Assembly: GCF_026625605.1 (NCBI RefSeq)
Contig: NZ_CP113054.1
Span: forward strand, 2,170,001 to 2,234,000
DNA from: Luteolibacter sp. SL250
GTDB taxonomy: Bacteria; Verrucomicrobiota; Verrucomicrobiia; Verrucomicrobiales; Akkermansiaceae
Direction of reading: 5' to 3'
DNA: 64,000 bases
Part shown: one piece after another, positions 1 to 64,000 of the stretch
How the letters are laid out: the number at the start of each line of letters is the position of its first letter
How positions within the stretch are numbered: the stretch's first letter is position 1
Notes under the pieces: model-generated
The model's input: the letters and a program-made list of their open reading frames with translations, nothing else
Databases searched by the model: none
Told to the model about the DNA's origin: nothing
Made by a program: the position numbers and the translations under genes

Positions 1-2
1 AC

Positions 3-965
3 AGCGGGGTGTTCGAAATCGGCGCCAACCTCAATGGCGGCGGGGCGCTCGATCTGGAGCGGACGACCAGCAACTTCCGCCTCACCGGCGACTCCGGCTT
101 CAGCGCCCACGGTGCCGAGCGGAAGGTGTCGCTGGGGGCGTCCGTCACCTGGGGGGCTGCGAATTTCCTCAGCAACAACTCCAACGAGGACGCGGACTTC
201 ACCTTCCGTCTGTCCTCCACCCGGTCGAACGCCACCCTTGATTTCCAATCGAAGATCGACCTCAACGGCCGCTCCCGCACGGTCGAAGTGGAGAACGGCT
301 CCGCGGATGTGGATGCCCGGCTGTCCGGCGGACTCACCGGCACCGGCATCGCTTCCCGCTTCGTGAAGACCGGGTCAGGAACCCTCGAACTGACCGGAGT
401 GAACGACTACGGTGGAACCACCCGCATCGAGGGTGGCAGGCTGTTGGTGGGAGGTGGCGGCCTGACCGCGACGACGGCCGTCCACGTGGCTAATTCCACC
501 CTCGGACTGCAGGCCACGGAAGTCATCAACAACGCCGCGGACATCACTCTGGAGAATGGCAGGATCACCACCGTCGGCGACCAGACGGAAACCCTGGGCC
601 GCCTCATCCTCTTGGGGGATAATACGCTCGATCTCGTGGGTCTGGCCAATGTCATCCAGATGGCATCCTCCGCAGACCAGACCTGGAGCAGCAGCCTCAC
701 CATCCTCAACTGGAACGGCAATGCGGCCGGCAACGGCTCCGACCGCTTCTTCATAGGCGGTGATGCCAATGGTGTCACCAGCGACCAGTTGTCGAAGATC
801 TTCTTCGTTGATCCGGAGGTGGACGGGGTCCTGCAAACGGGTACCTTCGGGGCCTCCATCCTGAATACCGGTGAGATTGTCGCTCTCATCCCGGAGCCGT
901 CCGCCACCTTCCTGCTTGCTGGGGCATCTCTTGGCGTGCTGCTCCGCAGGCGACGCAGGGATTGA
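3..965 (+). CDS. Autotransporter-associated beta-strand repeat protein with PEP-CTERM anchor (5' partial)
   Basis: The reading frame is open from the window edge, so only the C-terminal part (about 320 residues) is seen. It is rich in Gly, Asn, Thr and Ser. It contains the repeat style of autotransporter-associated beta-strand proteins, for example KTGSGTLELTGVNDYGGTT followed by IEGGRLLVGG, which predicts a right-handed beta-helix. The last 25 residues are a PEP-CTERM signal: IPEPS, a hydrophobic segment, then the tail LLRRRRRD. In this family the signal directs exosortase-dependent export and anchoring in the envelope. The passenger function is unknown; a surface adhesin or matrix protein is an inference. 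A GTG at 9 is an internal codon, not a convincing start. Confidence 0.85.
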   Translation, partial: SGVFEIGANLNGGGALDLERTTSNFRLTGDSGFSAHGAERKVSLGASVTWGAANFLSNNSNEDADFTFRLSSTRSNATLDFQSKIDLNGRSRTVEVENGSADVDARLSGGLTGTGIASRFVKTGSGTLELTGVNDYGGTTRIEGGRLLVGGGGLTATTAVHVANSTLGLQATEVINNAADITLENGRITTVGDQTETLGRLILLGDNTLDLVGLANVIQMASSADQTWSSSLTILNWNGNAAGNGSDRFFIGGDANGVTSDQLSKIFFVDPEVDGVLQTGTFGASILNTGEIVALIPEPSATFLLAGASLGVLLRRRRRD

Positions 966-1055
966 GTCCGGTTCCGGTGGGGCCGGCCCGGCCCTGCCAT
1001 TTTCAGGCCCATTTTTTATTGGGCCGCGGGCGGGAACCGGCATTAGCCTCCGTGC

Positions 1056-2063
1056 GTGGCACTACTCCTGGCGATCGAATCTTCCTGTGATGAAACCGCG
1101 GTGGCAATCCTCCGCGGGCAGCCGGGGGAGGCGACGGAGATCCTCGCGTCGGAGATTTCATCGCAGATCGAGCTGCACCGGGAGCATGGAGGCGTGGTGC
1201 CGGAGCTGGCATCGCGGAACCACTCGTTGAACCTCCGGCCGCTGGTGGACCAGGCCATCGCACATGCCGGGGTTGGCGTCACGGAGATCGACGCTTTCGC
1301 AGCGACCACGGGGCCGGGTCTTGCTTCCTCATTGCTCATCGGCAGCACGGCGGCAAAGGCGATGGCTTGCGCGCTGGGCAAGCCGTTCCTCGGCGTGAAC
1401 CATCTGGAGGGGCACCTCCTTTCCCCCTTCGTGGGTGGCACACAGGTGCCGCCCCACGTCGCCCTCATCGTTTCCGGCGGGCACACGCTGCTGCTGGAGG
1501 TGGCGGGAGCGGGGAGATACACCAGGCTCGGAGGGACGCGGGACGACGCGGCGGGCGAGGCCTACGACAAGGTCGGAAAAATGCTCGGTCTGCCCTATCC
1601 CGGTGGCCCGGAGATCGAGAAAGCCGCCGTTGGCGGGGATGTTAAGGCGTATGATTTCCCGCGCTCCATGCTGCATGATCCGCATCTGGACTTTTCCTTT
1701 TCCGGGCTGAAGACAGCGGTTCTTTACACGCTCCAGCGGGAGGAAGGGAACATCCGCCTGCCGGATCTGGCCGCCTCCTTCCAGCAGGCCGTCATCGAGA
1801 TCCTCGTCGGCAAGACGATGAAGGCTGTGGAGCGCACCGGCCACCGGATGGTCGCACTGTCCGGCGGCGTCACCATGAACAAGGCGTTGCGTGCCGCGTT
1901 CCAGGAGGCCTGTGACAAAAGGGGGATCTCACTGGCCATCGCACCGCCCGCGCTGTGCACGGACAATGCGGCGATGATCGCCTTCGCCGCGCTGCTCCGT
2001 CACCTCGACGGGCAGTCCTCACGGCTGGATGAGGATATCTTCCCAAACTTGCCGCTCGTTTGA
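1056..2063 (+). CDS. tsaD: tRNA N6-adenosine threonylcarbamoyltransferase TsaD
   Basis: TsaD transfers the threonylcarbamoyl group from TC-AMP to A37 of ANN-decoding tRNAs, in complex with TsaB and TsaE in the cytoplasm. The 335-residue length is normal. The protein starts with the ASKHA-fold strand LLAIESSCDETAVAIL. It has the metal-binding NHLEGH motif near residue 112, followed by the VSGGHT phosphate loop, and later GLKTAVLYTL and LSGGVTMNKALR. The start is GTG at 1056; no ATG in frame sits near the conserved N-terminus. A HAD phosphatase follows 31 bp downstream on the same strand. TsaB and TsaE are not in the window. The call is close to certain. Confidence 0.97.
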   Translation: MALLLAIESSCDETAVAILRGQPGEATEILASEISSQIELHREHGGVVPELASRNHSLNLRPLVDQAIAHAGVGVTEIDAFAATTGPGLASSLLIGSTAAKAMACALGKPFLGVNHLEGHLLSPFVGGTQVPPHVALIVSGGHTLLLEVAGAGRYTRLGGTRDDAAGEAYDKVGKMLGLPYPGGPEIEKAAVGGDVKAYDFPRSMLHDPHLDFSFSGLKTAVLYTLQREEGNIRLPDLAASFQQAVIEILVGKTMKAVERTGHRMVALSGGVTMNKALRAAFQEACDKRGISLAIAPPALCTDNAAMIAFAALLRHLDGQSSRLDEDIFPNLPLV

Positions 2064-2094
2064 AGACCCATTCCGTGTTAGGGTGGACAAACGG

Positions 2095-2727
2095 ATGATC
2101 TACAGAACCATCATTTTCGACTTCGACGGTACCATCGCGGACACCATGGAGGAAGGGCGCAGGATCTTCAACGAGATCGGCCCGGCCTATGGAATCCGGC
2201 AGATCGACCGCGAGGAGATGGAGGGCTTCCGCAGCTACACCATCAACCAGTTCATCGAGGAGATGAAGATCCCGAAGACGAAGATCCCGTTCTTCATCGC
2301 AAAGGGGACGCTGGCCATGCGGCGGAGCATCGCCGGGCTGCCGTTGATCGCCGGGGTGGGCGAGGTACTGCCCGCGCTGCGCGCCCGGGTGGACCGGTTC
2401 GGCATCCTGACCTCCAACGCGGTGGACAACGTGGAGCTGTTCCTGGACAGCCACGGCATCCGCGGGCTGTTCGATTTCGTTTCTTCCACCTCGAAGCTCA
2501 CGGGGAAATCCCGCCATCTGAACGCCACGCGCAAGCAATATGGCCTGAAGACGGAGGAAATGCTCTACGTCGGTGACGAGGTGCGGGATCTCCAGGCCGC
2601 GAAGAAGGCCGGGATACCATGCGCGGGTGTCACCTGGGGCTTCAATACCCGTGAACGGCTCGCCGCGGAACATCCGGACCATCTGCTGGACAACCCGGCG
2701 GAGTTTCTGGCCTTGGCGGGGCATTGA
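2095..2727 (+). CDS. HAD-superfamily hydrolase (phosphoglycolate phosphatase-like)
   Basis: This 210-residue protein opens with the HAD motif I FDFDGTIADT, where the first Asp is the nucleophile. It then has an alpha-helical cap, motif II around GILTSNA, a Lys in KLTGKSRHL as motif III, and motif IV YVGDEVRDLQAAKKAG. The architecture matches phosphoglycolate phosphatase/Gph-like enzymes that dephosphorylate small metabolites. The substrate cannot be read from the sequence. An upstream in-frame ATG at 2029 lies inside tsaD, so the ATG at 2095 is preferred. It probably shares a transcript with tsaD. Confidence 0.88.
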   Translation: MIYRTIIFDFDGTIADTMEEGRRIFNEIGPAYGIRQIDREEMEGFRSYTINQFIEEMKIPKTKIPFFIAKGTLAMRRSIAGLPLIAGVGEVLPALRARVDRFGILTSNAVDNVELFLDSHGIRGLFDFVSSTSKLTGKSRHLNATRKQYGLKTEEMLYVGDEVRDLQAAKKAGIPCAGVTWGFNTRERLAAEHPDHLLDNPAEFLALAGH

Positions 2728-2759
2728 CAGGGGGCGGGCGGACCGGCCAACCTCCCTCC

Positions 2760-3971
2760 ATGCCAGAAACCCCCGAGAAAAGCGCGGAATCCACGATCGC
2801 CGGAAAGGAAGCGGAGCTTGTCAAACAGGACGCCGCCGCCAACGACGCGCTGGATACGCATGGTGATGATGCTGCCCCGAAACAGGCGATTCCGACTTTC
2901 GTCGGTGTTGGCCTTCTGGTGGCAGCGATCCTGGTGGTGGTTCTGGTCGTGATGAACGGGCAGAAAAAAAAGGCGGAACCCGAAGAGGACCGGTCCGCAA
3001 TGAAAGCGGAGGTGGAGGCCATGCGCGGCGAACTGAACCGCCAGCGCATGTCCATGGGACTGCGCCCGTTGGAGAACGGCGGCGAGTCGATCGACGACAT
3101 CACCAAGCGCCTCACCAAGGATGCGGAGTCCATTGTCGGACTGGCGCACAGTTTCCAAGGCATGCTGAAGGAGAAGGACGCCGCTCTGGACGCCAAGAAT
3201 GGCGAGCTCATCACCTCGGAAAAGTTGCGCCAGAGTTTCGCTTCGGAAAACGCGCGCCTCCAGGCGGAGCTCAGCCGCCTGCTGGTCAGCGGAGCGGACG
3301 GGGATCTGGCGAAGAAGGAAGTGGCGGAGATCAAGGGCCAGCGTGACCGCCTCGCCGCGGAGCTGGCGAAGGTCCAGCGCGACCTGGCATCCGCCGCAGG
3401 CGGCCGGTCCCAGGATGAGTACGCGGACCTTCAGCGCCAGTTCAACGAGGCGAAGCGCTCCAGCGATTTCTTTGAGAAGCGGGTGAAGGAACTTGAGGCG
3501 GAACTTGCGAAGATCCGCATCTTCGCCAAGTCGGAGAACGAGCTTCTGCCTGCCGCCGTCGAGCTTTTCCGCACGCTGCGTGGCCTGGAAGGGACGAAGG
3601 ACTCCGACAACATGACGGCCTACAGCGACATCGGCGTGAAGCTGGGCGCACGCGTCCTGCGTACCCTCGATTTCCCGACGGGTTCCAGCGAACTCACCCC
3701 GGATGACATCCAGGCCATCCCCGGCCTGGTGGAGCAGGTGGAGGAAGGCGACCTTATCCTGGTCGTCGGCTATGCGTCCACCACCGGCAACCCGGAGTCG
3801 AACCGCGTGCTTTCCTCGGACCGCGCCACCGCCGCCGCGCAGGCCGTCTCCACCGCAAAGCGCCCGGGTCAACTCGTGCAGGCCGTCTACATCGGCCAGA
3901 CCACCCGCTTCGGCGGCAGTTCCCCGGAGCGCAACCAGATCTGCGAGATCTGGCACATCCGGAAGAAGTGA
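2760..3971 (+). CDS. Membrane-anchored coiled-coil protein with OmpA-like C-terminal domain
   Basis: The protein has 403 residues. A charged N-terminus of about 45 residues is followed by one transmembrane helix (FVGVGLLVAAILVVVLVVM) and a long heptad-rich coiled coil (about residues 80-260). A C-terminal domain of about 120 residues contains FPTGSSELTPDD and YASTTGNPESNRVLSSDRA, the pattern of OmpA/MotB peptidoglycan-binding domains. It probably spans from the inner membrane into the periplasm and touches the cell wall. The start at 2760 removes a Gly-rich N-terminal extension that overlaps the preceding gene. A short hairpin (AACGGC, TTC, GCCGTT) lies just after the stop and may end transcription. 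Confidence 0.8.
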   Translation: MPETPEKSAESTIAGKEAELVKQDAAANDALDTHGDDAAPKQAIPTFVGVGLLVAAILVVVLVVMNGQKKKAEPEEDRSAMKAEVEAMRGELNRQRMSMGLRPLENGGESIDDITKRLTKDAESIVGLAHSFQGMLKEKDAALDAKNGELITSEKLRQSFASENARLQAELSRLLVSGADGDLAKKEVAEIKGQRDRLAAELAKVQRDLASAAGGRSQDEYADLQRQFNEAKRSSDFFEKRVKELEAELAKIRIFAKSENELLPAAVELFRTLRGLEGTKDSDNMTAYSDIGVKLGARVLRTLDFPTGSSELTPDDIQAIPGLVEQVEEGDLILVVGYASTTGNPESNRVLSSDRATAAAQAVSTAKRPGQLVQAVYIGQTTRFGGSSPERNQICEIWHIRKK

Positions 3972-3990
3972 TCTTATCCGTAGCGGAACG

Positions 3991-4005
3991 GCTTCGCCGT
4001 TACGG
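3991..4005 (+). terminator. Weak hairpin after the OmpA-like gene
   Basis: AACGGC and GCCGTT form a 6-bp stem around a TTC loop, about 20 bp after the stop codon and before the convergent polyketide synthase gene. There is no U tract, so termination is only a suggestion. Confidence 0.35.
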
Positions 4006-4053
4006 CTGGAAAAGTGGGTGCGATCCCCATCTCCCGATGAACCATGGATGTCA

Positions 4054-5079
4054 TCAGTCCTTCCGCATCTCACACGCATGTGCGGCGAAACCCGCGCCGA
4101 AGGCGGTGAGCCACAGATGCCGGTCATCCGCCGGAGACGCCAGTCGCTTCTCCAGCGCGAACAGGACGGACGGGCTGCTCATGTTGCCATGGCGTTCCAG
4201 CACGGCGCGGGTTTCCGCCAGGGAAAAGGGCAGCACGCCTTCCAGCGCGTCGATCACATCGCGCCCGCCGGAGTGGGCCAGCACTTGGTCAGGGTCGCCG
4301 GTCCGCCGGGCGTAGAGCTGTGCGACGGCATCCGCGGCCAGGCCGGGAACGGACTTGTGGAGTTGGTTCTTCAGGTGGCCATCCGCATTCACGAAGCGGA
4401 TTTTCTCCCGTTCTTCCGGGACATGCACGGTGGTGAAGTCTCCGGCCCGCCAGGCTCCCGACTGGCCCGTTCCGGACCAGATGGAGGCGGATGCACCGTC
4501 GCCGAACAGGCACAGGCTGATGAGCACGCCCGGGTCATCATCGGCATAAAAGGCGGCGGAACAGATCTCCACGGCAACCACCGCGATGGTGGCGTCCGGA
4601 TTCGCGGCCAGGAACCCATGGGCCGCCCGCAGGGTGGGGATGGCCGCGCCGCAACCCAGGCCCACCAGGTCCGCCAGATAGACGTCTGGGCGCAGGTCCA
4701 GTTTCTCCGCCACATGGCTGGTCACACCGGGGCAGAGATAGCCGGTGCAGGTGCAGAGGAACAGCGCGTCGATCTCCGCCGGGGCGATGCCCGCCTTGCA
4801 GATGGCCTTTGAAAGCGCCTCAGCCGCCAGTGCCGGTGCCTCCCGCTCGTAGTCCTCGCTGAGTTGCTGCGGTCCGCGGCTGAAAAGTGGGACGATGTCC
4901 GGCACGGCGAAGTTCCGCGTGGCGATGCCGGAGTTCCCTCCGGTGAGTATCTTTTCCACCAGGGCTGCGGAGCGGGGCTTCAGCCTGGAGGTCAGCCCTC
5001 CATCCTGCATCGCGTTCCAGCATTGATCCTGGGTGAAGGGGTATTCGGGGACGGCCGATGCGATGGAACGGAGGAACAT
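4054..5079 (-). CDS. Type III polyketide synthase (chalcone/stilbene synthase family)
   Basis: This enzyme of 341 residues has the thiolase-fold catalytic triad of type III PKS: Cys in [13 protein letters not shown], His in LAHSGGRD and Asn in [10 protein letters not shown]. The N-terminal half contains [14 protein letters not shown], and the C-terminal half ends with [11 protein letters not shown]. Such enzymes extend an acyl-CoA starter with malonyl-CoA and cyclise the product to an alkylpyrone, alkylresorcinol or similar. It is the last gene of a three-gene minus-strand operon, 9 bp after a flavoprotein and downstream of a methyltransferase. That tailoring set resembles phenolic-lipid clusters such as srsABC in Streptomyces (established). 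The starter unit and product cannot be read here. Confidence 0.93.
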
Positions 5080-5088
5080 TTCGGAGAT

Positions 5089-6105
5089 CTAACGGACGAG
5101 GGAGAGCACGGGCTTGAATGGCAGCAGCCGTGCGGAGGAGAGTGTCTGCAGCAGGGTTCTTCCCCGATCACTGAGCAGGACGCGATGCAAAAACAGCGCG
5201 GTGGAAAGCCGGCGGCGGAAGCGCTTCTTCAGGTCCGCTGAAATGGTGTGGCGGGTGGACTCCCAGCAGGCGTTCCCGTGGACCCATGCAGCCAGCGGCT
5301 CGACGGCCGCCTCCGCCGCCTGGAAGGCCATCGACATGCCATTCCCAGTGAAAGGGGGGATCATGCTCTCCGCATCCCCCAGGCACAGCAGGCCGGGCAC
5401 CTCCGGTTGCTGCCCCAGCTCGAATCCGGCGACGCCGGAGAAAGATCCCTCGCGCCATTCCGCGGCCCGGAGTTGGTCGGCGAGTTGTGGATGGCCACCC
5501 GCGGCCAGATAGGCGGTGAGCAGGTCCGGTCCCTTCGCCTCCAGCTTGCGGTCGATCCTGAACAGGCCGCAGACATTCACCCAGCCATCCTCCACCCCGG
5601 CCAATCCGGCGTAGCCATTCGCCCCGGCGTGCATCTCCAGATCCGCCTCCATCGGCAGCCCTCGGACATGCGCCTTGAGTCCGATCCATCGCCCGTTGCG
5701 CGGTCTGCGTCCCGCCGCCCATACCAAGCCATCCGCAGGCTGCGGTCGGGCGCGAATGCCGGTCTTGAGGCAGCCCCCCAGTTCCTCGAACCGGAGTCTC
5801 AGCCGCTCGTCCAGCGCGTGGCGGGAAATGCCGATGGCGGCTTCCGGCAGCCGGTTGCGGTGCAGGACCTTCCCCCGTTCATGCCAGATCAACGTCTCAT
5901 GGTGGCGGGCGTCCGCGAACAGGGGCAGGATGCCCAGCCGAGAGAGCGTGCCTTCACCCACGCCGGAAATGAACTCCCCGCAGACCCGGTGGCGCGGGTA
6001 GGAACCGGCCTCCAGAACCGTCACCGGGATGTTCCGTTCGCGCAGGGCGATGCCAAGCGACAATCCGGCAAGTCCGCCTCCGGCGATGGTGATTTCACGG
6101 TTCAA
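5089..6105 (-). CDS. FAD-dependent oxidoreductase, polyketide-tailoring type
   Basis: The 338-residue protein begins with a Rossmann FAD-binding motif (ITIAGGGLAGLSLGIAL), then PRHRVCGEFISG, typical of the geranylgeranyl-reductase-like/PHBH flavoprotein group. It also has the second FAD motif CLGDAESMIPPFTGNGMSMA. It probably hydroxylates or oxidises the product of the adjacent type III PKS. I choose the TTG start at 6105. Its TTGA overlaps the TGA stop of the upstream methyltransferase by translational coupling, and it places the FAD motif at the N-terminus. The reading frame could extend to 6141, but that would put 12 extra residues inside the upstream gene. Confidence 0.88.
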   Translation of the reverse strand: MNREITIAGGGLAGLSLGIALRERNIPVTVLEAGSYPRHRVCGEFISGVGEGTLSRLGILPLFADARHHETLIWHERGKVLHRNRLPEAAIGISRHALDERLRLRFEELGGCLKTGIRARPQPADGLVWAAGRRPRNGRWIGLKAHVRGLPMEADLEMHAGANGYAGLAGVEDGWVNVCGLFRIDRKLEAKGPDLLTAYLAAGGHPQLADQLRAAEWREGSFSGVAGFELGQQPEVPGLLCLGDAESMIPPFTGNGMSMAFQAAEAAVEPLAAWVHGNACWESTRHTISADLKKRFRRRLSTALFLHRVLLSDRGRTLLQTLSSARLLPFKPVLSLVR

Positions 6106-6746
6106 GCGCGGCAACCTAACACGCGCAGCGCACCGCGCCATGTGGAATGTTCTCCGATCATCCAGCGTTTTTCGGATAGATCCATCAGGCGGGGCAACTC
6201 GTTGGCGGAGAATCCGGCATCGATGCTGACATGCATGTCATGGCGGGTGACCCGGTTGATGAACGGATGGGCGGCGTATCCCAGCAGATGCGGCAGCCGT
6301 GCCCGCAGCGGCTCGCAGAAAATGAGCACGCGGAAACCCTCCGCCAGCCTGCCCAGTTCCCGCAGGGCGTCCCCCTCGAAGTGGTGGAGGAACAGGTTGG
6401 CGATCAGGATGCCACCCTGCGGCGGGCTGGGGGACCGGAACAGGTCGCCCTGGTTCCAGACCACGTTGGAGGGCAGCGAGGGCGGTGGCGGCGCCAGATC
6501 CAGCGCGGTGACCGTCGTTTGCGGATGCAGCCGGGCGAGTGCCCGCGTGAGGTCCCCGTCGCCCGCACCCAGCTCCGTGACGCCCAGCGCCGCCGCTTCC
6601 GGGAACCGCCGTGCGGTGGCCAGCACCCAGCGCTCGTTGCCCATGAAAAAATTGATGCGCCGCAGGTCCCTCCGGCTGCGCCGTGCCTCCGGGTCATCCG
6701 CAGGCAGGTGGTCGAGGAGTTCTGGAATGACGACGCGGGTGGGCAC
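6102..6746 (-). CDS. SAM-dependent methyltransferase of the type III PKS operon
   Basis: This is a class I methyltransferase of 214 residues. The SAM-binding motif I is ELGAGDGDLTRALA, followed by TALDLAPP (acidic end of beta 2) and GILIANLFLHHFEG (motif IV region). It probably methylates the polyketide product or its oxidised form. It is the first gene of the minus-strand operon, ends with TTGA shared with the flavoprotein start, and begins with GTG. It lies divergent to another methyltransferase gene, with 96 bp between the starts that must hold both promoters. The substrate is inferred from context only. Confidence 0.83.
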   Translation of the reverse strand: MPTRVVIPELLDHLPADDPEARRSRRDLRRINFFMGNERWVLATARRFPEAAALGVTELGAGDGDLTRALARLHPQTTVTALDLAPPPPSLPSNVVWNQGDLFRSPSPPQGGILIANLFLHHFEGDALRELGRLAEGFRVLIFCEPLRARLPHLLGYAAHPFINRVTRHDMHVSIDAGFSANELPRLMDLSEKRWMIGEHSTWRGALRVLGCRA

Positions 6747-6842
6747 GCGGCGGAGCGTGGAGGGATTCGGGGCATCGGTCGATCACGATACGCCCGGAAC
6801 AACCGCCCTTGCCCTTGCCTGCGGGTTGCGCATCATGGCTCC

Positions 6843-7763
6843 ATGCCGCAGCCGCCACGCAGACCTTTCCGGAACCAACCTCCTTCAAAGCAGGGGCAGG
6901 GGCCGTTTTCCCAGCCGAAGCGGCAGCCCGGACCACCCGCGAAGAAAGGCAGCGTGCAGCCAGCCCGGCAGGGTGGGGGAAAAGGCGGCGACGACCAGGG
7001 ATGGGATCCTGTCGCCGCGTGGTATGACAAGCTGGTCGGTGAAACCGGCTCCGACTACCACCGGAATGTCATCCTGCCTGCCACGCTCCGCATGCTGGAC
7101 CTGAAGGGCGGGGAAAGGATCATCGACGTCTGCTGCGGTCAGGGCGTGCTGGTGAAGCCGTTGTTGGATGCCGGTGCCGGGACCTTCCTCGGTGTCGATG
7201 CCAGCCCGCGCCTCATCCAGGCCGCGGAGGGCCGCCACGGGAAGAATCGGAACGTTTCCTTCCGCACTGCGGATGCCTGCAAGCCCGGCGCGTGGGCGGA
7301 CGGCAGCTATGATGCCGCCACCTGCCTGATGGCCGTCCATGACGTGCCGGACATCACTGGCTTGTTCACCAACGTGGCGAAGTCCCTCAAGTCCGGCGGC
7401 CATGCCGTGCTGGTCTTCATGCACCCCTGCTTCCGCATCCCGAAGAAGACGCACTGGGGCTTCGACAACGACCAGAAGATCCAGTTCCGCAGGCTGGACA
7501 GCTACGGCTCGCCGCTGGAGATCCAGATTGCCACCCATCCGGGGAAAGGCGGACCGGAGCAGACCATTTTCTACCATCGCCCACTGTCGGAACTCATCTC
7601 CGCCATGGGCAAGGGCGGGCTGGCCGTCACCGCCTGCGAGGAACTCTACAGCCACCGCCGGTCGCAGGGCGGCGGTGCCTTCAGCAAGGCGGAGCACAAG
7701 GCCGCCGAGGAGTTCCCCATGTTCATCGCGTTCCGCTGCGTGGCGGGTGCTTCAGCCCGTTGA
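6843..7763 (+). CDS. Class I SAM-dependent methyltransferase with low-complexity N-terminus
   Basis: The protein has 306 residues. The first 50 or so are rich in Pro, Gln, Gly and Lys and are probably disordered. They are followed by a Methyltransf_11/25-type domain with motif I IIDVCCGQGVLVKPLLDAG, then GVDASPRLIQAAE and ATCLMAVHDVPD. A C-terminal region contains VFMHPCFRIPKKTHWG. The substrate is unknown. The last codons (AGASAR) look like a replaced tail: a 70-bp copy of the gene's 3' end lies 441 bp downstream and ends instead in VVK plus stop. The gene is divergent from the polyketide operon. Confidence 0.85.
   Translation: MPQPPRRPFRNQPPSKQGQGPFSQPKRQPGPPAKKGSVQPARQGGGKGGDDQGWDPVAAWYDKLVGETGSDYHRNVILPATLRMLDLKGGERIIDVCCGQGVLVKPLLDAGAGTFLGVDASPRLIQAAEGRHGKNRNVSFRTADACKPGAWADGSYDAATCLMAVHDVPDITGLFTNVAKSLKSGGHAVLVFMHPCFRIPKKTHWGFDNDQKIQFRRLDSYGSPLEIQIATHPGKGGPEQTIFYHRPLSELISAMGKGGLAVTACEELYSHRRSQGGGAFSKAEHKAAEEFPMFIAFRCVAGASAR
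7674..7743 (+). repeat. Upstream copy of a 70-bp direct repeat (3' end of methyltransferase)
   Basis: Bases 7674-7743 match 8115-8184 at 69 of 70 positions; the one difference is C at 7702 against T at 8143. This copy lies inside the functional methyltransferase gene. The repeat brackets the 80-codon ORF at 7785-8027. Confidence 0.9.
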
Positions 7764-7784
7764 CCCACTCCTCCGCCGGAACAG

Positions 7785-8027
7785 ATGAATCCCGTCGATC
7801 TTGATGGAGCCTCGATCATCGTGTTCCACGGCGCGATCCATGCGACCCCGCCCGTGGTCCTCGCTGCAGGGGTTGGTTCGTTCGATGGACGCACTTTCAT
7901 CATTGGACAGGAGGACCGGCCTCCGTTCATCCTCACGGAGGACCACTGGGAAAGGGTGGAGCGGCCCCTGACCGGATTCTGGAAAGAACGGTACCCGGAA
8001 TATAACTGGTATCTTGAAATCCGCTGA
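7785..8027 (+). CDS. Small hypothetical protein (80 aa)
   Basis: The 80-residue ORF begins with ATG 21 bp after the methyltransferase stop and ends at TGA 8027. It is soluble, with no signal peptide, membrane helix or cysteine. A stretch IIVFHGAIHATPPVVLAAGV and an aromatic end (PEYNWYLEIR) suggest a small folded domain. No family was recognised. It lies between the two copies of the 70-bp repeat, so it was probably inserted or carried along when the methyltransferase end was duplicated. It could be an acquired cargo gene or a decaying fragment. Confidence 0.55.
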   Translation: MNPVDLDGASIIVFHGAIHATPPVVLAAGVGSFDGRTFIIGQEDRPPFILTEDHWERVERPLTGFWKERYPEYNWYLEIR

Positions 8028-8114
8028 ACCCGGTTTCCAGCGGGACGTCCCGTTTTCCTCCTCCAGCTCCTATGCCACCGCGCGGATCATCCGACTTCCG
8101 CAGATAGGCCGGTA

Positions 8115-8192
8115 GGTGCCTTCAGCAAGGCGGAGCACAAGGTCGCCGAGGAGTTCCCCATGTTCATCGCGTTCCGCTGCGTGGTGAAGTGA
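8115..8192 (+). pseudogene. Duplicated 3' fragment of the upstream methyltransferase gene
   Basis: This fragment repeats the codons for GAFSKAEHK(V)AEEFPMFIAFRCV and then ends VVK and TGA at 8190-8192. It has no start or methyltransferase core, so it is a gene remnant. Its ending probably preserves the ancestral C-terminus of the methyltransferase, which was then separated by an insertion of about 440 bp. The rest of 8028-8273 shows no gene. Confidence 0.75.
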
Positions 8193-8273
8193 CGGATTCT
8201 TAGATGGAAAATCGGCGGTCCTTTCCACAGGTCCGTTGGCCAAGGAAACGGCGGTCCGTGCGTCGTTCCATGG

Positions 8274-9443
8274 ATGATCCATCCTACCTACCCGTGCGCC
8301 TGCTTCGCCACAGCGGCCCTTGTCTGTTCCTCCATCACGGCCTCCGCCCAGGAGCCGGCCATCTCCTCGGTGAAACGCATCGGCAATGACGTGGAGCTGA
8401 AATTCACCGGCACCGCCGGAGTGGAGTATATCCTCCAGAAGTCGGAGACCCTGGAGCAGCGTTCGTGGCTCCCCACCGGTGTCACCGTCACCGGCACTGG
8501 CGCGGAGCAGACCGTCCTGGTCCCCGGTGCGGGCACTCCAGGGAGGAACTTCCTGCGCTTCTCCTACACGTTCGATCCCGTCCCGTCCGGCTATGTCCGG
8601 ATCCCTTCCGGCTCCTTCATCATGGGAGACCAGAATGTCCCCTATGAGGGCCTCCTCAAGGAACGTCCTCCCATCACCACCCAGACGGGCGCGTTTCACC
8701 TGAAGGCGACCGAGGTCACCAAGGCCGAGTGGGATTCCACCTTCACCTGGGCGGTCGCCAATGAATACACCTTCAGCAACTCGGCCGGAGCGGGGAAGGG
8801 ACCTGACCACCCGGTGACGAATGTGAACTGGTATGACGTCATCAAGTGGTGCAATGCCAAGAGCGAGCAGGAGGGCCGCCAGCCGTGCTATACGCTCCGT
8901 GGAAGCGATGGCCGCCACACCGTGTATCGCACCGGCTCACCGACCCGCATCATATGGGAATTCGGTGCCAACGGCTACCGCCTGCCTTGCGAGGCGGAGT
9001 GGGAGAAGGCGGCACGTGGTGGCGTCGTCGGCAGACGTTTCCCCTCAGGCACCACCATCGATCACAGCGTCGCCAACTTTTTCGCCTCCCGCAGTAACTA
9101 CGCATACGATACCACCGGCATCGATGGCATGCACCCCACCTACGTCACCGGCGCCATTCCCTACACCGCTCCTGTCGCCAGTTTTCCGCCGAATCCCTAC
9201 GGGCTTTATGACATGGACGCGAACGTCCGTGAATACTGCTGGGACACTTCCACCAGTGACTGGTCCGAGGGCTACGTGGTGAAGGCGGAGAGCTCGTCTT
9301 CCCTGTTTCCCCGTGCCGTGAGGGGGGGTGACTGGAGCAGCAGCGCTTTCCAGTGCCGCAGCTCCTACCGCTCCCAGGAGTTTCCTGATACGGGGAAAAA
9401 GAACTACCTCGGCTTCCGTCTGGTGAAGGGGCCGCTGAATTGA
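8274..9443 (+). CDS. Secreted SUMF1/formylglycine-generating-enzyme-fold protein, probably non-catalytic
   Basis: The 389-residue protein has a signal peptide (CFATAALVCSSITASA), a beta-rich region of about 80 residues and then an FGE-sulfatase domain. Family motifs seen are GYVRIPSGSFIMGD, TEVTKAEWD, HPVTNVNWYDVIKWCNAKS, RLPCEAEWEKAARGG and NPYGLYDMDANVREYCWD. In catalytic FGEs the C-terminal segment carries two active cysteines. Here RGGDWSSSAFQCRSSYR has serine or alanine where the first is expected, leaving one Cys. A structural or binding role is therefore more likely than sulfatase activation. It stands alone between the methyltransferase remnant and aguA. Confidence 0.85.
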   Translation: MIHPTYPCACFATAALVCSSITASAQEPAISSVKRIGNDVELKFTGTAGVEYILQKSETLEQRSWLPTGVTVTGTGAEQTVLVPGAGTPGRNFLRFSYTFDPVPSGYVRIPSGSFIMGDQNVPYEGLLKERPPITTQTGAFHLKATEVTKAEWDSTFTWAVANEYTFSNSAGAGKGPDHPVTNVNWYDVIKWCNAKSEQEGRQPCYTLRGSDGRHTVYRTGSPTRIIWEFGANGYRLPCEAEWEKAARGGVVGRRFPSGTTIDHSVANFFASRSNYAYDTTGIDGMHPTYVTGAIPYTAPVASFPPNPYGLYDMDANVREYCWDTSTSDWSEGYVVKAESSSSLFPRAVRGGDWSSSAFQCRSSYRSQEFPDTGKKNYLGFRLVKGPLN

Positions 9444-9473
9444 TAGCCCGGACGGGTGCCGAGGAACTTCACC

Positions 9474-10520
9474 TCAAGCCGGCTGCTGCTGGGAGATGCA
9501 GTGGAGCGTGCCGCCTTCCTCGACCAGATCCAGACAGTCGATGCCTACGACCTCACGGCCGGGGAGCAGCTCGCGGATCATTCCCAGCGCGCGGTCGTCG
9601 TTCCGCCCCTGGCGGAAGGTGGGGACCAGCACGCCGCCGTTCACGATGAGGAAATTCACATACGACGCCGGCAGCACCGGCAGCCGCCAGCCGGGCACCT
9701 CACAGGCCTCCGGCAGCGGGATCTCGATGATCTCGAACGGCCGCTTCTTCGGACTCTGGAAGTCCCGCAGCCGCCCGAGGTTGTTTGCCAGTACCTTCCG
9801 GTTTTCAGTCGTGCCGGACAAGTCGATGCAGGCGAGGATGGTTTCCTCATCCACGAACCGGGCGAGGTCGTCGATGTGGCCGTCCGTGTCGTCGCCCTCA
9901 ATGCCCTGCTTCAGCCACAGGATTTCCGAAACGCCCAGACCATCGCGCAGGCGTTGCTCGATCTCCTCCCGGCCGAGGTGCGGGTTCCGGTTCGGATTGA
10001 GCAGCACCGCCTCCGTGGTGAGGAGCTGGCCCGTGCCGTTGATTTCGATCGCGCCGCCTTCCAGGATCATGTCCTGCTTGAACAAGCGCTTGCCCAGCGC
10101 CGCGGCGACGCGGGAGGGGATGGCGTCGTCCAGATCCCACGGCGGAAATTTTCCACCCCATGCGTTGAATCCCCAGTCGGTGACGGCGGTGTCTCCGGTT
10201 CCGTGGTGTTTCACGAAGATGGGGCCGTGGTCGCGGCACCAGACGTCATTGTGCGGGTGGTCGAAAAGCTCCACGCGCTCCGGCACGGCCTTCGCCCGGT
10301 TACAGGCGGCGGCGATGGCGGCGTGGTCCGCTCCCGGCGCGTTGATCCGGACCGGCTCGAAGCGGGAGATGCCCGCGGCGATTTCCGCGAACTTCGACCA
10401 CATCAGGTCCTTTTTGGCTCCGCCCCAGTGGCGCGGGTCATCCACCGGCCAGGACAGCCAGACGGCTTCCTGGGGTGCCCACTCGGGTGGCATGGCGTAT
10501 CCTGCGGCGGCGGCGTTCAT
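9474..10520 (-). CDS. aguA: Agmatine deiminase
   Basis: Agmatine deiminase converts agmatine to N-carbamoylputrescine in the plant-type route to putrescine. The 348-residue length fits. Guanidino-group-modifying-enzyme motifs are present: AVWLSWPVDDPRHW, NDVWCRDHGPIFV, EGGAIEINGTG, DDTDGHIDDLARFV (catalytic Asp/His) and the C-terminal nucleophile in GGTLHCISQQQPA. N-carbamoylputrescine amidase and arginine decarboxylase are not adjacent. The gene is convergent with the SUMF1-like gene and divergent from the YdeP-type oxidoreductase, with only 83 bp between starts. Confidence 0.95.
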   Translation of the reverse strand: MNAAAAGYAMPPEWAPQEAVWLSWPVDDPRHWGGAKKDLMWSKFAEIAAGISRFEPVRINAPGADHAAIAAACNRAKAVPERVELFDHPHNDVWCRDHGPIFVKHHGTGDTAVTDWGFNAWGGKFPPWDLDDAIPSRVAAALGKRLFKQDMILEGGAIEINGTGQLLTTEAVLLNPNRNPHLGREEIEQRLRDGLGVSEILWLKQGIEGDDTDGHIDDLARFVDEETILACIDLSGTTENRKVLANNLGRLRDFQSPKKRPFEIIEIPLPEACEVPGWRLPVLPASYVNFLIVNGGVLVPTFRQGRNDDRALGMIRELLPGREVVGIDCLDLVEEGGTLHCISQQQPA

Positions 10521-10603
10521 GCAGGGACGATGAATGGATCCATGGCAAAAGAGAAAGCGGATTCCATTTGAAATAATGATCTTCGCGCCGTTGTTTCTTC
10601 TGA

Positions 10604-12862
10604 ATGAGCGATGAGGAACAGCCGGTGCAGGAGAAGCCCAAGAAGTGGGCGGCGGGGCTGCCGGCGGTGACCTCCTCCATAAAATTCATCATGGAGGGGC
10701 CCGGCCTCCTGCGGGGCACGGCGGCCTTGCTCGAAATGAACCAGAAAGGCGGCTTCGACTGCCCAAGCTGCGCTTGGCCGGACCCGGACGGGAACCGGTC
10801 CGTCGCGGAGTTCTGTGAGAACGGGGCGAAGGCACTGGCTTCCGAGGCCACCACAAAGCTGGCCGACCGGAAATTTTTCGCGGAGCACTCCGTCCGGGAC
10901 CTGCAGGAGCAGACGGACCTGTGGCATGACCGGCAGGGACGCATCGCGGAGCCGATGATCCTCCGTCCGGGCAATGACCACTATCAGCCGATCTCCTGGG
11001 AGGATGCGTTCAGGATCATCGCCGCGCACCTGCGGAAGCTCGGCTCTCCGGATGAGGCCGTCTTCTACACCTCCGGGCGGGCCAGCAATGAGGCGGCCTT
11101 CCTCTATCAGCTCTTCGTCCGCAGCTACGGGACGAACAACCTGCCGGATTGCTCGAACATGTGCCATGAGTCGAGCGGCCTCGCCCTGAAGCAATCCATC
11201 GGCGTGGGGAAGGGGACCGTGACCATGGACGACTTCCTGGAGGCGGATGTCATCCTCTGCGCCGGGCAGAATCCGGGGACCAACCACCCGCGCATGCTCA
11301 CCACGCTGGAGGAGGCGGTGAAGCGCGGCGCGGAGATCGTCGCCATCAACCCGCTGCGGGAAACGGGGCTGGTCGCCTTTTCCCATCCGCAGCATGTCGG
11401 TGGACTGCTCGGCCGGTCCACCCCGCTGGCCTCCCGGTTCCTGCGGGTCCGGATCAATGGCGATCTCGCGCTTTTCCGTGGCATCGCAAAGGCGTTGATG
11501 GAGGAAGAAACCTTGTCCCCCGGTGTGCTGGACGCCTCTTTCCTGCGTGACCACACGGAGGGCTTCGGAGCCTACCGCAACGCGGTGGAGGAAACCCGCT
11601 GGGAGGAGATCGTCCGCATGAGCGGGGTGGAGGAAAGCGAGATCCGCTCGCTGGCGGAGCTGCTGGTGAGGAAGTCCCGCAAGGTCATCACCTGCTGGGC
11701 CATGGGCCTCACCCAGCACCGCAACGCGGTGGCCACCATCCGGGAAATCACCAATGTCCACTTGCTGCTGGGGGCCATTGGCAGGCCCGGCGCGGGGCTG
11801 TGTCCGGTGCGCGGCCACAGCAACGTACAGGGCGACCGCACCGTGGGCATCTTCGAGAAGATGCCGGAGTCCTTTCTCGCAGCGCTCGATCGGGAGTGTG
11901 GCATCAGCGCGCCGCGCAAGCATGGCTTCGACACGGTGGCATCCATCCACGCCATGCACGATGGCCGGGCGAAGGTGTTTTTCGCGCTGGGCGGAAATTT
12001 CCTCCAGGCCTCTCCGGACACGGACTACACGGCGGAGGCGCTGCACAACTGCGAGCTGACCTGCCATGTCTCCACAAAGCTGAACCGCAGCCATCTGGTG
12101 ACGGGGGGGACCGCGCTCATCCTGCCGTGCCTGGGCCGCAGCGAGCGGGATGGGATCGACCATTTCGTGACCTGTGAGAACTCGATGGGCGTGGTCCAGA
12201 TGTCGCAGGGCGTGCTTTCCCCCGCGTCGCCCGACCTGCTCAGCGAGGTGGCCATCGTCGCCCGGCTGGCGGAGGCCTACCACCGGGACGGCAGCCCGGT
12301 GCCGTGGCGGTGGCTGGCGGAAGATTACGACCGCATCCGCGATCTCATCGAGCGGGTGGTGCCCGGTTTTGAAAACTACAATGACCGGGTCTCCCATCCC
12401 GGTGGATTCTACCTCCCGAACTCCGCGAAGGAACGCCGGTGGGACACTCCGGAAAAGAAGGCCGTCTTCGCCACGGGCTCCATCGATATCTTCGAACCCG
12501 CGCCGGGCCGTCTGGTCCTCCAGACGCTCCGCAGCCATGACCAGTTCAACACCACGGTCTATGGCCCGGACGACCGCTACCGTGGCATCTCCGATGCGCG
12601 GCGCATCATCCTGGTGAACCCGGAGGACCTGCTGGAAAGGAACATCAAGCCGGGCACCCCCGTGGACATCACCAGCCATTGGGAGGGAGGCACACGCACC
12701 GCCCGGGGATTCGTCGCCCTGCCCTACGAGATGCCCCGCGGCAGCGCCGCCGCCTACTTTCCCGAAGCGAACGTCCTCGTCCCTATCGGAAGCCAGGCGG
12801 AGGGCAGTGGCACCCCGACCAGCAAGTCCGTGGAGATCGATATCCGGTGCAGTGAGGCCTGA
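10604..12862 (+). CDS. FdhF/YdeP-family molybdopterin oxidoreductase
   Basis: The 752-residue protein matches the size and layout of the YdeP branch of formate-dehydrogenase-alpha-like enzymes. It has the YdeP-type N-terminal motif GGFDCPSCAWPDP, then the bis-MGD domains (WEDAFRIIAAHLRKLGSPDE, YTSGRASNEAAFLYQ, GQNPGTNHPRML, RPGAGLCPVRGHSNVQGDRT) and a C-terminal dinucleotide-binding domain with SHDQFNTTVYG. The N-terminal 4Fe-4S cysteine set of classical formate dehydrogenases is absent, as is usual for this branch. The substrate is not established for the family; E. coli YdeP is linked to acid resistance. No accessory subunits flank it. Confidence 0.9.
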   Translation: MSDEEQPVQEKPKKWAAGLPAVTSSIKFIMEGPGLLRGTAALLEMNQKGGFDCPSCAWPDPDGNRSVAEFCENGAKALASEATTKLADRKFFAEHSVRDLQEQTDLWHDRQGRIAEPMILRPGNDHYQPISWEDAFRIIAAHLRKLGSPDEAVFYTSGRASNEAAFLYQLFVRSYGTNNLPDCSNMCHESSGLALKQSIGVGKGTVTMDDFLEADVILCAGQNPGTNHPRMLTTLEEAVKRGAEIVAINPLRETGLVAFSHPQHVGGLLGRSTPLASRFLRVRINGDLALFRGIAKALMEEETLSPGVLDASFLRDHTEGFGAYRNAVEETRWEEIVRMSGVEESEIRSLAELLVRKSRKVITCWAMGLTQHRNAVATIREITNVHLLLGAIGRPGAGLCPVRGHSNVQGDRTVGIFEKMPESFLAALDRECGISAPRKHGFDTVASIHAMHDGRAKVFFALGGNFLQASPDTDYTAEALHNCELTCHVSTKLNRSHLVTGGTALILPCLGRSERDGIDHFVTCENSMGVVQMSQGVLSPASPDLLSEVAIVARLAEAYHRDGSPVPWRWLAEDYDRIRDLIERVVPGFENYNDRVSHPGGFYLPNSAKERRWDTPEKKAVFATGSIDIFEPAPGRLVLQTLRSHDQFNTTVYGPDDRYRGISDARRIILVNPEDLLERNIKPGTPVDITSHWEGGTRTARGFVALPYEMPRGSAAAYFPEANVLVPIGSQAEGSGTPTSKSVEIDIRCSEA

Positions 12863-12897
12863 CACTGCCGCCCGTTTCATGGGACGGCCTGTTTGCC

Positions 12898-14232
12898 TCA
12901 ATCCTTTTCCACGGGCCAGTCGGGTGACTCACTGCGTGCCGTTTTCAGATACGCGTCGATCTTTGCGAGCACGTCCGGATGCTGTGCGGCGACGTCGTTC
13001 TTTTCCGCTACATCATTCCGCTGGTCGTAGAGGAACATTTTGCCGTTGCGGCGGATGCCTTTCCAGCGGCCTTGGTAGAGCGCGGCTTGGCGGAAGCCGC
13101 CTTCGTGGAATTCCCAGTAGAGAAACTCATGCTCCTTCTGTTCCCCCTGGCCTGAAAGGACGGGCAGCAGGCTGATGGAGTCGCGGTCCGGTGGCAGCGT
13201 CGCGCCGGACAGGTCAGCGGCGGTCGCCATGATGTCACCGAAGTAGCCGACGTGTGCTGAGACAGCGGGCTTCACCTTGCCGGGCCACCAAGCGATGAAC
13301 GGCACGCGGATGCCGCCGTCCGTCAGAGCCCGCTTGATGCCGGTGAACGGACCGGACGGATTGAAGCGTGTGATGTCGTGGCCGCTCTCGTTGTGAGGGC
13401 CGTTGTCGCTGGTGAAGATAACCAGCGTGTTCTCCGCGATGCCCAGGTTCCGCAACTGCTCCATCATCCGCCCGACGTAGGAATCCAGCCGCGTGATCAT
13501 GGCGGCGTGGCCTTTGTCCGGGCCGGGCCAGTCCTTGTCCGCATAGATGCCCAGATCCGGCACCTCCGCGCCACCCAGCGGGCCTTTCCCGCGCATCGCG
13601 TTGTGCGCGTGCGGCACCACCATGCTCCAGTAGAGGAAGAACGGCCGGTCCTTGTTGTCCGCGACGAACTTCAGGGATTCCGTCGCGAAATGGTCGTCGG
13701 AGTAGCCTTCGTTCGGCACCTTCTCTTCGTTGCGCCACAGTTCCTTCGGGTAGTGGTTGTGGGCGTGGCTCTGGTTCAGGTAGCCGAAGAACTGGTCGAA
13801 GCCATGCCTGCGCGGCATGCCGACTTCCGCCGCGCCTTCGTCACCCAGTCCCCATTTGCCGATGAGGGCGGTGGTGTAGCCCTGCTGCTTCAGCAGGGAG
13901 GCAACCGTCACATCCCCCGGGCGCAGTGCCTGGGCCAGCGGGTTTTTTTTGCCCGCATTCCCGCGCACGCGGGTGTGGCCCTGGTGTTGGCCGGTCATCA
14001 GCACGCTGCGTGACGGCGCGCAGACGGTGGCACCGGAATAGAAGTGGGTGAACCTCATCCCTTCGGAAGCCATAAGATCCAGGTTGCGGGTCTGGATGAT
14101 CTTCTGCCCGTAACTACCAAGCTCCCCGTAGCCGAGGTCATCCGCAAGGATGAAGATGATGTTGGGTTTTCGCTCCGCCGCCGTGCAAAAGGAAACGAAC
14201 GAGACGAACACCAGCAGTAGTCGGCGGATCAT
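12898..14232 (-). CDS. Secreted sulfatase (type I, Cys-type)
   Basis: The 444-residue enzyme has a signal peptide (MIRRLLLVFVSFVSFCTAA) and the sulfatase core: NIIFILADDLGYGELG supplies the calcium-binding aspartates and CAPSRSVLMTG is the CxPSR site where Cys becomes formylglycine. Further motifs are LIGKWGLGDEG, FFLYWSMVVPHA and VIFTSDNGPHNESG. It hydrolyses a sulfate ester, probably on a polysaccharide, in the periplasm. The frame is open to 14433, but the ATG at 14232 gives the signal peptide. It is divergent from a PEP-CTERM protein, 61 bp apart. The glycan target is unknown. Confidence 0.95.
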   Translation of the reverse strand: MIRRLLLVFVSFVSFCTAAERKPNIIFILADDLGYGELGSYGQKIIQTRNLDLMASEGMRFTHFYSGATVCAPSRSVLMTGQHQGHTRVRGNAGKKNPLAQALRPGDVTVASLLKQQGYTTALIGKWGLGDEGAAEVGMPRRHGFDQFFGYLNQSHAHNHYPKELWRNEEKVPNEGYSDDHFATESLKFVADNKDRPFFLYWSMVVPHAHNAMRGKGPLGGAEVPDLGIYADKDWPGPDKGHAAMITRLDSYVGRMMEQLRNLGIAENTLVIFTSDNGPHNESGHDITRFNPSGPFTGIKRALTDGGIRVPFIAWWPGKVKPAVSAHVGYFGDIMATAADLSGATLPPDRDSISLLPVLSGQGEQKEHEFLYWEFHEGGFRQAALYQGRWKGIRRNGKMFLYDQRNDVAEKNDVAAQHPDVLAKIDAYLKTARSESPDWPVEKD

Positions 14233-14293
14233 GGCTCTGAACTCTGGATCGATGATAAAGTTGACCAAGCAAATTCGTAGGCTCTGTGTTCCC

Positions 14294-15118
14294 ATGGCAT
14301 TTATTCCCAAGACTATTTCACAGCTCATCGCAGTGTTCATCATTTCCGCCGGAGCCGCCAGCGCGGCGACCATCACCATCAACAACCCTGTCAGGGTGGG
14401 GGGCTCGGATGCCATCGATCCGACGGATGCCAAAGAGGTGGGTGATGATAATGCCTCAGGTTCGACCCCTCAGTCGGTCCTCGAAGCCCTTCCCGGATTC
14501 GGTGCGATCCAGTCGTTCGGTGGATTCACCGGGAACAGCACGACAGCGAACGAATATATTTTCGACAATATCGCGGATACGACTCTCCCCGACCTGAGGA
14601 TCATCTATACCGGAGAGATCTCCTCTGGCGTCGTGGCGATCAGCAACACGACTTTCTCGACCTCGCCCAGCAGTTCGATGCGGCTTCCTGGTGCGGGAAC
14701 CGGTCTCTATGGCATGTCGATCCAACTGGGTTCATGGAATGGCACGACCTTGACGACCGGAACCGATCTCGGCGTTTCCGCGTTCGGCTTCACTCTTTCC
14801 GGACGCTTCGGACAGGTGAATTCCGTCACCTTCACCTACTACGACGCCCTGAACAATGTCCTGTCCACGCAGGTCGCGCCGGATACCGGCGTCTCAGACA
14901 ACGCGACGGCCGCGGTTTACAGCGGCTACCAGATTACCTCCGGACAGAATGCGATCTCACGGGTGGAAATTTCCGTGAATCCCATCAGCACGTCCAGCAA
15001 CGGCCTGTTCGGCCTGGACGACATCGGCTTCACCCCCACGGTGCCGGAGCCTTCCGCCCTCGTGCTGGCAGCGGGCGCGCTCCCGCTGTGCTGGCTGCGC
15101 AGGCGGAAGGCCGCCTGA
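14294..15118 (+). CDS. PEP-CTERM sorting-domain protein
   Basis: The 274-residue protein has an N-terminal signal peptide (ISQLIAVFIISAGAASAA) and a Thr/Ser/Gly/Asn-rich beta-sandwich-like body. The C-terminal sorting signal is VPEPSALVLAAGALPLCWL followed by RRRKAA. It should be exported and processed by an exosortase that is not in this window. The start at 14294 is my choice; an in-frame ATG at 14252 would add a basic n-region of 14 residues. It is divergent from a sulfatase and convergent with a secreted FAD oxidoreductase. Function unknown. Confidence 0.85.
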   Translation: MAFIPKTISQLIAVFIISAGAASAATITINNPVRVGGSDAIDPTDAKEVGDDNASGSTPQSVLEALPGFGAIQSFGGFTGNSTTANEYIFDNIADTTLPDLRIIYTGEISSGVVAISNTTFSTSPSSSMRLPGAGTGLYGMSIQLGSWNGTTLTTGTDLGVSAFGFTLSGRFGQVNSVTFTYYDALNNVLSTQVAPDTGVSDNATAAVYSGYQITSGQNAISRVEISVNPISTSSNGLFGLDDIGFTPTVPEPSALVLAAGALPLCWLRRRKAA

Positions 15119-15122
15119 GCGG

Positions 15123-16898
15123 TTATGGATGGATGGCGCGGATGAAGTCGCCCCGCGTGGCGGCGGATGACGCCTGCGCCACATCGATGCCGTTTGATTT
15201 CGCCAGGGAGATCCAGCGCTCCCTCAGCTCCGGGGTGAGCGGCTCATCCACCTTCGCCTCATGGGCGGGTGCGGCTTCGTTGTACTGGCCGTGGATCTTC
15301 TTTCCGCGGAGCGTCTTGCCCCATGGCTCGACCCCGTGGAAGCCGCCCTTCGCCGCCCACCACTGGACCGCCGCGAAATGAGGGGAGTCCAGCGGCAGGT
15401 CGCTGAAGTAAGTGAGGGCGGACTTGTCCGCGATGAGGAGCTTCTGGATCGCCTGCACCGGGACCTTCTGGACGTCCGTGCCGTCCTTCGCGGCGAGCGA
15501 TGCGGCATACCCTGCGGCCTGGCCCAGGGACATCCAGATCGGCTCCAGGCGCAGCGCGCAGAAGCCCACATGGGTGGAGGACACGGCCACCGGGACCAGC
15601 AGGTTGTTGATGGTCTTCGGCAGCAGCACGCCGTAGGGGATCTGGTAGGGCGGGACCGGATTGTAGAACTCCCCGGTGTGCTTGCCGCCGAAGCGCGGCC
15701 CCTCGTGGAAGGTGCCGTGGCAGTTGTTGCCGTAGTCGCCCATGGCGATGGTGTCGGTGAAAAGCGGCGCGCGCGGGTCATTGGCCGGACGCTCGCTGTC
15801 CTTCTGGGAAAAGACATGGACGCCCATCATGCGGCGGGCCTCACGCACGTACAGCTCCGGCGGCAGGTGGCCGTTGTCCGTGAACTCGTCCTTGCAGAAT
15901 CCCCATGACCGCGCCTCGTCGCGGAACTTCGCCGGGACGGAGTCATCGTTCTGGAGGAAATAGATCATGCCCACCTGGTCGCGCAGGTGCTCGGCGAAGA
16001 TGGCCTTCCGTTCCTCGCGCGTGCCTTCCGGCCAGCCGGCGTTCTTGCCGGGGAGGGACAGTCGGATGAAGCCGCCGGAGACATCATTGATGTCGTATTT
16101 GTTGTTCGGCAGGGGAGGGGTCTGCGCCTTGAAGATGCACTCCTTCGGGTAGTCGAACAGCTTCCTGATCTTCCCGGACTCCAGCGCGGGCAGCAGCTCC
16201 ACGAAGTCCTCCCGCCGGTAGCCGGGCGGCTTCGGCGCGGGCACCCGGTTCGCCGGATCCGGCGTCATGATGAGCCGGAAATTGTAGGCCTGGAGCTGCT
16301 TGTCGCCCTGCTCCGGAGCCAAGGACTCGTTGAACTCGGCGCGGCCCTCGCGGCCCACGTGGAAGGCGACGCCCGCCTTCGCCATCAGGTCGCCCTCATA
16401 GGTCGCGTCGATGAAGACCTTCCCGTCATGCGTGGTGGTGTAGTCCCCGGAACTGAAGCTGGCGGAAACGATGCGGCCGTCCTTCACCGTCACCCCGGAA
16501 AGGTGCGAACCTTTGAAAATGGTGATGCCCTTCTGCTCCGCGAGCATCTGCTCCAGCACCAGCAGGTTCACCTTCGGCTCCGCGAAGGTGCCGCGGAAGC
16601 AGTCCTTCACCTGCTGGGAATCCTTGCCGTAGGTCTTGATGTAGTGGGCCTCCACCCGCGACGCGAAGTCCGCGAAGCTGCCGGAAAGGCTCTCGAAGGA
16701 ATGGAAATCCGTGTGCGACAGGCCGCTGGTCACCAGTCCGCCGATCCGGTTCCCCGGCTCCACCACCGTCACCGTGGAGCCAGACTTCGCCGCGGAGATC
16801 GCGGAGGCGATGCCGCCCGGCGTGGCCCCGTAGATGACAACGTCCGCCGCAGGGCTGAGGCAGGTGGAGAACAGCAGGATTGGGATGGTCTGGCGCAT
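15123..16898 (-). CDS. Secreted FAD-dependent oxidoreductase (FAD_oxidored family)
   Basis: The 591-residue protein has a short signal sequence (IPILLFSTCLSPAA), then directly the Rossmann motif DVVIYGATPGGIASAISAAK and VVEPGNRIGGLVTSGL. The later FIDATYEGDLMAKAGV segment is typical of the FAD_oxidored (PF12831) group that is expanded in Planctomycetes and Verrucomicrobia. Further conserved-looking parts are HVGREGRAEFNESLAPEQ and PYGVLLPKTINNLLVPVAVS. It may oxidise sugars or other hydroxylated compounds; this is inference. It ends 5 bp from the convergent PEP-CTERM gene. No electron-acceptor gene adjoins it. Confidence 0.88.
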   Translation of the reverse strand: MRQTIPILLFSTCLSPAADVVIYGATPGGIASAISAAKSGSTVTVVEPGNRIGGLVTSGLSHTDFHSFESLSGSFADFASRVEAHYIKTYGKDSQQVKDCFRGTFAEPKVNLLVLEQMLAEQKGITIFKGSHLSGVTVKDGRIVSASFSSGDYTTTHDGKVFIDATYEGDLMAKAGVAFHVGREGRAEFNESLAPEQGDKQLQAYNFRLIMTPDPANRVPAPKPPGYRREDFVELLPALESGKIRKLFDYPKECIFKAQTPPLPNNKYDINDVSGGFIRLSLPGKNAGWPEGTREERKAIFAEHLRDQVGMIYFLQNDDSVPAKFRDEARSWGFCKDEFTDNGHLPPELYVREARRMMGVHVFSQKDSERPANDPRAPLFTDTIAMGDYGNNCHGTFHEGPRFGGKHTGEFYNPVPPYQIPYGVLLPKTINNLLVPVAVSSTHVGFCALRLEPIWMSLGQAAGYAASLAAKDGTDVQKVPVQAIQKLLIADKSALTYFSDLPLDSPHFAAVQWWAAKGGFHGVEPWGKTLRGKKIHGQYNEAAPAHEAKVDEPLTPELRERWISLAKSNGIDVAQASSAATRGDFIRAIHP

Positions 16899-17086
16899 GG
16901 TCGAACGGGTTTCGCGGGTCTGTTATGGGAGATTGGGCCAGTCCCTATACGCAGGCGAATCCATTCTTATTCCGGATCGTTGAAATGAGTGGGTCCAGTC
17001 CCTGTGTGGGGTGGAGGATTACCACTGATTACACTGATTTACTGATGAAGAAGGATTCGCGGTTCCTTCCATCAGAGGCGTGGTGC

Positions 17087-18109
17087 TCATCTGCCATGGC
17101 AGGGCGAGGATAAGCGTGAGATCGCCTCGATATTCTCGGAACCGGGTTTCCGACTGCCTGACTCAATCAACCTGACCATATCGACGATCGCTGAATTGGT
17201 CGGAGTCCGGACGCCAAACCTCTTCCCGAGGTCGCGCACAAAACCGTTGATGAAAGCAATCTCCGTTGTTCTTCCTCTCTCGAAGTCCTGTAGCATCGAC
17301 GGCTTCAGATCGCCATATCCTTTGATTATCCCTTCAAGCCACTCATCGTATCCGGAGCCAGCCTCACTGCGGTCCGTCCATCCAGGAGGAACCGGATCAA
17401 ATGCGCTTGCCTCAGGTGTTACTCCTGATGTCCGGGCTACAAGTAGAGCCTCGTCATAGGCTTTCCGGAACAGTTCCTTACCTTGGCTGGTTTCGCAGTA
17501 TTCCCTCATTGTCTTTCCAACGATGGCTCCGATGGTCGTTACAGAACAATTGAGGAGCAGCTTGCCCCAACTCGCCCCCAGAAAGTTTCCCGTCACCTGG
17601 ACCGCAACAGGAGGCGACAGCCAGTCACGTACCGCCACAATCCGATCTGAAATTCCACCTCCTAGCTCACCGATCAGAAGGTGGCCCGAGTTTCTCTGTT
17701 CGAAAATTCCTGGCTCCACCATGGTTGCTCCGATGTGCGAGACACAGCCAATTACCTTGTCCGCACCAAGCTGGTCCGCGATTGACTGATAAACGCTTCC
17801 ATTCTGGAGAGGAATCAGAATGCCCCCTTCCCCTAGCAGACCACCCACCACTCCGATGGTGCGCATGGCTTCCTCTGCTTTGGTCGCCAGGATGATGAGA
17901 TCAAAGCTCTGGCCTTCATAGTCCTTGATCGTACCGATTTGCTTCACCTCAGCTTTGATTCCTTCAAGTGGTAGCAGAAGGCCGGAGGATTTGAGCCGCT
18001 CGCACGAATTGGCATCACGGGCAGCCAGGCTTACATCAGCGCCGGAGGAAAGCAGCCTAGCCGCGATCACTCCACCAAGCGCTCCAAGTCCGATAATCAG
18101 TGTTCTCAT
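17087..18109 (-). CDS. Ketopantoate reductase-like protein (PanE/ApbA family)
   Basis: The 340-residue protein starts with the NADPH-binding Rossmann motif LIIGLGALGGVIAARLL. It has LIILATKAEEAM, IPLQNGSVYQ and GCVSHIGATMVEPG in the order expected for ApbA N-terminal domains. An ApbA_C helical domain with LLNCSVTTIGAIVGKTMREY follows. True PanE reduces ketopantoate for pantothenate synthesis, but family members also act on other 2-oxo acids. The gene is divergent from an Lrp-type regulator, which suggests amino-acid or 2-oxo-acid metabolism. The two genes and their spacer are visibly richer in A+T than the neighbours, which hints at transfer. The frame is open to 18202, but ATG 18109 fits the family N-terminus. 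Confidence 0.87.
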   Translation of the reverse strand: MRTLIIGLGALGGVIAARLLSSGADVSLAARDANSCERLKSSGLLLPLEGIKAEVKQIGTIKDYEGQSFDLIILATKAEEAMRTIGVVGGLLGEGGILIPLQNGSVYQSIADQLGADKVIGCVSHIGATMVEPGIFEQRNSGHLLIGELGGGISDRIVAVRDWLSPPVAVQVTGNFLGASWGKLLLNCSVTTIGAIVGKTMREYCETSQGKELFRKAYDEALLVARTSGVTPEASAFDPVPPGWTDRSEAGSGYDEWLEGIIKGYGDLKPSMLQDFERGRTTEIAFINGFVRDLGKRFGVRTPTNSAIVDMVRLIESGSRKPGSENIEAISRLSSPCHGR

Positions 18110-18161
18110 AATCTCTTGTTTGTAAAATCGTCCAACATTCCGGAGGTTGGCGGTTGAGGAG

Positions 18162-18263
18162 ATTATAAACCAAAAATCGAGTTTCAGGATTGCGTTTTTC
18201 ACCCCTTATATTCATAATATTGGAATATTTTACCCCTAATCTGACCTATAATTAGAATATTAT
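18162..18263. promoter_or_regulatory. AT-rich divergent promoter with Lrp-type palindromes
   Basis: This spacer between the panE-like and Lrp-like genes contains AATATT-GG-AATATT at 18216-18229. It also has the 5-bp inverted repeat ATAAT...ATTAT at 18248-18263, whose right arm includes the first two bases of the regulator's ATG. Both resemble AT-rich Lrp/AsnC operators. The second would block the regulator's own initiation region. Regulation by the adjacent Lrp protein is inferred. Confidence 0.5.
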
Positions 18264-18726
18264 GCCAGTCGGTCTTGACTCCATTGATCGCTCCATCCTT
18301 CGCGTTCTCCAACGGGAAGCAAAGATTGCCAACAACGAACTCGCAGACCGGGTTGGCCTTTCACCTTCGCCCTGCCTGCGCCGGGTGAAGCTTTTGGAAG
18401 AAGCAGGCTACATCGAGAAATATTCGGCAGTCCTGGACGCCGACAAGCTTGGTGCCGGCTTCACGGTTTTTGCCAGAGTCTGGCTTAAAGCTCCGGATGA
18501 AAAGACGATCGGACAGTTCGTTGACGCAATCATGAAGCTGCCTGAGATCGTCGAATGCCACATGCTTGCCGGCGATTGCGATTTCCTGCTCAAGATCGTA
18601 GCTGCGGACTTGAATTCCTATCGTCGTTTTAGGGTGGAACACATTGGCAAGATCACCTCGATCCGGGACATCAAGTCCGACATCCCAATGCAGAAAATAA
18701 AACACTCTTCAGAAATTCCGGTGTAG
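18262..18726 (+). CDS. Lrp/AsnC-family transcriptional regulator
   Basis: The 154-residue length is typical. The N-terminal winged HTH is DRSILRVLQREAKIANNELADRVGLSPSPCLRRVKLLEEAGYI (read in overlapping pieces), with the recognition helix at GLSPSPCLRRVKLLE. The C-terminal RAM domain has PEIVECHMLAGDCDFLLKIV, matching the conserved GxxDxxL effector site. Lrp proteins respond to amino acids and form octamers. It is divergent from a ketopantoate-reductase-like gene and probably controls it and itself. Base composition is lower in G+C than the surroundings. The effector is unknown. Confidence 0.93.
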   Translation: MPVGLDSIDRSILRVLQREAKIANNELADRVGLSPSPCLRRVKLLEEAGYIEKYSAVLDADKLGAGFTVFARVWLKAPDEKTIGQFVDAIMKLPEIVECHMLAGDCDFLLKIVAADLNSYRRFRVEHIGKITSIRDIKSDIPMQKIKHSSEIPV

Positions 18727-18830
18727 CGCATCAGCTCTACGAACTTCCTCCAAGAATGCCATCCTGCACGATGGCAACCTTTGCGCCCATCGCGTGGCGG
18801 CTGTGCCGCAATGCGGTCCCCATCCAGGGA

Positions 18831-19790
18831 TCACTCCCCGAGTGCGCTGATGTTCGCGGAGTCATGCAGCGCCTTCATCTCCTCATCGGTGAGGGCGCGA
18901 TTGAAGACGGCGACGCCACCGACCAGGCCGATCAGCGGGTTGCCCACCTTGTGGCCGACGGCGTAGCAGGCACCCACGGTGAAGTCGGCGGCGCCGTCCG
19001 GCTTGGTCGCTGCGTGCTTCTCCGCGTCATAGGTGAAGATGCCACGGCCATGGTAGTAGGGGTTCATACCACGGTCTTTGCCATCCGGGCCTTCCTTGGT
19101 GAAGTAGGGGTCGTTGCGGCGGTCCTTCACCGGGTCCAGTCCGCGTTGCTCCATCACGCCGTTGAAGTAGGCGCGGACATACTTCCCGTCATAGGTGGAG
19201 CCGAGCGTGACCCATCTCCCCACGGGGATCTCCGACTGGTTCACGGCATAGTCCGCGCACCAGGGGAAGGCGCTGCCGTCCGCACGGCGCGTCACGCCGC
19301 CTTCGGATGAAATGTGGGGCACCAGGCGCTTCGGTCCGCCGTACATGCCCATGTTCAGCAGCAGGGAATACTGGCGGGTGCCGCCGTCATCGTTGGCACC
19401 CTTGCCCTCGCTCCAGATGCCCGCGACGGTGACGCCCTTCTTCATGTCATCCACCCGGATGACGGTGAACAGGCTGACCTGCGCGTCCTTTCCATGGATG
19501 TCCAGGTTGCCGATCTTCGCACGCGGCACGCGGAGGAAATGGCTGCCGTCCAGCTTCGTGGAGAAGCCGGAATACGGCCCGCCCTCCACGCGGGGGATGG
19601 CAGCGGGGGACTCCAGCAGCGCGTGCTTCTGCTCCGTGCCCTTTGAGACGCGGGGCTCACCTTCCTTTTCGGCAAAGTCCCAGAACGCGACCAGCCCGGG
19701 CGTGCTGAGGACCACATCCGGTTTCCCCACCGGTTCGGCGGCGTGGAGCATGGGAGCGAGCGAGCTGAGGATCAGGAGCGGGCGGAGCAT
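18831..19790 (-). CDS. Secreted LamG/concanavalin A-like domain protein
   Basis: The 319-residue protein has a signal peptide (LLILSSLAPMLHA). A single LamG-like jelly roll starts at LSTPGLVAFWDFAE, contains FTVIRVDDMKKGVTVAGIWSEG and GRWVTLGSTYDGKYVRAYFNG, and ends with the family-typical closing strands GLVGGVAVFNRALTDEEM. Such domains bind carbohydrates or act as structural parts of secreted proteins in Verrucomicrobia. No catalytic motif was recognised. It is on its own, with 126 bp to the next gene upstream. Confidence 0.85.
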   Translation of the reverse strand: MLRPLLILSSLAPMLHAAEPVGKPDVVLSTPGLVAFWDFAEKEGEPRVSKGTEQKHALLESPAAIPRVEGGPYSGFSTKLDGSHFLRVPRAKIGNLDIHGKDAQVSLFTVIRVDDMKKGVTVAGIWSEGKGANDDGGTRQYSLLLNMGMYGGPKRLVPHISSEGGVTRRADGSAFPWCADYAVNQSEIPVGRWVTLGSTYDGKYVRAYFNGVMEQRGLDPVKDRRNDPYFTKEGPDGKDRGMNPYYHGRGIFTYDAEKHAATKPDGAADFTVGACYAVGHKVGNPLIGLVGGVAVFNRALTDEEMKALHDSANISALGE

Positions 19791-19916
19791 GGGAAATGGC
19801 TGGTGTTCGGTGGATTTGACGGCATCTGAACGATGCGGTCACGGGTTCTTTATCGGAAAATCCATCCGGGTGGAAACCCGGCGGGAAATCGTAACGGTTC
19901 TGTTAGAGCGGGCGGA

Positions 19917-21452
19917 TCAGGTCCCGCTGGCGGCGGCCGTCTTCGCATCATGCTCCGCCTTGGAGACCTTGCGGCATTCGGAGACGAAATGATTGCAGGC
20001 CTCCTGGCAAAGGAGTGGGAACACTTCCGCTGGTGGAAGGCCGCTGGAAATTCCGTTGAAGCGACTCGCCTCGCTGTCCTCCAGTGGCGTGGAATCATCT
20101 ATCTTCCAGAGAATCCGCTTCGCGCATTGGTTGCGTGGTCCGCAGACATCGCGGACAAGCTGCTGGGCACCGGCAGAACTGATAAAGCGGGCGCTGCGAT
20201 ACATCCCTGTCTGACGGTTCAACTTGTCGCGCAGGTTCTGGACATGCAGTCGGCCGTCGCCTGCTGCCCTGTTGAGGCCGACCGCAGCAGGATAGAAGAG
20301 ATCCAGCGCGAGGAGCAAATCTCCAATGGATCCGAGACTCATCACCCAGCCGCCCCGAAGGTTTGTCTGCCCCTTTGTGAAACGGTACGCGCCGTCCGGC
20401 GCATAGGTGGAAATATCACGGGCCGCTTCCGACCCTTGGAAGGCCTCCAAGCCGGAAAGATCGCCGTGCTTAACGGCATCGATATCCCGCTCATGGCAGA
20501 GAACGAAGCCGTCAACGGACCGGATGATCTCGATCTCACCAATTCGGTGCATGCCAGCCACAAGGGCCTCGTTAACAAACCGGTGCAGTGGAAGTGCCTC
20601 GCGTTCTGAAGCGGAGACAGAAGCATCCAATATGGTGGAGGACTTGTGGATGGTGTCGAAGTCGGCTATCTGGTCCAGGATGACGTCCGCGATCAGGCGT
20701 TCCGTGCCGATGGCGGAGGAATAGTAGAGGGTCTTCCCCCGGAGGTGGTGCGGGTTGTGGCGGAACACCTCCCGCTGGCTGGCGGCGGCCCCGACCTCGC
20801 TCTCGATCCCCAACAGCACGGGGATGTCCTGATAGGAGTGCAGGCCGTCGGAGATGAAGAAGGGCACGACCACCACATTCTCCGTGGGAGACATGGCGTC
20901 CCACTCCGCGATGAACGGCGGCTCCTCCATGAAGGCATCCGTCACGCGGTGGTAGCCCGCGCCGGAGGAAATGATCTGCTCCACCTGGTCGCGGATGGCC
21001 TTGGTGGAGTTCTGGTTCAGGCCCGTGCCGTGGCCGGTGATGATGAGGGTGGTCTCCGCAGGAGCGGCGTCCGGCGCGACTTCCCGGGCGCGGCGCAGGA
21101 TCAGCCCGGTCATCGACGGGTGGACGCCCACCGGCAGGGTGTAGTGCAGTGTCTTTCCATCCACCCGGGTGGTCGGCCCGGTCAGGCCGAATTCACGCGG
21201 GATGATATCCTGTGTGAAGTAGCCCTCACTGATGAAGTCCGGGACGATGTAGATCTCCTCCGCATCGATCATGTGGAGGGCCTCCCGCATGGATGGCTCC
21301 TCTTTCCAGAAACAGCATTGCACCTCCGCGAAGAGGCCACGTTTGCGGATCTCGTCCGCATGTTCGAAATACGGGGTCGAGGAGTCCGGGTTCTCGGTGG
21401 AACCGTGGCCTACGATGAGGAGGGCGCTGTGGGGTTTCGGCGCGAAGGGCAT
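19917..21452 (-). CDS. CbiX-like chelatase fused to a DR2241-type Fe-S domain
   Basis: The 511-residue protein has two CbiX/sirohydrochlorin-chelatase-like halves. The first starts SALLIVGHGSTENPDSSTPY and the second has LIITGHGTGLNQNSTKAI, each with the His of the GHG motif. VVVVPFFISDGLHSYQDIP lies in the second. From about residue 290 there is a domain seen in the Deinococcus DR2241 family, ending with four cysteines (VCGPRNQCAK and LLCQEACNHFVSEC region) that can hold a 4Fe-4S cluster. It may insert Co or Ni into a tetrapyrrole, or store and handle metal. No cobalamin or sirohaem genes flank it. Start ATG at 21452. Confidence 0.85.
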   Translation of the reverse strand: MPFAPKPHSALLIVGHGSTENPDSSTPYFEHADEIRKRGLFAEVQCCFWKEEPSMREALHMIDAEEIYIVPDFISEGYFTQDIIPREFGLTGPTTRVDGKTLHYTLPVGVHPSMTGLILRRAREVAPDAAPAETTLIITGHGTGLNQNSTKAIRDQVEQIISSGAGYHRVTDAFMEEPPFIAEWDAMSPTENVVVVPFFISDGLHSYQDIPVLLGIESEVGAAASQREVFRHNPHHLRGKTLYYSSAIGTERLIADVILDQIADFDTIHKSSTILDASVSASEREALPLHRFVNEALVAGMHRIGEIEIIRSVDGFVLCHERDIDAVKHGDLSGLEAFQGSEAARDISTYAPDGAYRFTKGQTNLRGGWVMSLGSIGDLLLALDLFYPAAVGLNRAAGDGRLHVQNLRDKLNRQTGMYRSARFISSAGAQQLVRDVCGPRNQCAKRILWKIDDSTPLEDSEASRFNGISSGLPPAEVFPLLCQEACNHFVSECRKVSKAEHDAKTAAASGT

Positions 21453-21504
21453 GGTGTGAATATGCCCATCCCGCGCCGCGCGTCCAACATGGATCGTCGG
21501 AGGG

Positions 21505-21663
21505 TCAGCGCCTGCCCTTGGTCACCAGGGAGACGATCCAGACAACGAGGAACACTAGGAACAGCACCTTTGCGATGGTGGCGGCGGTACCCGCAAGGGA
21601 GCCGAAACCAAGGATGGCGGCAACGATGGCGACGACGAGAAAGACAAGGGTCCAGTGTAGCAT
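21505..21663 (-). CDS. DUF1328 small membrane protein
   Basis: The 52-residue protein is [19 protein letters not shown], then [20 protein letters not shown], and a short basic tail ending VTKGRR. This is the two-helix pattern of the DUF1328 (YtjA) family of stress-associated inner-membrane peptides. The longer frame to 21792 has a basic, non-family extension, so ATG at 21663 is preferred. Function is unknown. Confidence 0.85.
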
Positions 21664-21808
21664 GGTGTTATGGGGTTGGTTGGATTCCCCAGTCGCAGAA
21701 CCCGGGCCATGCCGCTTTTCCTTGCAGTTGCGTTGGTGCGGATTCCTGAAGGGTAGCTCCTTGCAATCTAATCGTGCAAAAAACCGGATCACTGGGGCAA
21801 ACCCGGCA

Positions 21809-22096
21809 TCACGCCCTCCTGCTCCACGTCTCCCGCAGGTGGGGTGGGCGGAGGATCAGGTAGCCGGCCTCCAGCCAAGCGGTGACAGGGGACTTCGGCG
21901 CGCCTTTCCGGCCATAGGTGAAGCCATCCTCCGTGAGCTGGTAGCGGTAGCGGATGCGCCGCGTGGACGGCGGAAACTCATAGATGAAAGTGTCCGGCGG
22001 CTGGAAGTGGTAGATCTCACCGCCCGGCTCCAGGTGGTCGATCTCGCTGCCTTCGACGATCCAAGTGCCTCGCAGGTCTTCGTGGGTGAGCTTCAT
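21809..22096 (-). CDS. Hypothetical protein (95 aa)
   Basis: The protein starts at ATG 22096 ([20 protein letters not shown]). It is predicted to be a small beta-rich soluble fold of the lipocalin-like type, with alternating strands ([32 protein letters not shown]). No signal peptide is present. I do not recognise a family. It is divergent from recQ, with 163 bp between starts. Confidence 0.6.
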
Positions 22097-22259
22097 GAAA
22101 TGCTGATGGAGAGGCCCTTCAGCGGATCGCGTGCCGTTGTCGGCGGATTTGAAGGAAGTGCCGCAACTTTGGGGATGATTGCGGTCCCAGGCGAACAAAA
22201 TTCCCCTCCCCGGGGTTGACCCCTGTGCGGGAAGTATTGTTCATTTGCGCAGATTCAAG

Positions 22260-24374
22260 ATGCCTTCGCCCCCAGCCGGAACCAAGCCGCTCGTGATGAC
22301 GCCACACCAGGCGTTGCAACAGTATTTTGGCTTTTCCGGATTCTTGGAAGGGCAGGAGGAGGTGGTGTCGCGCATCGTTTCCGGCGGGGATGGTCTGGTG
22401 GTCATGCCCACTGGTGGGGGGAAATCCCTCTGCTACCAGCTTCCCGCGCTGTGTTTCCATGGGGTCACGCTCGTCGTTTCCCCGCTCATCGCGCTGATGA
22501 AGGACCAGGTTGACGCTCTGGTGGCGCGTGGCATTGCGGCGACGATGATCAACTCCACCCTCAACTGGGAGGAACAGAAGGAGCGGCTGGATGGCATGCG
22601 GACCGGGAAGTACAAGCTGGTCTATGTGGCACCGGAAAGGTTCCGCGCGGAGAGCTTCCTCAACGCGCTGCGCGGGGTGGAGGTGTCGCTTTTCGCCGTG
22701 GATGAGGCGCACTGCCTCAGCCAGTGGGGCCATGACTTCCGCCCGGACTACCTGCGGTTGGGGAAGGCGTTGGAAAAGATCGGCAGGCCGCAATGCGTGG
22801 CCCTCACCGCCACCGCCACGCCGGTGGTGCGGGAGGACATCCGCGAGGTGCTGCAGCTCCGCGACGCGTTCGAGCAGGTCAGCGGCTTTTCCCGTCCGAA
22901 CCTTTCCCTGAACATCACCGCCGTGGACAAGGCGGCGAACAAGGACGAGCGCATGCGCAACGTCATCGCCGCGCACAAGACAGGAATCGTCTACTGCGCC
23001 ACGCGCAAGAAGGTGGACAGCGTTTCCGAGACGCTGGCGAGCTGGGGCGTGAAATGCATCGCCTACCACGGCGGCATGAGCGACCAGGAGCGGGAGCGGG
23101 CGCAGGACCTTTTCATCACGCGGAAGGCGGACGTGGCGGTGGCGACGAATGCCTTTGGCATGGGCATCGACCGTGCGGACGTCCGTTTCGTCGTCCATTA
23201 TGAGATCCCCGGCAGCGTGGAGGCCTACTACCAGGAGGCCGGGCGCGCCGGACGGGACGGGGAAAGCGCCTACTGCGAGATGCTGTTCAACTACGCGGAC
23301 ACCCGGACGCAGGAGTTTTTCATTGAGGGGGCGAACCCCACCGTCGCGGTCATCCGCTCCATCTACCAGTATCTCCTCAACGAGGGGGATCGTGAGTATG
23401 AGGTGCACCGTACCCTGGATGAGATCGCGGAGGGCGCGGAGGTGAAGAACCCGATGTCCGTGGGCAGCGCGCTGTCCACGTTGGCCCGCGCAGGCTACAT
23501 CGAGCGGTTCGACATCCCGGGCAAGCGCGTGCGCGGCACCCGCCTGCTGAAGCCGCACACCCTCACCCGCCAGCTTGAGCTGGATGAGAACTCCATCGAG
23601 GAGAAGGACCGCCGCGACCGGGAGAAGCTGAAGGCGATGGTGGAGATGAGCTACTCACGCATCTGCCGCCAGCAGTGGATACTGACCTATTTCGGCGAGG
23701 ACGACGGCAGCACCTGCGGCACCTGTGACATCTGCCGGGAAGGCGGCGCGGGCACCGCACGGCCACCCACGGAGGAGGAGGCGCTCATTGTCCGGAAGGC
23801 GCTCAGCGGCGTCGCCCGCATGTCACGCCGCATCCCGGGCGGCTGGGAGGCGAAGTTCGGGCGCGGCCGCATCGTCCAGATGCTGGCGGGCAGCAAGTCC
23901 CAGGAAATCCTTTCCGCGAAGCTGGATGAACTCAGCACCTACGGCGCGCTGAAGGACAAGGGGGCCGGATACATCAACGCGCTCACCCGCTCTCTTTCGG
24001 ACGCCGGTCTGGTCGTCACCGTCACCGGGGAGTATCCGCTGATGACGCTGACCCCTGCAGGGGAAAAGGTCATGCGCGGGGAGCGATCCTACACCCTCTG
24101 CTGGCCGGACCCGGATGCGGGCGGAAAGCAGATCAATCTGGCGGATCAGGGCTTTGACGGCGGGCTTTACTCCATGCTGCGCGACCTACGCGCGCGTATC
24201 GCGAAGAACGAGGACGTGCCGCCCTACGTCGTCTTCAGCAACAAGGCGCTGGAGGGACTGGCCCGCTACCGTCCGGCGGATGCGGAGCAAGCCATGGAGG
24301 TCCCCGGCATCGGAGCCGGAAAGGCACAGCGCTACCTGAAGCCGTTCCTGAAGATCATCGCCGGTTGGAAATGA
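22260..24374 (+). CDS. recQ: ATP-dependent DNA helicase RecQ
   Basis: RecQ is a 3'-5' helicase of the RecF pathway and replication-fork repair. The 704-residue protein has motif 0 (FGFSGFLEGQEEVV), Walker A (MPTGGGKSLCYQLPA), DEAH (FAVDEAHCLSQWGHDFR), motif V/VI (ATNAFGMGIDRADVR, YYQEAGRAGRDG), the zinc-binding cysteines (CRQQW...CGTCDIC), an RQC region and a C-terminal HRDC domain (NKALEGLARYRPADAEQ). The ATG at 22260 precedes the motif-0 region by about 25 residues. The stop TGA is immediately followed by a repeat-family element, convergent with a RodZ-like gene. Confidence 0.97.
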   Translation: MPSPPAGTKPLVMTPHQALQQYFGFSGFLEGQEEVVSRIVSGGDGLVVMPTGGGKSLCYQLPALCFHGVTLVVSPLIALMKDQVDALVARGIAATMINSTLNWEEQKERLDGMRTGKYKLVYVAPERFRAESFLNALRGVEVSLFAVDEAHCLSQWGHDFRPDYLRLGKALEKIGRPQCVALTATATPVVREDIREVLQLRDAFEQVSGFSRPNLSLNITAVDKAANKDERMRNVIAAHKTGIVYCATRKKVDSVSETLASWGVKCIAYHGGMSDQERERAQDLFITRKADVAVATNAFGMGIDRADVRFVVHYEIPGSVEAYYQEAGRAGRDGESAYCEMLFNYADTRTQEFFIEGANPTVAVIRSIYQYLLNEGDREYEVHRTLDEIAEGAEVKNPMSVGSALSTLARAGYIERFDIPGKRVRGTRLLKPHTLTRQLELDENSIEEKDRRDREKLKAMVEMSYSRICRQQWILTYFGEDDGSTCGTCDICREGGAGTARPPTEEEALIVRKALSGVARMSRRIPGGWEAKFGRGRIVQMLAGSKSQEILSAKLDELSTYGALKDKGAGYINALTRSLSDAGLVVTVTGEYPLMTLTPAGEKVMRGERSYTLCWPDPDAGGKQINLADQGFDGGLYSMLRDLRARIAKNEDVPPYVVFSNKALEGLARYRPADAEQAMEVPGIGAGKAQRYLKPFLKIIAGWK

Positions 24375-24543
24375 GTAAGGAGGATGGACACTCTTGTCCA
24401 TCGGCTGCAATGGCAGGCAAAGGAGGAGAAGTTTTCAGTTTCCAGTTTTCAGGGAAGAGAAGAAGGCTGACCGCGAGCCGAGAAGATCCCTTTGCCATGG
24501 GTTCCGGTTGCAGCCGGTGGACAAGAGTGTCCATCCTCCTTAC
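24375..24543. repeat. REP/BIME-like paired inverted element, copy A
   Basis: Both ends read GTAAGGAGGATGGACA inward. The left arm folds as GATGGACA-CTCT-TGTCCATC (24383-24402). The right arm has the same fold in opposite orientation with AGAG in the loop. The arms are separated by about 110 bp. The element begins at the base after the recQ stop. Its right end supplies the TAA stop of the RodZ-like gene. The core shares an aggagaagttttcagt string with copies B and D. Confidence 0.85.
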
Positions 24544-25190
24544 TCCCGGATGATCAGCGCGCGCGGCGGGTTTGCGCGTGGTTCCTCCTGTGGAACCCCG
24601 GCGGCGGCCTGGGAAACATCCTGCCGGCTGGGCGCGGAAGTGGGGATCTGCGGGGACGGTTCCGTCTCCTTCACCGGAGCGGTGGCGGCTTCCGATGGGG
24701 CGGCAATGCGGGTTTTTGCCTGCTGCTGCGGTTCCTCATGGCCGAATTTGGCATCCAGAAATTGGTAGCCCTTCACCACGCCGATGACGAGGCCGGCGCT
24801 CAGGAGCATCAGCCACACGGCTGACCACTGGTTGCGCGCGGGTTCCGGTTCCCGTTCCTTCTGGCGTGGATCCCGCACCGGGCGTTTCGCTGCGGACGGC
24901 TGTGGTTCACCGCCGGAAAACATGGGCTGCCAGGCCTCCCCGCTCACATAGGAGGCGGGCTCCAGTGCGTTCAGCCACGGTTCGGCGTCCACCTTGAGGT
25001 ATTCGCTGTATTGGCGGAGGAAGCTTTTGGCATAGGTGGGGCTGGTGAAGACCGAAAAATCGTCCGCTTCCAGCGCCTCCACCACGCTGCGGGGGATCCG
25101 CGTGCGGAACACCACGTCATCCACCGCCAGGTCCGCGGCCTCGCGGGCCCCGCGCAGACGTTTGCCGATCTGGTCCCAAACTTCTTCCAC
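24540..25190 (-). CDS. RodZ-like helix-turn-helix membrane protein
   Basis: The 216-residue protein starts with an Xre-type HTH_25 domain (IGKRLRGAREAADLAVDDVV, TYAKSFLRQYSEYLKVD), a basic linker rich in Pro/Arg, one transmembrane helix (WLMLLSAGLVIGVVKGYQF) and a Pro/Ala/Glu-rich periplasmic tail. This is the RodZ arrangement, in which the HTH part binds MreB and supports rod shape. The large C-terminal beta domain of E. coli RodZ is missing. GTG at 25190 is the start. The stop TAA lies inside repeat copy A, so the C-terminus may have been altered by its insertion. Confidence 0.8.
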   Translation of the reverse strand: MEEVWDQIGKRLRGAREAADLAVDDVVFRTRIPRSVVEALEADDFSVFTSPTYAKSFLRQYSEYLKVDAEPWLNALEPASYVSGEAWQPMFSGGEPQPSAAKRPVRDPRQKEREPEPARNQWSAVWLMLLSAGLVIGVVKGYQFLDAKFGHEEPQQQAKTRIAAPSEAATAPVKETEPSPQIPTSAPSRQDVSQAAAGVPQEEPRANPPRALIIRE

Positions 25191-25280
25191 CTATTGGCAT
25201 CATACATATCCTCCGTCGCGGCGCAAGCCTCCGGCATTGCCATTTGACGGCGTGGCGGTCAGGAGGCATCCTCCGCCGCG

Positions 25281-25760
25281 ATGTCCGCTCCGAAACACGT
25301 GCTCTTCGTCTGCACCGGCAATACCTGCCGCAGCCCCATGGCGGAGGGTCTGTTCCGGAAGGTGGTCGGTGGCCGTGGCGACTACGCCGTCAGCTCCGCC
25401 GGGGTATCCGCATCGAAAGGCACACCCGCCAGCCCGGAAACGGTCATGATCCTGAAAAAACGCGGTGCCGCGCTGGACAAGTTCGGCAGCCGCCTCGTGT
25501 CAAAGGCCATTCTGGAGGAAGCCACCCATGTTTTCGCCATGACACGCAGCCACCTGCAGACGCTGGAGGCGCGATTCCCGGAGTTTTCGGACAAGTTCCA
25601 CCTCGTCCGCGAGTTCGCCGGTATTCCGGAAAAGGGCGGCCACATCGACGTGCCGGATCCCATCGGCATGGGACATGCCGCCTATATCGAGACCGCGCGG
25701 GTGCTGGAGGAAGCCATACCCACGATCATCGCCTACATCGACAGCACTCACAAAGTGTGA
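25281..25760 (+). CDS. Low-molecular-weight phosphatase, probably protein-arginine phosphatase (YwlE type)
   Basis: The 159-residue protein has the LMW-PTP P-loop FVCTGNTCRSPMAEG: catalytic Cys, Arg after five residues, and Thr in the place that distinguishes YwlE-type arginine phosphatases from tyrosine phosphatases, which carry Ile or Leu there. The catalytic Asp is in DVPDPIGMGH. It may dephosphorylate arginine-phosphorylated proteins in the cytoplasm; that specificity is inferred from the Thr. A McsB-type kinase is not in the window. It precedes ptsH by 110 bp on the same strand. Confidence 0.9.
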   Translation: MSAPKHVLFVCTGNTCRSPMAEGLFRKVVGGRGDYAVSSAGVSASKGTPASPETVMILKKRGAALDKFGSRLVSKAILEEATHVFAMTRSHLQTLEARFPEFSDKFHLVREFAGIPEKGGHIDVPDPIGMGHAAYIETARVLEEAIPTIIAYIDSTHKV

Positions 25761-25870
25761 CCCTTTCCCGGCTCCGGCGCACTCCGCCGGGGCGGATTCC
25801 GGGCGGGTAACTTTTGCCTTGGATGCCCCGCATCCGCTTCCTAGAGTGCCCCGGCGACAGCTACCATTCC

Positions 25871-26137
25871 ATGGCCAAAAAAGACTTCACGATCCTCAAC
25901 AAGCTCGGCATCCACGCACGGCCCGCAGCCCAGTTCGTCAAAACCGCGAACCGCTTCCAATCCGATATCTTTGTGGAAAAAGACGGCGAGGAAGTCGATG
26001 GCAAGAGCATCATGGGCCTGATGATGCTGGCCGCCGGACACGGCTCCGTCATTTCCGTCAATGCCGAAGGCTCCGACGCGGATGCCGCGCTCGCCGCCAT
26101 CGGGGATCTGATCGAGCGCAAGTTCGAGGAAGATTGA
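25871..26137 (+). CDS. ptsH: Phosphocarrier protein HPr
   Basis: The 88-residue HPr contains the phosphorylated His in LGIHARPAAQFV and the regulatory Ser site in DGKSIMGLMMLAAGHGS. The Ser site is intact, so HPr kinase/phosphorylase control is possible. HPr accepts phosphate from enzyme I, which is encoded 92 bp downstream. No EII components are in this window. The in-frame ATG at 25814 would add 19 unneeded residues; ATG at 25871 gives the family length. Confidence 0.97.
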   Translation: MAKKDFTILNKLGIHARPAAQFVKTANRFQSDIFVEKDGEEVDGKSIMGLMMLAAGHGSVISVNAEGSDADAALAAIGDLIERKFEED

Positions 26138-26153
26138 TCACCCTCAGGGGGAT

Positions 26154-26173
26154 GGGAGGCGGGTTTGCCTCCC
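26154..26173 (+). promoter_or_regulatory. Hairpin between ptsH and ptsI
   Basis: GGGAGGC at 26154-26160 and GCCTCCC at 26167-26173 form a perfect 7-bp stem with a 6-nt loop, 16 bp after the ptsH stop and 56 bp before ptsI. There is only a weak T run after it. It could attenuate ptsI relative to ptsH or protect the ptsH 3' end. Confidence 0.5.
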
Positions 26174-26229
26174 TGAATTTGATCCTTGCCCGGGAGGCGG
26201 TGGGACGACCACGCTGGGGTAGTTAAGAA

Positions 26230-27999
<1,770 letters not shown>

Positions 28000-28000
28000 A

Positions 28001-28227
28001 GTAAGGAGGGAGGACACTCTTGTCCTCCGGCTGCAATGGCGAATCATTTAAGATTCACCGCAAAGACGCAAAGGGCGCGAAGTGAAGAGATGAAACTCTT
28101 CAAAATCCGCCGGATCCGCCGGATTCGTAAGATTTGCGGTCAGCCTTCTTTCTTCCCTGAACACTGAAAACTTCTCCTCTTTTTATCGCCAATGCCGCCG
28201 GAGGACAGGAGTGTCCTCCCTCCTTAC
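28001..28227. repeat. REP/BIME-like paired inverted element, copy B
   Basis: Inward-facing GTAAGGAGGGAGGACA arms carry GGAGGACA-CTCT-TGTCCTCC at 28009-28028 and GGAGGACA-GGAG-TGTCCTCC at 28200-28219. The core of about 170 bp contains sequence shared, inverted, with copy D and an actgaaaacttctcct string shared with copies A and D. It fills the gap between the convergent ptsI and trpB stops, which lie 1 and 3 bp from its ends. Confidence 0.87.
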
Positions 28228-28230
28228 TCC

Positions 28231-29433
28231 TCACACTCCGCCGAGCAAATGCCTTGCCGCCTGCTCGACGTCCTTGTCACCACGGCCTGACAGGTTCGCG
28301 ATGATGATGGAGTCCTTCGGCAGGCTGCCGGCAATCTTCGAGACGTAGGCCATGGCGTGGGAGGACTCCAGCGCGGGGATGATGCCCTCGCAGTGGGCCA
28401 GTTCCTTGAAGGCGGCCAGCGCCTCATCGTCCGTGGCGTAGGTGTATTCCACCCGGCCCATGTTCTGGAGGTAGGCGTGTTCCGGTCCCACGGCGGCGTA
28501 GTCCAGACCGGCGGAGATGGAGTGGGTGAGCTGGATCTGGCCGTCGTCATCCGCCAGCAGCCAGGTTTTCGTGCCCTGCAGCACGCCCAGCTTGCCGCCC
28601 TGGAAACGCGCCGCGTGGCGCTCCGGGATGATCCCGTCGCCCCCGGCCTCCACGCCCACCATGCGGACGTTCTCATCACCCAGGAATGGGTGGAACAGGC
28701 CGATGGCGTTCGAGCCGCCGCCCACACAGGCGACCAGCAGGTCCGGCAGGCGGCCTTCCTTTTTCAGGATCTGCTCCCGGGCCTCCACGCCGATCACGCG
28801 GTGGAAATCCCGCACGATCATCGGGAAAGGATGCGATCCCAGCGCGGAGCCGAGGATGTAGTGGGTGTGGTCCACGGTTGCCACCCAGTCGCGCATCGCC
28901 TCGTTGACCGCTTCCTTCAGGGTGGCCTGGCCGGCGGTCACCGCGCGGACCTCCGCCCCCATCAGGCGCATGCGGGCCACGTTGAGCGCCTGGCGCTCCA
29001 TATCGACCGCGCCCATGTAGACCACACACTCCATGCCGAAGCGCGCGCAGACGGTGGCGGTCGCCACGCCGTGCTGGCCCGCGCCGGTTTCCGCGATGAT
29101 GCGCTTCTTGCCCAGCCGCTTCGCCAGCAGGATCTGGCCGATGGCGTTGTTGATCTTGTGCGCGCCGGTGTGCAGCAGGTCCTCCCGCTTCAGGTAAATC
29201 TTGGCCCCGCCCAGCTTCTCCGTCCACCGCTCCGCGAAATACAGCGGGGTCGGACGGCCCACGTAGTCCGTGAGCAGGGCGTTCAATTCGTCGTGGAAGG
29301 CGGGATCATTCTTCGCGGCCTCATAGGCCACGGACAGATCCTGCAGCGGGGTCATCAGCGTTTCCGGGACGAACATGCCACCGAACTGGCCGAAGTGGCC
29401 GGTGGTGTCTGGGGTGATGGTAGCGGCTGCCAT
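28231..29433 (-). CDS. trpB: Tryptophan synthase beta subunit
   Basis: TrpB condenses indole with serine using PLP. The 400-residue length is normal. The PLP lysine is in [15 protein letters not shown]. Further motifs are [17 protein letters not shown], the PLP-phosphate loop [12 protein letters not shown], and [14 protein letters not shown]. The N-terminal [14 protein letters not shown] is typical of TrpB1. trpA and other trp genes are not adjacent on either side, so the gene is detached from a trp operon here. It starts at ATG 29433, 98 bp from the divergent DUF72 gene. Confidence 0.97.
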
Positions 29434-29531
29434 GTCCGCGCAGCATCCCGTGGGACAGCACCGGATTCAAGGGCGAATGCGGGATGAATGGCCTCCATTC
29501 CCGCAACCGGATTTGATGCTATACTCCCGAC

Positions 29532-30278
29532 ATGCGCTTCTGGATCGGCACTTCCGGTTTCCAATACCCCGAATGGAAGGGGGGCTTCTACCCGGCCGAC
29601 CTGCCGGTGGCAAAGATGCTCGGCTACTACTCGGAGCGGTTTTCCACCACGGAGGTCAACTACACCTTCCGCCAGATCCCGAAGGAAACGACGGTGGCGA
29701 AATGGGTGGCGGGCACGCCGGAGGAGTTCCGCTTCACGTTCAAAGCCCCGCAGAAGGTCACGCACTTCGCCAAGCTGCGGAACTGCGGCGACACCATGCG
29801 CCATTTTCACCACATCATGACCGGGCTGGGGGAGAAACGCGGCGCGGTGCTGCTGCAACTGCCGCCGAACGTGGAGAAGGACACGGAGGTGTTGGCGGAT
29901 TTCCTGGTGGAGCTGCCGCAGGAAATGAGGGCGGCCTTCGAGTTCCGCCATGAATCGTGGTTCGACGGGGAGGTGTATGCGCTGCTGGAAAAGCACAACG
30001 CCGCGCTCTGTCTGGCGGAAAGCGCCGAGCTGGCGACACCGCGCAAAGTCACCGCAGACTTCGGCTACCTGCGGCTGAGGCGGGAGGATTACACGGATGC
30101 GGACTTGGGGGATTGGGCGGCCTTCGTGAAGAAGCAGAAGAAGCACTGGGGCGAAGTCTATGTCTACTTCAAGCACGAGGAAAAGGGCGTCGGCCCCGTC
30201 TTCGCGGAGAAGTTCAAGGGGATGGTACAGGAAGTCCTGCAGATGTCTTCGAAGGATATGCGGCGCAGCCGCCCCTGA
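29532..30278 (+). CDS. DUF72 (YecE-like) protein
   Basis: The 248-residue protein has the DUF72 TIM-barrel pattern. It begins WIGTSGFQYPEWKGGFYP, continues with FSTTEVNYTFRQIP and FRFTFKAPQKVTHFAKL, then LLQLPPNVEKD and EFRHESWF. The family has structures but no firmly established activity. No partner is evident. It is followed by 193 bp without a recognised gene. Confidence 0.92.
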   Translation: MRFWIGTSGFQYPEWKGGFYPADLPVAKMLGYYSERFSTTEVNYTFRQIPKETTVAKWVAGTPEEFRFTFKAPQKVTHFAKLRNCGDTMRHFHHIMTGLGEKRGAVLLQLPPNVEKDTEVLADFLVELPQEMRAAFEFRHESWFDGEVYALLEKHNAALCLAESAELATPRKVTADFGYLRLRREDYTDADLGDWAAFVKKQKKHWGEVYVYFKHEEKGVGPVFAEKFKGMVQEVLQMSSKDMRRSRP

Positions 30279-30471
30279 AAAATTGGTAGGGCTGGCCCGG
30301 CCCGGGCCGCCGAAGCTGTACGCCGGAAGGCCTGCGGGATATCATTTGTTCATCGAACGTCATCAGCCAAGCCACAGTCCGCGCGCCGGGGCTGCAATGC
30401 GCAGACTCTGACCATTATCGGAATGACGGAAGTGATTGCCGTTTGGATCCGATTCACCTATCCGATCAAGC

Positions 30472-31332
30472 ATGAAACTTATCGCCGTGAAACATATGGT
30501 GCTGGCCGTCGGGTTGCTCCTGGCAGTGGTGCAGAACTCCCAGGCTTTCGCTCCTTTCTACAGTTGGAAGGACAAGTGCGCCGGGGCCGACGTGATCGTC
30601 CGTGGCGTGGTGGTGGATGTCGTCCAGCTTGTCGGAAAGGTCAAAGACTCCCGTGGGTCTGAATTGGAAACCATCACCGACGGAGGGTACACGGGGCCAT
30701 CTGCGGTTGCGATTTTCCGCGTCACCGCAGTGGTGAAGGAAGGAGATTATCTGACGGAAAGTGTTATCTTCATCCCTTGCGGCTACAACCATGACGAAAA
30801 TCCGGCGGAGCTGACCAAGACCAAGGAATACTTCCTTTTCCTGCGCTCGATGGGATCGAACTATTTTGATCCGTTGAACAACGTCGCCATGCACAGAGTG
30901 CAGAAGGGCAGGGTTGATCTGGAGGGAGGTGACGGAGACAACGCGTTTGGAAGCGAGGCGGGAAAGGATAAAACAACGGATGACGAGGACTTCGTGAAGC
31001 GGATCCGCGAGGCGCTGCGGGAGGTCGGGCAATATCTCCCCGAAGGATTCACGGCCAAAAACTACACCGTGACCGATAACTACGTTCAGTTGCTCTATGA
31101 GAAGGCCTTCGAGAAAACCGGAGACAAGCAGTTCTCGCCGCCAGCCGGAGATAACGTGACGTGGGATCCCACGCCGGGCATTGCCCTGAAGGCACTGGGG
31201 CTGGAGCTCCGCAAAGGATATTCGATGGCACTCACCCCGGGAGGGTTCGTTTACAGTGCCGATGCTGCGGGGCATGAGGAATTCCTGAAACTGAACCGCA
31301 CCATCGGTATTGAGATTGATGAGGGACGTTGA
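30472..31332 (+). CDS. Hypothetical secreted protein (286 aa)
   Basis: The protein has a signal peptide (MVLAVGLLLAVVQNSQA, cut before FAPFYSW). The mature part starts with a CAGADVIVRGVVVDVVQ segment and holds one more Cys in IFIPCGYN. It looks like a beta-rich N-terminal domain of about 120 residues plus an acidic helical C-terminus. I do not recognise a family. ATG at 30472 is chosen over 30436 because it begins the signal peptide. It probably acts in the periplasm. Confidence 0.7.
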   Translation: MKLIAVKHMVLAVGLLLAVVQNSQAFAPFYSWKDKCAGADVIVRGVVVDVVQLVGKVKDSRGSELETITDGGYTGPSAVAIFRVTAVVKEGDYLTESVIFIPCGYNHDENPAELTKTKEYFLFLRSMGSNYFDPLNNVAMHRVQKGRVDLEGGDGDNAFGSEAGKDKTTDDEDFVKRIREALREVGQYLPEGFTAKNYTVTDNYVQLLYEKAFEKTGDKQFSPPAGDNVTWDPTPGIALKALGLELRKGYSMALTPGGFVYSADAAGHEEFLKLNRTIGIEIDEGR

Positions 31333-31383
31333 AGATGGATGCCTTGCCGCCGCGGTCCGCCTCATCCTACCCTCCCGCCGCCC

Positions 31384-31902
31384 ATGCGAATCGAATACGA
31401 AGCCACCCTCGATGACGTCAGCGAGCCGATGATCCGGCACTACCTGCGGGGGAGGAACTATGCCCGGCAACGGTTCCGCGAGCCGATGTGGGGCGGCGTG
31501 GGTGCGATGATCGGCTACTATTTCATCTCCGTCCTTTCGAAGCAATCGGCGGACCTGTGGTGGGTGTATCCGCTCGTCTTCATCGTGGGGTACGCGGTGG
31601 TTTTCATCCCCATCCGGCACACCGTTTCAAGGAGGATCCGCAACTATGTGAAACGCGAGACCGGGCCAAAGTTGCCGATTCCGACCAGCTTCGAGGTCAC
31701 CGATCGGCAGCTCCATTGCGAAAGCATGAAGGCGGATATGTCATTCAGCCTCGAGGACCTATCCGATGCCACGGAGGATGCGGACCGGCTGGAGTTCGTC
31801 TTCGGAGATGCGGGCGTCTGCACCATCCCGCTGCGGGTTTTCCGTGACCGGGAGGAAAAGGAGGAGTTCGTGAGGCGGGTGAAGAGGGAAGGGCTGCGGT
31901 GA
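31384..31902 (+). CDS. YcxB-like membrane protein
   Basis: The 172-residue protein has two membrane helices (GGVGAMIGYYFISVL and WWVYPLVFIVGYAVVFIPI) near the N-terminus. The C-terminal YcxB-like beta domain follows (SFEVTDRQLHCESMKADMSF, then EFVFGDAGVCTIPLRVF). This is the usual layout of PF14317 proteins, whose function is unknown. ATG at 31384 is preferred over 31339. Repeat copy C starts 72 bp after the stop. Confidence 0.78.
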   Translation: MRIEYEATLDDVSEPMIRHYLRGRNYARQRFREPMWGGVGAMIGYYFISVLSKQSADLWWVYPLVFIVGYAVVFIPIRHTVSRRIRNYVKRETGPKLPIPTSFEVTDRQLHCESMKADMSFSLEDLSDATEDADRLEFVFGDAGVCTIPLRVFRDREEKEEFVRRVKREGLR

Positions 31903-31973
31903 GGGGAAGATCAAGCTCGATTGGCACCGGTTGTCGTGAAGATGCGGCAGCCCGGCGCGATAGCGAACGAGCA

Positions 31974-32383
31974 GTAAGGAGGGAGGACACTCCTGTCCTC
32001 CGGCTGCAACGGAACCCCTAGCAAAGGCATCCAACGGACGAGTTCATCCGCCCTCCAACCACGAATCACATGAATATTGAAGATATCCATATTCCTCCCT
32101 TTGCGTTTTCTTCGCGACCTTAGCGTCCTTGCGGTAGATCCATCCTGGCTCGCCAATGCCGCCGGTGGACAAGAGTGTCCACCCTCCTTACTCGGCTGCA
32201 ACGGAACCCCTAGCAAAGGCATCCAACGGACGAGTTCATCCGCCCTCCAACCACGAATCACATGAATATTGAAGATATCCATATTCCTCCCTTTGCGTTT
32301 TCTTCGCGACCCTAGCGTCCTTGCGGTAGATCCATCCTGGCTCGCCAATGCCGCCGGTGGACAAGAGTGTCCAGCCTCCTTAC
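31974..32383. repeat. REP/BIME-like paired inverted element, copy C, with internal tandem duplication
   Basis: The left arm is GTAAGGAGG with hairpin GGAGGACA-CTCC-TGTCCTCC (31982-32001). Right arms occur twice (32164-32183 and about 32356-32375) because the core plus right arm has been duplicated in tandem. The first right hairpin is GGTGGACA-AGAG-TGTCCACC; the second has a broken pair (TGTCCAGC). This element explains most of the 523-bp gene-free stretch at 31903-32425. Confidence 0.87.
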
Positions 32384-32384
32384 T
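32001..32384. repeat. Two tandem 192-bp direct repeats
   Basis: Bases 32001-32192 and 32193-32384 are nearly identical; I see two differences (one near 32120 against 32312, and C against G in the right hairpin). Each unit begins CGGCTGCAACGGAACCCC and ends CTCCTTACT. The low divergence suggests a recent duplication by slippage or unequal crossover. Confidence 0.9.
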
Positions 32385-32425
32385 CCGGCATTGCCGCTGG
32401 TCTCCGGAAATCGTTTCCTCCCGGC

Positions 32426-32776
32426 ATGAGTGATTCGATTGCCGCGCTGACCGGGCGCATCCAGAGCTTCGTGGATGCGCGGGAGTGGCGGAAGTACCAC
32501 AATGCGAAGGATCTCTCCGTGGCCATTGCCGCGGAGGCGGGGGAACTGATGCAGCACTTCGTCTGGCAGCAGGATGACCAGATCGCGGCGCGGGTGGAGG
32601 CGCGGCGGGAGGAGATCGCCTCGGAGATCGCGGATGTCGGCATCCTTCTGTTCGAGCTGGCGGACAACCTAGGACTGAAGCTGGGCGAGGTGATGGAGGC
32701 GAAGATCGCCAACAATGAGCTGCGCTACCCGGTGGAGAAAGCGCGCGGGAACAACCTGAAATACTCCGAACTTTGA
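32426..32776 (+). CDS. MazG-like nucleotide pyrophosphohydrolase
   Basis: The 116-residue protein is a short all-alpha NTP-PPase (RS21-C6/dCTPase group). It has RIQSFVDAREWRKYHNAKDL, the metal-binding EAGELMQHF, and the EIADVGILLFELAD motif that supplies the second set of acidic residues. It would hydrolyse (d)NTPs, possibly non-canonical ones. ATG at 32426 starts just outside repeat copy C; an earlier in-frame ATG lies within the repeat. Its stop overlaps the start of the next gene (TTGA), so the two are translationally coupled. Confidence 0.9.
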   Translation: MSDSIAALTGRIQSFVDAREWRKYHNAKDLSVAIAAEAGELMQHFVWQQDDQIAARVEARREEIASEIADVGILLFELADNLGLKLGEVMEAKIANNELRYPVEKARGNNLKYSEL

Positions 32777-33792
32777 GCGAGGAATCGTCACCACGTCCAC
32801 CACGGCGGAAGCGCTACAGTGGAAAGAATCCGCGGCGTTTCGAGGACAAGTACAAGGAACACGATCCGGAAAAGTATGCGGAAACCGTGGCGAAGGTGAT
32901 CGCCTCCGGGAAGACCCCGGCGGGCGCGCACGTGCCCATCATGGTGGAGGAGTGCCTTTCCGCGCTGGCGCTGGAGCCGGGCATGCGCGGTGTGGACGGC
33001 ACGCTGGGCTACGGTGGGCACGCCTCGCGGATCCTGGAAATGATCTCGCCCGGCGGGTATCTCACCGGACTGGACCTCGATCCCATCGAGATGCCGAAGA
33101 CGGAGGCCAGGCTGCGGCAGAAAGGTTACGGGGAGGAAATGTTCCGCGCGGTGAAGTCGAACTACGCGGGCATCGCGAAGGTGCTGGCGGGGGAACAGGT
33201 GGATTTCGTGTTCGCGGACTTCGGATGTTCCTCCATGCAGTTCGATGATCCGTCGCGCGGCTTTAGCTTCAAGACGGCGGGACCGCTGGACATGCGCATG
33301 AATCCACAGCGGGGCGTCTCCGCCGCGGACTGGCTGGCGAAGGTCAGCGCGGAGAAATTTGAGAAAGCCCTGTGGGACAACTCCGACGAGCCGCGTGCGG
33401 AATCCCTTTCCCAAGCGCTGGCCGGGAAGCATTTCAAGACGACCACCGAACTCGCGGAGGCCATCCGTGGGGCCGTGCGGGCGGATGAGGAGGAACTGGA
33501 CAAGACGGTCCGCAGGGTCTTCCAAGCCATCCGCATCGCCGTGAACGAGGAGTTCACTGCCATCGACGCCTTTCTGCGTGCGGTGCCCGGTTGCCTGAAA
33601 GCCGGTGCCCGCGTCGCGGTGCTGACCTTCCACTCCGGGGAGGACCGGCGGGTGAAGCTCGCCTTTAAGGCCGGCCTGCGGGATAGTATCTACGCGGAGA
33701 TCAGCGACGGCCCCATTGTCCCCGGTCCGGAGGAACGGCGGATGAACCCGCGCAGCTCCCCGGCGAAACTGCGCTGGGCGGTGAAGGCGTGA
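32773..33792 (+). CDS. rsmH: RsmH-family 16S rRNA (cytosine-N4) methyltransferase, divergent
   Basis: The 339-residue protein matches RsmH/MraW: HVPIMVEECLSAL, VDGTLGYGGHASRILEM (SAM motif I), FADFGCSSMQFDDPSRGFSF, GPLDMRMNPQRG, VRRVFQAIRIAVNEE and LTFHSGEDRRVK. RsmH methylates C1402 of 16S rRNA. It departs from the usual DLGVSSPQLD and SFHSLEDR wording and has a basic N-terminal extension of about 50 residues. It is not in a division/cell-wall cluster. It may be the only RsmH or a paralogue with another substrate. The start is TTG at 32773, overlapping the upstream stop. Confidence 0.88.
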   Translation: MSEESSPRPPRRKRYSGKNPRRFEDKYKEHDPEKYAETVAKVIASGKTPAGAHVPIMVEECLSALALEPGMRGVDGTLGYGGHASRILEMISPGGYLTGLDLDPIEMPKTEARLRQKGYGEEMFRAVKSNYAGIAKVLAGEQVDFVFADFGCSSMQFDDPSRGFSFKTAGPLDMRMNPQRGVSAADWLAKVSAEKFEKALWDNSDEPRAESLSQALAGKHFKTTTELAEAIRGAVRADEEELDKTVRRVFQAIRIAVNEEFTAIDAFLRAVPGCLKAGARVAVLTFHSGEDRRVKLAFKAGLRDSIYAEISDGPIVPGPEERRMNPRSSPAKLRWAVKA

Positions 33793-33825
33793 ACATGGAC
33801 CAATCCGATGTGGGCGGAAACGGGC

Positions 33826-34590
33826 TCAACCTTTCCGTGAGCGGCGCAGCAGCGTGGCCGCTGCCCCGGCCAGCAGCAGGACGGAGGACGGCTCCGGGAC
33901 GACGGAACCGTTGACGTTTATGTCGTCGATGAAGATGCGCTTGTCCGCCGCACCGGAGTTATTGTCGCCGAAGCGTAGTTCGAAGGTGACCGCTCCGGAG
34001 ACCGGGGATGAGAATGCCGGGATGGAGGAGAGATCCTTGGTCAAGTCGTTCTGAACTGCGTGACTGGTGTTGCTGCTGATGCTGAGGAGCGAGGTGCTTC
34101 CCACCTGGGTCAGCGCGCCCCCGCCGATGGAGTAGTAGAGGTCGAACCGGAAGTCGGTGCCGTTGATGGCGACGTTGTTGGTCAGGTCCGAACCGAAATC
34201 CAGTGTGAGGGTGGTGTAGGTGATCGGGGCACCAGTGGGGGTGACCGTAAAGGTGAAGGTGCTCAGCGTGGGGGTATCCAGCGGGCCGGTGGAATCGTTC
34301 GCGGTGACGCCCGCATTCAGCGAGTATCCTTTCCCGTCGAAGATATAGGCGGGTGAGGACGTGTCATTGGGATTGGCGAACGCGCTCATCACCCCGCCGG
34401 TGGTGCCATTTCCCATGTTGGATGCGGTCATCATGCTGGCGTTCACTCCGGTTGCCACCCCTTCCGGGGAAAAGGGGCCGGTGGATCCGTTCGTCGCTCC
34501 GGTGAAGGAGTACACCACCAGCGCACCGTGGGAAATGACCGGCAGGAACGCAGCCGAAGCAACGAGCAGAAGGGATGTGCGGGAAATCAT
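33826..34590 (-). CDS. PEP-CTERM sorting-domain protein
   Basis: The 254-residue protein has a signal peptide (SLLLVASAAFLPVISHG), a Ser/Thr/Gly-rich beta-sandwich body and the C-terminal signal VPEPSSVLLLAGAAATLLRRSRKG. Processing by an exosortase encoded elsewhere is expected. ATG at 34590 is chosen; the frame is open to 34632. It is divergent from the SGNH hydrolase. Its body has the FIDDINVNGS ending often found just before PEP-CTERM signals in this phylum. Confidence 0.87.
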   Translation of the reverse strand: MISRTSLLLVASAAFLPVISHGALVVYSFTGATNGSTGPFSPEGVATGVNASMMTASNMGNGTTGGVMSAFANPNDTSSPAYIFDGKGYSLNAGVTANDSTGPLDTPTLSTFTFTVTPTGAPITYTTLTLDFGSDLTNNVAINGTDFRFDLYYSIGGGALTQVGSTSLLSISSNTSHAVQNDLTKDLSSIPAFSSPVSGAVTFELRFGDNNSGAADKRIFIDDINVNGSVVPEPSSVLLLAGAAATLLRRSRKG

Positions 34591-34742
34591 GATGTGGAAA
34601 CGTGGCGGGGGACCATCCACATGAGAGCTCAATGGGACCCGGCGGTCAATGATTCATGCACTCCCGGGGGTGGCGGGCTGCGGCGGAAGGCCCCACTTTC
34701 AGGGGACTTGTGGAACCCCCGCGCATCTTGCTAGAAGCGGCG

Positions 34743-35435
34743 ATGCTCGGAAAATGGATCGGTGTGATGGTGGCGGTGATGCTCGGCAACTTGGGTGCCG
34801 CGGAGAAGCCGGATGTTTTCAAAAACCTCGCCGCAGGGAAGAAGGAGACGGTGGTGGTCTATGGTACCAGCCTGAGCCATGGCGGCGAGTGGGCGAAAGA
34901 GATGAAGAAGTGGTTCGACGCGATATATCCCGGTCAGGTCAATTTCGTGAACAATTCCGGTCCGGGCCAACACTCAGGCTGGGGCCTGCAGCATGTGGAG
35001 GAAAAGGTGGTGAAGCTCCAGCCGGGCCTGGTGCTGGTGGAGTTCGCCTTCAATGACGCGCGGGACAAGTATGATGTCTCCGTGCGGCAGGCGGCGGGGA
35101 ACCTGGAGAAGATCATCGCGGCCATCAGCAAGGGCAGCCCGCGGACGGAGATCGTCCTCCAGGTCATGAATGTCGGGTGGGACGTTCCGGACGGCAACCA
35201 GAGCGATTCGTGGAGGCCGAAGCTCCAGGATTACAACGATAGCTACCGCAAGATGGCGAAGTCCCGGGGATTCGATCTCATCGATCATTACGCCGCGTGG
35301 GAGAAACTGAAAAAAGACGACTTCGAGACCTACAAGAAATACATCCCGGACGGCACCCACCCGGACGCGGCGGGCAGCCTGGCCGTGACGTGGCCGGGGG
35401 TGAAGGCATGGCTGGAGAAACGCTCCGGAAAGTGA
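34743..35435 (+). CDS. SGNH/GDSL-type hydrolase, secreted
   Basis: The 230-residue protein has a hydrophobic N-terminus (WIGVMVAVMLGNLGAAE) acting as signal peptide. SGNH block I is VVVYGTSLSHGG with the nucleophile Ser. Block II is NNSGPGQHSGWGL with Gly. Block III is EFAFNDARD with Asn. Block V is IPDGTHPDAAG with the catalytic Asp and His. Such enzymes are esterases, often deacetylating sugars or cell-wall glycans. A large secreted protein follows 39 bp downstream and may share the transcript. Confidence 0.88.
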   Translation: MLGKWIGVMVAVMLGNLGAAEKPDVFKNLAAGKKETVVVYGTSLSHGGEWAKEMKKWFDAIYPGQVNFVNNSGPGQHSGWGLQHVEEKVVKLQPGLVLVEFAFNDARDKYDVSVRQAAGNLEKIIAAISKGSPRTEIVLQVMNVGWDVPDGNQSDSWRPKLQDYNDSYRKMAKSRGFDLIDHYAAWEKLKKDDFETYKKYIPDGTHPDAAGSLAVTWPGVKAWLEKRSGK

Positions 35436-35474
35436 GCCGGGGTCATTCCTGCGGAAATCGTTCATTTTGATCCG

Positions 35475-38000
35475 ATGAAAAAATCTACTCCCGTGAACCT
35501 GCGCTGCGGACCTATGCTGGCACTCTTCCTCTCGCTGGTACCGCTGCAGGCGCAGCCGGTGGATGTCAGCCGCTGGGCGCTGGCGGACTATCCGCCGGAG
35601 TTTTTCGCGGGCAGGCAGGCGTCCGGACAGGATGCGCTGGAGTTCTGGATGCAGAGCCTGCATTTCCGCGAGAACATCGGTCGGGAGAAGTTCCGGCGGA
35701 CCACCTTCGAGAACCTCGCCGGTGGTGATCCGGCGCTGGTCGCGGCGGCGAACGCGGAGATCGCCGCCGGTTGCCGGAAGGCGCTGGCGGACATCCCCGC
35801 CTTCCGGGAGAAAGGGGCGCGGACCATGCACCAGTGGATCATCTTCGCCCTGCGCGCGCCGGACGCGCTGACGGATGAGACGCGGGACCTGCTGCTGCGG
35901 ACCCTGCGGGAGGCGGACCTGACGCACCCGGACAACGACTACGACAACTGGCTGGAGGTGGCGGGTGGCAACGGATCGAACGTCCACGGCCACCTCACTC
36001 CGCTCATTCTCGGTGGGGCGTTGCTCGGGGATGCAAAGGCGGAGAAGATGGCCTACTGGGGCTTCCGCCGGGAGCTGGACCACCAGAACACCACTGGCGA
36101 CGTGGGGGAGTACAACCTGCTGGAGAACCATTTCAACGGCATCACCGACTGGGAGATGATCAAGGAGCATACGCCGGATCCGCATCTGCGGCGGATGGCG
36201 CACATGATCGCGGAGCGGTGCTGGATCAACCGCATGCTCACCTGGTCCGCCGCCACCGGCAGGAACACCGGGCCGGGCAGCAGCATGGCACCCAGCCAGT
36301 GGTTCGGGTCGGACAGCGAGCGCTTCCTCTTCGCCACCGCCTCCCGGCGGCCGGTGTGGCTGAACCTTTTCCAGAAGTGGGACGGGGAGGATCCGAAGTC
36401 CTTCCGCTCCTCCTGGCCGCTCAACCAGGCGCAGGCCCGCCTGCCGGATCTGCCCGACTACCTGGACCCGTTGGCGTGGGAAAAGCGGATGCCTCATGAA
36501 CTACAGGCCGCGCTGACCCACATCCCGCATGACCGCCATCCCGTGCTGGAGGGGGAAAAGGATGCCGACCCGCTGGCCCCGAAAAAGTATGTGAACTATC
36601 AGACGGCGGACTACACGCTGGGGTCCTCCACCGCGTCCGGGGTCATCGCGCCGTGCTACGTCGGGGCGGTCGCATTCTGGAACAACAGCCGGAATCCGGA
36701 CGCGCCCATCGGCAGCCCGAAGCGGTTCTGCGCGCTCTACCCGCACTACGTTTTCAACGGAATGAGCTTCCTGGATGAGGGAGACCTGTATTTCCAGAAG
36801 AAGCCGGACGAACCCCTGTCCGATCACCGCGGCGGTCCGTCCGGGCCATGGCTGCGGGAGTTCATCGAGTTCGGCAGGCTGGGCACCCTCCAGCACCGGA
36901 ACACGCTCATCGCCTCCTACACCAGCGACACCGCGACGAACCGCGACCGGCTGGTAAAGTCGAAGATCAACCGCGCGTCCGCAGGCATGTTCCTCATGCG
37001 CTGGACGGACGGGGTGGAGGGACTGTCCATCAACCGGGAGCCGGTGAAGTCCCTGCCCGCGGAGCTGTCGCCGGGGGACTGGTGGTTCATCGAGGACGGT
37101 GACGTTTATGCCGCCGTCAGGCCGCTGGGCGCCACCCACCTGCGCGGGAAATGCCGGACAGTGCTGGAAAAGCGCACGCGCCACATCGTCCTCTACCAGG
37201 ACAACCTTGCGGGCGCGGATGCGGAGGGCATCCCGGACCGGGAGTGGGTGGAGGCGCGGTCCGGCTTCGTGGTCGAGATGGGGAACAAGGCGGAGTACGG
37301 ATCGTTCGGTGCCTTCCGCGACCTCATCCTGGCGGGGAAGGTGACGAAGGACTCCTCGGAGGGGCTGGAAAGGGAGATCGCCTGGGAACGGCAGGGGAGG
37401 AAGCTGGAGATGAAGTGGAACTGCTACACGGAGGTCTTTTCCCGCAGATTGATCGACGGCAAGGAAGATCCATGGCCGGATTTCCTCACCGCACCGGAGT
37501 TTTCCGTCGGGAAAGGGACTATGTCCGTGAAGGATGCCAGCCTGGAACTGCCGGAGGGAAAGACGGGCTGGCTGCTGTCCGCAGTTCCCATGAAGACCTG
37601 GGTGGCCTACCAGCCGGAGGCGGAGGAAAGCATGCGGCTGGGTTTCCGGACACCCGTGGCGGAGTTCACGGCGGATTCCTTTCCGTTCGGAAAGATCATC
37701 GTGAAAGAGGACGGCGGAAAGCTCGTCTGCCACATCGACGCCAGCTACCGGCCCTTTTTCAACCACCCGCCCAGGGGGAGCATCTACCAGGCGCGCGGCA
37801 CCCTTCCATCAGAAATTGTCATCCGGACAAAGGCGGCGGTGGTGGAGGCGGCCATCAACGGACGGCCCTGCCCGGTGGTCCGGGACGGGGATGGGGTGTT
37901 CCGGCTGAATCCCTACCACGATCCCGACGCCATGCGGATCGACGCCGGTTTCCGCGGCATCAGCAAGAAGCAGAAGCCGGCGGATGCGGTGGAGGAATAG
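35475..38000 (+). CDS. Large secreted protein, possible polysaccharide-active enzyme (841 aa)
   Basis: A signal peptide (MLALFLSLVPLQAQ) is followed by about 300 residues rich in Trp, His and Arg with helical repeats (EFWMQSLHFRENIGREKF, WIIFALRAPDALTDETRD, TGDVGEYNLLENHFNG). These suggest an alpha/alpha toroid. The remaining 450 residues are beta-rich. This resembles polysaccharide lyases of the heparinase/alginate type, but no lyase motif can be assigned. Together with the upstream SGNH hydrolase it could form a two-gene glycan-degradation unit. The function is therefore inferred from shape only. Confidence 0.6.
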   Translation: MKKSTPVNLRCGPMLALFLSLVPLQAQPVDVSRWALADYPPEFFAGRQASGQDALEFWMQSLHFRENIGREKFRRTTFENLAGGDPALVAAANAEIAAGCRKALADIPAFREKGARTMHQWIIFALRAPDALTDETRDLLLRTLREADLTHPDNDYDNWLEVAGGNGSNVHGHLTPLILGGALLGDAKAEKMAYWGFRRELDHQNTTGDVGEYNLLENHFNGITDWEMIKEHTPDPHLRRMAHMIAERCWINRMLTWSAATGRNTGPGSSMAPSQWFGSDSERFLFATASRRPVWLNLFQKWDGEDPKSFRSSWPLNQAQARLPDLPDYLDPLAWEKRMPHELQAALTHIPHDRHPVLEGEKDADPLAPKKYVNYQTADYTLGSSTASGVIAPCYVGAVAFWNNSRNPDAPIGSPKRFCALYPHYVFNGMSFLDEGDLYFQKKPDEPLSDHRGGPSGPWLREFIEFGRLGTLQHRNTLIASYTSDTATNRDRLVKSKINRASAGMFLMRWTDGVEGLSINREPVKSLPAELSPGDWWFIEDGDVYAAVRPLGATHLRGKCRTVLEKRTRHIVLYQDNLAGADAEGIPDREWVEARSGFVVEMGNKAEYGSFGAFRDLILAGKVTKDSSEGLEREIAWERQGRKLEMKWNCYTEVFSRRLIDGKEDPWPDFLTAPEFSVGKGTMSVKDASLELPEGKTGWLLSAVPMKTWVAYQPEAEESMRLGFRTPVAEFTADSFPFGKIIVKEDGGKLVCHIDASYRPFFNHPPRGSIYQARGTLPSEIVIRTKAAVVEAAINGRPCPVVRDGDGVFRLNPYHDPDAMRIDAGFRGISKKQKPADAVEE

Positions 38001-38073
38001 CGTCTCCGCCAGCAAATCCAACATTGCGGAGCGGGCGAAACGTGACATCGTTTGCCGCGATCCCGCTGTTTCA

Positions 38074-38628
38074 ATGACGAAAGTCCTCCCATTGCTTTTC
38101 GCCTGTCTGCTGGCCGCCGGTTGCGGCGGTGGCACCACCTTCTACATGCTCAGCGCGGACGGCCCCCTGCCATCGGGAGGCGGCAGAAGCATCGGAGTGG
38201 GTCCCGTGGTGCTGGCGGAATACATCAACCGCCCGAATCTCGTCCTCCAGGAATCGGAACACGCCTTGGCCGTCGCCAGCGACCACCGCTGGGCGGGTGA
38301 ACTGGCCAACGGCATCTCCCGCGTGATGGCCGCCAATCTCGGTCGCCGTCTGGGCACCGGCAATGTGCAGGTCTATCCATGGCAGCGCGATGGCGAGATC
38401 ACCCGGCAGGTGGTCATCGACATCCGCCAGTTTCACGGCGGAGCGGATGGCCACGCGATCATCGAGGCATCCTACCGCGTGTATGATCTCCCGGCGAGAA
38501 CCCTCCGGATTTCGAAGACTTTCAACGCGAAGGAACCGTTGGAAAAGGACGGCTATGAGCCGTTGGTCGCCGCCGAGTCCCGCCTCCTCTCCAGGATGGC
38601 GGATGCCATCGCCGCGTCGATGCGCTGA
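38074..38628 (+). CDS. PqiC/YmbA-type lipoprotein (ABC transport auxiliary)
   Basis: The 184-residue protein starts with a lipoprotein signal (VLPLLFACLLAAGC, lipobox LAAGC). It continues with FYMLSADGPLPSGG and IGVGPVVLAEYINRPNLVLQ, the pattern of the PqiC/ABC-type transport auxiliary lipoprotein family. A C-terminal region with VVIDIRQFHGGADGHAIIEA follows. PqiC works with PqiA and PqiB in lipid transport between membranes; neither partner is adjacent. ATG at 38074 is chosen since it begins the signal peptide. It ends before a strong hairpin shared with the convergent gene. Confidence 0.85.
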   Translation: MTKVLPLLFACLLAAGCGGGTTFYMLSADGPLPSGGGRSIGVGPVVLAEYINRPNLVLQESEHALAVASDHRWAGELANGISRVMAANLGRRLGTGNVQVYPWQRDGEITRQVVIDIRQFHGGADGHAIIEASYRVYDLPARTLRISKTFNAKEPLEKDGYEPLVAAESRLLSRMADAIAASMR

Positions 38629-38642
38629 GGCAGGGACGGAGC

Positions 38643-38708
38643 GCCGGCTTCAGCCGGCTTGACATCGCAAAGACCCTGTTATCTGGAGCGGACCGAAGTC
38701 CGCGCTCC
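38643..38708. terminator. Two hairpins between convergent genes
   Basis: GCCGGC-TTCA-GCCGGC at 38643-38658 is followed by GGAGCGGAC-CGAA-GTCCGCGCTCC at 38685-38708, whose stem has a 2-base bulge. They lie between the PqiC-like stop and the stop of the minus-strand gene at 38710. A bidirectional terminator is likely. Confidence 0.6.
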
Positions 38709-38709
38709 A

Positions 38710-39375
38710 TCAGGAGTCACGCTTTTCCGTTTCCCCGTCTTCGTCTTCATCCGACTCATCGGGGAGTGCCGCTTCCTCCGCCTCATCGGTCGCGGTTTCA
38801 GCGGAGGCTTCTTCCTGCGGTGACTCCGCGACCACGTCCTGCGGATGCTCCGGCTCCGGCACGCGGCCGTTGTTCTCCAGCAGCACGACGACTTCTTCCT
38901 GCACTTTCTCGATCTCCGCGAGGGGGATGTCCGGGTCGCGGACGATCATGACCTCTCCGGTTTTCTTGTGCTCATACACGCGGATGATGCCGTTGGGCGT
39001 GCGCTGGTTGTCCGTCTCGCGGAGCAGCTTCTGGCGCTCCAGCATGACGGCCAGGATGTAGCGTGTGTTTTCCGTGTGGTCCTCGTCCTCCTCGATGAGC
39101 CGGCGCAGGATTTCCTCCGCGCTGAGCTTCTCCGTGGCGGGTTTTTCCGCCGTGGCGGTGGAAGTGAAGGTGGTCTTCCAGAAAGAGAACGGCTTCGGCG
39201 CGTCATCGGCGCGGCCGCTCCAGCCATCCAGGGAGAAATCCTTGCGCAGGTAGCCACTCGATTCCGGATCCGGAAAGATGGCGGTGATGATCTGCTGGCC
39301 GTTGGTGAATGGGGTTTCAGTCGCCGTGCATTCACGGGCGCGGGAGCGGAGGTGCCAGTTGTCGCCGAAGGCCAT
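38710..39375 (-). CDS. Hypothetical acidic protein (221 aa) downstream of LptF/G permease
   Basis: The protein starts MAFGDNWHLRSRARECTATE, a folded N-terminal part with one Cys. A middle region holds LSAEEILRRLIEEDEDHTEN and YILAVMLERQKLLRETDN, where a heptad helix is likely. A very acidic tail rich in Glu and Asp ends DEDEDGETEKRDS. No family was recognised; a cytoplasmic location is likely. It follows the LptF/G permease by 35 bp on the same strand, so the two are probably one operon. A role in envelope lipid transport is inferred from this only. Confidence 0.65.
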   Translation of the reverse strand: MAFGDNWHLRSRARECTATETPFTNGQQIITAIFPDPESSGYLRKDFSLDGWSGRADDAPKPFSFWKTTFTSTATAEKPATEKLSAEEILRRLIEEDEDHTENTRYILAVMLERQKLLRETDNQRTPNGIIRVYEHKKTGEVMIVRDPDIPLAEIEKVQEEVVVLLENNGRVPEPEHPQDVVAESPQEEASAETATDEAEEAALPDESDEDEDGETEKRDS

Positions 39376-39410
39376 GATTTGGGAAAAATGGGGAGGTAGG
39401 GAAGGGGGGC

Positions 39411-40781
39411 TCAGGCGTTGTCGTCCGGGAACAGGGCTCTGATCCGCTGGTAGATCGGGCGGCCGGCCAGACGGCGTTGGAACAGGTAGAAGCCGACCGC
39501 TCCAAACAGGATGTTCGGCAGCCATGCCCCGAGTGCCGGCGGCAGGATGAGGGATTCCCCCAGTACCAGGGAGATGCTGGAGACCAGCAGCATGAGCGCG
39601 GAAAGAACCACCGCCAGGAAGATGCCGCCGCCCGCACCGCGGCGGGAGAAGTGGATGGCCAGCGGCGCGGCCAGCAGCACCGTCACCAGACAGGTGAAGG
39701 GCAGCGCCCAACGGTAGTGCCACTGGGTGAGGTAGGGCGCCGGGTTCAGGCTCACCTCGTTGCCCGCGTTCGCGCGCAGCCAGCCGTTGAGGTCCGGGAC
39801 GCCGAGGAAATTCGAGGAAAGTCCCGGTTTGATGATCTGCCAGGGCGTTTCTTTCCAGTCCGTGTGGACCACGGGAGTGGTTGACTGGATGAACTCAGGC
39901 GGCATGCCCGGTTGGAACAGGCCGATGGTGGGGTTCTCGAACGTCCACGTCTGTTTGGAGCGGTCCCACAGCGCACGGCTGGCGGTCAGGCGGCTTTCGA
40001 GCGAGTGGTCCGCGCGGGTGGTGGTAACCTCCACATCCAGCAACGGTGCGCCTTTTTCATAGTTTGGTGGGAATTTTCCGACCATCCAGAGCCTGCGGGC
40101 CTCCGCGTTGCGGTAGAGCACATCCTTCGCCTGCGTGATATCCTTGCCGCGGGCGGCGTCCAGGATCTCGTCCTTCCGGCCTTCCGCGGTGGGCGCCCAA
40201 TGGTAGTTCAGTCCGGTGCAGAGCAGCGTGCAGAAAAGCCCGGCCGCGATGAGCGGGGCGGTGATGCGTGGCACACTGCGGCCCGTCTGGACCACGGCCA
40301 CGATTTCCCGCGAGGAGGAGAATTTCCCCAGCGAGTAGAGCAGGGAAAGCAGCAGTGCGTAAGGGAGCAGGAACAGGATGATGGCTGATGAGCGCGCGGA
40401 GTAGAAATTCAGCATCGTCAGCGGGACATTCCCGCTTTCAAGGAATTCACTGATATTGTCCTGCACATCCATCAGCAGCCAGATAGCGAAAAGGGCGGCC
40501 AGACAGATGGCGAAGATGCCGAGGAATTGACGGGCGATGTAGCGGTCCAGGGTGCCACTCAGTGAATAGGCCACGGCGGCCAGGGCCGGGAGGAAGCACA
40601 TCCCGGCCAGGATGGTCGGGCGGAAAAGGTGGGCGGAAACGTCGGAATCCGGAAATCCGGTGAGCTGGGACTGCACCGCGGCGGTCTCCCCCGGCAGCAA
40701 CAGCAGGCAGACGACAGCGCCCAGAACGGTCAGCACGAGGGGCAAAAGGATCCTGATGAATGTCGGGCGGGAAAGGTTCAT
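39411..40781 (-). CDS. LptF/LptG-family permease
   Basis: The 456-residue protein has the YjgP/YjgQ layout. N-terminal transmembrane helices lead to TLDRYIARQFLGIFAICLAA, a hallmark, followed by SSREIVAVVQTGRS (coupling helix). A periplasmic beta-jellyroll of about 170 residues precedes C-terminal helices (WALPFTCLVTVLLAAPLAIH). LptF and LptG pair with LptB to extract lipopolysaccharide. The N-terminal extra helix before the usual start may be a phylum feature. Which of F or G it is cannot be settled here. ATG at 40781 is chosen over upstream frame. Confidence 0.88.
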   Translation of the reverse strand: MNLSRPTFIRILLPLVLTVLGAVVCLLLLPGETAAVQSQLTGFPDSDVSAHLFRPTILAGMCFLPALAAVAYSLSGTLDRYIARQFLGIFAICLAALFAIWLLMDVQDNISEFLESGNVPLTMLNFYSARSSAIILFLLPYALLLSLLYSLGKFSSSREIVAVVQTGRSVPRITAPLIAAGLFCTLLCTGLNYHWAPTAEGRKDEILDAARGKDITQAKDVLYRNAEARRLWMVGKFPPNYEKGAPLLDVEVTTTRADHSLESRLTASRALWDRSKQTWTFENPTIGLFQPGMPPEFIQSTTPVVHTDWKETPWQIIKPGLSSNFLGVPDLNGWLRANAGNEVSLNPAPYLTQWHYRWALPFTCLVTVLLAAPLAIHFSRRGAGGGIFLAVVLSALMLLVSSISLVLGESLILPPALGAWLPNILFGAVGFYLFQRRLAGRPIYQRIRALFPDDNA

Positions 40782-41079
40782 GGGTGAACGCCCGGAAAGA
40801 ATGGCCGGGCGCGGGCGGGGGTGTCGAGCGTGATCGTGGCCTGCGAAATCCACCGGTCGCCGGTCCGGAATCGGTTGGGAAATCGCAAATCCTGCGAATC
40901 CGGCGAATGGAGAAGACTCGCGGAGCTAGGGAATTCAAAATCCAAAATCCGCGGAATCCTTCTTATTCCTTTAATCCGCGCTTAAAAAGGGCTGGCCGGT
41001 CAAGAGGGGTCCAATCCATCCAGTAAGACGCTGCTTTGCGAAGCGAAACGCCGGTCTGGAGACCAGCGCTCCCAGCGGC
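40782..41079. other. Gene-free stretch with small inverted repeats
   Basis: No gene was found in these 298 bp. The left part is the LptF/G leader and is GC-rich. The middle (about 40880-40985) has AT-richer text with short repeated words. A palindrome GGTCT-GG-AGACC with two flanking pairs lies at 41050-41067, 13 bp before the stop of the PocR/AraC gene. It may terminate the cco operon. The promoter of the LptF/G gene must be near 40790-40870. Confidence 0.5.
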
Positions 41080-42108
41080 CTAGCTGGCGGCGCGGGCGAG
41101 TTCCTCCCGGCGGAAGTTCGTCGGGGAATTTCCTGTGAAGCGGGCGAAGCTGCGGTTGAACTGCGAGAGGCTCTGGTAGCCGATCTGGAAGGCAATCTCT
41201 GAAATGCGGACTTCCGGCTTCAGGAGTTCCCGCTTCGCCCACTCGATCCGGCGGCGGTTGATGTAGTCGGTGAGGGTGAGTTGGGTGGCTTCCTTGAACA
41301 GTCGGCAGAAATGGGACTCGCTCACCCCGGCCTGTTTGGCGACGAGGGCGAGCGGAAGAGGCTCGGAAAGGTTCTTCTCGATGTACTTCTTCGCCCTCGC
41401 CACGGAAGACGGCTCGTTGTTCGCGTCGATGATGGCCAGTTTCTCCGCGTGCTTGCCCAGTTGGTCGCCGAAGGTGGCCAGCAGGGTGATCATGCTCTGG
41501 TAGCGTTCCGGTTCCACGGAGCGGGTCTGGAGGTAGGCGGTGCGCATCTCCTGCGCCTGTCTTTCGGTGAGGCCCTGGCGTTGGAGCGTCTTTGCCACCG
41601 CGCGGAAGTCTTCCTCATCCGGCACGCTGTGGAAGACCTGGCCGGTCTTGAGGAAGCCGATGAGACGATTGCCCGCCAGAATGGGCACCGCGGAGGCGGA
41701 CAGCCCGGCGAAGCAGTGGCAGGTGGTGGGGCCGTTGACCTTGGCCTCCTCCATCAGCAGGCGGTTCACCGTGATGCAGGCGTGGCAGGCGGAGCTGCAG
41801 AGGTTCAATTTCTCGCAGAACGGGCTGCGGTTCACCGCCGCATCATCCAGACACCAGGTTCCCGTGTCATTGTCCACCAACCGGAGCGGCAGACCCGTCG
41901 CGCTCCGGAAGGCATTCTGGTAGGTCACGAAGAGTTCGGAACTACGGAGCTTTTCGAAAAGGCTGCGCTCAAACGGGTGCTCGTCTTGGGTCATGTCCTG
42001 CGGGATAGGTACGTTCTGCGAGTGATCGTACACAGGTGCAAACGACAAAGCAACCTCCCCTTTCTCCTGAAGTGCTTTCCCATGCACGGCTGTTTCAATG
42101 GGCTCCAT
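41080..42108 (-). CDS. PocR-domain AraC-family transcriptional regulator
   Basis: The 342-residue protein has an N-terminal PocR sensor domain rich in Cys and His (PFCEKLNLCSSACHACI, TTCHCFAGLSASAVPI), which suggests a metal, redox or small-ligand sensor. The C-terminal AraC DNA-binding domain has two HTHs (LALVAKQAGVSESHFCRLF and RISEIAFQIGYQSLSQFNRS). It overlaps the ccoI end by 14 bp and is the last gene of the oxidase-maturation operon. A later ATG (MTQDEHPF) is possible. Its target genes are unknown; autoregulation of the operon is plausible. Confidence 0.9.
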   Translation of the reverse strand: MEPIETAVHGKALQEKGEVALSFAPVYDHSQNVPIPQDMTQDEHPFERSLFEKLRSSELFVTYQNAFRSATGLPLRLVDNDTGTWCLDDAAVNRSPFCEKLNLCSSACHACITVNRLLMEEAKVNGPTTCHCFAGLSASAVPILAGNRLIGFLKTGQVFHSVPDEEDFRAVAKTLQRQGLTERQAQEMRTAYLQTRSVEPERYQSMITLLATFGDQLGKHAEKLAIIDANNEPSSVARAKKYIEKNLSEPLPLALVAKQAGVSESHFCRLFKEATQLTLTDYINRRRIEWAKRELLKPEVRISEIAFQIGYQSLSQFNRSFARFTGNSPTNFRREELARAAS

Positions 42109-44518
42109 ACAGGGGGGAATCCAGGGCGGTGACGGACCGGGTGGGCGCTGCGGCCGGTGGCGGCCCCTCCCGCTGCCGCAGGCCGAAGGTGACGATGGCG
42201 AGGGAGACGGCGGAACTGAGCGGCATGATGATGGCGGCCACCAGCGGATTCATGTGGCCCAGTGCGGAGGCGGAGATGGCGCACAGATTGTAGACCAGCG
42301 CGAAAGTGAAGGCGATGTGGACGACCTGCCGCCGCCGCCGCGCCAAGGAAAGCAGGCGTGGCAGGAAGCGCAGCCCGTGTCCCATGAAGAAGAAGTCCGC
42401 CTTCGCCTCCAGCAGGCTGCGGTCCACCACGGGCGTGCCCGTGGCCCACGCCGCGTTGAACGCCAGGGAATCGTTCGCACCGTCGCCCAGATAGAGTGTG
42501 TCCCGTTGGTCCAGTTGACGGACGATGTCCTCCTTGTCGATGGGGGAAAGGGAGGCATACGCGTCCTCCGGCGGGATGCCCAGCAGTTCCGCGGCGGCAG
42601 CCACTTTTTCAAAGCGATCTCCGGAGAGGATGATGAGGCGGTGGTCCCTCTTCAGCGCATCGAGGGCGGAGGCCGCGTCAGGGCGCAGGGATTCGTGAAA
42701 ACGGAAGCATGCCACCACCTCGTCGTTCCTGCGCAGCTCCGCATCGTGGGAGATGCCGGTGCGTGGGGAGGGGGACGGGAGATTCTCCAAGCTCAGCCAG
42801 CCGGGCCTGCCGAGAAACCACACCGCGTCGTCGGTGAAGAAATGCCTGCCGACGCCGGGTGTGTCATGGATCTCCGCGTGGCCATGGGCGCGCAGCAGCG
42901 TCTGCCCCTCATGGCCCAGATTTTCCAGCAGGGAGCGGGACACGGGGTGGAGCGAGCCGGCGGTGAGGCGGGCGAGTGCCAGCCGGCCTTCCACGGGCAG
43001 CGCTTTGATCACGCCGGGATCCGCCAGCAATGGCCGCTCCAGCGTGAGCGTGCCCGTCTTGTCAAAGATGATGGTGCGCACTGTCTTCAGCCGGGACCAC
43101 AGCAGGGACTCCCGGATGAAGACACCGGAGCGTTCCATGATGGACCCGCACAGCTCATCCGCGAAGGGCAGCGCCAGCCCCAGCGCGCACGGGCAGGACA
43201 CCACGAAGATGGAGATCATGACCTGAAGTGCCTCCGCCACAGGGACATGCCGCAGCCACCAGAAGAACGCACCCACGCCGACGGCCAGCACGCACAGCAG
43301 ATAGACGCGCAGCAACCGCTCCAGCGCGGGCACCCGCACCGTATCCCGCCGCGTGTCCGCCAGCCGGGAAAGCAGGGAGTCCGTCCACGTTTCCTCCGCG
43401 GTAAGGAGCACCGGCTTCTGCCCCAGATGGATGGCCCCGGCGGGGAGCCTGCGTCCGGGCTGGAAAGTGACCGGCTCCGCCTCGCCGTTGATCCACTCCA
43501 GCGAGAAGTCCGCCGCCATGCCGTCCAGCGTGGCGGCCACCGGCACGGACTGCCCCGGCGTCAGGCCGAAGCGCAGACCGGGCGTGATGTCCTCCAGCGG
43601 AACCTCACCGTCCCGGTCCGGGGAGGTCACATGCATCGGCACGGGCCGCTGGCGTTGGAGGCGGTTGCGGTTCCGTTCGATCGCGGAAAGCTGGAGGAAC
43701 CTGCCGCCCAGCATCAGGAAGATGAACATCGACACGAAGTCGAAGTAGAGCAGCCCCTTCACTCCCGCCGCCCAGCCGATGATGGATCCGCCATAGGCCA
43801 GCAGGATGCCCAGCGCGATCGGCAGGTCGATGTGCAGGATGCCGTGGCGCACCGACTTCCACGCCCGGCTGATGAAATACGTGCCGCCCATGAGCATGGA
43901 CAGCGTTGCGGAAAGGAAGGCCACAAGCTGGAAGATCCCCGCAAAGGCGAAGTCCTCCGGCATGCCGACATAGGTTGGCAGGGTGAAGACCATCGCGTTC
44001 ATGGCGAAGGCACCGCAAAGACCCAGCTTCACACCCAGCCGCCGCGTTTCGCCGCCGCGTTGTTTCCGGGATGGCCCCAGCGTGTAGCCGAAGGAAGCCA
44101 GCTCCCGGGCAAACGCGGGCAGATCCGTCTGTCCCTGTGTCCAGCGCAGGTGGAGAGTGCCTGTGGCGGGCTGCGCCGCGGCTTCCAGAGCGCCGGGCTG
44201 GCGTAGGAAGACCTTCTCCACCAACCATACGCAACCGACACACGAGAGGCCTTCGAGCGAGAAATCCGCTTCCGCGGACTCTCCGGTTTTTTGGTTGCCC
44301 TCGTCCCCCCGTGTGCCGGTTGGGAGCCATGAGAAATCGTGGGATTCAAAGGGGACGCTGCGCGCGGGCTTCGCGGCGGATTCGCCCCGCAGTTCATAAA
44401 ATCGGTCCAGTCCTTCGTGGTGGATCAGGCCGTGGACGTACTCGCAGCCACGGCAGCAGAAGCTTTCCTCCGGGGTGGCGGGGGAGAAGTGGGTTCCGCA
44501 ATGGAGGCAGGAGGACAT
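42095..44518 (-). CDS. ccoI: CcoI-type copper-translocating P-type ATPase
   Basis: The 807-residue P1B-ATPase has a zinc-ribbon-like N-terminus (CLHCGTHFSP, FCCRGCEYVHG), an HMA domain with LEGLSCVGCVWLVE, eight membrane helices, the SCPCALGLALP ion site, DKTGTLT phosphorylation site, an LHPVSRSL (HP) motif and GDGANDSLAF. CcoI exports Cu to the periplasm for cbb3 oxidase assembly. The actuator-domain loop reads NGEAEPV where TGES is usual, so Thr is replaced but Glu is kept. It begins one base inside the SafE-like stop (TGATG). Confidence 0.92.
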   Translation of the reverse strand: MSSCLHCGTHFSPATPEESFCCRGCEYVHGLIHHEGLDRFYELRGESAAKPARSVPFESHDFSWLPTGTRGDEGNQKTGESAEADFSLEGLSCVGCVWLVEKVFLRQPGALEAAAQPATGTLHLRWTQGQTDLPAFARELASFGYTLGPSRKQRGGETRRLGVKLGLCGAFAMNAMVFTLPTYVGMPEDFAFAGIFQLVAFLSATLSMLMGGTYFISRAWKSVRHGILHIDLPIALGILLAYGGSIIGWAAGVKGLLYFDFVSMFIFLMLGGRFLQLSAIERNRNRLQRQRPVPMHVTSPDRDGEVPLEDITPGLRFGLTPGQSVPVAATLDGMAADFSLEWINGEAEPVTFQPGRRLPAGAIHLGQKPVLLTAEETWTDSLLSRLADTRRDTVRVPALERLLRVYLLCVLAVGVGAFFWWLRHVPVAEALQVMISIFVVSCPCALGLALPFADELCGSIMERSGVFIRESLLWSRLKTVRTIIFDKTGTLTLERPLLADPGVIKALPVEGRLALARLTAGSLHPVSRSLLENLGHEGQTLLRAHGHAEIHDTPGVGRHFFTDDAVWFLGRPGWLSLENLPSPSPRTGISHDAELRRNDEVVACFRFHESLRPDAASALDALKRDHRLIILSGDRFEKVAAAAELLGIPPEDAYASLSPIDKEDIVRQLDQRDTLYLGDGANDSLAFNAAWATGTPVVDRSLLEAKADFFFMGHGLRFLPRLLSLARRRRQVVHIAFTFALVYNLCAISASALGHMNPLVAAIIMPLSSAVSLAIVTFGLRQREGPPPAAAPTRSVTALDSPLYGAH

Positions 44519-45222
44519 CAGTGGCAGCAGGATGGGAGTTCTTTCCCGGCGGCGGGGTCCGCCTCGTGGAATGGGAGGGTGTCATGGAAACGGAGGGCGA
44601 GGACCAGCGCGGTGACCAGGGCCAGCCCGCGTTTCACCCGGTTCATGCCGACGGGGCCGAGCCGCTTCTGGAGGTGGCGGACATGATGCTGTGCCAGCCA
44701 CAGCAACGGCACCGTACCCAGGCCGAATGCCAACGCGAACTCCGCCCCACGGATGGCGGAGCCACTGAGCAATGTGGCACCGAACAGGAGGTAGAGCGGC
44801 CCGCACGGCAGGAGCGGCGTGAACAGCCCCATGGTCGCGCCACCGCGCACCGGGGACAGACGGCCCAGCCGGAACCGCATGCGCGTGGTGAATCTCAGCA
44901 ATGCGGGCGGACGGGGCAGCTTCTTTTCAAGTCCGAGGCCGAAGAGGATGAGCAATGCCACCAGCACCCAAGGAAGCAGCACCGCAGGCGAGTCGAAGAA
45001 CCACTCCAACGGCTGCCTGCCCAGCGCCCCGCACAACGCGCCCACCAGCGCGTAGCTGGTCAGCCGCGCCACATGGTAGGAGATGATGCCCGCCTGCCGC
45101 TGCGCTTCCGTGGCGGGGAGGGAGGACAACCCGCACGCGATGGGACCGCACATCCCCACGCAGTGGACGCTGGTCACCAGACCTGCGGCCAGCGCTCCGA
45201 TGGTGGTATGGATGGCGTCCAT
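44518..45222 (-). CDS. SafE/TauE-like membrane protein of cbb3-oxidase maturation cluster
   Basis: The 234-residue protein has about six helices. It starts with TTIGALAAGLVTSVHCVGMCGPIA, the metal-ligand-like HCxGMCGP motif of the DsbD_2/SafE subgroup found beside ccoG and fixH in many Bacteroidota and Proteobacteria. The pattern is repeated in FTPLLPCGPLYLL. A Cys-His tail (ELPSCCH) may bind Cu. It probably helps deliver copper to cytochrome oxidase. It starts 21 bp after the 38-codon ORF and overlaps ccoI by one base. Confidence 0.87.
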   Translation of the reverse strand: MDAIHTTIGALAAGLVTSVHCVGMCGPIACGLSSLPATEAQRQAGIISYHVARLTSYALVGALCGALGRQPLEWFFDSPAVLLPWVLVALLILFGLGLEKKLPRPPALLRFTTRMRFRLGRLSPVRGGATMGLFTPLLPCGPLYLLFGATLLSGSAIRGAEFALAFGLGTVPLLWLAQHHVRHLQKRLGPVGMNRVKRGLALVTALVLALRFHDTLPFHEADPAAGKELPSCCH

Positions 45223-45243
45223 TGCGTGCGGGCGGGGGGGCTT

Positions 45244-45360
45244 TCAGCGGGAGATCTCCACCGTCTGCGGCGTGAAGCGGCTCGCCACCACCAGCAGGCT
45301 GGTCCAGGCGGCGATGAGCAGGAGGAACGCTCCGATGACGAACAACCAGGGATGTTTCAT
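45244..45360 (-). CDS. 38-residue single-helix membrane protein in the ccoH position
   Basis: This small ORF runs from ATG 45360 to TGA 45244 and encodes MKHPWLFVIGAFLLLIAAW followed by TSLLVVASRFTPQTVEISR. It has one transmembrane helix and a short polar tail. It starts 15 bp after the ccoG stop and ends 21 bp before the SafE-like gene, the normal place for ccoH/fixH. The first 30 residues look like a FixH N-terminus (Trp, helix, then polar), but the 100-residue periplasmic domain of FixH is absent. It may be a minimal CcoH, a CcoS/CcoQ-like subunit or a relic. Confidence 0.75.
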   Translation of the reverse strand: MKHPWLFVIGAFLLLIAAWTSLLVVASRFTPQTVEISR

Positions 45361-45375
45361 GATGCTAAAGTAGGT

Positions 45376-46779
45376 TCAGGATTTGGGATTGGGGCCTAGG
45401 AAACGGACGGTCTGGCGGACGGTGGCATTCCCCGGCTCCGCGTGGATGATGAAGGTGATCTCCCGCGGTCCCCGGTAGTGCGCGCGTTCCTGCAGCACGA
45501 CGATGGGCCGGGCCAGTTCGCCCAGCGCGTCCAGGGTGATGGTTTCCCCCGCGCCGCTGGTGGTGAATCCCGCCGGGTTCCCCTCCAGGGAAATGGTGAA
45601 CCGCACCGGTTGGTTGCGCTTGTTCACCAGGCGCACCTTGTAGTGGTTCCGCACCGTGGCGGCGTCATTGTAGAAGCCCGGCCCCGGCGAGCGCGTGACC
45701 TCCGCGAATACCGGCTTCGCCTTGTGGAACGCCACCACGCCCAGCACCGCCATCCCGACCACGCCGAGAAAGGAATACGCCAGGATGCGCGGGCGGAGGA
45801 TGCGCGTTTTCTTTCCCGCCAGACTCTTCGTCGAGTCATAGCGCACCAGTCCGGTGGGCCGCTTCAGCTTGCGCATGATGTCATCGCACGCGTCGATGCA
45901 CGCCGCGCAGCCGATGCACTCCATCTGCAGCCCGTTGCGGATGTCGATGCCGGTCGGGCAGACCTGCACGCAGCGGGTGCAGTCCACGCATGCGCCAGCG
46001 TCCGGGTTCGTCGCCTTGCCCCGTGGCTCGCCACGCCGCGCGTCGTAGCCGATCACCACCGTCTCGTCGTCCGTCAGCGCGGACTGGATGCGGCCATACG
46101 GGCAGAGGATGATGCAGAACTGCTCCCGGAAGTAACCGAAGCAGAAGAAGAATGCGGCGGTGAAGAATGCCACCGTGCCGAACGCGGTGAGGTTCCCCAT
46201 CGGGCCTTCCTTCACCGCCATGTAGAGGCCGCGCAGGGAGACGAAGTAGGAAAGGAAAACGTGCGCCAGGACGGCCGCGGCCAGCAGGTAGAGGCCGTTC
46301 TTGATCAACCGCTTTGTGATCTTGCGCGCGTCCGCCTGGGCGGCGTCCAGTCTCCGGCGGGCGGGCGCGTCGCCATCCACCAGCCGCTCGATCCGGCGGA
46401 ACACATGCTCCAGGAAGACGGTGTAGGGGCAGGCCCAGCCGCACCACAGGCGGCCCAGCAACGCCGTGAGGAAAAACAGCAGGAACCCAAGTCCGCTGAT
46501 GCCGAAGAACAGCACCCACAGGTCCTGCGCCAGCAGCGTGAGGCCGAAAAAATGGAACCGCCGCTCCGCCACATCCAGGAACACCGCCGGAGTGCCGTTC
46601 ACCGGGATCCACGGCAGCGCGACGTAGATGCCGATGAGCACCATGGCGAACCACCGCCGCGCCCGCGTGAACTTCCCCTTCACATCCGCCGGATGCAGGA
46701 CGTGGTGGGAGCCATCCGCGTTGATCGTGGTCACGGAGACCAGATTCGGACGCTTTTGGGATGGCTGCGGGGCGGACAC
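45376..46779 (-). CDS. ccoG: Cytochrome c oxidase accessory protein CcoG
   Basis: The 467-residue protein has five or so membrane helices, the RLWCGWACPYTVFLEHVF motif, FCIILCPYGRIQ, and two ferredoxin-like sets (CVDCTRCVQVCPTGIDIRNG and CIGCAACIDACDDIM) for 4Fe-4S clusters. A C-terminal Ig-like FixG domain follows. CcoG reduces Cu(II) for CcoI or otherwise supports cbb3 assembly. It starts with GTG 46779 and is the first gene of the operon ccoG, small ORF, SafE-like, ccoI, PocR/AraC. ccoNOP genes are not upstream in the window. Confidence 0.96.
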   Translation of the reverse strand: MSAPQPSQKRPNLVSVTTINADGSHHVLHPADVKGKFTRARRWFAMVLIGIYVALPWIPVNGTPAVFLDVAERRFHFFGLTLLAQDLWVLFFGISGLGFLLFFLTALLGRLWCGWACPYTVFLEHVFRRIERLVDGDAPARRRLDAAQADARKITKRLIKNGLYLLAAAVLAHVFLSYFVSLRGLYMAVKEGPMGNLTAFGTVAFFTAAFFFCFGYFREQFCIILCPYGRIQSALTDDETVVIGYDARRGEPRGKATNPDAGACVDCTRCVQVCPTGIDIRNGLQMECIGCAACIDACDDIMRKLKRPTGLVRYDSTKSLAGKKTRILRPRILAYSFLGVVGMAVLGVVAFHKAKPVFAEVTRSPGPGFYNDAATVRNHYKVRLVNKRNQPVRFTISLEGNPAGFTTSGAGETITLDALGELARPIVVLQERAHYRGPREITFIIHAEPGNATVRQTVRFLGPNPKS

Positions 46780-46948
46780 GGTCGGGAAGATCTCAGATCA
46801 CCCTCCGGATGGCTCCGCAGGGATTGGCGGAAACTGTGCGGATGTTGCTGGTGGGCAAGAGGAGCGCATGTCGCTACGCCTTCTTCGCATCTGGCACGTC
46901 GTCCGGCCCGACCGCATGGGCGCAGCGGCGTGCGCCCCTCCATTTTCC

Positions 46949-49447
46949 TCACCGCGCCAGATCGCCCAGTGTCTCCAGAATCTCCACCCGCACGCGGTCC
47001 GCGACGGTGCGATCGATCTCCGTGGTGGCCAGCCACTTCGGCTCGGCGAGGGCGCGGTTGTTCCACAGGACTTCCTGCGGCGCATCCGCCAGCAGTTCCT
47101 CCGCAGCCTCGATCTTCTTGCCATCCACTCCCTTTCCGCGGGCGTCTTTGATCGCGTCCCGCAGCATGACGAGGTATTGGAAATCATAGATGCCCTCGCG
47201 GATGGCCTCCAGCGCCTTGCCAGGGACGACTTCCTTCGCATCCAGAAACAGCGGGCAATAGTGCAGGGTGTTGAGACCGTTGTTCCATGATCCGAAACTG
47301 GCGTTCCGCCCGGTGTCCGCCACGCACCAGAAGCCGATGGCGTCCGCATCCATCGTCCACGCCATCCAGGCCTGGAGACGCCAGTAGCTGTAGGGGTCGA
47401 ATCCGCCGATGATGGGATAGCATTCGTAGAGGCTGAGCTGCTGCTTGCCGGAGCGTTTCCGGTAGTAGTCCACGTAACGCGGGCCGTGCGTGACCAAGTG
47501 GGAATACTTCAGGCACAGCTCGTCCATCGCGTCGATGGACGGCTGCCAGGCGTCCCATGGTTCATGATAGACGGGGTCCATCCACATGCGGAACTTCACG
47601 CCGGATTTCTTCACCGCCTCCACCCATGCGCGGATGGCCTCGTCCTCCTTGTAGGGGGAGGTCTCGTCCAGTCCCGGTTCGTCGATGATGAGGAGGGAGA
47701 ACTTTGCCGGGTCCAGGCCCAGGCTGATGACATGCTTCTCCCAGAAGCGCAGCCAGGTGGCGACGCGCTTGTCGAAGGCCTCCGGATCCTTGTCATGGTG
47801 GACGCCGTTGATGTGGGCGCGGTTGTCCTTGTTGCGGCCGGAGATGTTGAGCTTGTAGCCGTGCGCCGTGGGCATGATCTCCTTCACCCAGGTGTCGAAC
47901 ATGGCGGTGTCCGGCTCATCGGCGGGCGTGGCATAGGTCTGCTCCGCGCTGAAGTTTCCCTTCGGCCAGAGGGTGATAGGCCCCCATGGCAGGTCCAGCT
48001 TGTAGTCCAGGATCAGCTCGCGGAAGGGGCGCATGACATTGGATGCCACGCCGTAGCGGGCGATGTCCCACTTGTTCAGGTAGTCCCAGCCGGAGAAATG
48101 GAGCGACTGCTTTTCCGGGAAGTCGAACGGATGGAGGTGGACGTTGAAAGGGATCTCCCGCGCGGGGATGGACGCATCCGCCGGGGCGATCCTGACGACG
48201 CCCGCGTTGTTGCCATCCTTCCCGGCACCATGGATGGAAAGGGATACCTGGCGCGTCATCCCGGCTGGGATGGTGATGCGGTGACCGCCCTCCGTCTTCT
48301 CCGCGTCCGGCAGCGCATGGACGATGGCGGTGCGGGCCACCGTCTCCGTCCACTCCAAGGAGCGCACGCGGATGTGGGATGCATCCCCATGACCGCCGAT
48401 GGAAAGTGTGAGAACCTGCTCCCGGGCTGAGGCGTTCGTGATGTTGAAGGTGGCGGTGCGGTCCTCCCCACGGATGAGATGGACGGAAAGGCGCGGATCC
48501 TTTTCTGCGGGAGGCGTTTCCAGCCATTGCGGGTCCCGTCCGGCGGTGGTCTGCCAGATGGTGAGCGGTGGCAGGTCTTTCTCCCGCCACACCGCCGCCT
48601 GCTCCGCGAGGATCTCCCGGCCGATCTCCCCCTGCGGCAGGATCGCCCGCTTCTCCGCCGGGGTGTCGTTGTTCGCCTGCGCCTTTTCCCGCAGGGCGGT
48701 GAGCCGGGTGCGGATGGGCGCGGCCTTTTCCTCCGGAAGATCCTCGAGCTGAGCGAGGATGGTGGCGATGTCCATGCGGTGCCGCCGCTTTGACACGAAC
48801 AGCGTGGCATCCGTGCGGATGATCTCTTTCTCGATCTTGTCCCCGGTCACGCCGGGCTTCGATGGCTTCCAGGAAAGCAGCGCATCATCCCCGCGTCGGA
48901 TTTCGATCTCGTCGAGAAACACTTCCTTGCGGGTTCCCAGCACGATGCGGACATAGCGCCCCGCCGTGCGCAGCCGGTTGGTGGAGATGTTCCGGTAGGC
49001 GTACTCGTTGCCCAGCGGTGGCAGGATCTCGTTGTCCAGGTCGTTGAGCGAGGTGAGTTCCGCGACGCGGTGCCATTCCTTGCTGTCGTCGCTCACATAG
49101 AGGTCGATGGTGCCGGGCCAGATGTGGACGCGCTTCGAACTGAGGGCGACGCCCGCACCGCAACCGAGCGTGATGCCGGAGATGGGCTGCCGCTTGCCAA
49201 GATCCACCACGACCTGCACCGGCCACCGCGCGTCCACCCAACCCACGGTGTGTTCCGGGTCCTCCCACAACACCTTGGCGGAGCGAAGTCCGTCGGTAAG
49301 CTTCTTCGCTTCATTGCCGTTGTTGGTGGCCTTGTGGCCGCCAAGCCGGGGGTAGGCCACATAGGGCCGGCCGAGAGCGATGTTTTCCGCCGTGGCGGAG
49401 GAAATGACGGATAGGAAGGCGAGGGTGGTCAGTGACGGGAAACGCAT
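46949..49447 (-). CDS. Secreted discoidin-domain glycoside-hydrolase-like protein (DUF4091 type)
   Basis: The 832-residue protein has a signal peptide (TLAFLSVISSATA), an F5/8 type C (discoidin) domain of about 150 residues (ENIALGRPYVAYP, WVDARWPVQVVVDLGKRQPI, RYVRIVLG) that binds sugars, a beta-sandwich region and a C-terminal TIM-barrel-like region (FSLLIIDEPGLDE, YWRLQAWMAWTMDADAIGFW). The last fits DUF4091-type uncharacterised glycosidases. IDEPGLDE may hold acidic catalytic residues. It probably acts on an extracellular glycan. It ends 169 bp from the ccoG start. Confidence 0.75.
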   Translation of the reverse strand: MRFPSLTTLAFLSVISSATAENIALGRPYVAYPRLGGHKATNNGNEAKKLTDGLRSAKVLWEDPEHTVGWVDARWPVQVVVDLGKRQPISGITLGCGAGVALSSKRVHIWPGTIDLYVSDDSKEWHRVAELTSLNDLDNEILPPLGNEYAYRNISTNRLRTAGRYVRIVLGTRKEVFLDEIEIRRGDDALLSWKPSKPGVTGDKIEKEIIRTDATLFVSKRRHRMDIATILAQLEDLPEEKAAPIRTRLTALREKAQANNDTPAEKRAILPQGEIGREILAEQAAVWREKDLPPLTIWQTTAGRDPQWLETPPAEKDPRLSVHLIRGEDRTATFNITNASAREQVLTLSIGGHGDASHIRVRSLEWTETVARTAIVHALPDAEKTEGGHRITIPAGMTRQVSLSIHGAGKDGNNAGVVRIAPADASIPAREIPFNVHLHPFDFPEKQSLHFSGWDYLNKWDIARYGVASNVMRPFRELILDYKLDLPWGPITLWPKGNFSAEQTYATPADEPDTAMFDTWVKEIMPTAHGYKLNISGRNKDNRAHINGVHHDKDPEAFDKRVATWLRFWEKHVISLGLDPAKFSLLIIDEPGLDETSPYKEDEAIRAWVEAVKKSGVKFRMWMDPVYHEPWDAWQPSIDAMDELCLKYSHLVTHGPRYVDYYRKRSGKQQLSLYECYPIIGGFDPYSYWRLQAWMAWTMDADAIGFWCVADTGRNASFGSWNNGLNTLHYCPLFLDAKEVVPGKALEAIREGIYDFQYLVMLRDAIKDARGKGVDGKKIEAAEELLADAPQEVLWNNRALAEPKWLATTEIDRTVADRVRVEILETLGDLAR

Positions 49448-49648
49448 GATGGAACTGGGAAAGGGATACGTTCCCCGTCCGGCGGGATATCCCGCTTTTC
49501 CATCGCGTTATGTTGTTTTTGTGGATGTAGGTGGGGACGTCCCTCTCATTGCGGTTGAAAGATGCAAGGATCAGAGGATCCGGAGAGAAAATAGGCACTC
49601 GCGGCACCACTCGGACGGCGGTATGGATGGGGTGAATCGTATTCCGCC

Positions 49649-49972
49649 ATGATCGAACTGCTGCGCCAAAGGGACCTGACGAAGATCAACTACTACCAGT
49701 CCCTGCTGGAGGCGGCGGGCATCCCTACCTTCATCCGGAACGAAAACCTCTCCACCACCGAGGGCGTCTCCATCCCGGACTTCTTCCCCGCGCTGTGTAT
49801 CCTGAATGACGCGGATGAGGCGGCGGCGGTGGAGATCATGCGCCGCGACATGGAGCAGGCGGAGCGGGTGGTGGAGGGCGAAGTCACCTGCGCGAAGTGC
49901 AGCGAGGTTTCCCCGGCGAACTTCGGCAGTTGCTGGAACTGCGGCACCGCGCTGGAGGGGATGATGGCGTGA
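49649..49972 (+). CDS. DUF2007-type protein with C-terminal zinc ribbon
   Basis: The 107-residue protein starts MIELLRQRDLTKINYYQSLL, then EAAGIPTFIRNENLSTTEG. This matches DUF2007 (a GlnB-like ferredoxin fold called putative signal-transducing protein). Its C-terminus adds a short zinc ribbon (CAKCSEV and SCWNCGTAL). Function is unknown. It is convergent with a three-gene membrane-protein operon. Confidence 0.8.
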   Translation: MIELLRQRDLTKINYYQSLLEAAGIPTFIRNENLSTTEGVSIPDFFPALCILNDADEAAAVEIMRRDMEQAERVVEGEVTCAKCSEVSPANFGSCWNCGTALEGMMA

Positions 49973-49994
49973 GCCATGCGCTGCACGGGGGGCG

Positions 49995-50579
49995 TCAGGG
50001 ATGGATCGGGTTTGCCAGCAACTGCCACGCGAAGAACCCTGCGGTCGCCAGTCCGCCGACGGCGGTCCATGCGCGGTCGCGGTTCTTTCCCCATGACAGC
50101 ACCGCCACCGCCGCCGCGAAAGGCACGGAGAGATAGACGACCGCACTGCCCGCCTGCACTCCGATGCGGGCCAGCGGCGGGACTAGCGCGGAAAGGAAGA
50201 CCACACAAATCCCGCAGACCGGTAGGGTGATGGTGGCGTAGCCCAGCTTTCCCGGGCCGGTGGCATCCATGACCGTTGGCTCATCGGCGGCGCGGTGGCG
50301 CTCCTCCTCCATGAAGCTGCGGATGGCATTGAACGGTGCACGGGAGTCCAGCAACGCCGCCAGCTCCCGCAGCCTGACTTCCCCCTCGGTCCCGCACCAG
50401 CGGCGGTCATCGCCGGACGGATACAGCAGATCGGAGTCCGCGCAGAAATCCCGCACCAACTGGTGGTTCAGGTCCTTCTTGCGGATGGAGATGAATTCAT
50501 CCCAGTCGTGTGGGCTACCTTTCCCGTCCAGAAAGGCCCGGATCGTCTCCGCAGCGGCTGTTCGTTCACCGGAGGTCAT
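49995..50579 (-). CDS. Hypothetical membrane protein (194 aa)
   Basis: An N-terminal soluble part (about 105 residues, with DWDEFISIRKKDLNHQLVRD) precedes three helices (LPVCGICVVFLSALVPPLA, VVYLSVPFAAAVAVLSW, WTAVGGLATAGFFAWQLLA). The soluble part has two Cys (DFCADSDL, RRWCGTEGE). No family was recognised. It is the third gene of a minus-strand operon, 15 bp after the preceding stop. Confidence 0.65.
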   Translation of the reverse strand: MTSGERTAAAETIRAFLDGKGSPHDWDEFISIRKKDLNHQLVRDFCADSDLLYPSGDDRRWCGTEGEVRLRELAALLDSRAPFNAIRSFMEEERHRAADEPTVMDATGPGKLGYATITLPVCGICVVFLSALVPPLARIGVQAGSAVVYLSVPFAAAVAVLSWGKNRDRAWTAVGGLATAGFFAWQLLANPIHP

Positions 50580-50594
50580 CGGGCGGGGATCATT

Positions 50595-51137
50595 TTACCG
50601 GGCCGCCTCGGCCTTCTTCTCCAATTCACTGATCGCATCAGCCGCATTGTTGGTGATCCAGCAGCGCATGGAAACGCCTTCGTGGTAGAAGATCACTTCG
50701 TCACACCCTGTGCAGACCACCGCCTGCCAATTCACGCCCTTCTCTTCCCATGACAGCAGATAGTCCGCATGGAACCCTCCGCACATGGTATTCCCGAGTC
50801 TCTCGGTGAGGGCACCCGGTTTCCGGAGGACTCCGGCGATGGATTCACCCAATGCGTTGTCGGCAGCCATCAGGTGAAAAACGTGACCGTGGGAGATCTT
50901 TCGGGGCAGAAAAAGGATCTCGGCCCATAGCTTGTTTCTCTCGAAATACGGATGGGAGAACCCTGTGTGAATCGTCCTCGGGGGAGACGTGGGAGGAATG
51001 ACCTTTTCCAGCAGGGTGAAGTCATCCGGGACATCCAGATTGAGACGGTTCACCGCCACGACGCCCGGCCACACTCGCCAGACGATGATGGCGAGGATGA
51101 CGGTGATCCAAAGCAGGCGTTTCCGATTTTTCGTCAT
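50595..51137 (-). CDS. Hypothetical membrane-anchored protein (180 aa)
   Basis: The protein has one N-terminal transmembrane helix (LLWITVILAIIVWRVWPGVVAV) and a periplasmic domain of about 150 residues with GGFHADYLLSWEEKGVNWQ and two Cys close together (VCTGCDEVIF), plus another in MRCWITNN. The ATG at 51137 overlaps the TGA of the upstream gene (ATGA), so translation is coupled. No family was recognised. The Cys pair suggests metal binding or a disulfide. Confidence 0.68.
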   Translation of the reverse strand: MTKNRKRLLWITVILAIIVWRVWPGVVAVNRLNLDVPDDFTLLEKVIPPTSPPRTIHTGFSHPYFERNKLWAEILFLPRKISHGHVFHLMAADNALGESIAGVLRKPGALTERLGNTMCGGFHADYLLSWEEKGVNWQAVVCTGCDEVIFYHEGVSMRCWITNNAADAISELEKKAEAAR

Positions 51138-51532
51138 TCCGGTCTTTTGAAACTCAATGCCCGCTCTTGGAGGGTGTCGAACTGCTTCACCACGACTGAG
51201 GAGTTGCTCCAAAGGAACAACGGCTCCTGGAGGGCGCTTTCCTTCACGATCTTCACCTCCTGCGTCTCCAAATCCTTGCCGGTCACGTGGTCTTTCAGGG
51301 TGAACGTGGCGATCACGGTGGGGTCCATCACGTCGTTCGCCGGGAGGGCGACGCGGCGGGTGACGGTGATCTGGTGCCTTTCATCGGACGAGATGCTACG
51401 GAACAACTGCACCGGTTTGTGGCGGCCATTCATGATCGCATCCACGGATGGCACGGTGAACGCTCCGGCAATGATGAGGGCGACCACACCGAGGAGGATG
51501 GCTTTGAGATGGGTGCGCAGGAAACCGGACAT
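51134..51532 (-). CDS. Hypothetical membrane-anchored protein (132 aa)
   Basis: The protein starts MSGFLRTHLKAILLGVVALI with one transmembrane helix, followed by a small beta-rich periplasmic domain (QITVTRRVALPANDV, TVIATFTLKDHVTGKDL). The C-terminus ends FDTLQERALSFKRPE. It is the first gene of the three-gene minus-strand operon; its stop overlaps the next start. ATG 51532 is preferred over 51574. No family was recognised. Confidence 0.65.
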   Translation of the reverse strand: MSGFLRTHLKAILLGVVALIIAGAFTVPSVDAIMNGRHKPVQLFRSISSDERHQITVTRRVALPANDVMDPTVIATFTLKDHVTGKDLETQEVKIVKESALQEPLFLWSNSSVVVKQFDTLQERALSFKRPE

Positions 51533-51578
51533 CGTGCGCGGAGTGTGGGGAGATGGAAACGGGAAGTCCATCAACCGT

Positions 51579-52460
51579 TCATGCCCCGTCCCGCAGCTTC
51601 GCCTCCCCGATCAGCGCCGGGCCGGCCAGTTTGCCGAGGTTGTTCGACGCGAGCGGGCTGTCTCCGGTGAGCAGCTTGCCATCCCGGTGGACCTGGCCGG
51701 TGATGCCTTCGTTGAGGATCTCCACGCCGAGCTTCTGCAGGTTTTCCCCGACCAACCACGGCAGTTCCCCCGGCATGTAGCCGATCCCGATGTTCGCCCC
51801 CTTGTCGAGGCTGTCCGGAAAGACGCAGATGCGCGCACCCTTGAAGAGGTAGTTTTTCTCCCCTCCATCGACCGCCGCCGCCAGCAGGCACGCCGGCCCG
51901 TGACAGAGCGTGATGATGAGGCGCCCGTCCCCGACGGCCCACTCCAGCAGGCGTTTGATCTCCCTGCTGCGCGGGATGCCCGCAAGGACGCCGTGCCCGC
52001 CGGGGATGAAAACGCCGAGGTAGGGGGAAGCCGGTCCCGTCGCTTCTTCGATGATGTCCGCCAGCTTCTCCGGTTGCTTCAGTTTCGGCAGGTATTTGCC
52101 ATAGATTTTCCGGACTGTTTCGTCCTCTCCGGGCATGGCCCACATCTCCAATTTCACGGGGTTTCCGGAAAGTGTCGCCACATCGATCCCGAACCCGGCT
52201 GCGTCCATATGGTGCATCGGCAGCAGCATTTCCACCGGGTGGTTGCCGGTGGAGAACATCCTGCCATTTTTCATGAGGATGTACCGCTCGTCCGTGCCGA
52301 CCATCAGGACCTTCCATTTCCCGCCCTTGTAGGGATCCGGATAGGTGGTGCCGTCGAAGTCGGTCTTCGCGGAGGTGTATTGGGAAAGGGAATAGGGGGA
52401 GGGAAAGAAAGCGTTGTCCTCCGCCGGATCCACTGTGGGCTCTTTGCAGGATGAATCCAT
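51579..52460 (-). CDS. hchA: Protein/nucleotide deglycase, glyoxalase III (Hsp31/HchA)
   Basis: The 293-residue protein closely follows Hch[72 protein letters not shown] and the catalytic Cys in [11 protein letters not shown], with [14 protein letters not shown] and [13 protein letters not shown]. HchA repairs methylglyoxal-modified proteins and guanine and has chaperone activity. The DJ-1/PfpI catalytic Cys/His pair is intact. The ATG at 52460 gives the family start. It is divergent from mutY. Confidence 0.96.
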
Positions 52461-52577
52461 GGTTTTTTGGGGTTCTATGCCAGCCAACCATTCATTTTCC
52501 GGCGGTGCAACCATTCCTGTCGGCAGGAGGCCGGATTCTCTTGGCGGGGGAGGGGTCAAGGCATCACCATCGCCCCC

Positions 52578-53606
52578 GTGCTGAAACCCCGGTGGGAAAA
52601 GGATGCGGTCCAGGAGCGCGAGGCGTTCAGGGATGCGCTGGCGGCGTGGTTTTCGGTCAATGGAAAGGATTACCCGTGGCGGCGCACCAGCGATCCGTAT
52701 GCGGTGCTGGTGTCGGAGGTGATGCTGCAGCAGACGCAGATTGCGACGGTTTTGGGGCGGGGCTTTTACACGCGGTTTCTGGAGGCATTTCCCGATGTGC
52801 GGGCATTGGCCGCGGCGGAGGACGAACCATTGTTGAAGGCGTGGGAGGGCCTGGGCTACTACCGCCGGGCGCGCATGCTGCGGGACACCGCCCGCGCGGT
52901 GGGGGAGCATCACGGAGGAAAGTTCCCGGAGGCGCTGGAGGATCTGCTGGGGCTGCCGGGGGTGGGCCGTTACACGGCGGGAGCGGTGAGGGCATTCGCG
53001 TTCGACCTGCCCGCGGCGGTGGTCGACGGGAATGTGGCGCGGGCAATCTCACGGCTGATGGATTTCCACGGAACGGTGGATGACACGGCAGGATTGAAGA
53101 AAATTTGGGAATGGGCGGAGACGTTGGCGGACCCGGCACGGCCGCGCATTTTCAACTCCGCGCTGATGGAGTTGGGACAGACGTTCTGCCGTCCCGGGGT
53201 GCCGGATTGCCTGTCCTGCCCGGTCGCATCTTTCTGCAGGACCCGCGGGCCGGAACTTCTGCCGGTGAAGCGGAAAAAGGCGGAGGTTACGGTGGTGGCG
53301 GAGCATGCCTTGTGGCTGCGGGATCGGAAGGGCCGTGTGCTGATGCACCGGGAGCAGGGAAAACGCCGGGAGGGACTGTGGCGGCTGCCACTGCGGAACG
53401 CGGAGGAAGTGGTGTCGCTGCCGGTTGCGGCCAGCCATCGCTACACCATCACCCGCTATCGGGTGGACCTCAGCGTGCATGACGGCGGTATTTCCAAGGC
53501 GGGCGAAAGGGAAGGGGATGAATGGAAGACGCCGGAGGAGGTGCTGGCGCTGCCCATGTCATCTCCCTTCCGCGTGGTGGTGGAGCGCATGTTGTGCGAA
53601 AACTGA
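52578..53606 (+). CDS. mutY: A/G-specific adenine glycosylase MutY
   Basis: MutY removes adenine opposite 8-oxoguanine. The protein (342 residues from GTG 52578) has [19 protein letters not shown] with the catalytic Glu, the HhH motif [18 protein letters not shown], the catalytic Asp in [13 protein letters not shown], the 4Fe-4S loop [17 protein letters not shown] and a C-terminal NUDIX-like 8-oxoG recognition domain. The frame is open to 52467, but that part has no family similarity, so GTG 52578 is chosen with moderate certainty. A lipoprotein protease follows 47 bp downstream. Confidence 0.94.
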
Positions 53607-53653
53607 ATTTCCCGTGTGACGGAGTGGAGCCCGTGTGCTTCTCTGGCGGTGGA

Positions 53654-54409
53654 ATGGTAGGCTGGATTCACGCAGGGCTGTTGGGTGTGGGGGTGTGGCT
53701 CCTGCAGGCGTGCTCCATGACGCCTCCGCCGGCTGACCCCACGCCTCCGGGAAAGATGGCGCGGCAGATCGTGGCGGAGAGGGCCAGCGTGGTGCTGGTC
53801 ACCGCGAATGAGGACCTCCAGGGCTGGCAGGGCAGGAAATTCTCCCAGACCACCGCTCCGTCCGATGCGGATGGAGGCTCCGCCGCACCCATTTCTCCGG
53901 ATGGTTATTTCCTGACCGCCAACCACGTCCTGGAACGCATGGAAGGCAGGAATGTCTTCGTCTTTTATACCCGGAGTGGAAAGCTGGAGGTGAACAAGGC
54001 GCGTGTCGTCTGGCGTTCCGCCCCGGGGGATCTGGCGCTGCTCCACGTCCCGGTGCGGACACCCTACTATTACCAATGGACGCCGGGTGACCGCTGGTTG
54101 CCGGAGGGCACGGAGGTCATCCATGGCGGAGTCTCCACCGGATACCGTTCCGGCAATGGAAAGTTGTCCTCGTCCCTGCCACCGGAAGGTCCCTTCACCG
54201 GTGTGCGCAAGTTCAAGATCGACATCCCGCTGCTGCCCGGTGACAGCGGCGGCCCGGTGGTGAATGCGGTGGGCGAGCTGGTGGGCATCAACTCCGCGGT
54301 GGAGTTCCTGGTTCCGCTGGAGACGGCATTCTTCGTGGATTCCGAGTGCAGCCGCCCGAACACGAAGAAGCTTGAACAGATTATCCGAGCTGACCGCGCG
54401 AGACAATAA
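53654..54409 (+). CDS. Trypsin-like serine protease lipoprotein
   Basis: The 251-residue protein begins with a lipoprotein signal (LLGVGVWLLQACSM) and lies in the envelope. The chymotrypsin-fold triad is visible: His in FLTANHVLE, Asp in APGDLALLHV and Ser in LPGDSGGPVVNAVGELVGIN. No PDZ domain follows, so it is smaller than DegP/HtrA. The target is unknown. ATG 53654 gives the signal peptide. The stop TAA at 54407-54409 lies in a partly duplicated head of repeat copy D. Confidence 0.88.
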   Translation: MVGWIHAGLLGVGVWLLQACSMTPPPADPTPPGKMARQIVAERASVVLVTANEDLQGWQGRKFSQTTAPSDADGGSAAPISPDGYFLTANHVLERMEGRNVFVFYTRSGKLEVNKARVVWRSAPGDLALLHVPVRTPYYYQWTPGDRWLPEGTEVIHGGVSTGYRSGNGKLSSSLPPEGPFTGVRKFKIDIPLLPGDSGGPVVNAVGELVGINSAVEFLVPLETAFFVDSECSRPNTKKLEQIIRADRARQ

Positions 54410-54416
54410 GGAGGGA

Positions 54417-54699
54417 GTAAGGAGGGTGGACATTGCGGCTGCGCCGCTATGTCCGCTTCGCTCCCATTCCTGTCCACCGGCGGCATTGGCGATAAAAGAA
54501 GGAGAAGTTTTCAGTGTTTTGACTCAGACGATTTTAACTTCCAGTTCGTCTCAGTTGCTTCGCAACGGTGTTTTCAGGGAAGAAAAGAAAGCTGATTGCG
54601 ATTCTCACCTTTCTTCCCTTCGCGCCCTTTGCGACTTTGCGGTGAATCTCTTGTGATTCGCCAATGCCGCCGGAGGACAGGAGTGTCCTCCCTCCTTAC
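54417..54699. repeat. REP/BIME-like paired inverted element, copy D
   Basis: The left arm GTAAGGAGG-GTGGACA has its 4-nt loop replaced by 38 nt before TGTCCACC (54425-54478). The right arm is GGAGGACA-GGAG-TGTCCTCC (54672-54691) and ends CTCCTTAC. The core shares sequence with copy B in opposite orientation. It lies between the convergent stops of the protease and PVC cytochrome genes. TAAGGAGGGAG is repeated at the left end, and GTAAG next to the right end. Confidence 0.85.
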
Positions 54700-54700
54700 C

Positions 54701-57700
54701 TTACTTGCTGATCGGCTGGGAGATCCGGAGATAGGCGAAGAGATCCCGCATCTGCTTGTCGGAAAGCTGATCCAGCAGACCCTCCGGCATGAGGCTGAGA
54801 CCGGCGGCCTTGCTATCCGCAATCTGCTCGCGCGGGACCGTCGTGTCATTCCCATCGAAGCCGCGCAGGACGATGACGTTGCTGTCCTGGTCCGCGAGGA
54901 AGCCGCCGAGCACCCGGCCATCCTTCGTCGTGACGGTATGGTTGCCGTAGCCCTCGCGGATCTCCGCATTGGGATCGACGATGCTGACGAGCATGGTGCC
55001 CAGATCCTCCCGCTGGTAGCTGGTCAGGTTCGGCCCGATGTTGCCGCCCTTGTGGAAAAGCTGGTGGCACGCGGCGCAGCGTTCCATATAGATGGCTTCC
55101 CCGGCGTAGGGATCTCCCGGCGCGGCGGAGAGGATGCGTTTCACTTCCTCGATCCGTGGGCGGAAGGATTCCCGCGCGGCGGGTGCTTTCACCGGGAAAA
55201 GGATCGCCAGCTTTGAAAGCAGGGCATCGTCCTGGTGCTGCCGCAGGCGGACGAGGAGATCACCGGAAATAGCGTCACGCGGGATGGCGGAGGACTCGAC
55301 CGCGGAAACAAGGGACAGCGCGGATGCCGGGCGCGAGGCGAGCAGGGCGAGCGCGGCATCCCATCGGTCACGCGGCAGCCGGGGAAGGGCTGCGGTGACA
55401 GCCGCTCCGATACTGGAATCATCGTAGAGCGTCAGGGACGCGAGGCTGGCGTTCGCCAGATCCACAGGCGAGGCGGCGTCCGTTGCGATGGCGAGCAGCG
55501 CGGCCCTCGCTGGCGGGTGCTGGATCTCACCGAAGATGCGGGCCAGTTGCAGGCGTTCCGGTGCGGGTGCCTGCGGGTTGGACAGGATGGCCAGCGCCTC
55601 ATCCAGCGCGGCGGCCTCTTTCTGGCGCAGGCGCAGGTGGAGGGAGCCTTTCCCCAGCTTTGCCATTTCCTCCGCCAGTTCCGGAGGGAGCGGCGGCAGG
55701 GCGCGGCCCTGGAACGCCTGGCCGAATCCTTCCATCAGCGCGGCCTTGTCCTCCGGGGTGGAGGCCAGCGCGAGCAGGCGCGCGGCGCGGATGAGATCCG
55801 TGCGGGTGCCCGCCGCGGCGAAGCGGCGCATCAACCGAGGGGTGATGTGGGTGCGGACGATGGAGCGTGCCCACAGCTCGGGACGTTGCTCGAACAGGCC
55901 GGTCACCTCGGCGGCGGACGACTTGCAGTGGGACTCCAGGACGAACCACGCCATCATCGGGATGAAGGCATCCCGGGCATCGATGTCCCGTGAAAGGATC
56001 TCCGCGACCAGCGGCAGCGCCTGGTCTCGCCCCAGCCGCCGCGCGGTGGAAAGGATCTGGCAGCGCACCTCCGCATCCGGATCCGTGGCAGCCAGCGTCA
56101 GGATGGTCTTGTGGATGCGGGGCGTGAGTTGCTTCGCGTCGCCGAGCAGGCGGATGGTCCATGCACGCACCATCGGCGCGGGGTGCCGCAGGCACTGGAG
56201 GACCAGCGTTTCATCCAGTGCGCCGGTCTGGTGGAGCACCCACAGGATCTCCAGTGCGGGGTGCGCACTTCCAGCAGGCGCGGAGAGCAGGGCGGCGGCA
56301 TCCGGGATCGTCGCCTTGCGCTCGGAAAGCAGACGCACGGCGGTCTGGCGGTGCCAGAGGTTGGAATGGGAAAGCGTGGCGATCAGTTCCGCGTCGGTTT
56401 TTTTGGAAAGATCGGTGCCGCGCTCCAGCGGCAGATCCTTTCCGCGCAGGCGGTAGATGCGGCCGGTGAAGGGATCGATCTGCCCTTGGTAGTTCTGGCC
56501 GTGAGCGATGTATTCCTCGCGGAAGTCCGCGATGGTGATGCTGCCGTCCGGGGAGGGCGTGAGATAGACCGGGCGGAAGGTCACGTCATCGCTGGTCAGC
56601 GCGGGATCGACATCCGTGGTGGAAAAGGTGCTGCCGGCGGGGATGCGGGTGGAGGCGGTCAGCTTCCGGTGGAGGGGATCCGCACCCATCAGCAGGCCGC
56701 GCCACTTTTCCGGAATCGCCGTGCCTTCCATCATGATGATGTTGTGCGTGAAGCGGGCGATGGGATGGCTGGTCGCCATGTCCTGCAGCTCGCCGAAGGA
56801 GTAGGGATTCGTCGGCGGGCCGAACTTGTCCGGGGAGGTGCCCTGCTTCAGGTAGAGGCCGTCCTGAATGTGGTGCCAGCCGCGGGTGTTGCCGCCGTTG
56901 TGGCCACTGAAAAGGCGCCCCTCCGCATCGAAGTGCAGGCCGAAGGTGTTGCCGCTGCCGTCCGCGAAGATCTCGAATGCCTTCGTCGCCGGGTGGTAGC
57001 GCCACACCGCGCAACCTTCCAGATAGATCAACGGCTTGTTCGTGCCATCGATGCCCGGTGTCGTGTCGATGTGGCTGCTCACGGTGCTGCCCTGCGCGCC
57101 GTAGAGCCATCCGTCCGGCCCCCAGGTGAGGCCGTTGGCGGTGCTGTGGGTGTCCTCCAGACCGAAACCGGAAAGGCGGACTTCCGGATCACGGTCCGGC
57201 ACATCATCGCCATCCGCGTCAGGATAGAAGAGGAGATAGGGCGCGTGCATCACCCAGATGCCGCCGTGGCCGTGGAGCACGGAGTTCGCCATGTTCAGCC
57301 CGGTGAGGACGTTCTTGTGGCGGTCGTAGGTGCCGTCGCCGTCGGTGTCCTCATGCACGCTCACGATGTCCGCGCCCGGCGTGTGGTGCGGCGGCGCGGG
57401 TGGCACGCGGTCGTATTTCCCCCGGTAGTAGGCATCGCGGGAGATCATCTTCAGCCCGGCGGGGTAGGGATACTGCCGGTATTGGGAAATCCACATCCGC
57501 CCGCGCGCGTCGAAGCTCACATGCGTGGGCTGGGCGACTTCCGGTTCATGCAGTAGAGACTCCACCACCAGGTCCGGCGCGGGCTTCAGCTTCGTGAGCG
57601 CCTCCGCCGGGGACACCTGCTTCCCGCGCACAGGCTCCGCCGGCGCCTGGAGCACCGTGCTGGCCGGACGCCAGTCCTTGGGCGTGTAAGCCGCCGCTGC

Positions 57701-58225
57701 AGGTGGCTGGGCCAGCGGTTGCAGGTTGTTGTCCTTTGGCTCTCCCGCCTGCACCAACCAGTCGCGGTCCAGCCGCACCTCATCCAGATATCCGCCGAAG
57801 ACCGGCGCGTGGGTCAGTCCCTTTTCCGCTGCCTTTCCCTCCAACCGGATCGCCAGCGTGTTGAAGACATCGCCCTTCAGGATGTCCTTCGGCACCTTGA
57901 AGCGTACCGGCGCATCCGCAGCGGCCTCCTTCGCGTCCACGATCACCGTGCCGTTGAGATACACCTTGAACGGCCCGGGGATGTCCTGGAGGGCGAGCGT
58001 CATCGACTCCCGCCACAGGTCCTTCGCATCGGACGACGGATCGACCAATGATTTCGCCACATGGAGATGGGCGCGGTACCACAGCGGCTGCTTTGCTCCG
58101 AAGGTCTGTCCTTTCGCGGGAACCGGTTGCAGCACCCACTCCGCGGAGGCGATAGGTGAAAGGCACAGCAATCCGGCGACGGCTGCCCCGGCGTTCCGGA
58201 AAGGAAATGATGGAGTGGATTTCAT
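54701..58225 (-). CDS. PVC-type CxxCH haem-binding dehydrogenase-like protein (1174 aa)
   Basis: A signal peptide (AAVAGLLCLSPIASA) is followed by an N-terminal region that may be a beta-sandwich (residues about 25-190). A membrane-bound-dehydrogenase propeller (VVESLLHEPEVAQPTHVSFD, HGHGGIWVMHAPYLLFY, GLTWGPDGWLYGAQGS) comes next, then a helical HEAT-like region. The C-terminal cytochrome c domain has CAACHQLF, and GGNIGPNLTSY, which carries the motif for the other haem-binding part. This is the Pirellula/Verrucomicrobium haem-binding family. It probably oxidises a sugar or alcohol in the periplasm with electrons passed to c-haem. ATG 58225 gives the signal peptide. The TAA stop abuts repeat copy D. 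Confidence 0.88.
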   Translation of the reverse strand: MKSTPSFPFRNAGAAVAGLLCLSPIASAEWVLQPVPAKGQTFGAKQPLWYRAHLHVAKSLVDPSSDAKDLWRESMTLALQDIPGPFKVYLNGTVIVDAKEAAADAPVRFKVPKDILKGDVFNTLAIRLEGKAAEKGLTHAPVFGGYLDEVRLDRDWLVQAGEPKDNNLQPLAQPPAAAAYTPKDWRPASTVLQAPAEPVRGKQVSPAEALTKLKPAPDLVVESLLHEPEVAQPTHVSFDARGRMWISQYRQYPYPAGLKMISRDAYYRGKYDRVPPAPPHHTPGADIVSVHEDTDGDGTYDRHKNVLTGLNMANSVLHGHGGIWVMHAPYLLFYPDADGDDVPDRDPEVRLSGFGLEDTHSTANGLTWGPDGWLYGAQGSTVSSHIDTTPGIDGTNKPLIYLEGCAVWRYHPATKAFEIFADGSGNTFGLHFDAEGRLFSGHNGGNTRGWHHIQDGLYLKQGTSPDKFGPPTNPYSFGELQDMATSHPIARFTHNIIMMEGTAIPEKWRGLLMGADPLHRKLTASTRIPAGSTFSTTDVDPALTSDDVTFRPVYLTPSPDGSITIADFREEYIAHGQNYQGQIDPFTGRIYRLRGKDLPLERGTDLSKKTDAELIATLSHSNLWHRQTAVRLLSERKATIPDAAALLSAPAGSAHPALEILWVLHQTGALDETLVLQCLRHPAPMVRAWTIRLLGDAKQLTPRIHKTILTLAATDPDAEVRCQILSTARRLGRDQALPLVAEILSRDIDARDAFIPMMAWFVLESHCKSSAAEVTGLFEQRPELWARSIVRTHITPRLMRRFAAAGTRTDLIRAARLLALASTPEDKAALMEGFGQAFQGRALPPLPPELAEEMAKLGKGSLHLRLRQKEAAALDEALAILSNPQAPAPERLQLARIFGEIQHPPARAALLAIATDAASPVDLANASLASLTLYDDSSIGAAVTAALPRLPRDRWDAALALLASRPASALSLVSAVESSAIPRDAISGDLLVRLRQHQDDALLSKLAILFPVKAPAARESFRPRIEEVKRILSAAPGDPYAGEAIYMERCAACHQLFHKGGNIGPNLTSYQREDLGTMLVSIVDPNAEIREGYGNHTVTTKDGRVLGGFLADQDSNVIVLRGFDGNDTTVPREQIADSKAAGLSLMPEGLLDQLSDKQMRDLFAYLRISQPISK

Positions 58226-58340
58226 GCGATGGAGTATTCTGGCTGTGCCTGCAGCGTCCCGCGGCAGGCTGTGGTGGCGGCGTCTCGCCGGTTTCTTCAG
58301 GTCCGGCGGCGGGACGCCACCGGCACGGCGCATCCACGAT

Positions 58341-59150
58341 TCATTCTCCGCTGCCGAGAGGCAGCAGTTCATATTTCCTCACCACCATTTCCGCGCCTTC
58401 GGTCTGGATGGCGATGGGGCCGGAGGAAGGTTGCGCGGCGAAGCCTTCGTTCACCATCCGTCCGTTGAACAGGATGCGGAGAGTGCCGTTTTCGGAAATG
58501 ACCTCCATCCTGTTCCACTCGCCCACGGCGGCGTCGGGATCATCCTTGCCCTTGAAGTCCACGACATCCTTCCAGTCCTCGTCGCGCTTCTCCCAGTTGA
58601 TCCTGCCGGACTTCAGCAACTGGCGCGGGGAGCCTTTTTTCCAGCGTTTCTCGCCGTCGCGATCCAGTTCGAACTCCGCCTCCATCTGGCACTGGACGAC
58701 GGTGCCGTCCGGCAGCTTCGGGCTGAGTACGAGGAAATCGCCCATGCCGCCCTCGATGATCTGCGCCTCGATGCTGGCGATCCAGGTGCCGCCCAGCGCA
58801 CCCGCCGGGCCGTGGCAGTGGACGAGAATGCCGCTGTCCCGCGCCTTCTCCGCACGCTTGCCCCAGGTCTTGCCGGTCCACTTGAACTCCGTCACCAGAC
58901 GGTAGTTTTCATAGGCAGCCTTGGTGATCATGTAGCCGTATGCATGGCCGGTGATGGTGAGCTGCCCGTCCTTGAGGACGAAGATTTCCCCGGGCTTTCC
59001 GGTGATCTCCATCTTGTCATTGATGTGGTAGTCCACTTCGCCCTTTTTCATCAGGTCGAGGATGTCGATCTTTTCGGTGACCTTGACCGGTTCCGCGGCG
59101 GAGAGCGTGGCGGCGGTGGCGAGGAAGGCGGAGAGCAGGAGATATTTCAT
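58341..59150 (-). CDS. DUF1080 (3-keto-disaccharide hydrolase-like) secreted protein
   Basis: The 269-residue protein has a signal peptide (LLLSAFLATAATLSA) and the DUF1080 concanavalin-like beta-sandwich. Typical strands are FVLKDGQLTITGHAYGYMIT, YRLVTEFKWTGKTWGKRA, DSGILVHCHGPAG, WIASIEAQIIEGGMGDFLVL and GEWNRMEVISENGTLRILFNG. Some members hydrolyse 3-keto-glycosides. The gene lies between two PVC cytochrome-dehydrogenase genes on the same strand, which would supply 3-keto substrates in such a pathway. Specific substrate unknown. Confidence 0.88.
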   Translation of the reverse strand: MKYLLLSAFLATAATLSAAEPVKVTEKIDILDLMKKGEVDYHINDKMEITGKPGEIFVLKDGQLTITGHAYGYMITKAAYENYRLVTEFKWTGKTWGKRAEKARDSGILVHCHGPAGALGGTWIASIEAQIIEGGMGDFLVLSPKLPDGTVVQCQMEAEFELDRDGEKRWKKGSPRQLLKSGRINWEKRDEDWKDVVDFKGKDDPDAAVGEWNRMEVISENGTLRILFNGRMVNEGFAAQPSSGPIAIQTEGAEMVVRKYELLPLGSGE

Positions 59151-59200
59151 GGGTTGTCGGAGTGGTTGTGGGCTTGGTTCGCAAAGAGAAGAGATTGTTG

Positions 59201-59268
59201 AACCGCAGATGGGCGCAGATGAAGAAATCCAATGAGGATTCTTCTCCTATCCATGTTCATCTGCGGTT
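59201..59268. terminator. Inverted repeat between PVC protein and DUF1080 genes
   Basis: AACCGCAGATG at 59201-59211 and CATCTGCGGTT at 59258-59268 form an 11-bp perfect stem with a loop of 46 nt. It lies between two same-strand genes (59151-59276) and could attenuate the transcript or be a short dispersed repeat. Confidence 0.55.
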
Positions 59269-59276
59269 GATTTCAT

Positions 59277-62234
59277 TCATTTGGTTGGGGTCTCCCCCCG
59301 TAGGAAAGCGAGGAGGTCGGCCATCTGGCTGACGGTGATGCCGCCCTCAAGACCGACAGGCATGAGGCTGGCATCGTGGGATTCCATGGAGGAAATGTCG
59401 GCGCGGGAGATGGTTTCGGAAACACCGCCGGGCATCTTCAGCACCACGGCGGCGGGTGTGTCGGAGTCGATGATGCCGGAAAGCATGCGGCCATCCTTCA
59501 TCTTCACCATATAGGCGCTCCAGCGGGCCTCGATCATCCGGTTGGGGTCGAGGATGTCATTGATCAGCGCGCGCTTGTCCTTCGCCCGGACGTCGGAAAT
59601 GTCCGGTCCCACGGAGCTACCATGACCCTGGTAGGTGTGGCAGGTTGAGCAGAGCTGGGTGAAGAGTTCTTTGCCCCTGCCCGAGTCTCCCTTGACATCG
59701 GCGGCAGGGAGATAGGCGGTGATGACGCCCGCGCGGTCGTCAGCCGGACGCTCGAACAGCTTTTCCGCGAGGCCCTTGATGGTGGCGTCCTTGCTCTGGA
59801 GAAAGCGCCAGCGGGACTCCGCATCGACCAGGGATTTCGGCACCTCGCCGCGGTCCATGCGCTGGAGCATGTCCGGCAGCGTGCCGGGGTCATTTCCCAG
59901 CATGGCGATGATCTCCTGCCGCAGCGCGGGATTCGCGGTTGGCAGGATCTCATAGAGCAGCGGCGCGGTTTTCTTCGCGCCATGCTTCCTGACGATGGCG
60001 AACGCGGCGCGGGAGATGGCGGCGGGTTGGCGGCCTGAAACCAGATCCTTGAGAACAGGTGCGGCGGCCTCATACGGTTGCTGGGAAAGCAGCGGCATGC
60101 TGGCGATGCGCAGCTCGTCCGGCAGCGAGGCATCCGCGATGATCTTGCCCGCCTTCTCCAGCAGGCCCGGGATCTCAGCACGCGGATCTCCCTCACCGGG
60201 AGGAGGCACGGACGCGAACTCCGCCAGAGACTTCACACCCGCCTTCGGCAAACCTTGGGCGAGTCCCTCGAGTACTGCCGCCTTCCACCACCTCAGTTCG
60301 CCCGGAGCGGTGCGGAGTGATGCAAGCAGCACGGTGAGATCTTCCTTGTCCTTTGACGCGGCGGTCATCGCTGCCAGGTCACGGATGAACGCGGAGCGCG
60401 TGTCCGCCGCCTTGTCCGCGAATGGTCCTGCCAGCAGGTCCCCGGTGAACCGTCCGGTGTGACCGGCGAGGTGGACCATGACCGCCTGCTGGAACCATGG
60501 GTCGTCCAGATCATCCGTGGCGGCCAGCAGCGCGCGGATGGTGGAGGGCACCTCCGCTGCGGTGGAGCGCGTGGTCAGCAGCGCGAGCATGCGCGCCCGC
60601 GTGCCACCGGACATCGCGGCACGGGAAGCGGTCTCCCGCGTCTCCTTGCCGAAGTATGCCGGATGGCGGTGGGCGATGAGGACGATGTTTTCCGCCAGCT
60701 CCGGTGGTGCGTTCTCCGTCAGTGAAAGCAAAGGCTCAGTGACTCCGGCCCGTCCGGAGAGCGTGGCGTGGAGCCAGAGCGTGTGGAGCTTTCCAAGCGG
60801 GGTAGGCGGCTTGCTTTCCGCAAGGGCGTCCAGCGTGGATCGGAGCGCCTCCGGCGTGGTTGCCCGTTCGCGGAGCAGGCGCTGTGCGGTCTCGCGCTGC
60901 CATGCGTTCGGATGGGAGAGCCAAGTGATCAGTCCGGCGGTGTCCTTCGGCGCGGCGGTGGGCTTTTCCGGAGTGACGCCTTTCGGCACGATCTTCCAGA
61001 TCCGTCCTTCGTTCTCGCCGGTCCGCATGTCGTGGGACTTCACGAAATCATCCGGAAAGAACCGCGCGTGGTCGATGAAGCGGCGGTAGATGTCACAGAC
61101 ATACAGCGCGCCGTCCGGTCCGGTGGTGATGTTCACCGGCCGGCACCATTCGTCGCTGCTGCGGAAGAACTCCGTCTGGTTCCCGGTGCGGGAGGTGGTG
61201 AGGCTGCCGCCGTGGGCCTCCGGCCTGCGGAAGCGGGTGATGAGCTGGCCGGTGGGATCACAGACAAAGATCTCGCCCGCCAGCTCCGGCATCAGGTGGC
61301 CGCGATACACGCCCAACCCGCAGGCGGAGGTGTTTGTGCCGGAGTGCGCGTCGGACGTGGTATGGGTGATCTGAAGGGGAAAGACGCGCGAGGCCGGGCC
61401 GTGCGGCGCGATGTTCTCCCACGGTTGCCGCGCGGGTGCGGTGGTTCCCGCCAGCGTCTCCGGTGGCACCACCGCGAACATGACCGGGCTGCGGTTCGAT
61501 GAACAATAGTGCCGCCCCCAGTCGTCGAAGCCGCCGCCATACTGGCCGAAGCCCGCCGCCGCGTGCAGGGCACCCGTTTCCGGATTCCACCGCAGGTTGG
61601 TCCGGGCGATGTCCGTCTTCGCACCTTCGCTGCCGTCTCCGGCCACGGGGTAGATCTGCTTGCTGTCCAGGCCGTTGTTGAAATACACCTCCCCATCCGG
61701 ACCCCAGCGCGGCGAGGCCACCTGGAGCTGGGAGAAGGATGGATTGAACCCGGCGATGAGCGGCCTGCGCACGTCCGCCACTCCATCGCCATCCGTATCC
61801 TTCAGGAACAGCACCTGCGTGCGCGTGGTGGCGATGAGGCCGCCCTCGTGTGGCAGCAGTCCCTGCACATGATCCAGTTTGTCCGCGAAGGTGGCGGCCC
61901 GGTCGAACGCCCCGTCGCCATCCGTGTCGATGAGCCGCTGGACACGGGACAACGGAACTCCGTCCGGGCCGCCGAGAGGGTAGTCGATCATGTCCGCCAC
62001 ATAGCACGCGCCCTCCGCGTCCCAGCACATCTCGACCGGGTCACGGACCAGCGGCTCCGCGGCGGCCAGTCGCACGTTGTAGGCACCGTCGATCCGGATG
62101 GAGGACAGGGTCTTTTCAGGAGTCCATGCTGTTTCCCGCGGCTGTGCCAAAAGCACACCGATGAACGGAGAGCAGGGCAGGGCGGAAAGGAGCAGAGGCC
62201 AGGGGCGGAAAGATCGCATGGAGGACAGGGTCAT
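59277..62234 (-). CDS. PVC-type CxxCH haem-binding dehydrogenase-like protein (985 aa)
   Basis: A signal region (PLLLSALPCSPFIGVLLA) is followed by the PVC dehydrogenase propeller. Visible parts are VRLAAAEPLVRDPVEMCWD, calcium-binding-like DTDGDGAFDRA and DTDGDGVADVRR, and DWGRHYCSSNRSPVMFAVVP. Helical HEAT-type repeats and a C-terminal cytochrome with CSTCHTYQGHGSSVGPDIS follow. It lacks the extra N-terminal sandwich of the 54.7-kb paralogue. It starts with ATG 62234, overlapping the stop of the ceramidase-like gene (ATGA), so the two are coupled. Its role in periplasmic sugar or alcohol oxidation is inferred. Confidence 0.9.
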   Translation of the reverse strand: MTLSSMRSFRPWPLLLSALPCSPFIGVLLAQPRETAWTPEKTLSSIRIDGAYNVRLAAAEPLVRDPVEMCWDAEGACYVADMIDYPLGGPDGVPLSRVQRLIDTDGDGAFDRAATFADKLDHVQGLLPHEGGLIATTRTQVLFLKDTDGDGVADVRRPLIAGFNPSFSQLQVASPRWGPDGEVYFNNGLDSKQIYPVAGDGSEGAKTDIARTNLRWNPETGALHAAAGFGQYGGGFDDWGRHYCSSNRSPVMFAVVPPETLAGTTAPARQPWENIAPHGPASRVFPLQITHTTSDAHSGTNTSACGLGVYRGHLMPELAGEIFVCDPTGQLITRFRRPEAHGGSLTTSRTGNQTEFFRSSDEWCRPVNITTGPDGALYVCDIYRRFIDHARFFPDDFVKSHDMRTGENEGRIWKIVPKGVTPEKPTAAPKDTAGLITWLSHPNAWQRETAQRLLRERATTPEALRSTLDALAESKPPTPLGKLHTLWLHATLSGRAGVTEPLLSLTENAPPELAENIVLIAHRHPAYFGKETRETASRAAMSGGTRARMLALLTTRSTAAEVPSTIRALLAATDDLDDPWFQQAVMVHLAGHTGRFTGDLLAGPFADKAADTRSAFIRDLAAMTAASKDKEDLTVLLASLRTAPGELRWWKAAVLEGLAQGLPKAGVKSLAEFASVPPPGEGDPRAEIPGLLEKAGKIIADASLPDELRIASMPLLSQQPYEAAAPVLKDLVSGRQPAAISRAAFAIVRKHGAKKTAPLLYEILPTANPALRQEIIAMLGNDPGTLPDMLQRMDRGEVPKSLVDAESRWRFLQSKDATIKGLAEKLFERPADDRAGVITAYLPAADVKGDSGRGKELFTQLCSTCHTYQGHGSSVGPDISDVRAKDKRALINDILDPNRMIEARWSAYMVKMKDGRMLSGIIDSDTPAAVVLKMPGGVSETISRADISSMESHDASLMPVGLEGGITVSQMADLLAFLRGETPTK

Positions 62235-63784
62235 TTGGTTTCAGGTCCGACGTTGCCGTATTCCCACGCCTTCGAGAACGGGGCGGGGGCGGGGAATGCA
62301 GGTACCGGGCCGGGCGTCATCTCACGGGTCAGGGAAATGCCCGCGTCCGCCATCTTCGTTCCCGCAGTGACTTCCAGGTTGCTGTAGGAGGTGAGGCGGG
62401 TTTCATAGCCGCCGCCGTCCGGGCGGAAGGCCTCTTCCGTCGGCACGTAGCCGGTGCAGCCGTTCGCCAGTTCCACGGACCAGGTGAAGGGAAACTTGCT
62501 CTCCTTCTTGATGCGCAGGCCGTTCTGCACGAAATATTCCGCCGGGTTGCTGACGAACACGGCCGGTCCCACCTGCAGCGCCTGCACCTCCACCTCCACC
62601 GTGGGGGAGTGCTTCACCGCAGCATCCAGCATCACGGTTTCCTTGGCGAAGGTCCGCTGCGCCGGGCTGGCTTCTTTTTCCTTTTTCAGGATGGCCATCG
62701 CGTCCGCCACCTTCTCAGGGGAGGGGATGCGGCGGCCGGACTGCCAGACTTTCTGCTTCGCATCCAGCGGGACGTCCGTCCCCTTCGCCATGGACAGCAC
62801 CACCTTCAGCGCCTCCGCGCCCACGCGTCCGCCGACAAAGCGGGACATCTCCTCACCCCGCCGCTGCTGGGTGGGGGAAAGGTTGTCCACCTGCGTGATG
62901 TCACCACTCGCACCCTGGAGGAAGACCACCGGAGTCTTCGAGGCGAGTCCGCCCTGCAGCACCTGCTCCAGATACTGCACCCAGTTCGCGGAGATGCCTC
63001 CCGGGTTCGTCGTGCAGTGGCAGGTGTAGTTCACCATCACGCCCAGCAGCTTGTCCTCCATGTCCCACGCGGCGACCACGCCGACCTCGGGGTCGATGGG
63101 GCCCGCATAGTCGATGATGTCGGGATTTCCGATGCCCGGGTGGCTCCAGCTCTGGCCGTTCTTCATGCGCAGGCGGCGGTTGAAGGCGACCTTGTCCTCA
63201 TGGCCCTTGCCGAAGCCCATCTTCGCCGGGACCTTCTCCTTGTCCGCCGCGACCACCGCCGCGATGATGGCGTCCTCCACGGTCTTCAGATACGCTGGGT
63301 CCGCGGCGGAGGATTGGTTGTAGGCCAGGTCCTTCACGAAATCATCCGCATGGTCGTATTCACCGGGCTGCACCATGCCGGTCGGCCCGGATGAGTGGGA
63401 GTGCGACGCGCCGATCATCACGTTCCCGCCGGGGATGCCGCAGGCTTTCTCGATGCCCTCGCGGCAGCGCTGCACCAGGTCGCGCGATACCATCAGCGCA
63501 TCCACGCCGACGAAGGCGACACGCTTCATCCCGTCATCGAAGACGGAAACGCGGACCTTGCACGGATCGTGGAGTTCCTTATGGAAGGCCTTTCCGTACC
63601 CACCGGGTTGCTCCATGCCCAGCGCGGGGGTGATGTCCCTTTCCGCGAACCCCGCCCGGACCGGTTGTTTCGCCGGAGCGGGTGCGTTCTGCGCGGGCAG
63701 CATCACGGAAAGAGCGGCTGCCGCCAGCATGGCAGGTCCGCCGAGCGTGAGTATCCTGAAACGGGATCCGGATGGTTTTTTCAT
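62231..63784 (-). CDS. Neutral/alkaline non-lysosomal ceramidase-like protein
   Basis: The 517-residue secreted protein has a signal (LGGPAMLAAAALSVMLPAQ) and the ceramidase N-terminal fold: VRAGFAERDITPALG, VFDDGMKRVAFVGVDALMVS, NVMIGASHSHSSGPTG (zinc-ligand His), GVMVNYTCHCTTN and VVFLQGASGDITQVDN. In the PVC group such proteins are mostly of unknown substrate; the His/Asp pattern supports zinc-dependent amide or ester hydrolysis. It is translationally coupled to the downstream PVC cytochrome. An SGNH-type gene lies upstream. Confidence 0.9.
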   Translation of the reverse strand: MKKPSGSRFRILTLGGPAMLAAAALSVMLPAQNAPAPAKQPVRAGFAERDITPALGMEQPGGYGKAFHKELHDPCKVRVSVFDDGMKRVAFVGVDALMVSRDLVQRCREGIEKACGIPGGNVMIGASHSHSSGPTGMVQPGEYDHADDFVKDLAYNQSSAADPAYLKTVEDAIIAAVVAADKEKVPAKMGFGKGHEDKVAFNRRLRMKNGQSWSHPGIGNPDIIDYAGPIDPEVGVVAAWDMEDKLLGVMVNYTCHCTTNPGGISANWVQYLEQVLQGGLASKTPVVFLQGASGDITQVDNLSPTQQRRGEEMSRFVGGRVGAEALKVVLSMAKGTDVPLDAKQKVWQSGRRIPSPEKVADAMAILKKEKEASPAQRTFAKETVMLDAAVKHSPTVEVEVQALQVGPAVFVSNPAEYFVQNGLRIKKESKFPFTWSVELANGCTGYVPTEEAFRPDGGGYETRLTSYSNLEVTAGTKMADAGISLTREMTPGPVPAFPAPAPFSKAWEYGNVGPETK

Positions 63785-63873
63785 CGTATCAGGGATACGA
63801 CACCATCCTTGGAACGCTTGTGTTCTTTTCGTTCAAATTCCGCCGTTTTCCATGGCGCAACACTTGTGGAATC

Positions 63874-64000
63874 TCAAGGCTGCGCCGCACCCTTCAGCCC
63901 GAGCTTGTCGAACACGGGCACCAGCACGGTGAGCCACTTCTGATAGCCTGCCGGGGAGATGTGGACGAGATCCTTCGCGAAATACTCCGGCACCGGCTTT
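63874..64000 (-). CDS. SGNH-type hydrolase, C-terminal fragment (window edge)
   Basis: Only the last 41 codons are in the window, ending TGA at 63874. The visible part contains YFAKDLVHISPAGYQKW, the block V form (Asp and His, then Ala-Gly-Tyr) of SGNH hydrolases, and ends LGLKGAAQP. The 5' portion lies beyond the window. It is on the same strand as the ceramidase-like gene, 89 bp upstream, and may belong to the same operon. Confidence 0.7.
   Translation of the reverse strand, partial: KPVPEYFAKDLVHISPAGYQKWLTVLVPVFDKLGLKGAAQP

Follow-up and report, generated by a model that had tools for sequence, protein, structure and literature searches.

A REPIN-like repeat family with paired stem changes, a resident RAYT gene and a link to stop codons in Luteolibacter sp. 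SL250

Four repeat elements, here called A to D, lie between genes in the window, which is the whole 64,000-nucleotide stretch of Luteolibacter sp. SL250 DNA that was analyzed (Table 1). The original prediction described them as a dispersed family in which a conserved head precedes a hairpin with a 4-nt loop and an inverted partner lies at the other end. Consistent with a family, GTAAGGAGG matched nine times in the window, always within these four loci, where shuffling gave an expectation of 0.12, and GGACA-N4-TGTCC matched eight times (0.07 expected). Nine ends were found rather than eight because locus C is a pair followed by a tandem core-and-end unit. Inverted hairpin ends were present at all four loci, but the claim of a single design failed for that extra unit and for the left end of element D, which has no 4-nt loop and carries a stem, GGTGGACA/TGTCCACC, around 38 nt that hold a hairpin of their own. 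Likewise, the arms pair fully at most ends, but the ends at 24543 and 32383 on the minus strand each have one unpaired stem position. We note that the head-like sequence directly outside element D looks like an older head.

Table 1. Coordinates of the repeat elements and adjoining features in the window
Feature	Position	Strand	Ends or composition	Context
Element A	24375..24543	.	Inverted REP pair; 24375-24402 (+), 24516-24543 (-)	Between convergent genes
RecQ-like gene	stop at 24374			Left neighbor of element A
HTH_25 gene	stop at 24540-24542		Stop is TAA of the right head	Right neighbor of element A
Element B	28001..28227	.	Inverted REP pair; 28001-28028 (+), 28200-28227 (-)	Between convergent genes; one flanking gene stops 1 nt before the element, the other 3 nt after it
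Element C	31974..32383	.	Pair 31974-32191 plus extra core-and-end unit to 32383; 31974-32001 (+), 32164-32191 (-), 32356-32383 (-)	Between unidirectional genes
Head-like ATAAGGAGGGA	54406..54416	+	Contains stop codon of trypsin-like gene, 54407-54409	Directly outside element D
Element D	54417..54699	.	Long-loop end 54417-54478 (+) with short end 54672-54699 (-)	Between convergent genes

Confinement to these four places would have spoken against a mobile or functional family, but the single 4.9-Mb contig of the genome contains 106 exact short-hairpin ends, all but 6 of which are among the matches listed, and the reversed pattern gave none. The long-loop end of element D represents a second end type, with 61 genome matches at up to 3 mismatches and one match to the reversed control. 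When 100 clusters were examined, 59 were plain inverted pairs with heads outward and 34 were single ends; by gene calls from our own script rather than an established gene caller, 89 lay between convergent or unidirectional genes and 3 lay inside genes. Pairs range from 36 to 421 bp. The repeats are thus short common palindromes in many copies, mostly extragenic, as in the broad description of REPs and REPINs. Moreover, the cores between the ends are related, as 35 of 52 were linked to other cores. A core motif at 0 to 2 mismatches fell no more than 400 bp from a listed REP in 27 of 30 places, such territory making up 1.8% of the genome; at 3 mismatches it did so in only 3 of 15.

The head is nearly invariant among 115 short ends: G comes first in 112, T and A follow in 113 and the next A is present in all 115, giving GTAAG. 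As these ends carry GTAAG rather than the canonical terminal tetranucleotide GTAG or GT[AG]G, we do not file the repeats as a strict GTAG family of REPs. An A at −1, which completes a CT, was present at 136 of 172 ends, against a background of 18%.

The prediction that stem positions change in pairs between copies was borne out. Across 31 ends (30 distinct), two of the eight stem pairs vary in both arms together, giving 22 such cells compared with 7.7 in shuffles, and 99.2% of stem cells are paired, the 2 remaining cells being the unpaired positions of the two window ends. Because the copies are related, these changes are not independent events. When the four outer pairs were left free in the pattern, all four could pair in 97 of 101 copies in this genome (mean of 38.9 and maximum of 50 in shuffles) and in 59 of 90 copies in relatives (mean of 6.5 and maximum of 15). 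Three strands were folded. Two whole pairs each gave one long hairpin with a z score of about −10, and a long end folded alone was marginally better than shuffles (z of −1.84). A whole pair that forms one long hairpin is how REPINs are defined (PMC3116915), and both the plain inverted doublets and the two folded pairs are of this form.

A RAYT gene is located between ffh and miaA (G000:C1:3699981-3700583), 1.5 Mb from the window, with the same REP on both sides. Its product has the HUH (as NHVH), WQ and Y..NP (as YIRRNP) motifs of class 2 TnpA-REP proteins, including the catalytic tyrosine. The best PDB match was E. coli TnpA-REP (4er8; E value, 2e-5), and the NCBIfam model NF047646 scored 56.7 of 80 bits, under its cutoff (E value, 2.3e-15). 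The predicted resemblance to REP/RAYT systems is thereby supported. Further RAYT-like genes exist in the same genome. A DDE transposase might instead have spread the pairs as MITEs bounded by long terminal inverted repeats, and their lengths and inverted ends would fit. However, an end of this family forms a hairpin by itself and has an unpaired head, and it is a Y1 transposase gene that such ends enclose; we regard that origin as highly improbable.

Related ends (17 fixed bases, at most 1 mismatch) were found in 33 of 58 relatives, and the reversed pattern matched once each in two of them (G047 and G054). A chance repeat was ruled out by the shuffles in the window and by the reversed patterns in the genome and relatives. 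REP numbers track the presence of a RAYT orthologue: of the 19 relatives whose orthologue scored at least 240 bits, 16 had three or more REPs and 3 yielded none by the search pattern, whereas three or more were present in 7 of 39 relatives without such an orthologue. Orthologues in congeners are accompanied by diverged REPs of the same design, two of them (in G002 and G012) having the head GTAGGAG. The ffh-miaA place of the gene is conserved, and between species the RAYT unit is either present or absent there. No empty and filled alleles of a window element were found among the congeners compared, which are distant.

Hairpins at gene ends might also be kept for an RNA function, such as termination, 3′-end protection or ribosome stalling, their mobility being past. 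The position of 89 of 100 clusters and the strict stem pairing agree with this, and a paper citing earlier work reports ribosome stalling in E. coli at REPs no more than 15 nt from a stop codon (PMC12306157). Nevertheless, the most conserved part of the repeat is the head, which lies outside the stem, the cores are shared between copies, REP numbers follow the RAYT (0 to 196 among congeners) and no Rfam family matched within the window at the gathering threshold, which also set aside a known RNA family. We therefore consider retention for RNA function unlikely.

Heads were also compared with stop codons. In 45 of 109 cases in which a head adjoins the 3′ end of a gene, the TAA within GTAAGGAG is the stop codon of that gene, and in 28 the head is 0 to 8 nt past the stop; an element forms the gene end in another manner for only 5 genes. 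The T[AG]AGG words alone do not account for this, as 36 of 1,006 such words outside REPs were stops and 77 were inside genes in other frames, compared with 20 stops and no read-through among 105 strict heads in this genome. RAYT orthologues behave similarly, with 14 of 20 having their stop inside a head and 2 abutting one. An E. coli control was too small to be of use: among 6 GTAG REPs in 49 kb, no REP overlapped a stop and one lay 13 nt past a stop.

One way in which stops could accumulate in heads is if the RAYT selects gene ends as targets for its unit, with the GTAA guide of the head pairing with the antisense TTAC of genes that end in ...AG-TAA. IS608 chooses TTAC as its target. Besides the counts above, such targeting is favored by four genes compared with orthologues, in which the stop was at or near the orthologues' stop and the truncation expected of random-frame insertion was not seen, although LpxI exceeded 8 of its 9 orthologues by 2 to 3 residues. 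Moreover, 12 of 163 outer heads have a head-like GTAAG no more than 20 nt away on the outward side, against a background of 0.6% that is itself not REP-free. However, A at −1 is equally common where no stop is involved, an in-frame TAA would also be favored by selection against read-through and no empty site was seen in the distant congeners compared. In G006, which has 196 REPs, none of the 12 heads with a nearby gene end supplies the stop, and the pileup is therefore not general. Targeting by choice is possible but doubtful.

We conclude, with a probability of roughly 0.87, that elements A to D belong to a REPIN/BIME family, that the ffh-miaA RAYT is the most likely agent of its spread and that copies are kept mainly at gene ends. 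Each unit consists of two inverted REP hairpins with heads (A)GTAAGGAG outward and a variable core between them. By analogy with published work on other RAYTs, for which CT is the cleavage site (PMC8266576), the enzyme would recognize a head with its hairpin when the DNA is single-stranded, cleave at the CT completing each end (CTCCTTAC-T, which is complementary to A-GTAAGGAG) and ligate the released strand at another place. A copy retained at a gene end can provide the stop codon through the TAA in its head. The original prediction knew of no earlier description; none was found for the present family in the literature searched, but REPs and REPINs as a kind are well known. New here are the two end types, the shared cores, the stop-codon tie, the conservation of the RAYT between ffh and miaA, and the relatives of this RAYT that lie in frame within other genes. 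The system thus combines a conserved head, covarying stems and its own transposase with a tie to stop codons that is measurable, and target choice can therefore be tested against selection.

Same-family RAYTs were also found in frame inside LeuRS, CarB, MetH, IspG and HsdR in relatives and inside PriA and HypF elsewhere in the phylum (the phylum list has six long-frame rows, with G061:C42 and G087:C7 left out). At most of the LeuRS edges read, translation runs through the REPs, with the head as sense sequence. One LeuRS loop within one genus occurs in RAYT-filled, REP-only, scar-like and empty forms. Where measurable, dN/dS was 0.06 to 0.21. AlphaFold gave an uninformative model of a LeuRS-RAYT fusion (pLDDT, 50.5; pTM, 0.32). 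We give even odds to the reading that REP-RAYT-REP units in loops of LeuRS, CarB, MetH and IspG (PriA and HypF elsewhere in the phylum) are translated inserts, with REPs as peptide linkers, the head stop turned to sense and lineages tied to the host gene and selected to keep the nuclease residues. If so, the family would also persist since it would be difficult to remove without damage to an essential enzyme, in the manner of an intein that does not splice. The LeuRS, CarB and MetH inserts make it testable whether single-copy RAYTs are kept for host function or welded into essential proteins.

Among TnpA-REP subclasses (PMC6006769), the RAYT resembles subclass 2.7, described from cyanobacteria and few other phyla, in [ND]HVH, WQ and a D at the E100 position, but has YIRRNP rather than YI[LR][NQ]NP; subclass 2.5 instead has DH[LF]H and YI[VI]ANP. 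Like E. coli TnpA-REP (4er8; PMC8266576), it is an HUH-Tyr enzyme whose guide-region W, Q and R are kept in the alignment, and CT cleavage by that protein may serve as a model for the present ends; E. coli REPs differ in having GTAG and a bulged stem. The GTAG repeats of Opitutus terrae (PMC3733652), compared by description rather than by consensus sequence, are by name verrucomicrobial and likewise comprise REP dimers with paired stem variants, intragenic in-frame REPs and REPs downstream of genes; the cited account, as far as it was available, mentions neither heads that act as stop codons nor a RAYT embedded in a different enzyme. The REPINs of Pseudomonas fluorescens SBW25 (PMC3116915) are likewise dispersed inverted REP doublets that form a hairpin and are linked to RAYT genes, whereas the Luteolibacter pairs (36 to 421 bp) have longer, mosaic cores, two end types, the head GTAAGGAG and many heads that are stop codons. 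Pseudomonas and Xanthomonas REPs (PMC2817692), with heads TGTAGGAG and GTAGGAG, lack the one extra A of most Luteolibacter copies but share a head of GTA-GGAG form before a short perfect stem and, as in the present family, lie close to or directly after the rayt stop codon.

The genome was scanned for both kinds of repetitive extragenic palindrome (REP) end. Short ends have an unpaired head of 8 nt (GTAAGGAG), followed by a stem of 8 bp that encloses a loop of 4 nt (CTCC or CTCT among the aligned ends) and by a tail resembling GGCGGCATTGGC or GGCTGCAA, and the head GTAAGGAGG occurs at nine ends over the four window loci. The short-end pattern gave 106 exact matches genome-wide (reversed pattern, 0), and a long end type gave 61 matches when as many as 3 mismatches were allowed, against 1 for the reversed control. 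We conclude that the family is dispersed beyond the four window loci, as originally predicted, but that the single hairpin design proposed for it holds for short ends and not for the long type, as 38 nt stand where short ends have the loop in the window's long end. A sample of 93 merged pieces (370,690 bp) around the long ends and 100 of the 106 exact short-end places contained 172 ends (115 short and 57 long) in 100 clusters. Plain inverted pairs of two ends, heads outward and 36-421 bp in size, made up 59 clusters (27 short-short, 26 mixed and 6 long-long), while 34 were single ends and 7 were more complex. Two elements (G000:C1:2254845-2254880 and 3421443-3421478, in the genome under study) have each collapsed to a perfect palindrome of 36 bp, head to head over one stem. 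Element D, the window locus with a long left and a short right end, has further head-like words at both edges (window 54406-54425 and 54691-54705; ATAAGGAGGGA and AAGTAAG), and GTAAG lies at most 20 nt outward of 12 of 163 outer heads (background, 0.6%). At all loci the head GTAAGGAGG contains a Shine-Dalgarno-like AAGGAGG, and its complement presumably resembles the 16S 3′ end.

Paired stem changes between copies had been noted, and across 31 ends two of the eight stem pairs indeed varied, nearly always jointly. The four outer pairs, left free by the search pattern, were all complementary in 97 of 101 own copies (shuffle mean, 38.9) and in 59 of 90 copies from relatives (shuffle mean, 6.5), the relatives' set comprising 28 different arms. 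Elements A and B, which are inverted short-short pairs, folded far beyond shuffles (z -10.3 and -10.1, respectively); the long end folded alone gave z -1.8, with 10 of 200 shuffles equally good. Of 52 cores long enough for comparison, 35 formed a single BLAST-linked group. A core motif at 0-2 mismatches was found at 30 places, 27 of them at most 400 bp from a listed REP (a zone of 1.8% of the genome), and at 3 mismatches it was near a listed REP in 3 of 15 places.

Gene context was read with our own gene caller on pieces selected around REPs, and there the clusters lay between unidirectional (48 of 100), convergent (41) or divergent (8) genes or inside genes (3). Of the 109 heads next to the 3′ end of a gene, the TAA of the head was the stop codon of the gene in 45 (head at -4; 46 counting clusters classed as inside genes) and the head lay 0-8 nt past the stop in 28; five genes ended within an element some other way. 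A stricter count of 105 hairpin-bearing own heads gave 20 with the stop in the head, 17 with it at most 15 nt away, 18 with it farther, none read through and 50 without a nearby gene end. The corresponding numbers were 9, 9, 3, 0 and 34 for 55 heads from relatives other than G006, and 0, 2, 10, 0 and 40 for 52 heads from G006. The latter genome has 196 REP matches, with tandem arrays beside its transposase gene (L073, G006:C238), and several of its contigs start or stop in REPs. Own LysS, RsmI, LpxI and HisH were compared with those of congeners (30 loci from ten genomes). LysS was identical in length in 9 of 10, RsmI differed by at most 1 residue in 8 of 10 (the other two being 4 and 6 longer), own LpxI was 2-3 residues longer than 8 of 9, and HisH differed by one residue at the single locus read. 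Because these lengths are near those of congeners, we infer that the stop is REP borne yet at or near its old place.

An A precedes the head at 136 of the 172 ends, regardless of context, and with the C of CTCCTTAC on the opposite strand it makes CT. CT is the cleavage dinucleotide of other REP-associated Y1/HUH transposases (RAYTs; PMC8266576), and by analogy REP ends would be cut at CT.

Y1_Tnp matches were found at four places in the genome, and the RAYT gene that the prediction had proposed to look for is present, with REP pairs on both sides (see table). Three nucleotides separate the upstream long-short pair from the start codon, and the TAA of the downstream short-short pair is the stop codon of the gene. 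The protein carries NHVH, WQ, R at the place of E. coli R104 and YIRRNP, and its match to the NCBIfam REP-associated transposase is below the cut-off. The miaA frame starts within the downstream pair (L035:2059-2190), such that its N terminus may be REP encoded (PPEDKSVLPPY); of 49 heads close to a gene start, 7 had the start called inside the REP, which may be a gene-caller artefact. Two further own RAYT-like genes (L036:802-1431 and L037:740-1390) are distant from the REP-flanked one, and the first has an internal peptide, SAGLQTGE, that recurs at the end of a neighbouring open reading frame and perhaps marks another REP family.

Thirty ffh loci were read from 55 matching genomes (G010 yielded nothing). 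Besides the own genome, the ffh-miaA place holds a RAYT in G003, G013, G025 and G032 and a C-terminal RAYT remnant with REPs in G016; ffh directly adjoins miaA in G007, G018 and G031, and in the remaining loci miaA lay beyond the reach of the sequence read. Twenty orthologues, the best per genome at 240 bits or more, formed one clade (support, 100/100). Their stop codon fell within a head in 14 (TAAGGAG, TAGGAG, TGAGGAG and once TAAGGGG), abutted a head in 2 and did neither in 4. Among 58 relatives, at least 3 REPs were present in 16 of the 19 that have an orthologue at this score and in 7 of the 39 that lack one.

In some relatives the RAYT lies within another coding sequence. The frame of L086 (from G029) encodes leucyl-tRNA synthetase (LeuRS) with a RAYT inside, and in this and 8 further LeuRS frames the editing-domain match stops at profile position 142-146. 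Joined LeuRS flanks, used as the query, matched 55 of 59 genomes. LeuRS was uninterrupted in 27, the own genome among them, and its halves lay in one frame around 570-852 nt in 11; one contig (G019) was broken at the site, with a RAYT beside the first half, and the others had shorter gaps or contig ends (14) or partial matches (2). All 12 genomes with a long gap or break had a RAYT row at the LeuRS site in the earlier RAYT search, and no second complete LeuRS was among the matches listed for them. REP hairpins at both edges are translated in frame in five of nine LeuRS fusions (G010, G018, G029, G030 and G036), giving the peptides SVGV[SP]PT... and VG[GE]TPTLL, and heads at in-frame edges read CAAGGAG, once CACGGAG. 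The G031 fusion resembles this group. Paired hairpins of another kind occur in G028 and a single one, on the C side only, in G014 and G017; no hairpin of the REP kind was seen at the edges in G058. All nine fusions keep the LeuRS motifs HVGH and KMSKS and the RAYT motifs NHVH, WQ, R and Y...NP unchanged, invariance of the HUH motif being biased since frames were chosen by it. In the own genome the LeuRS loop is free, and a RAYT fragment of 98 aa is present. The loop in G001 (L324) holds a REP pair without a RAYT, those in G026 and G023 hold other inverted repeats, and none of the longer loops in G005, G012, G015 and G039 was seen to contain a REP. G006 (L301) and G007 (L300), both uninterrupted, have scar-like loops (SSHTGGTSTLLEAF and AGENVGETSALP).

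By our reading, 47 of the rows listed by the RAYT search sit within frames of at least 500 aa. Twenty further long-frame loci contained LeuRS (8), CarB (3), MetH (4, one at a contig end), HsdR (1), IspG (1) or no telling host domain (1), and L286 and L287, outside the 18 frames scanned with Pfam, show PHW and NHVH. Y1_Tnp was unlisted at 1e-6 in 7 of those 18, where the RAYT call is the earlier search match plus motifs. A draw of 59 genomes across the phylum had Y1 in 39; the four of its six long frames that were examined comprise three with Y1 joined to PriA, HypF or a radical-SAM protein and one with Y1 only. For embedded RAYTs, 25 pairs at least 60% identical were compared; dS was finite in 8 of them, with Nei-Gojobori dN/dS of 0.06-0.21, and the remainder were saturated. 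MetH inserts formed one clade (99/91), as did CarB inserts (97/91), and LeuRS inserts require one change on the tree, with weak support (44/37).

Positions and loci of the features described
Feature	Position or loci	Context	Remark
Window	2,170,001-2,234,000	single contig, 4,916,937 bp	
REP-flanked RAYT gene	3,699,981-3,700,583	between ffh and miaA	Y1_Tnp match
RAYT in frame	L085, L086, L272-L274, L276, L277, L279-L281, L333	inside LeuRS	
RAYT in frame	L278, L282, L283	inside CarB	
RAYT in frame	L285, L288, L290, L291	inside MetH	
RAYT in frame	L289	inside IspG	
RAYT in frame	L275	inside HsdR	
Y1/RAYT in frame	L334	inside PriA	
Y1/RAYT in frame	L335	inside HypF	

REPs at stop codons are common in the own genome, and REPs or RAYTs in frame in loops are seen in relatives. 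Most probably, REP hairpins in single-stranded DNA are the substrate of the RAYT, and REP pairs move as a unit, intervening DNA included. Surviving new copies would be the least harmful ones, directly after a stop codon or forming it; an alternative safe place would be in frame within a flexible loop, provided that the head is sense.

The best solved-structure match of the own RAYT is E. coli TnpA-REP (4er8; E 2e-5). The accessible parts of the open-licence literature on RAYTs and REPINs in Verrucomicrobia, on REPs at stops and on transposases within synthetases held no recognisable description of a REP family with heads serving as stop codons or of a RAYT inside an enzyme. Inverted REP pairs (REPINs), RAYTs, REP dimers and paired stem variants are already published, as are REPs close to a stop codon, that of the rayt gene included, and in-frame REPs within genes, among them tRNA synthetase genes (PMC3116915, PMC3733652, PMC2817692, PMC12306157 and PMC6006769).
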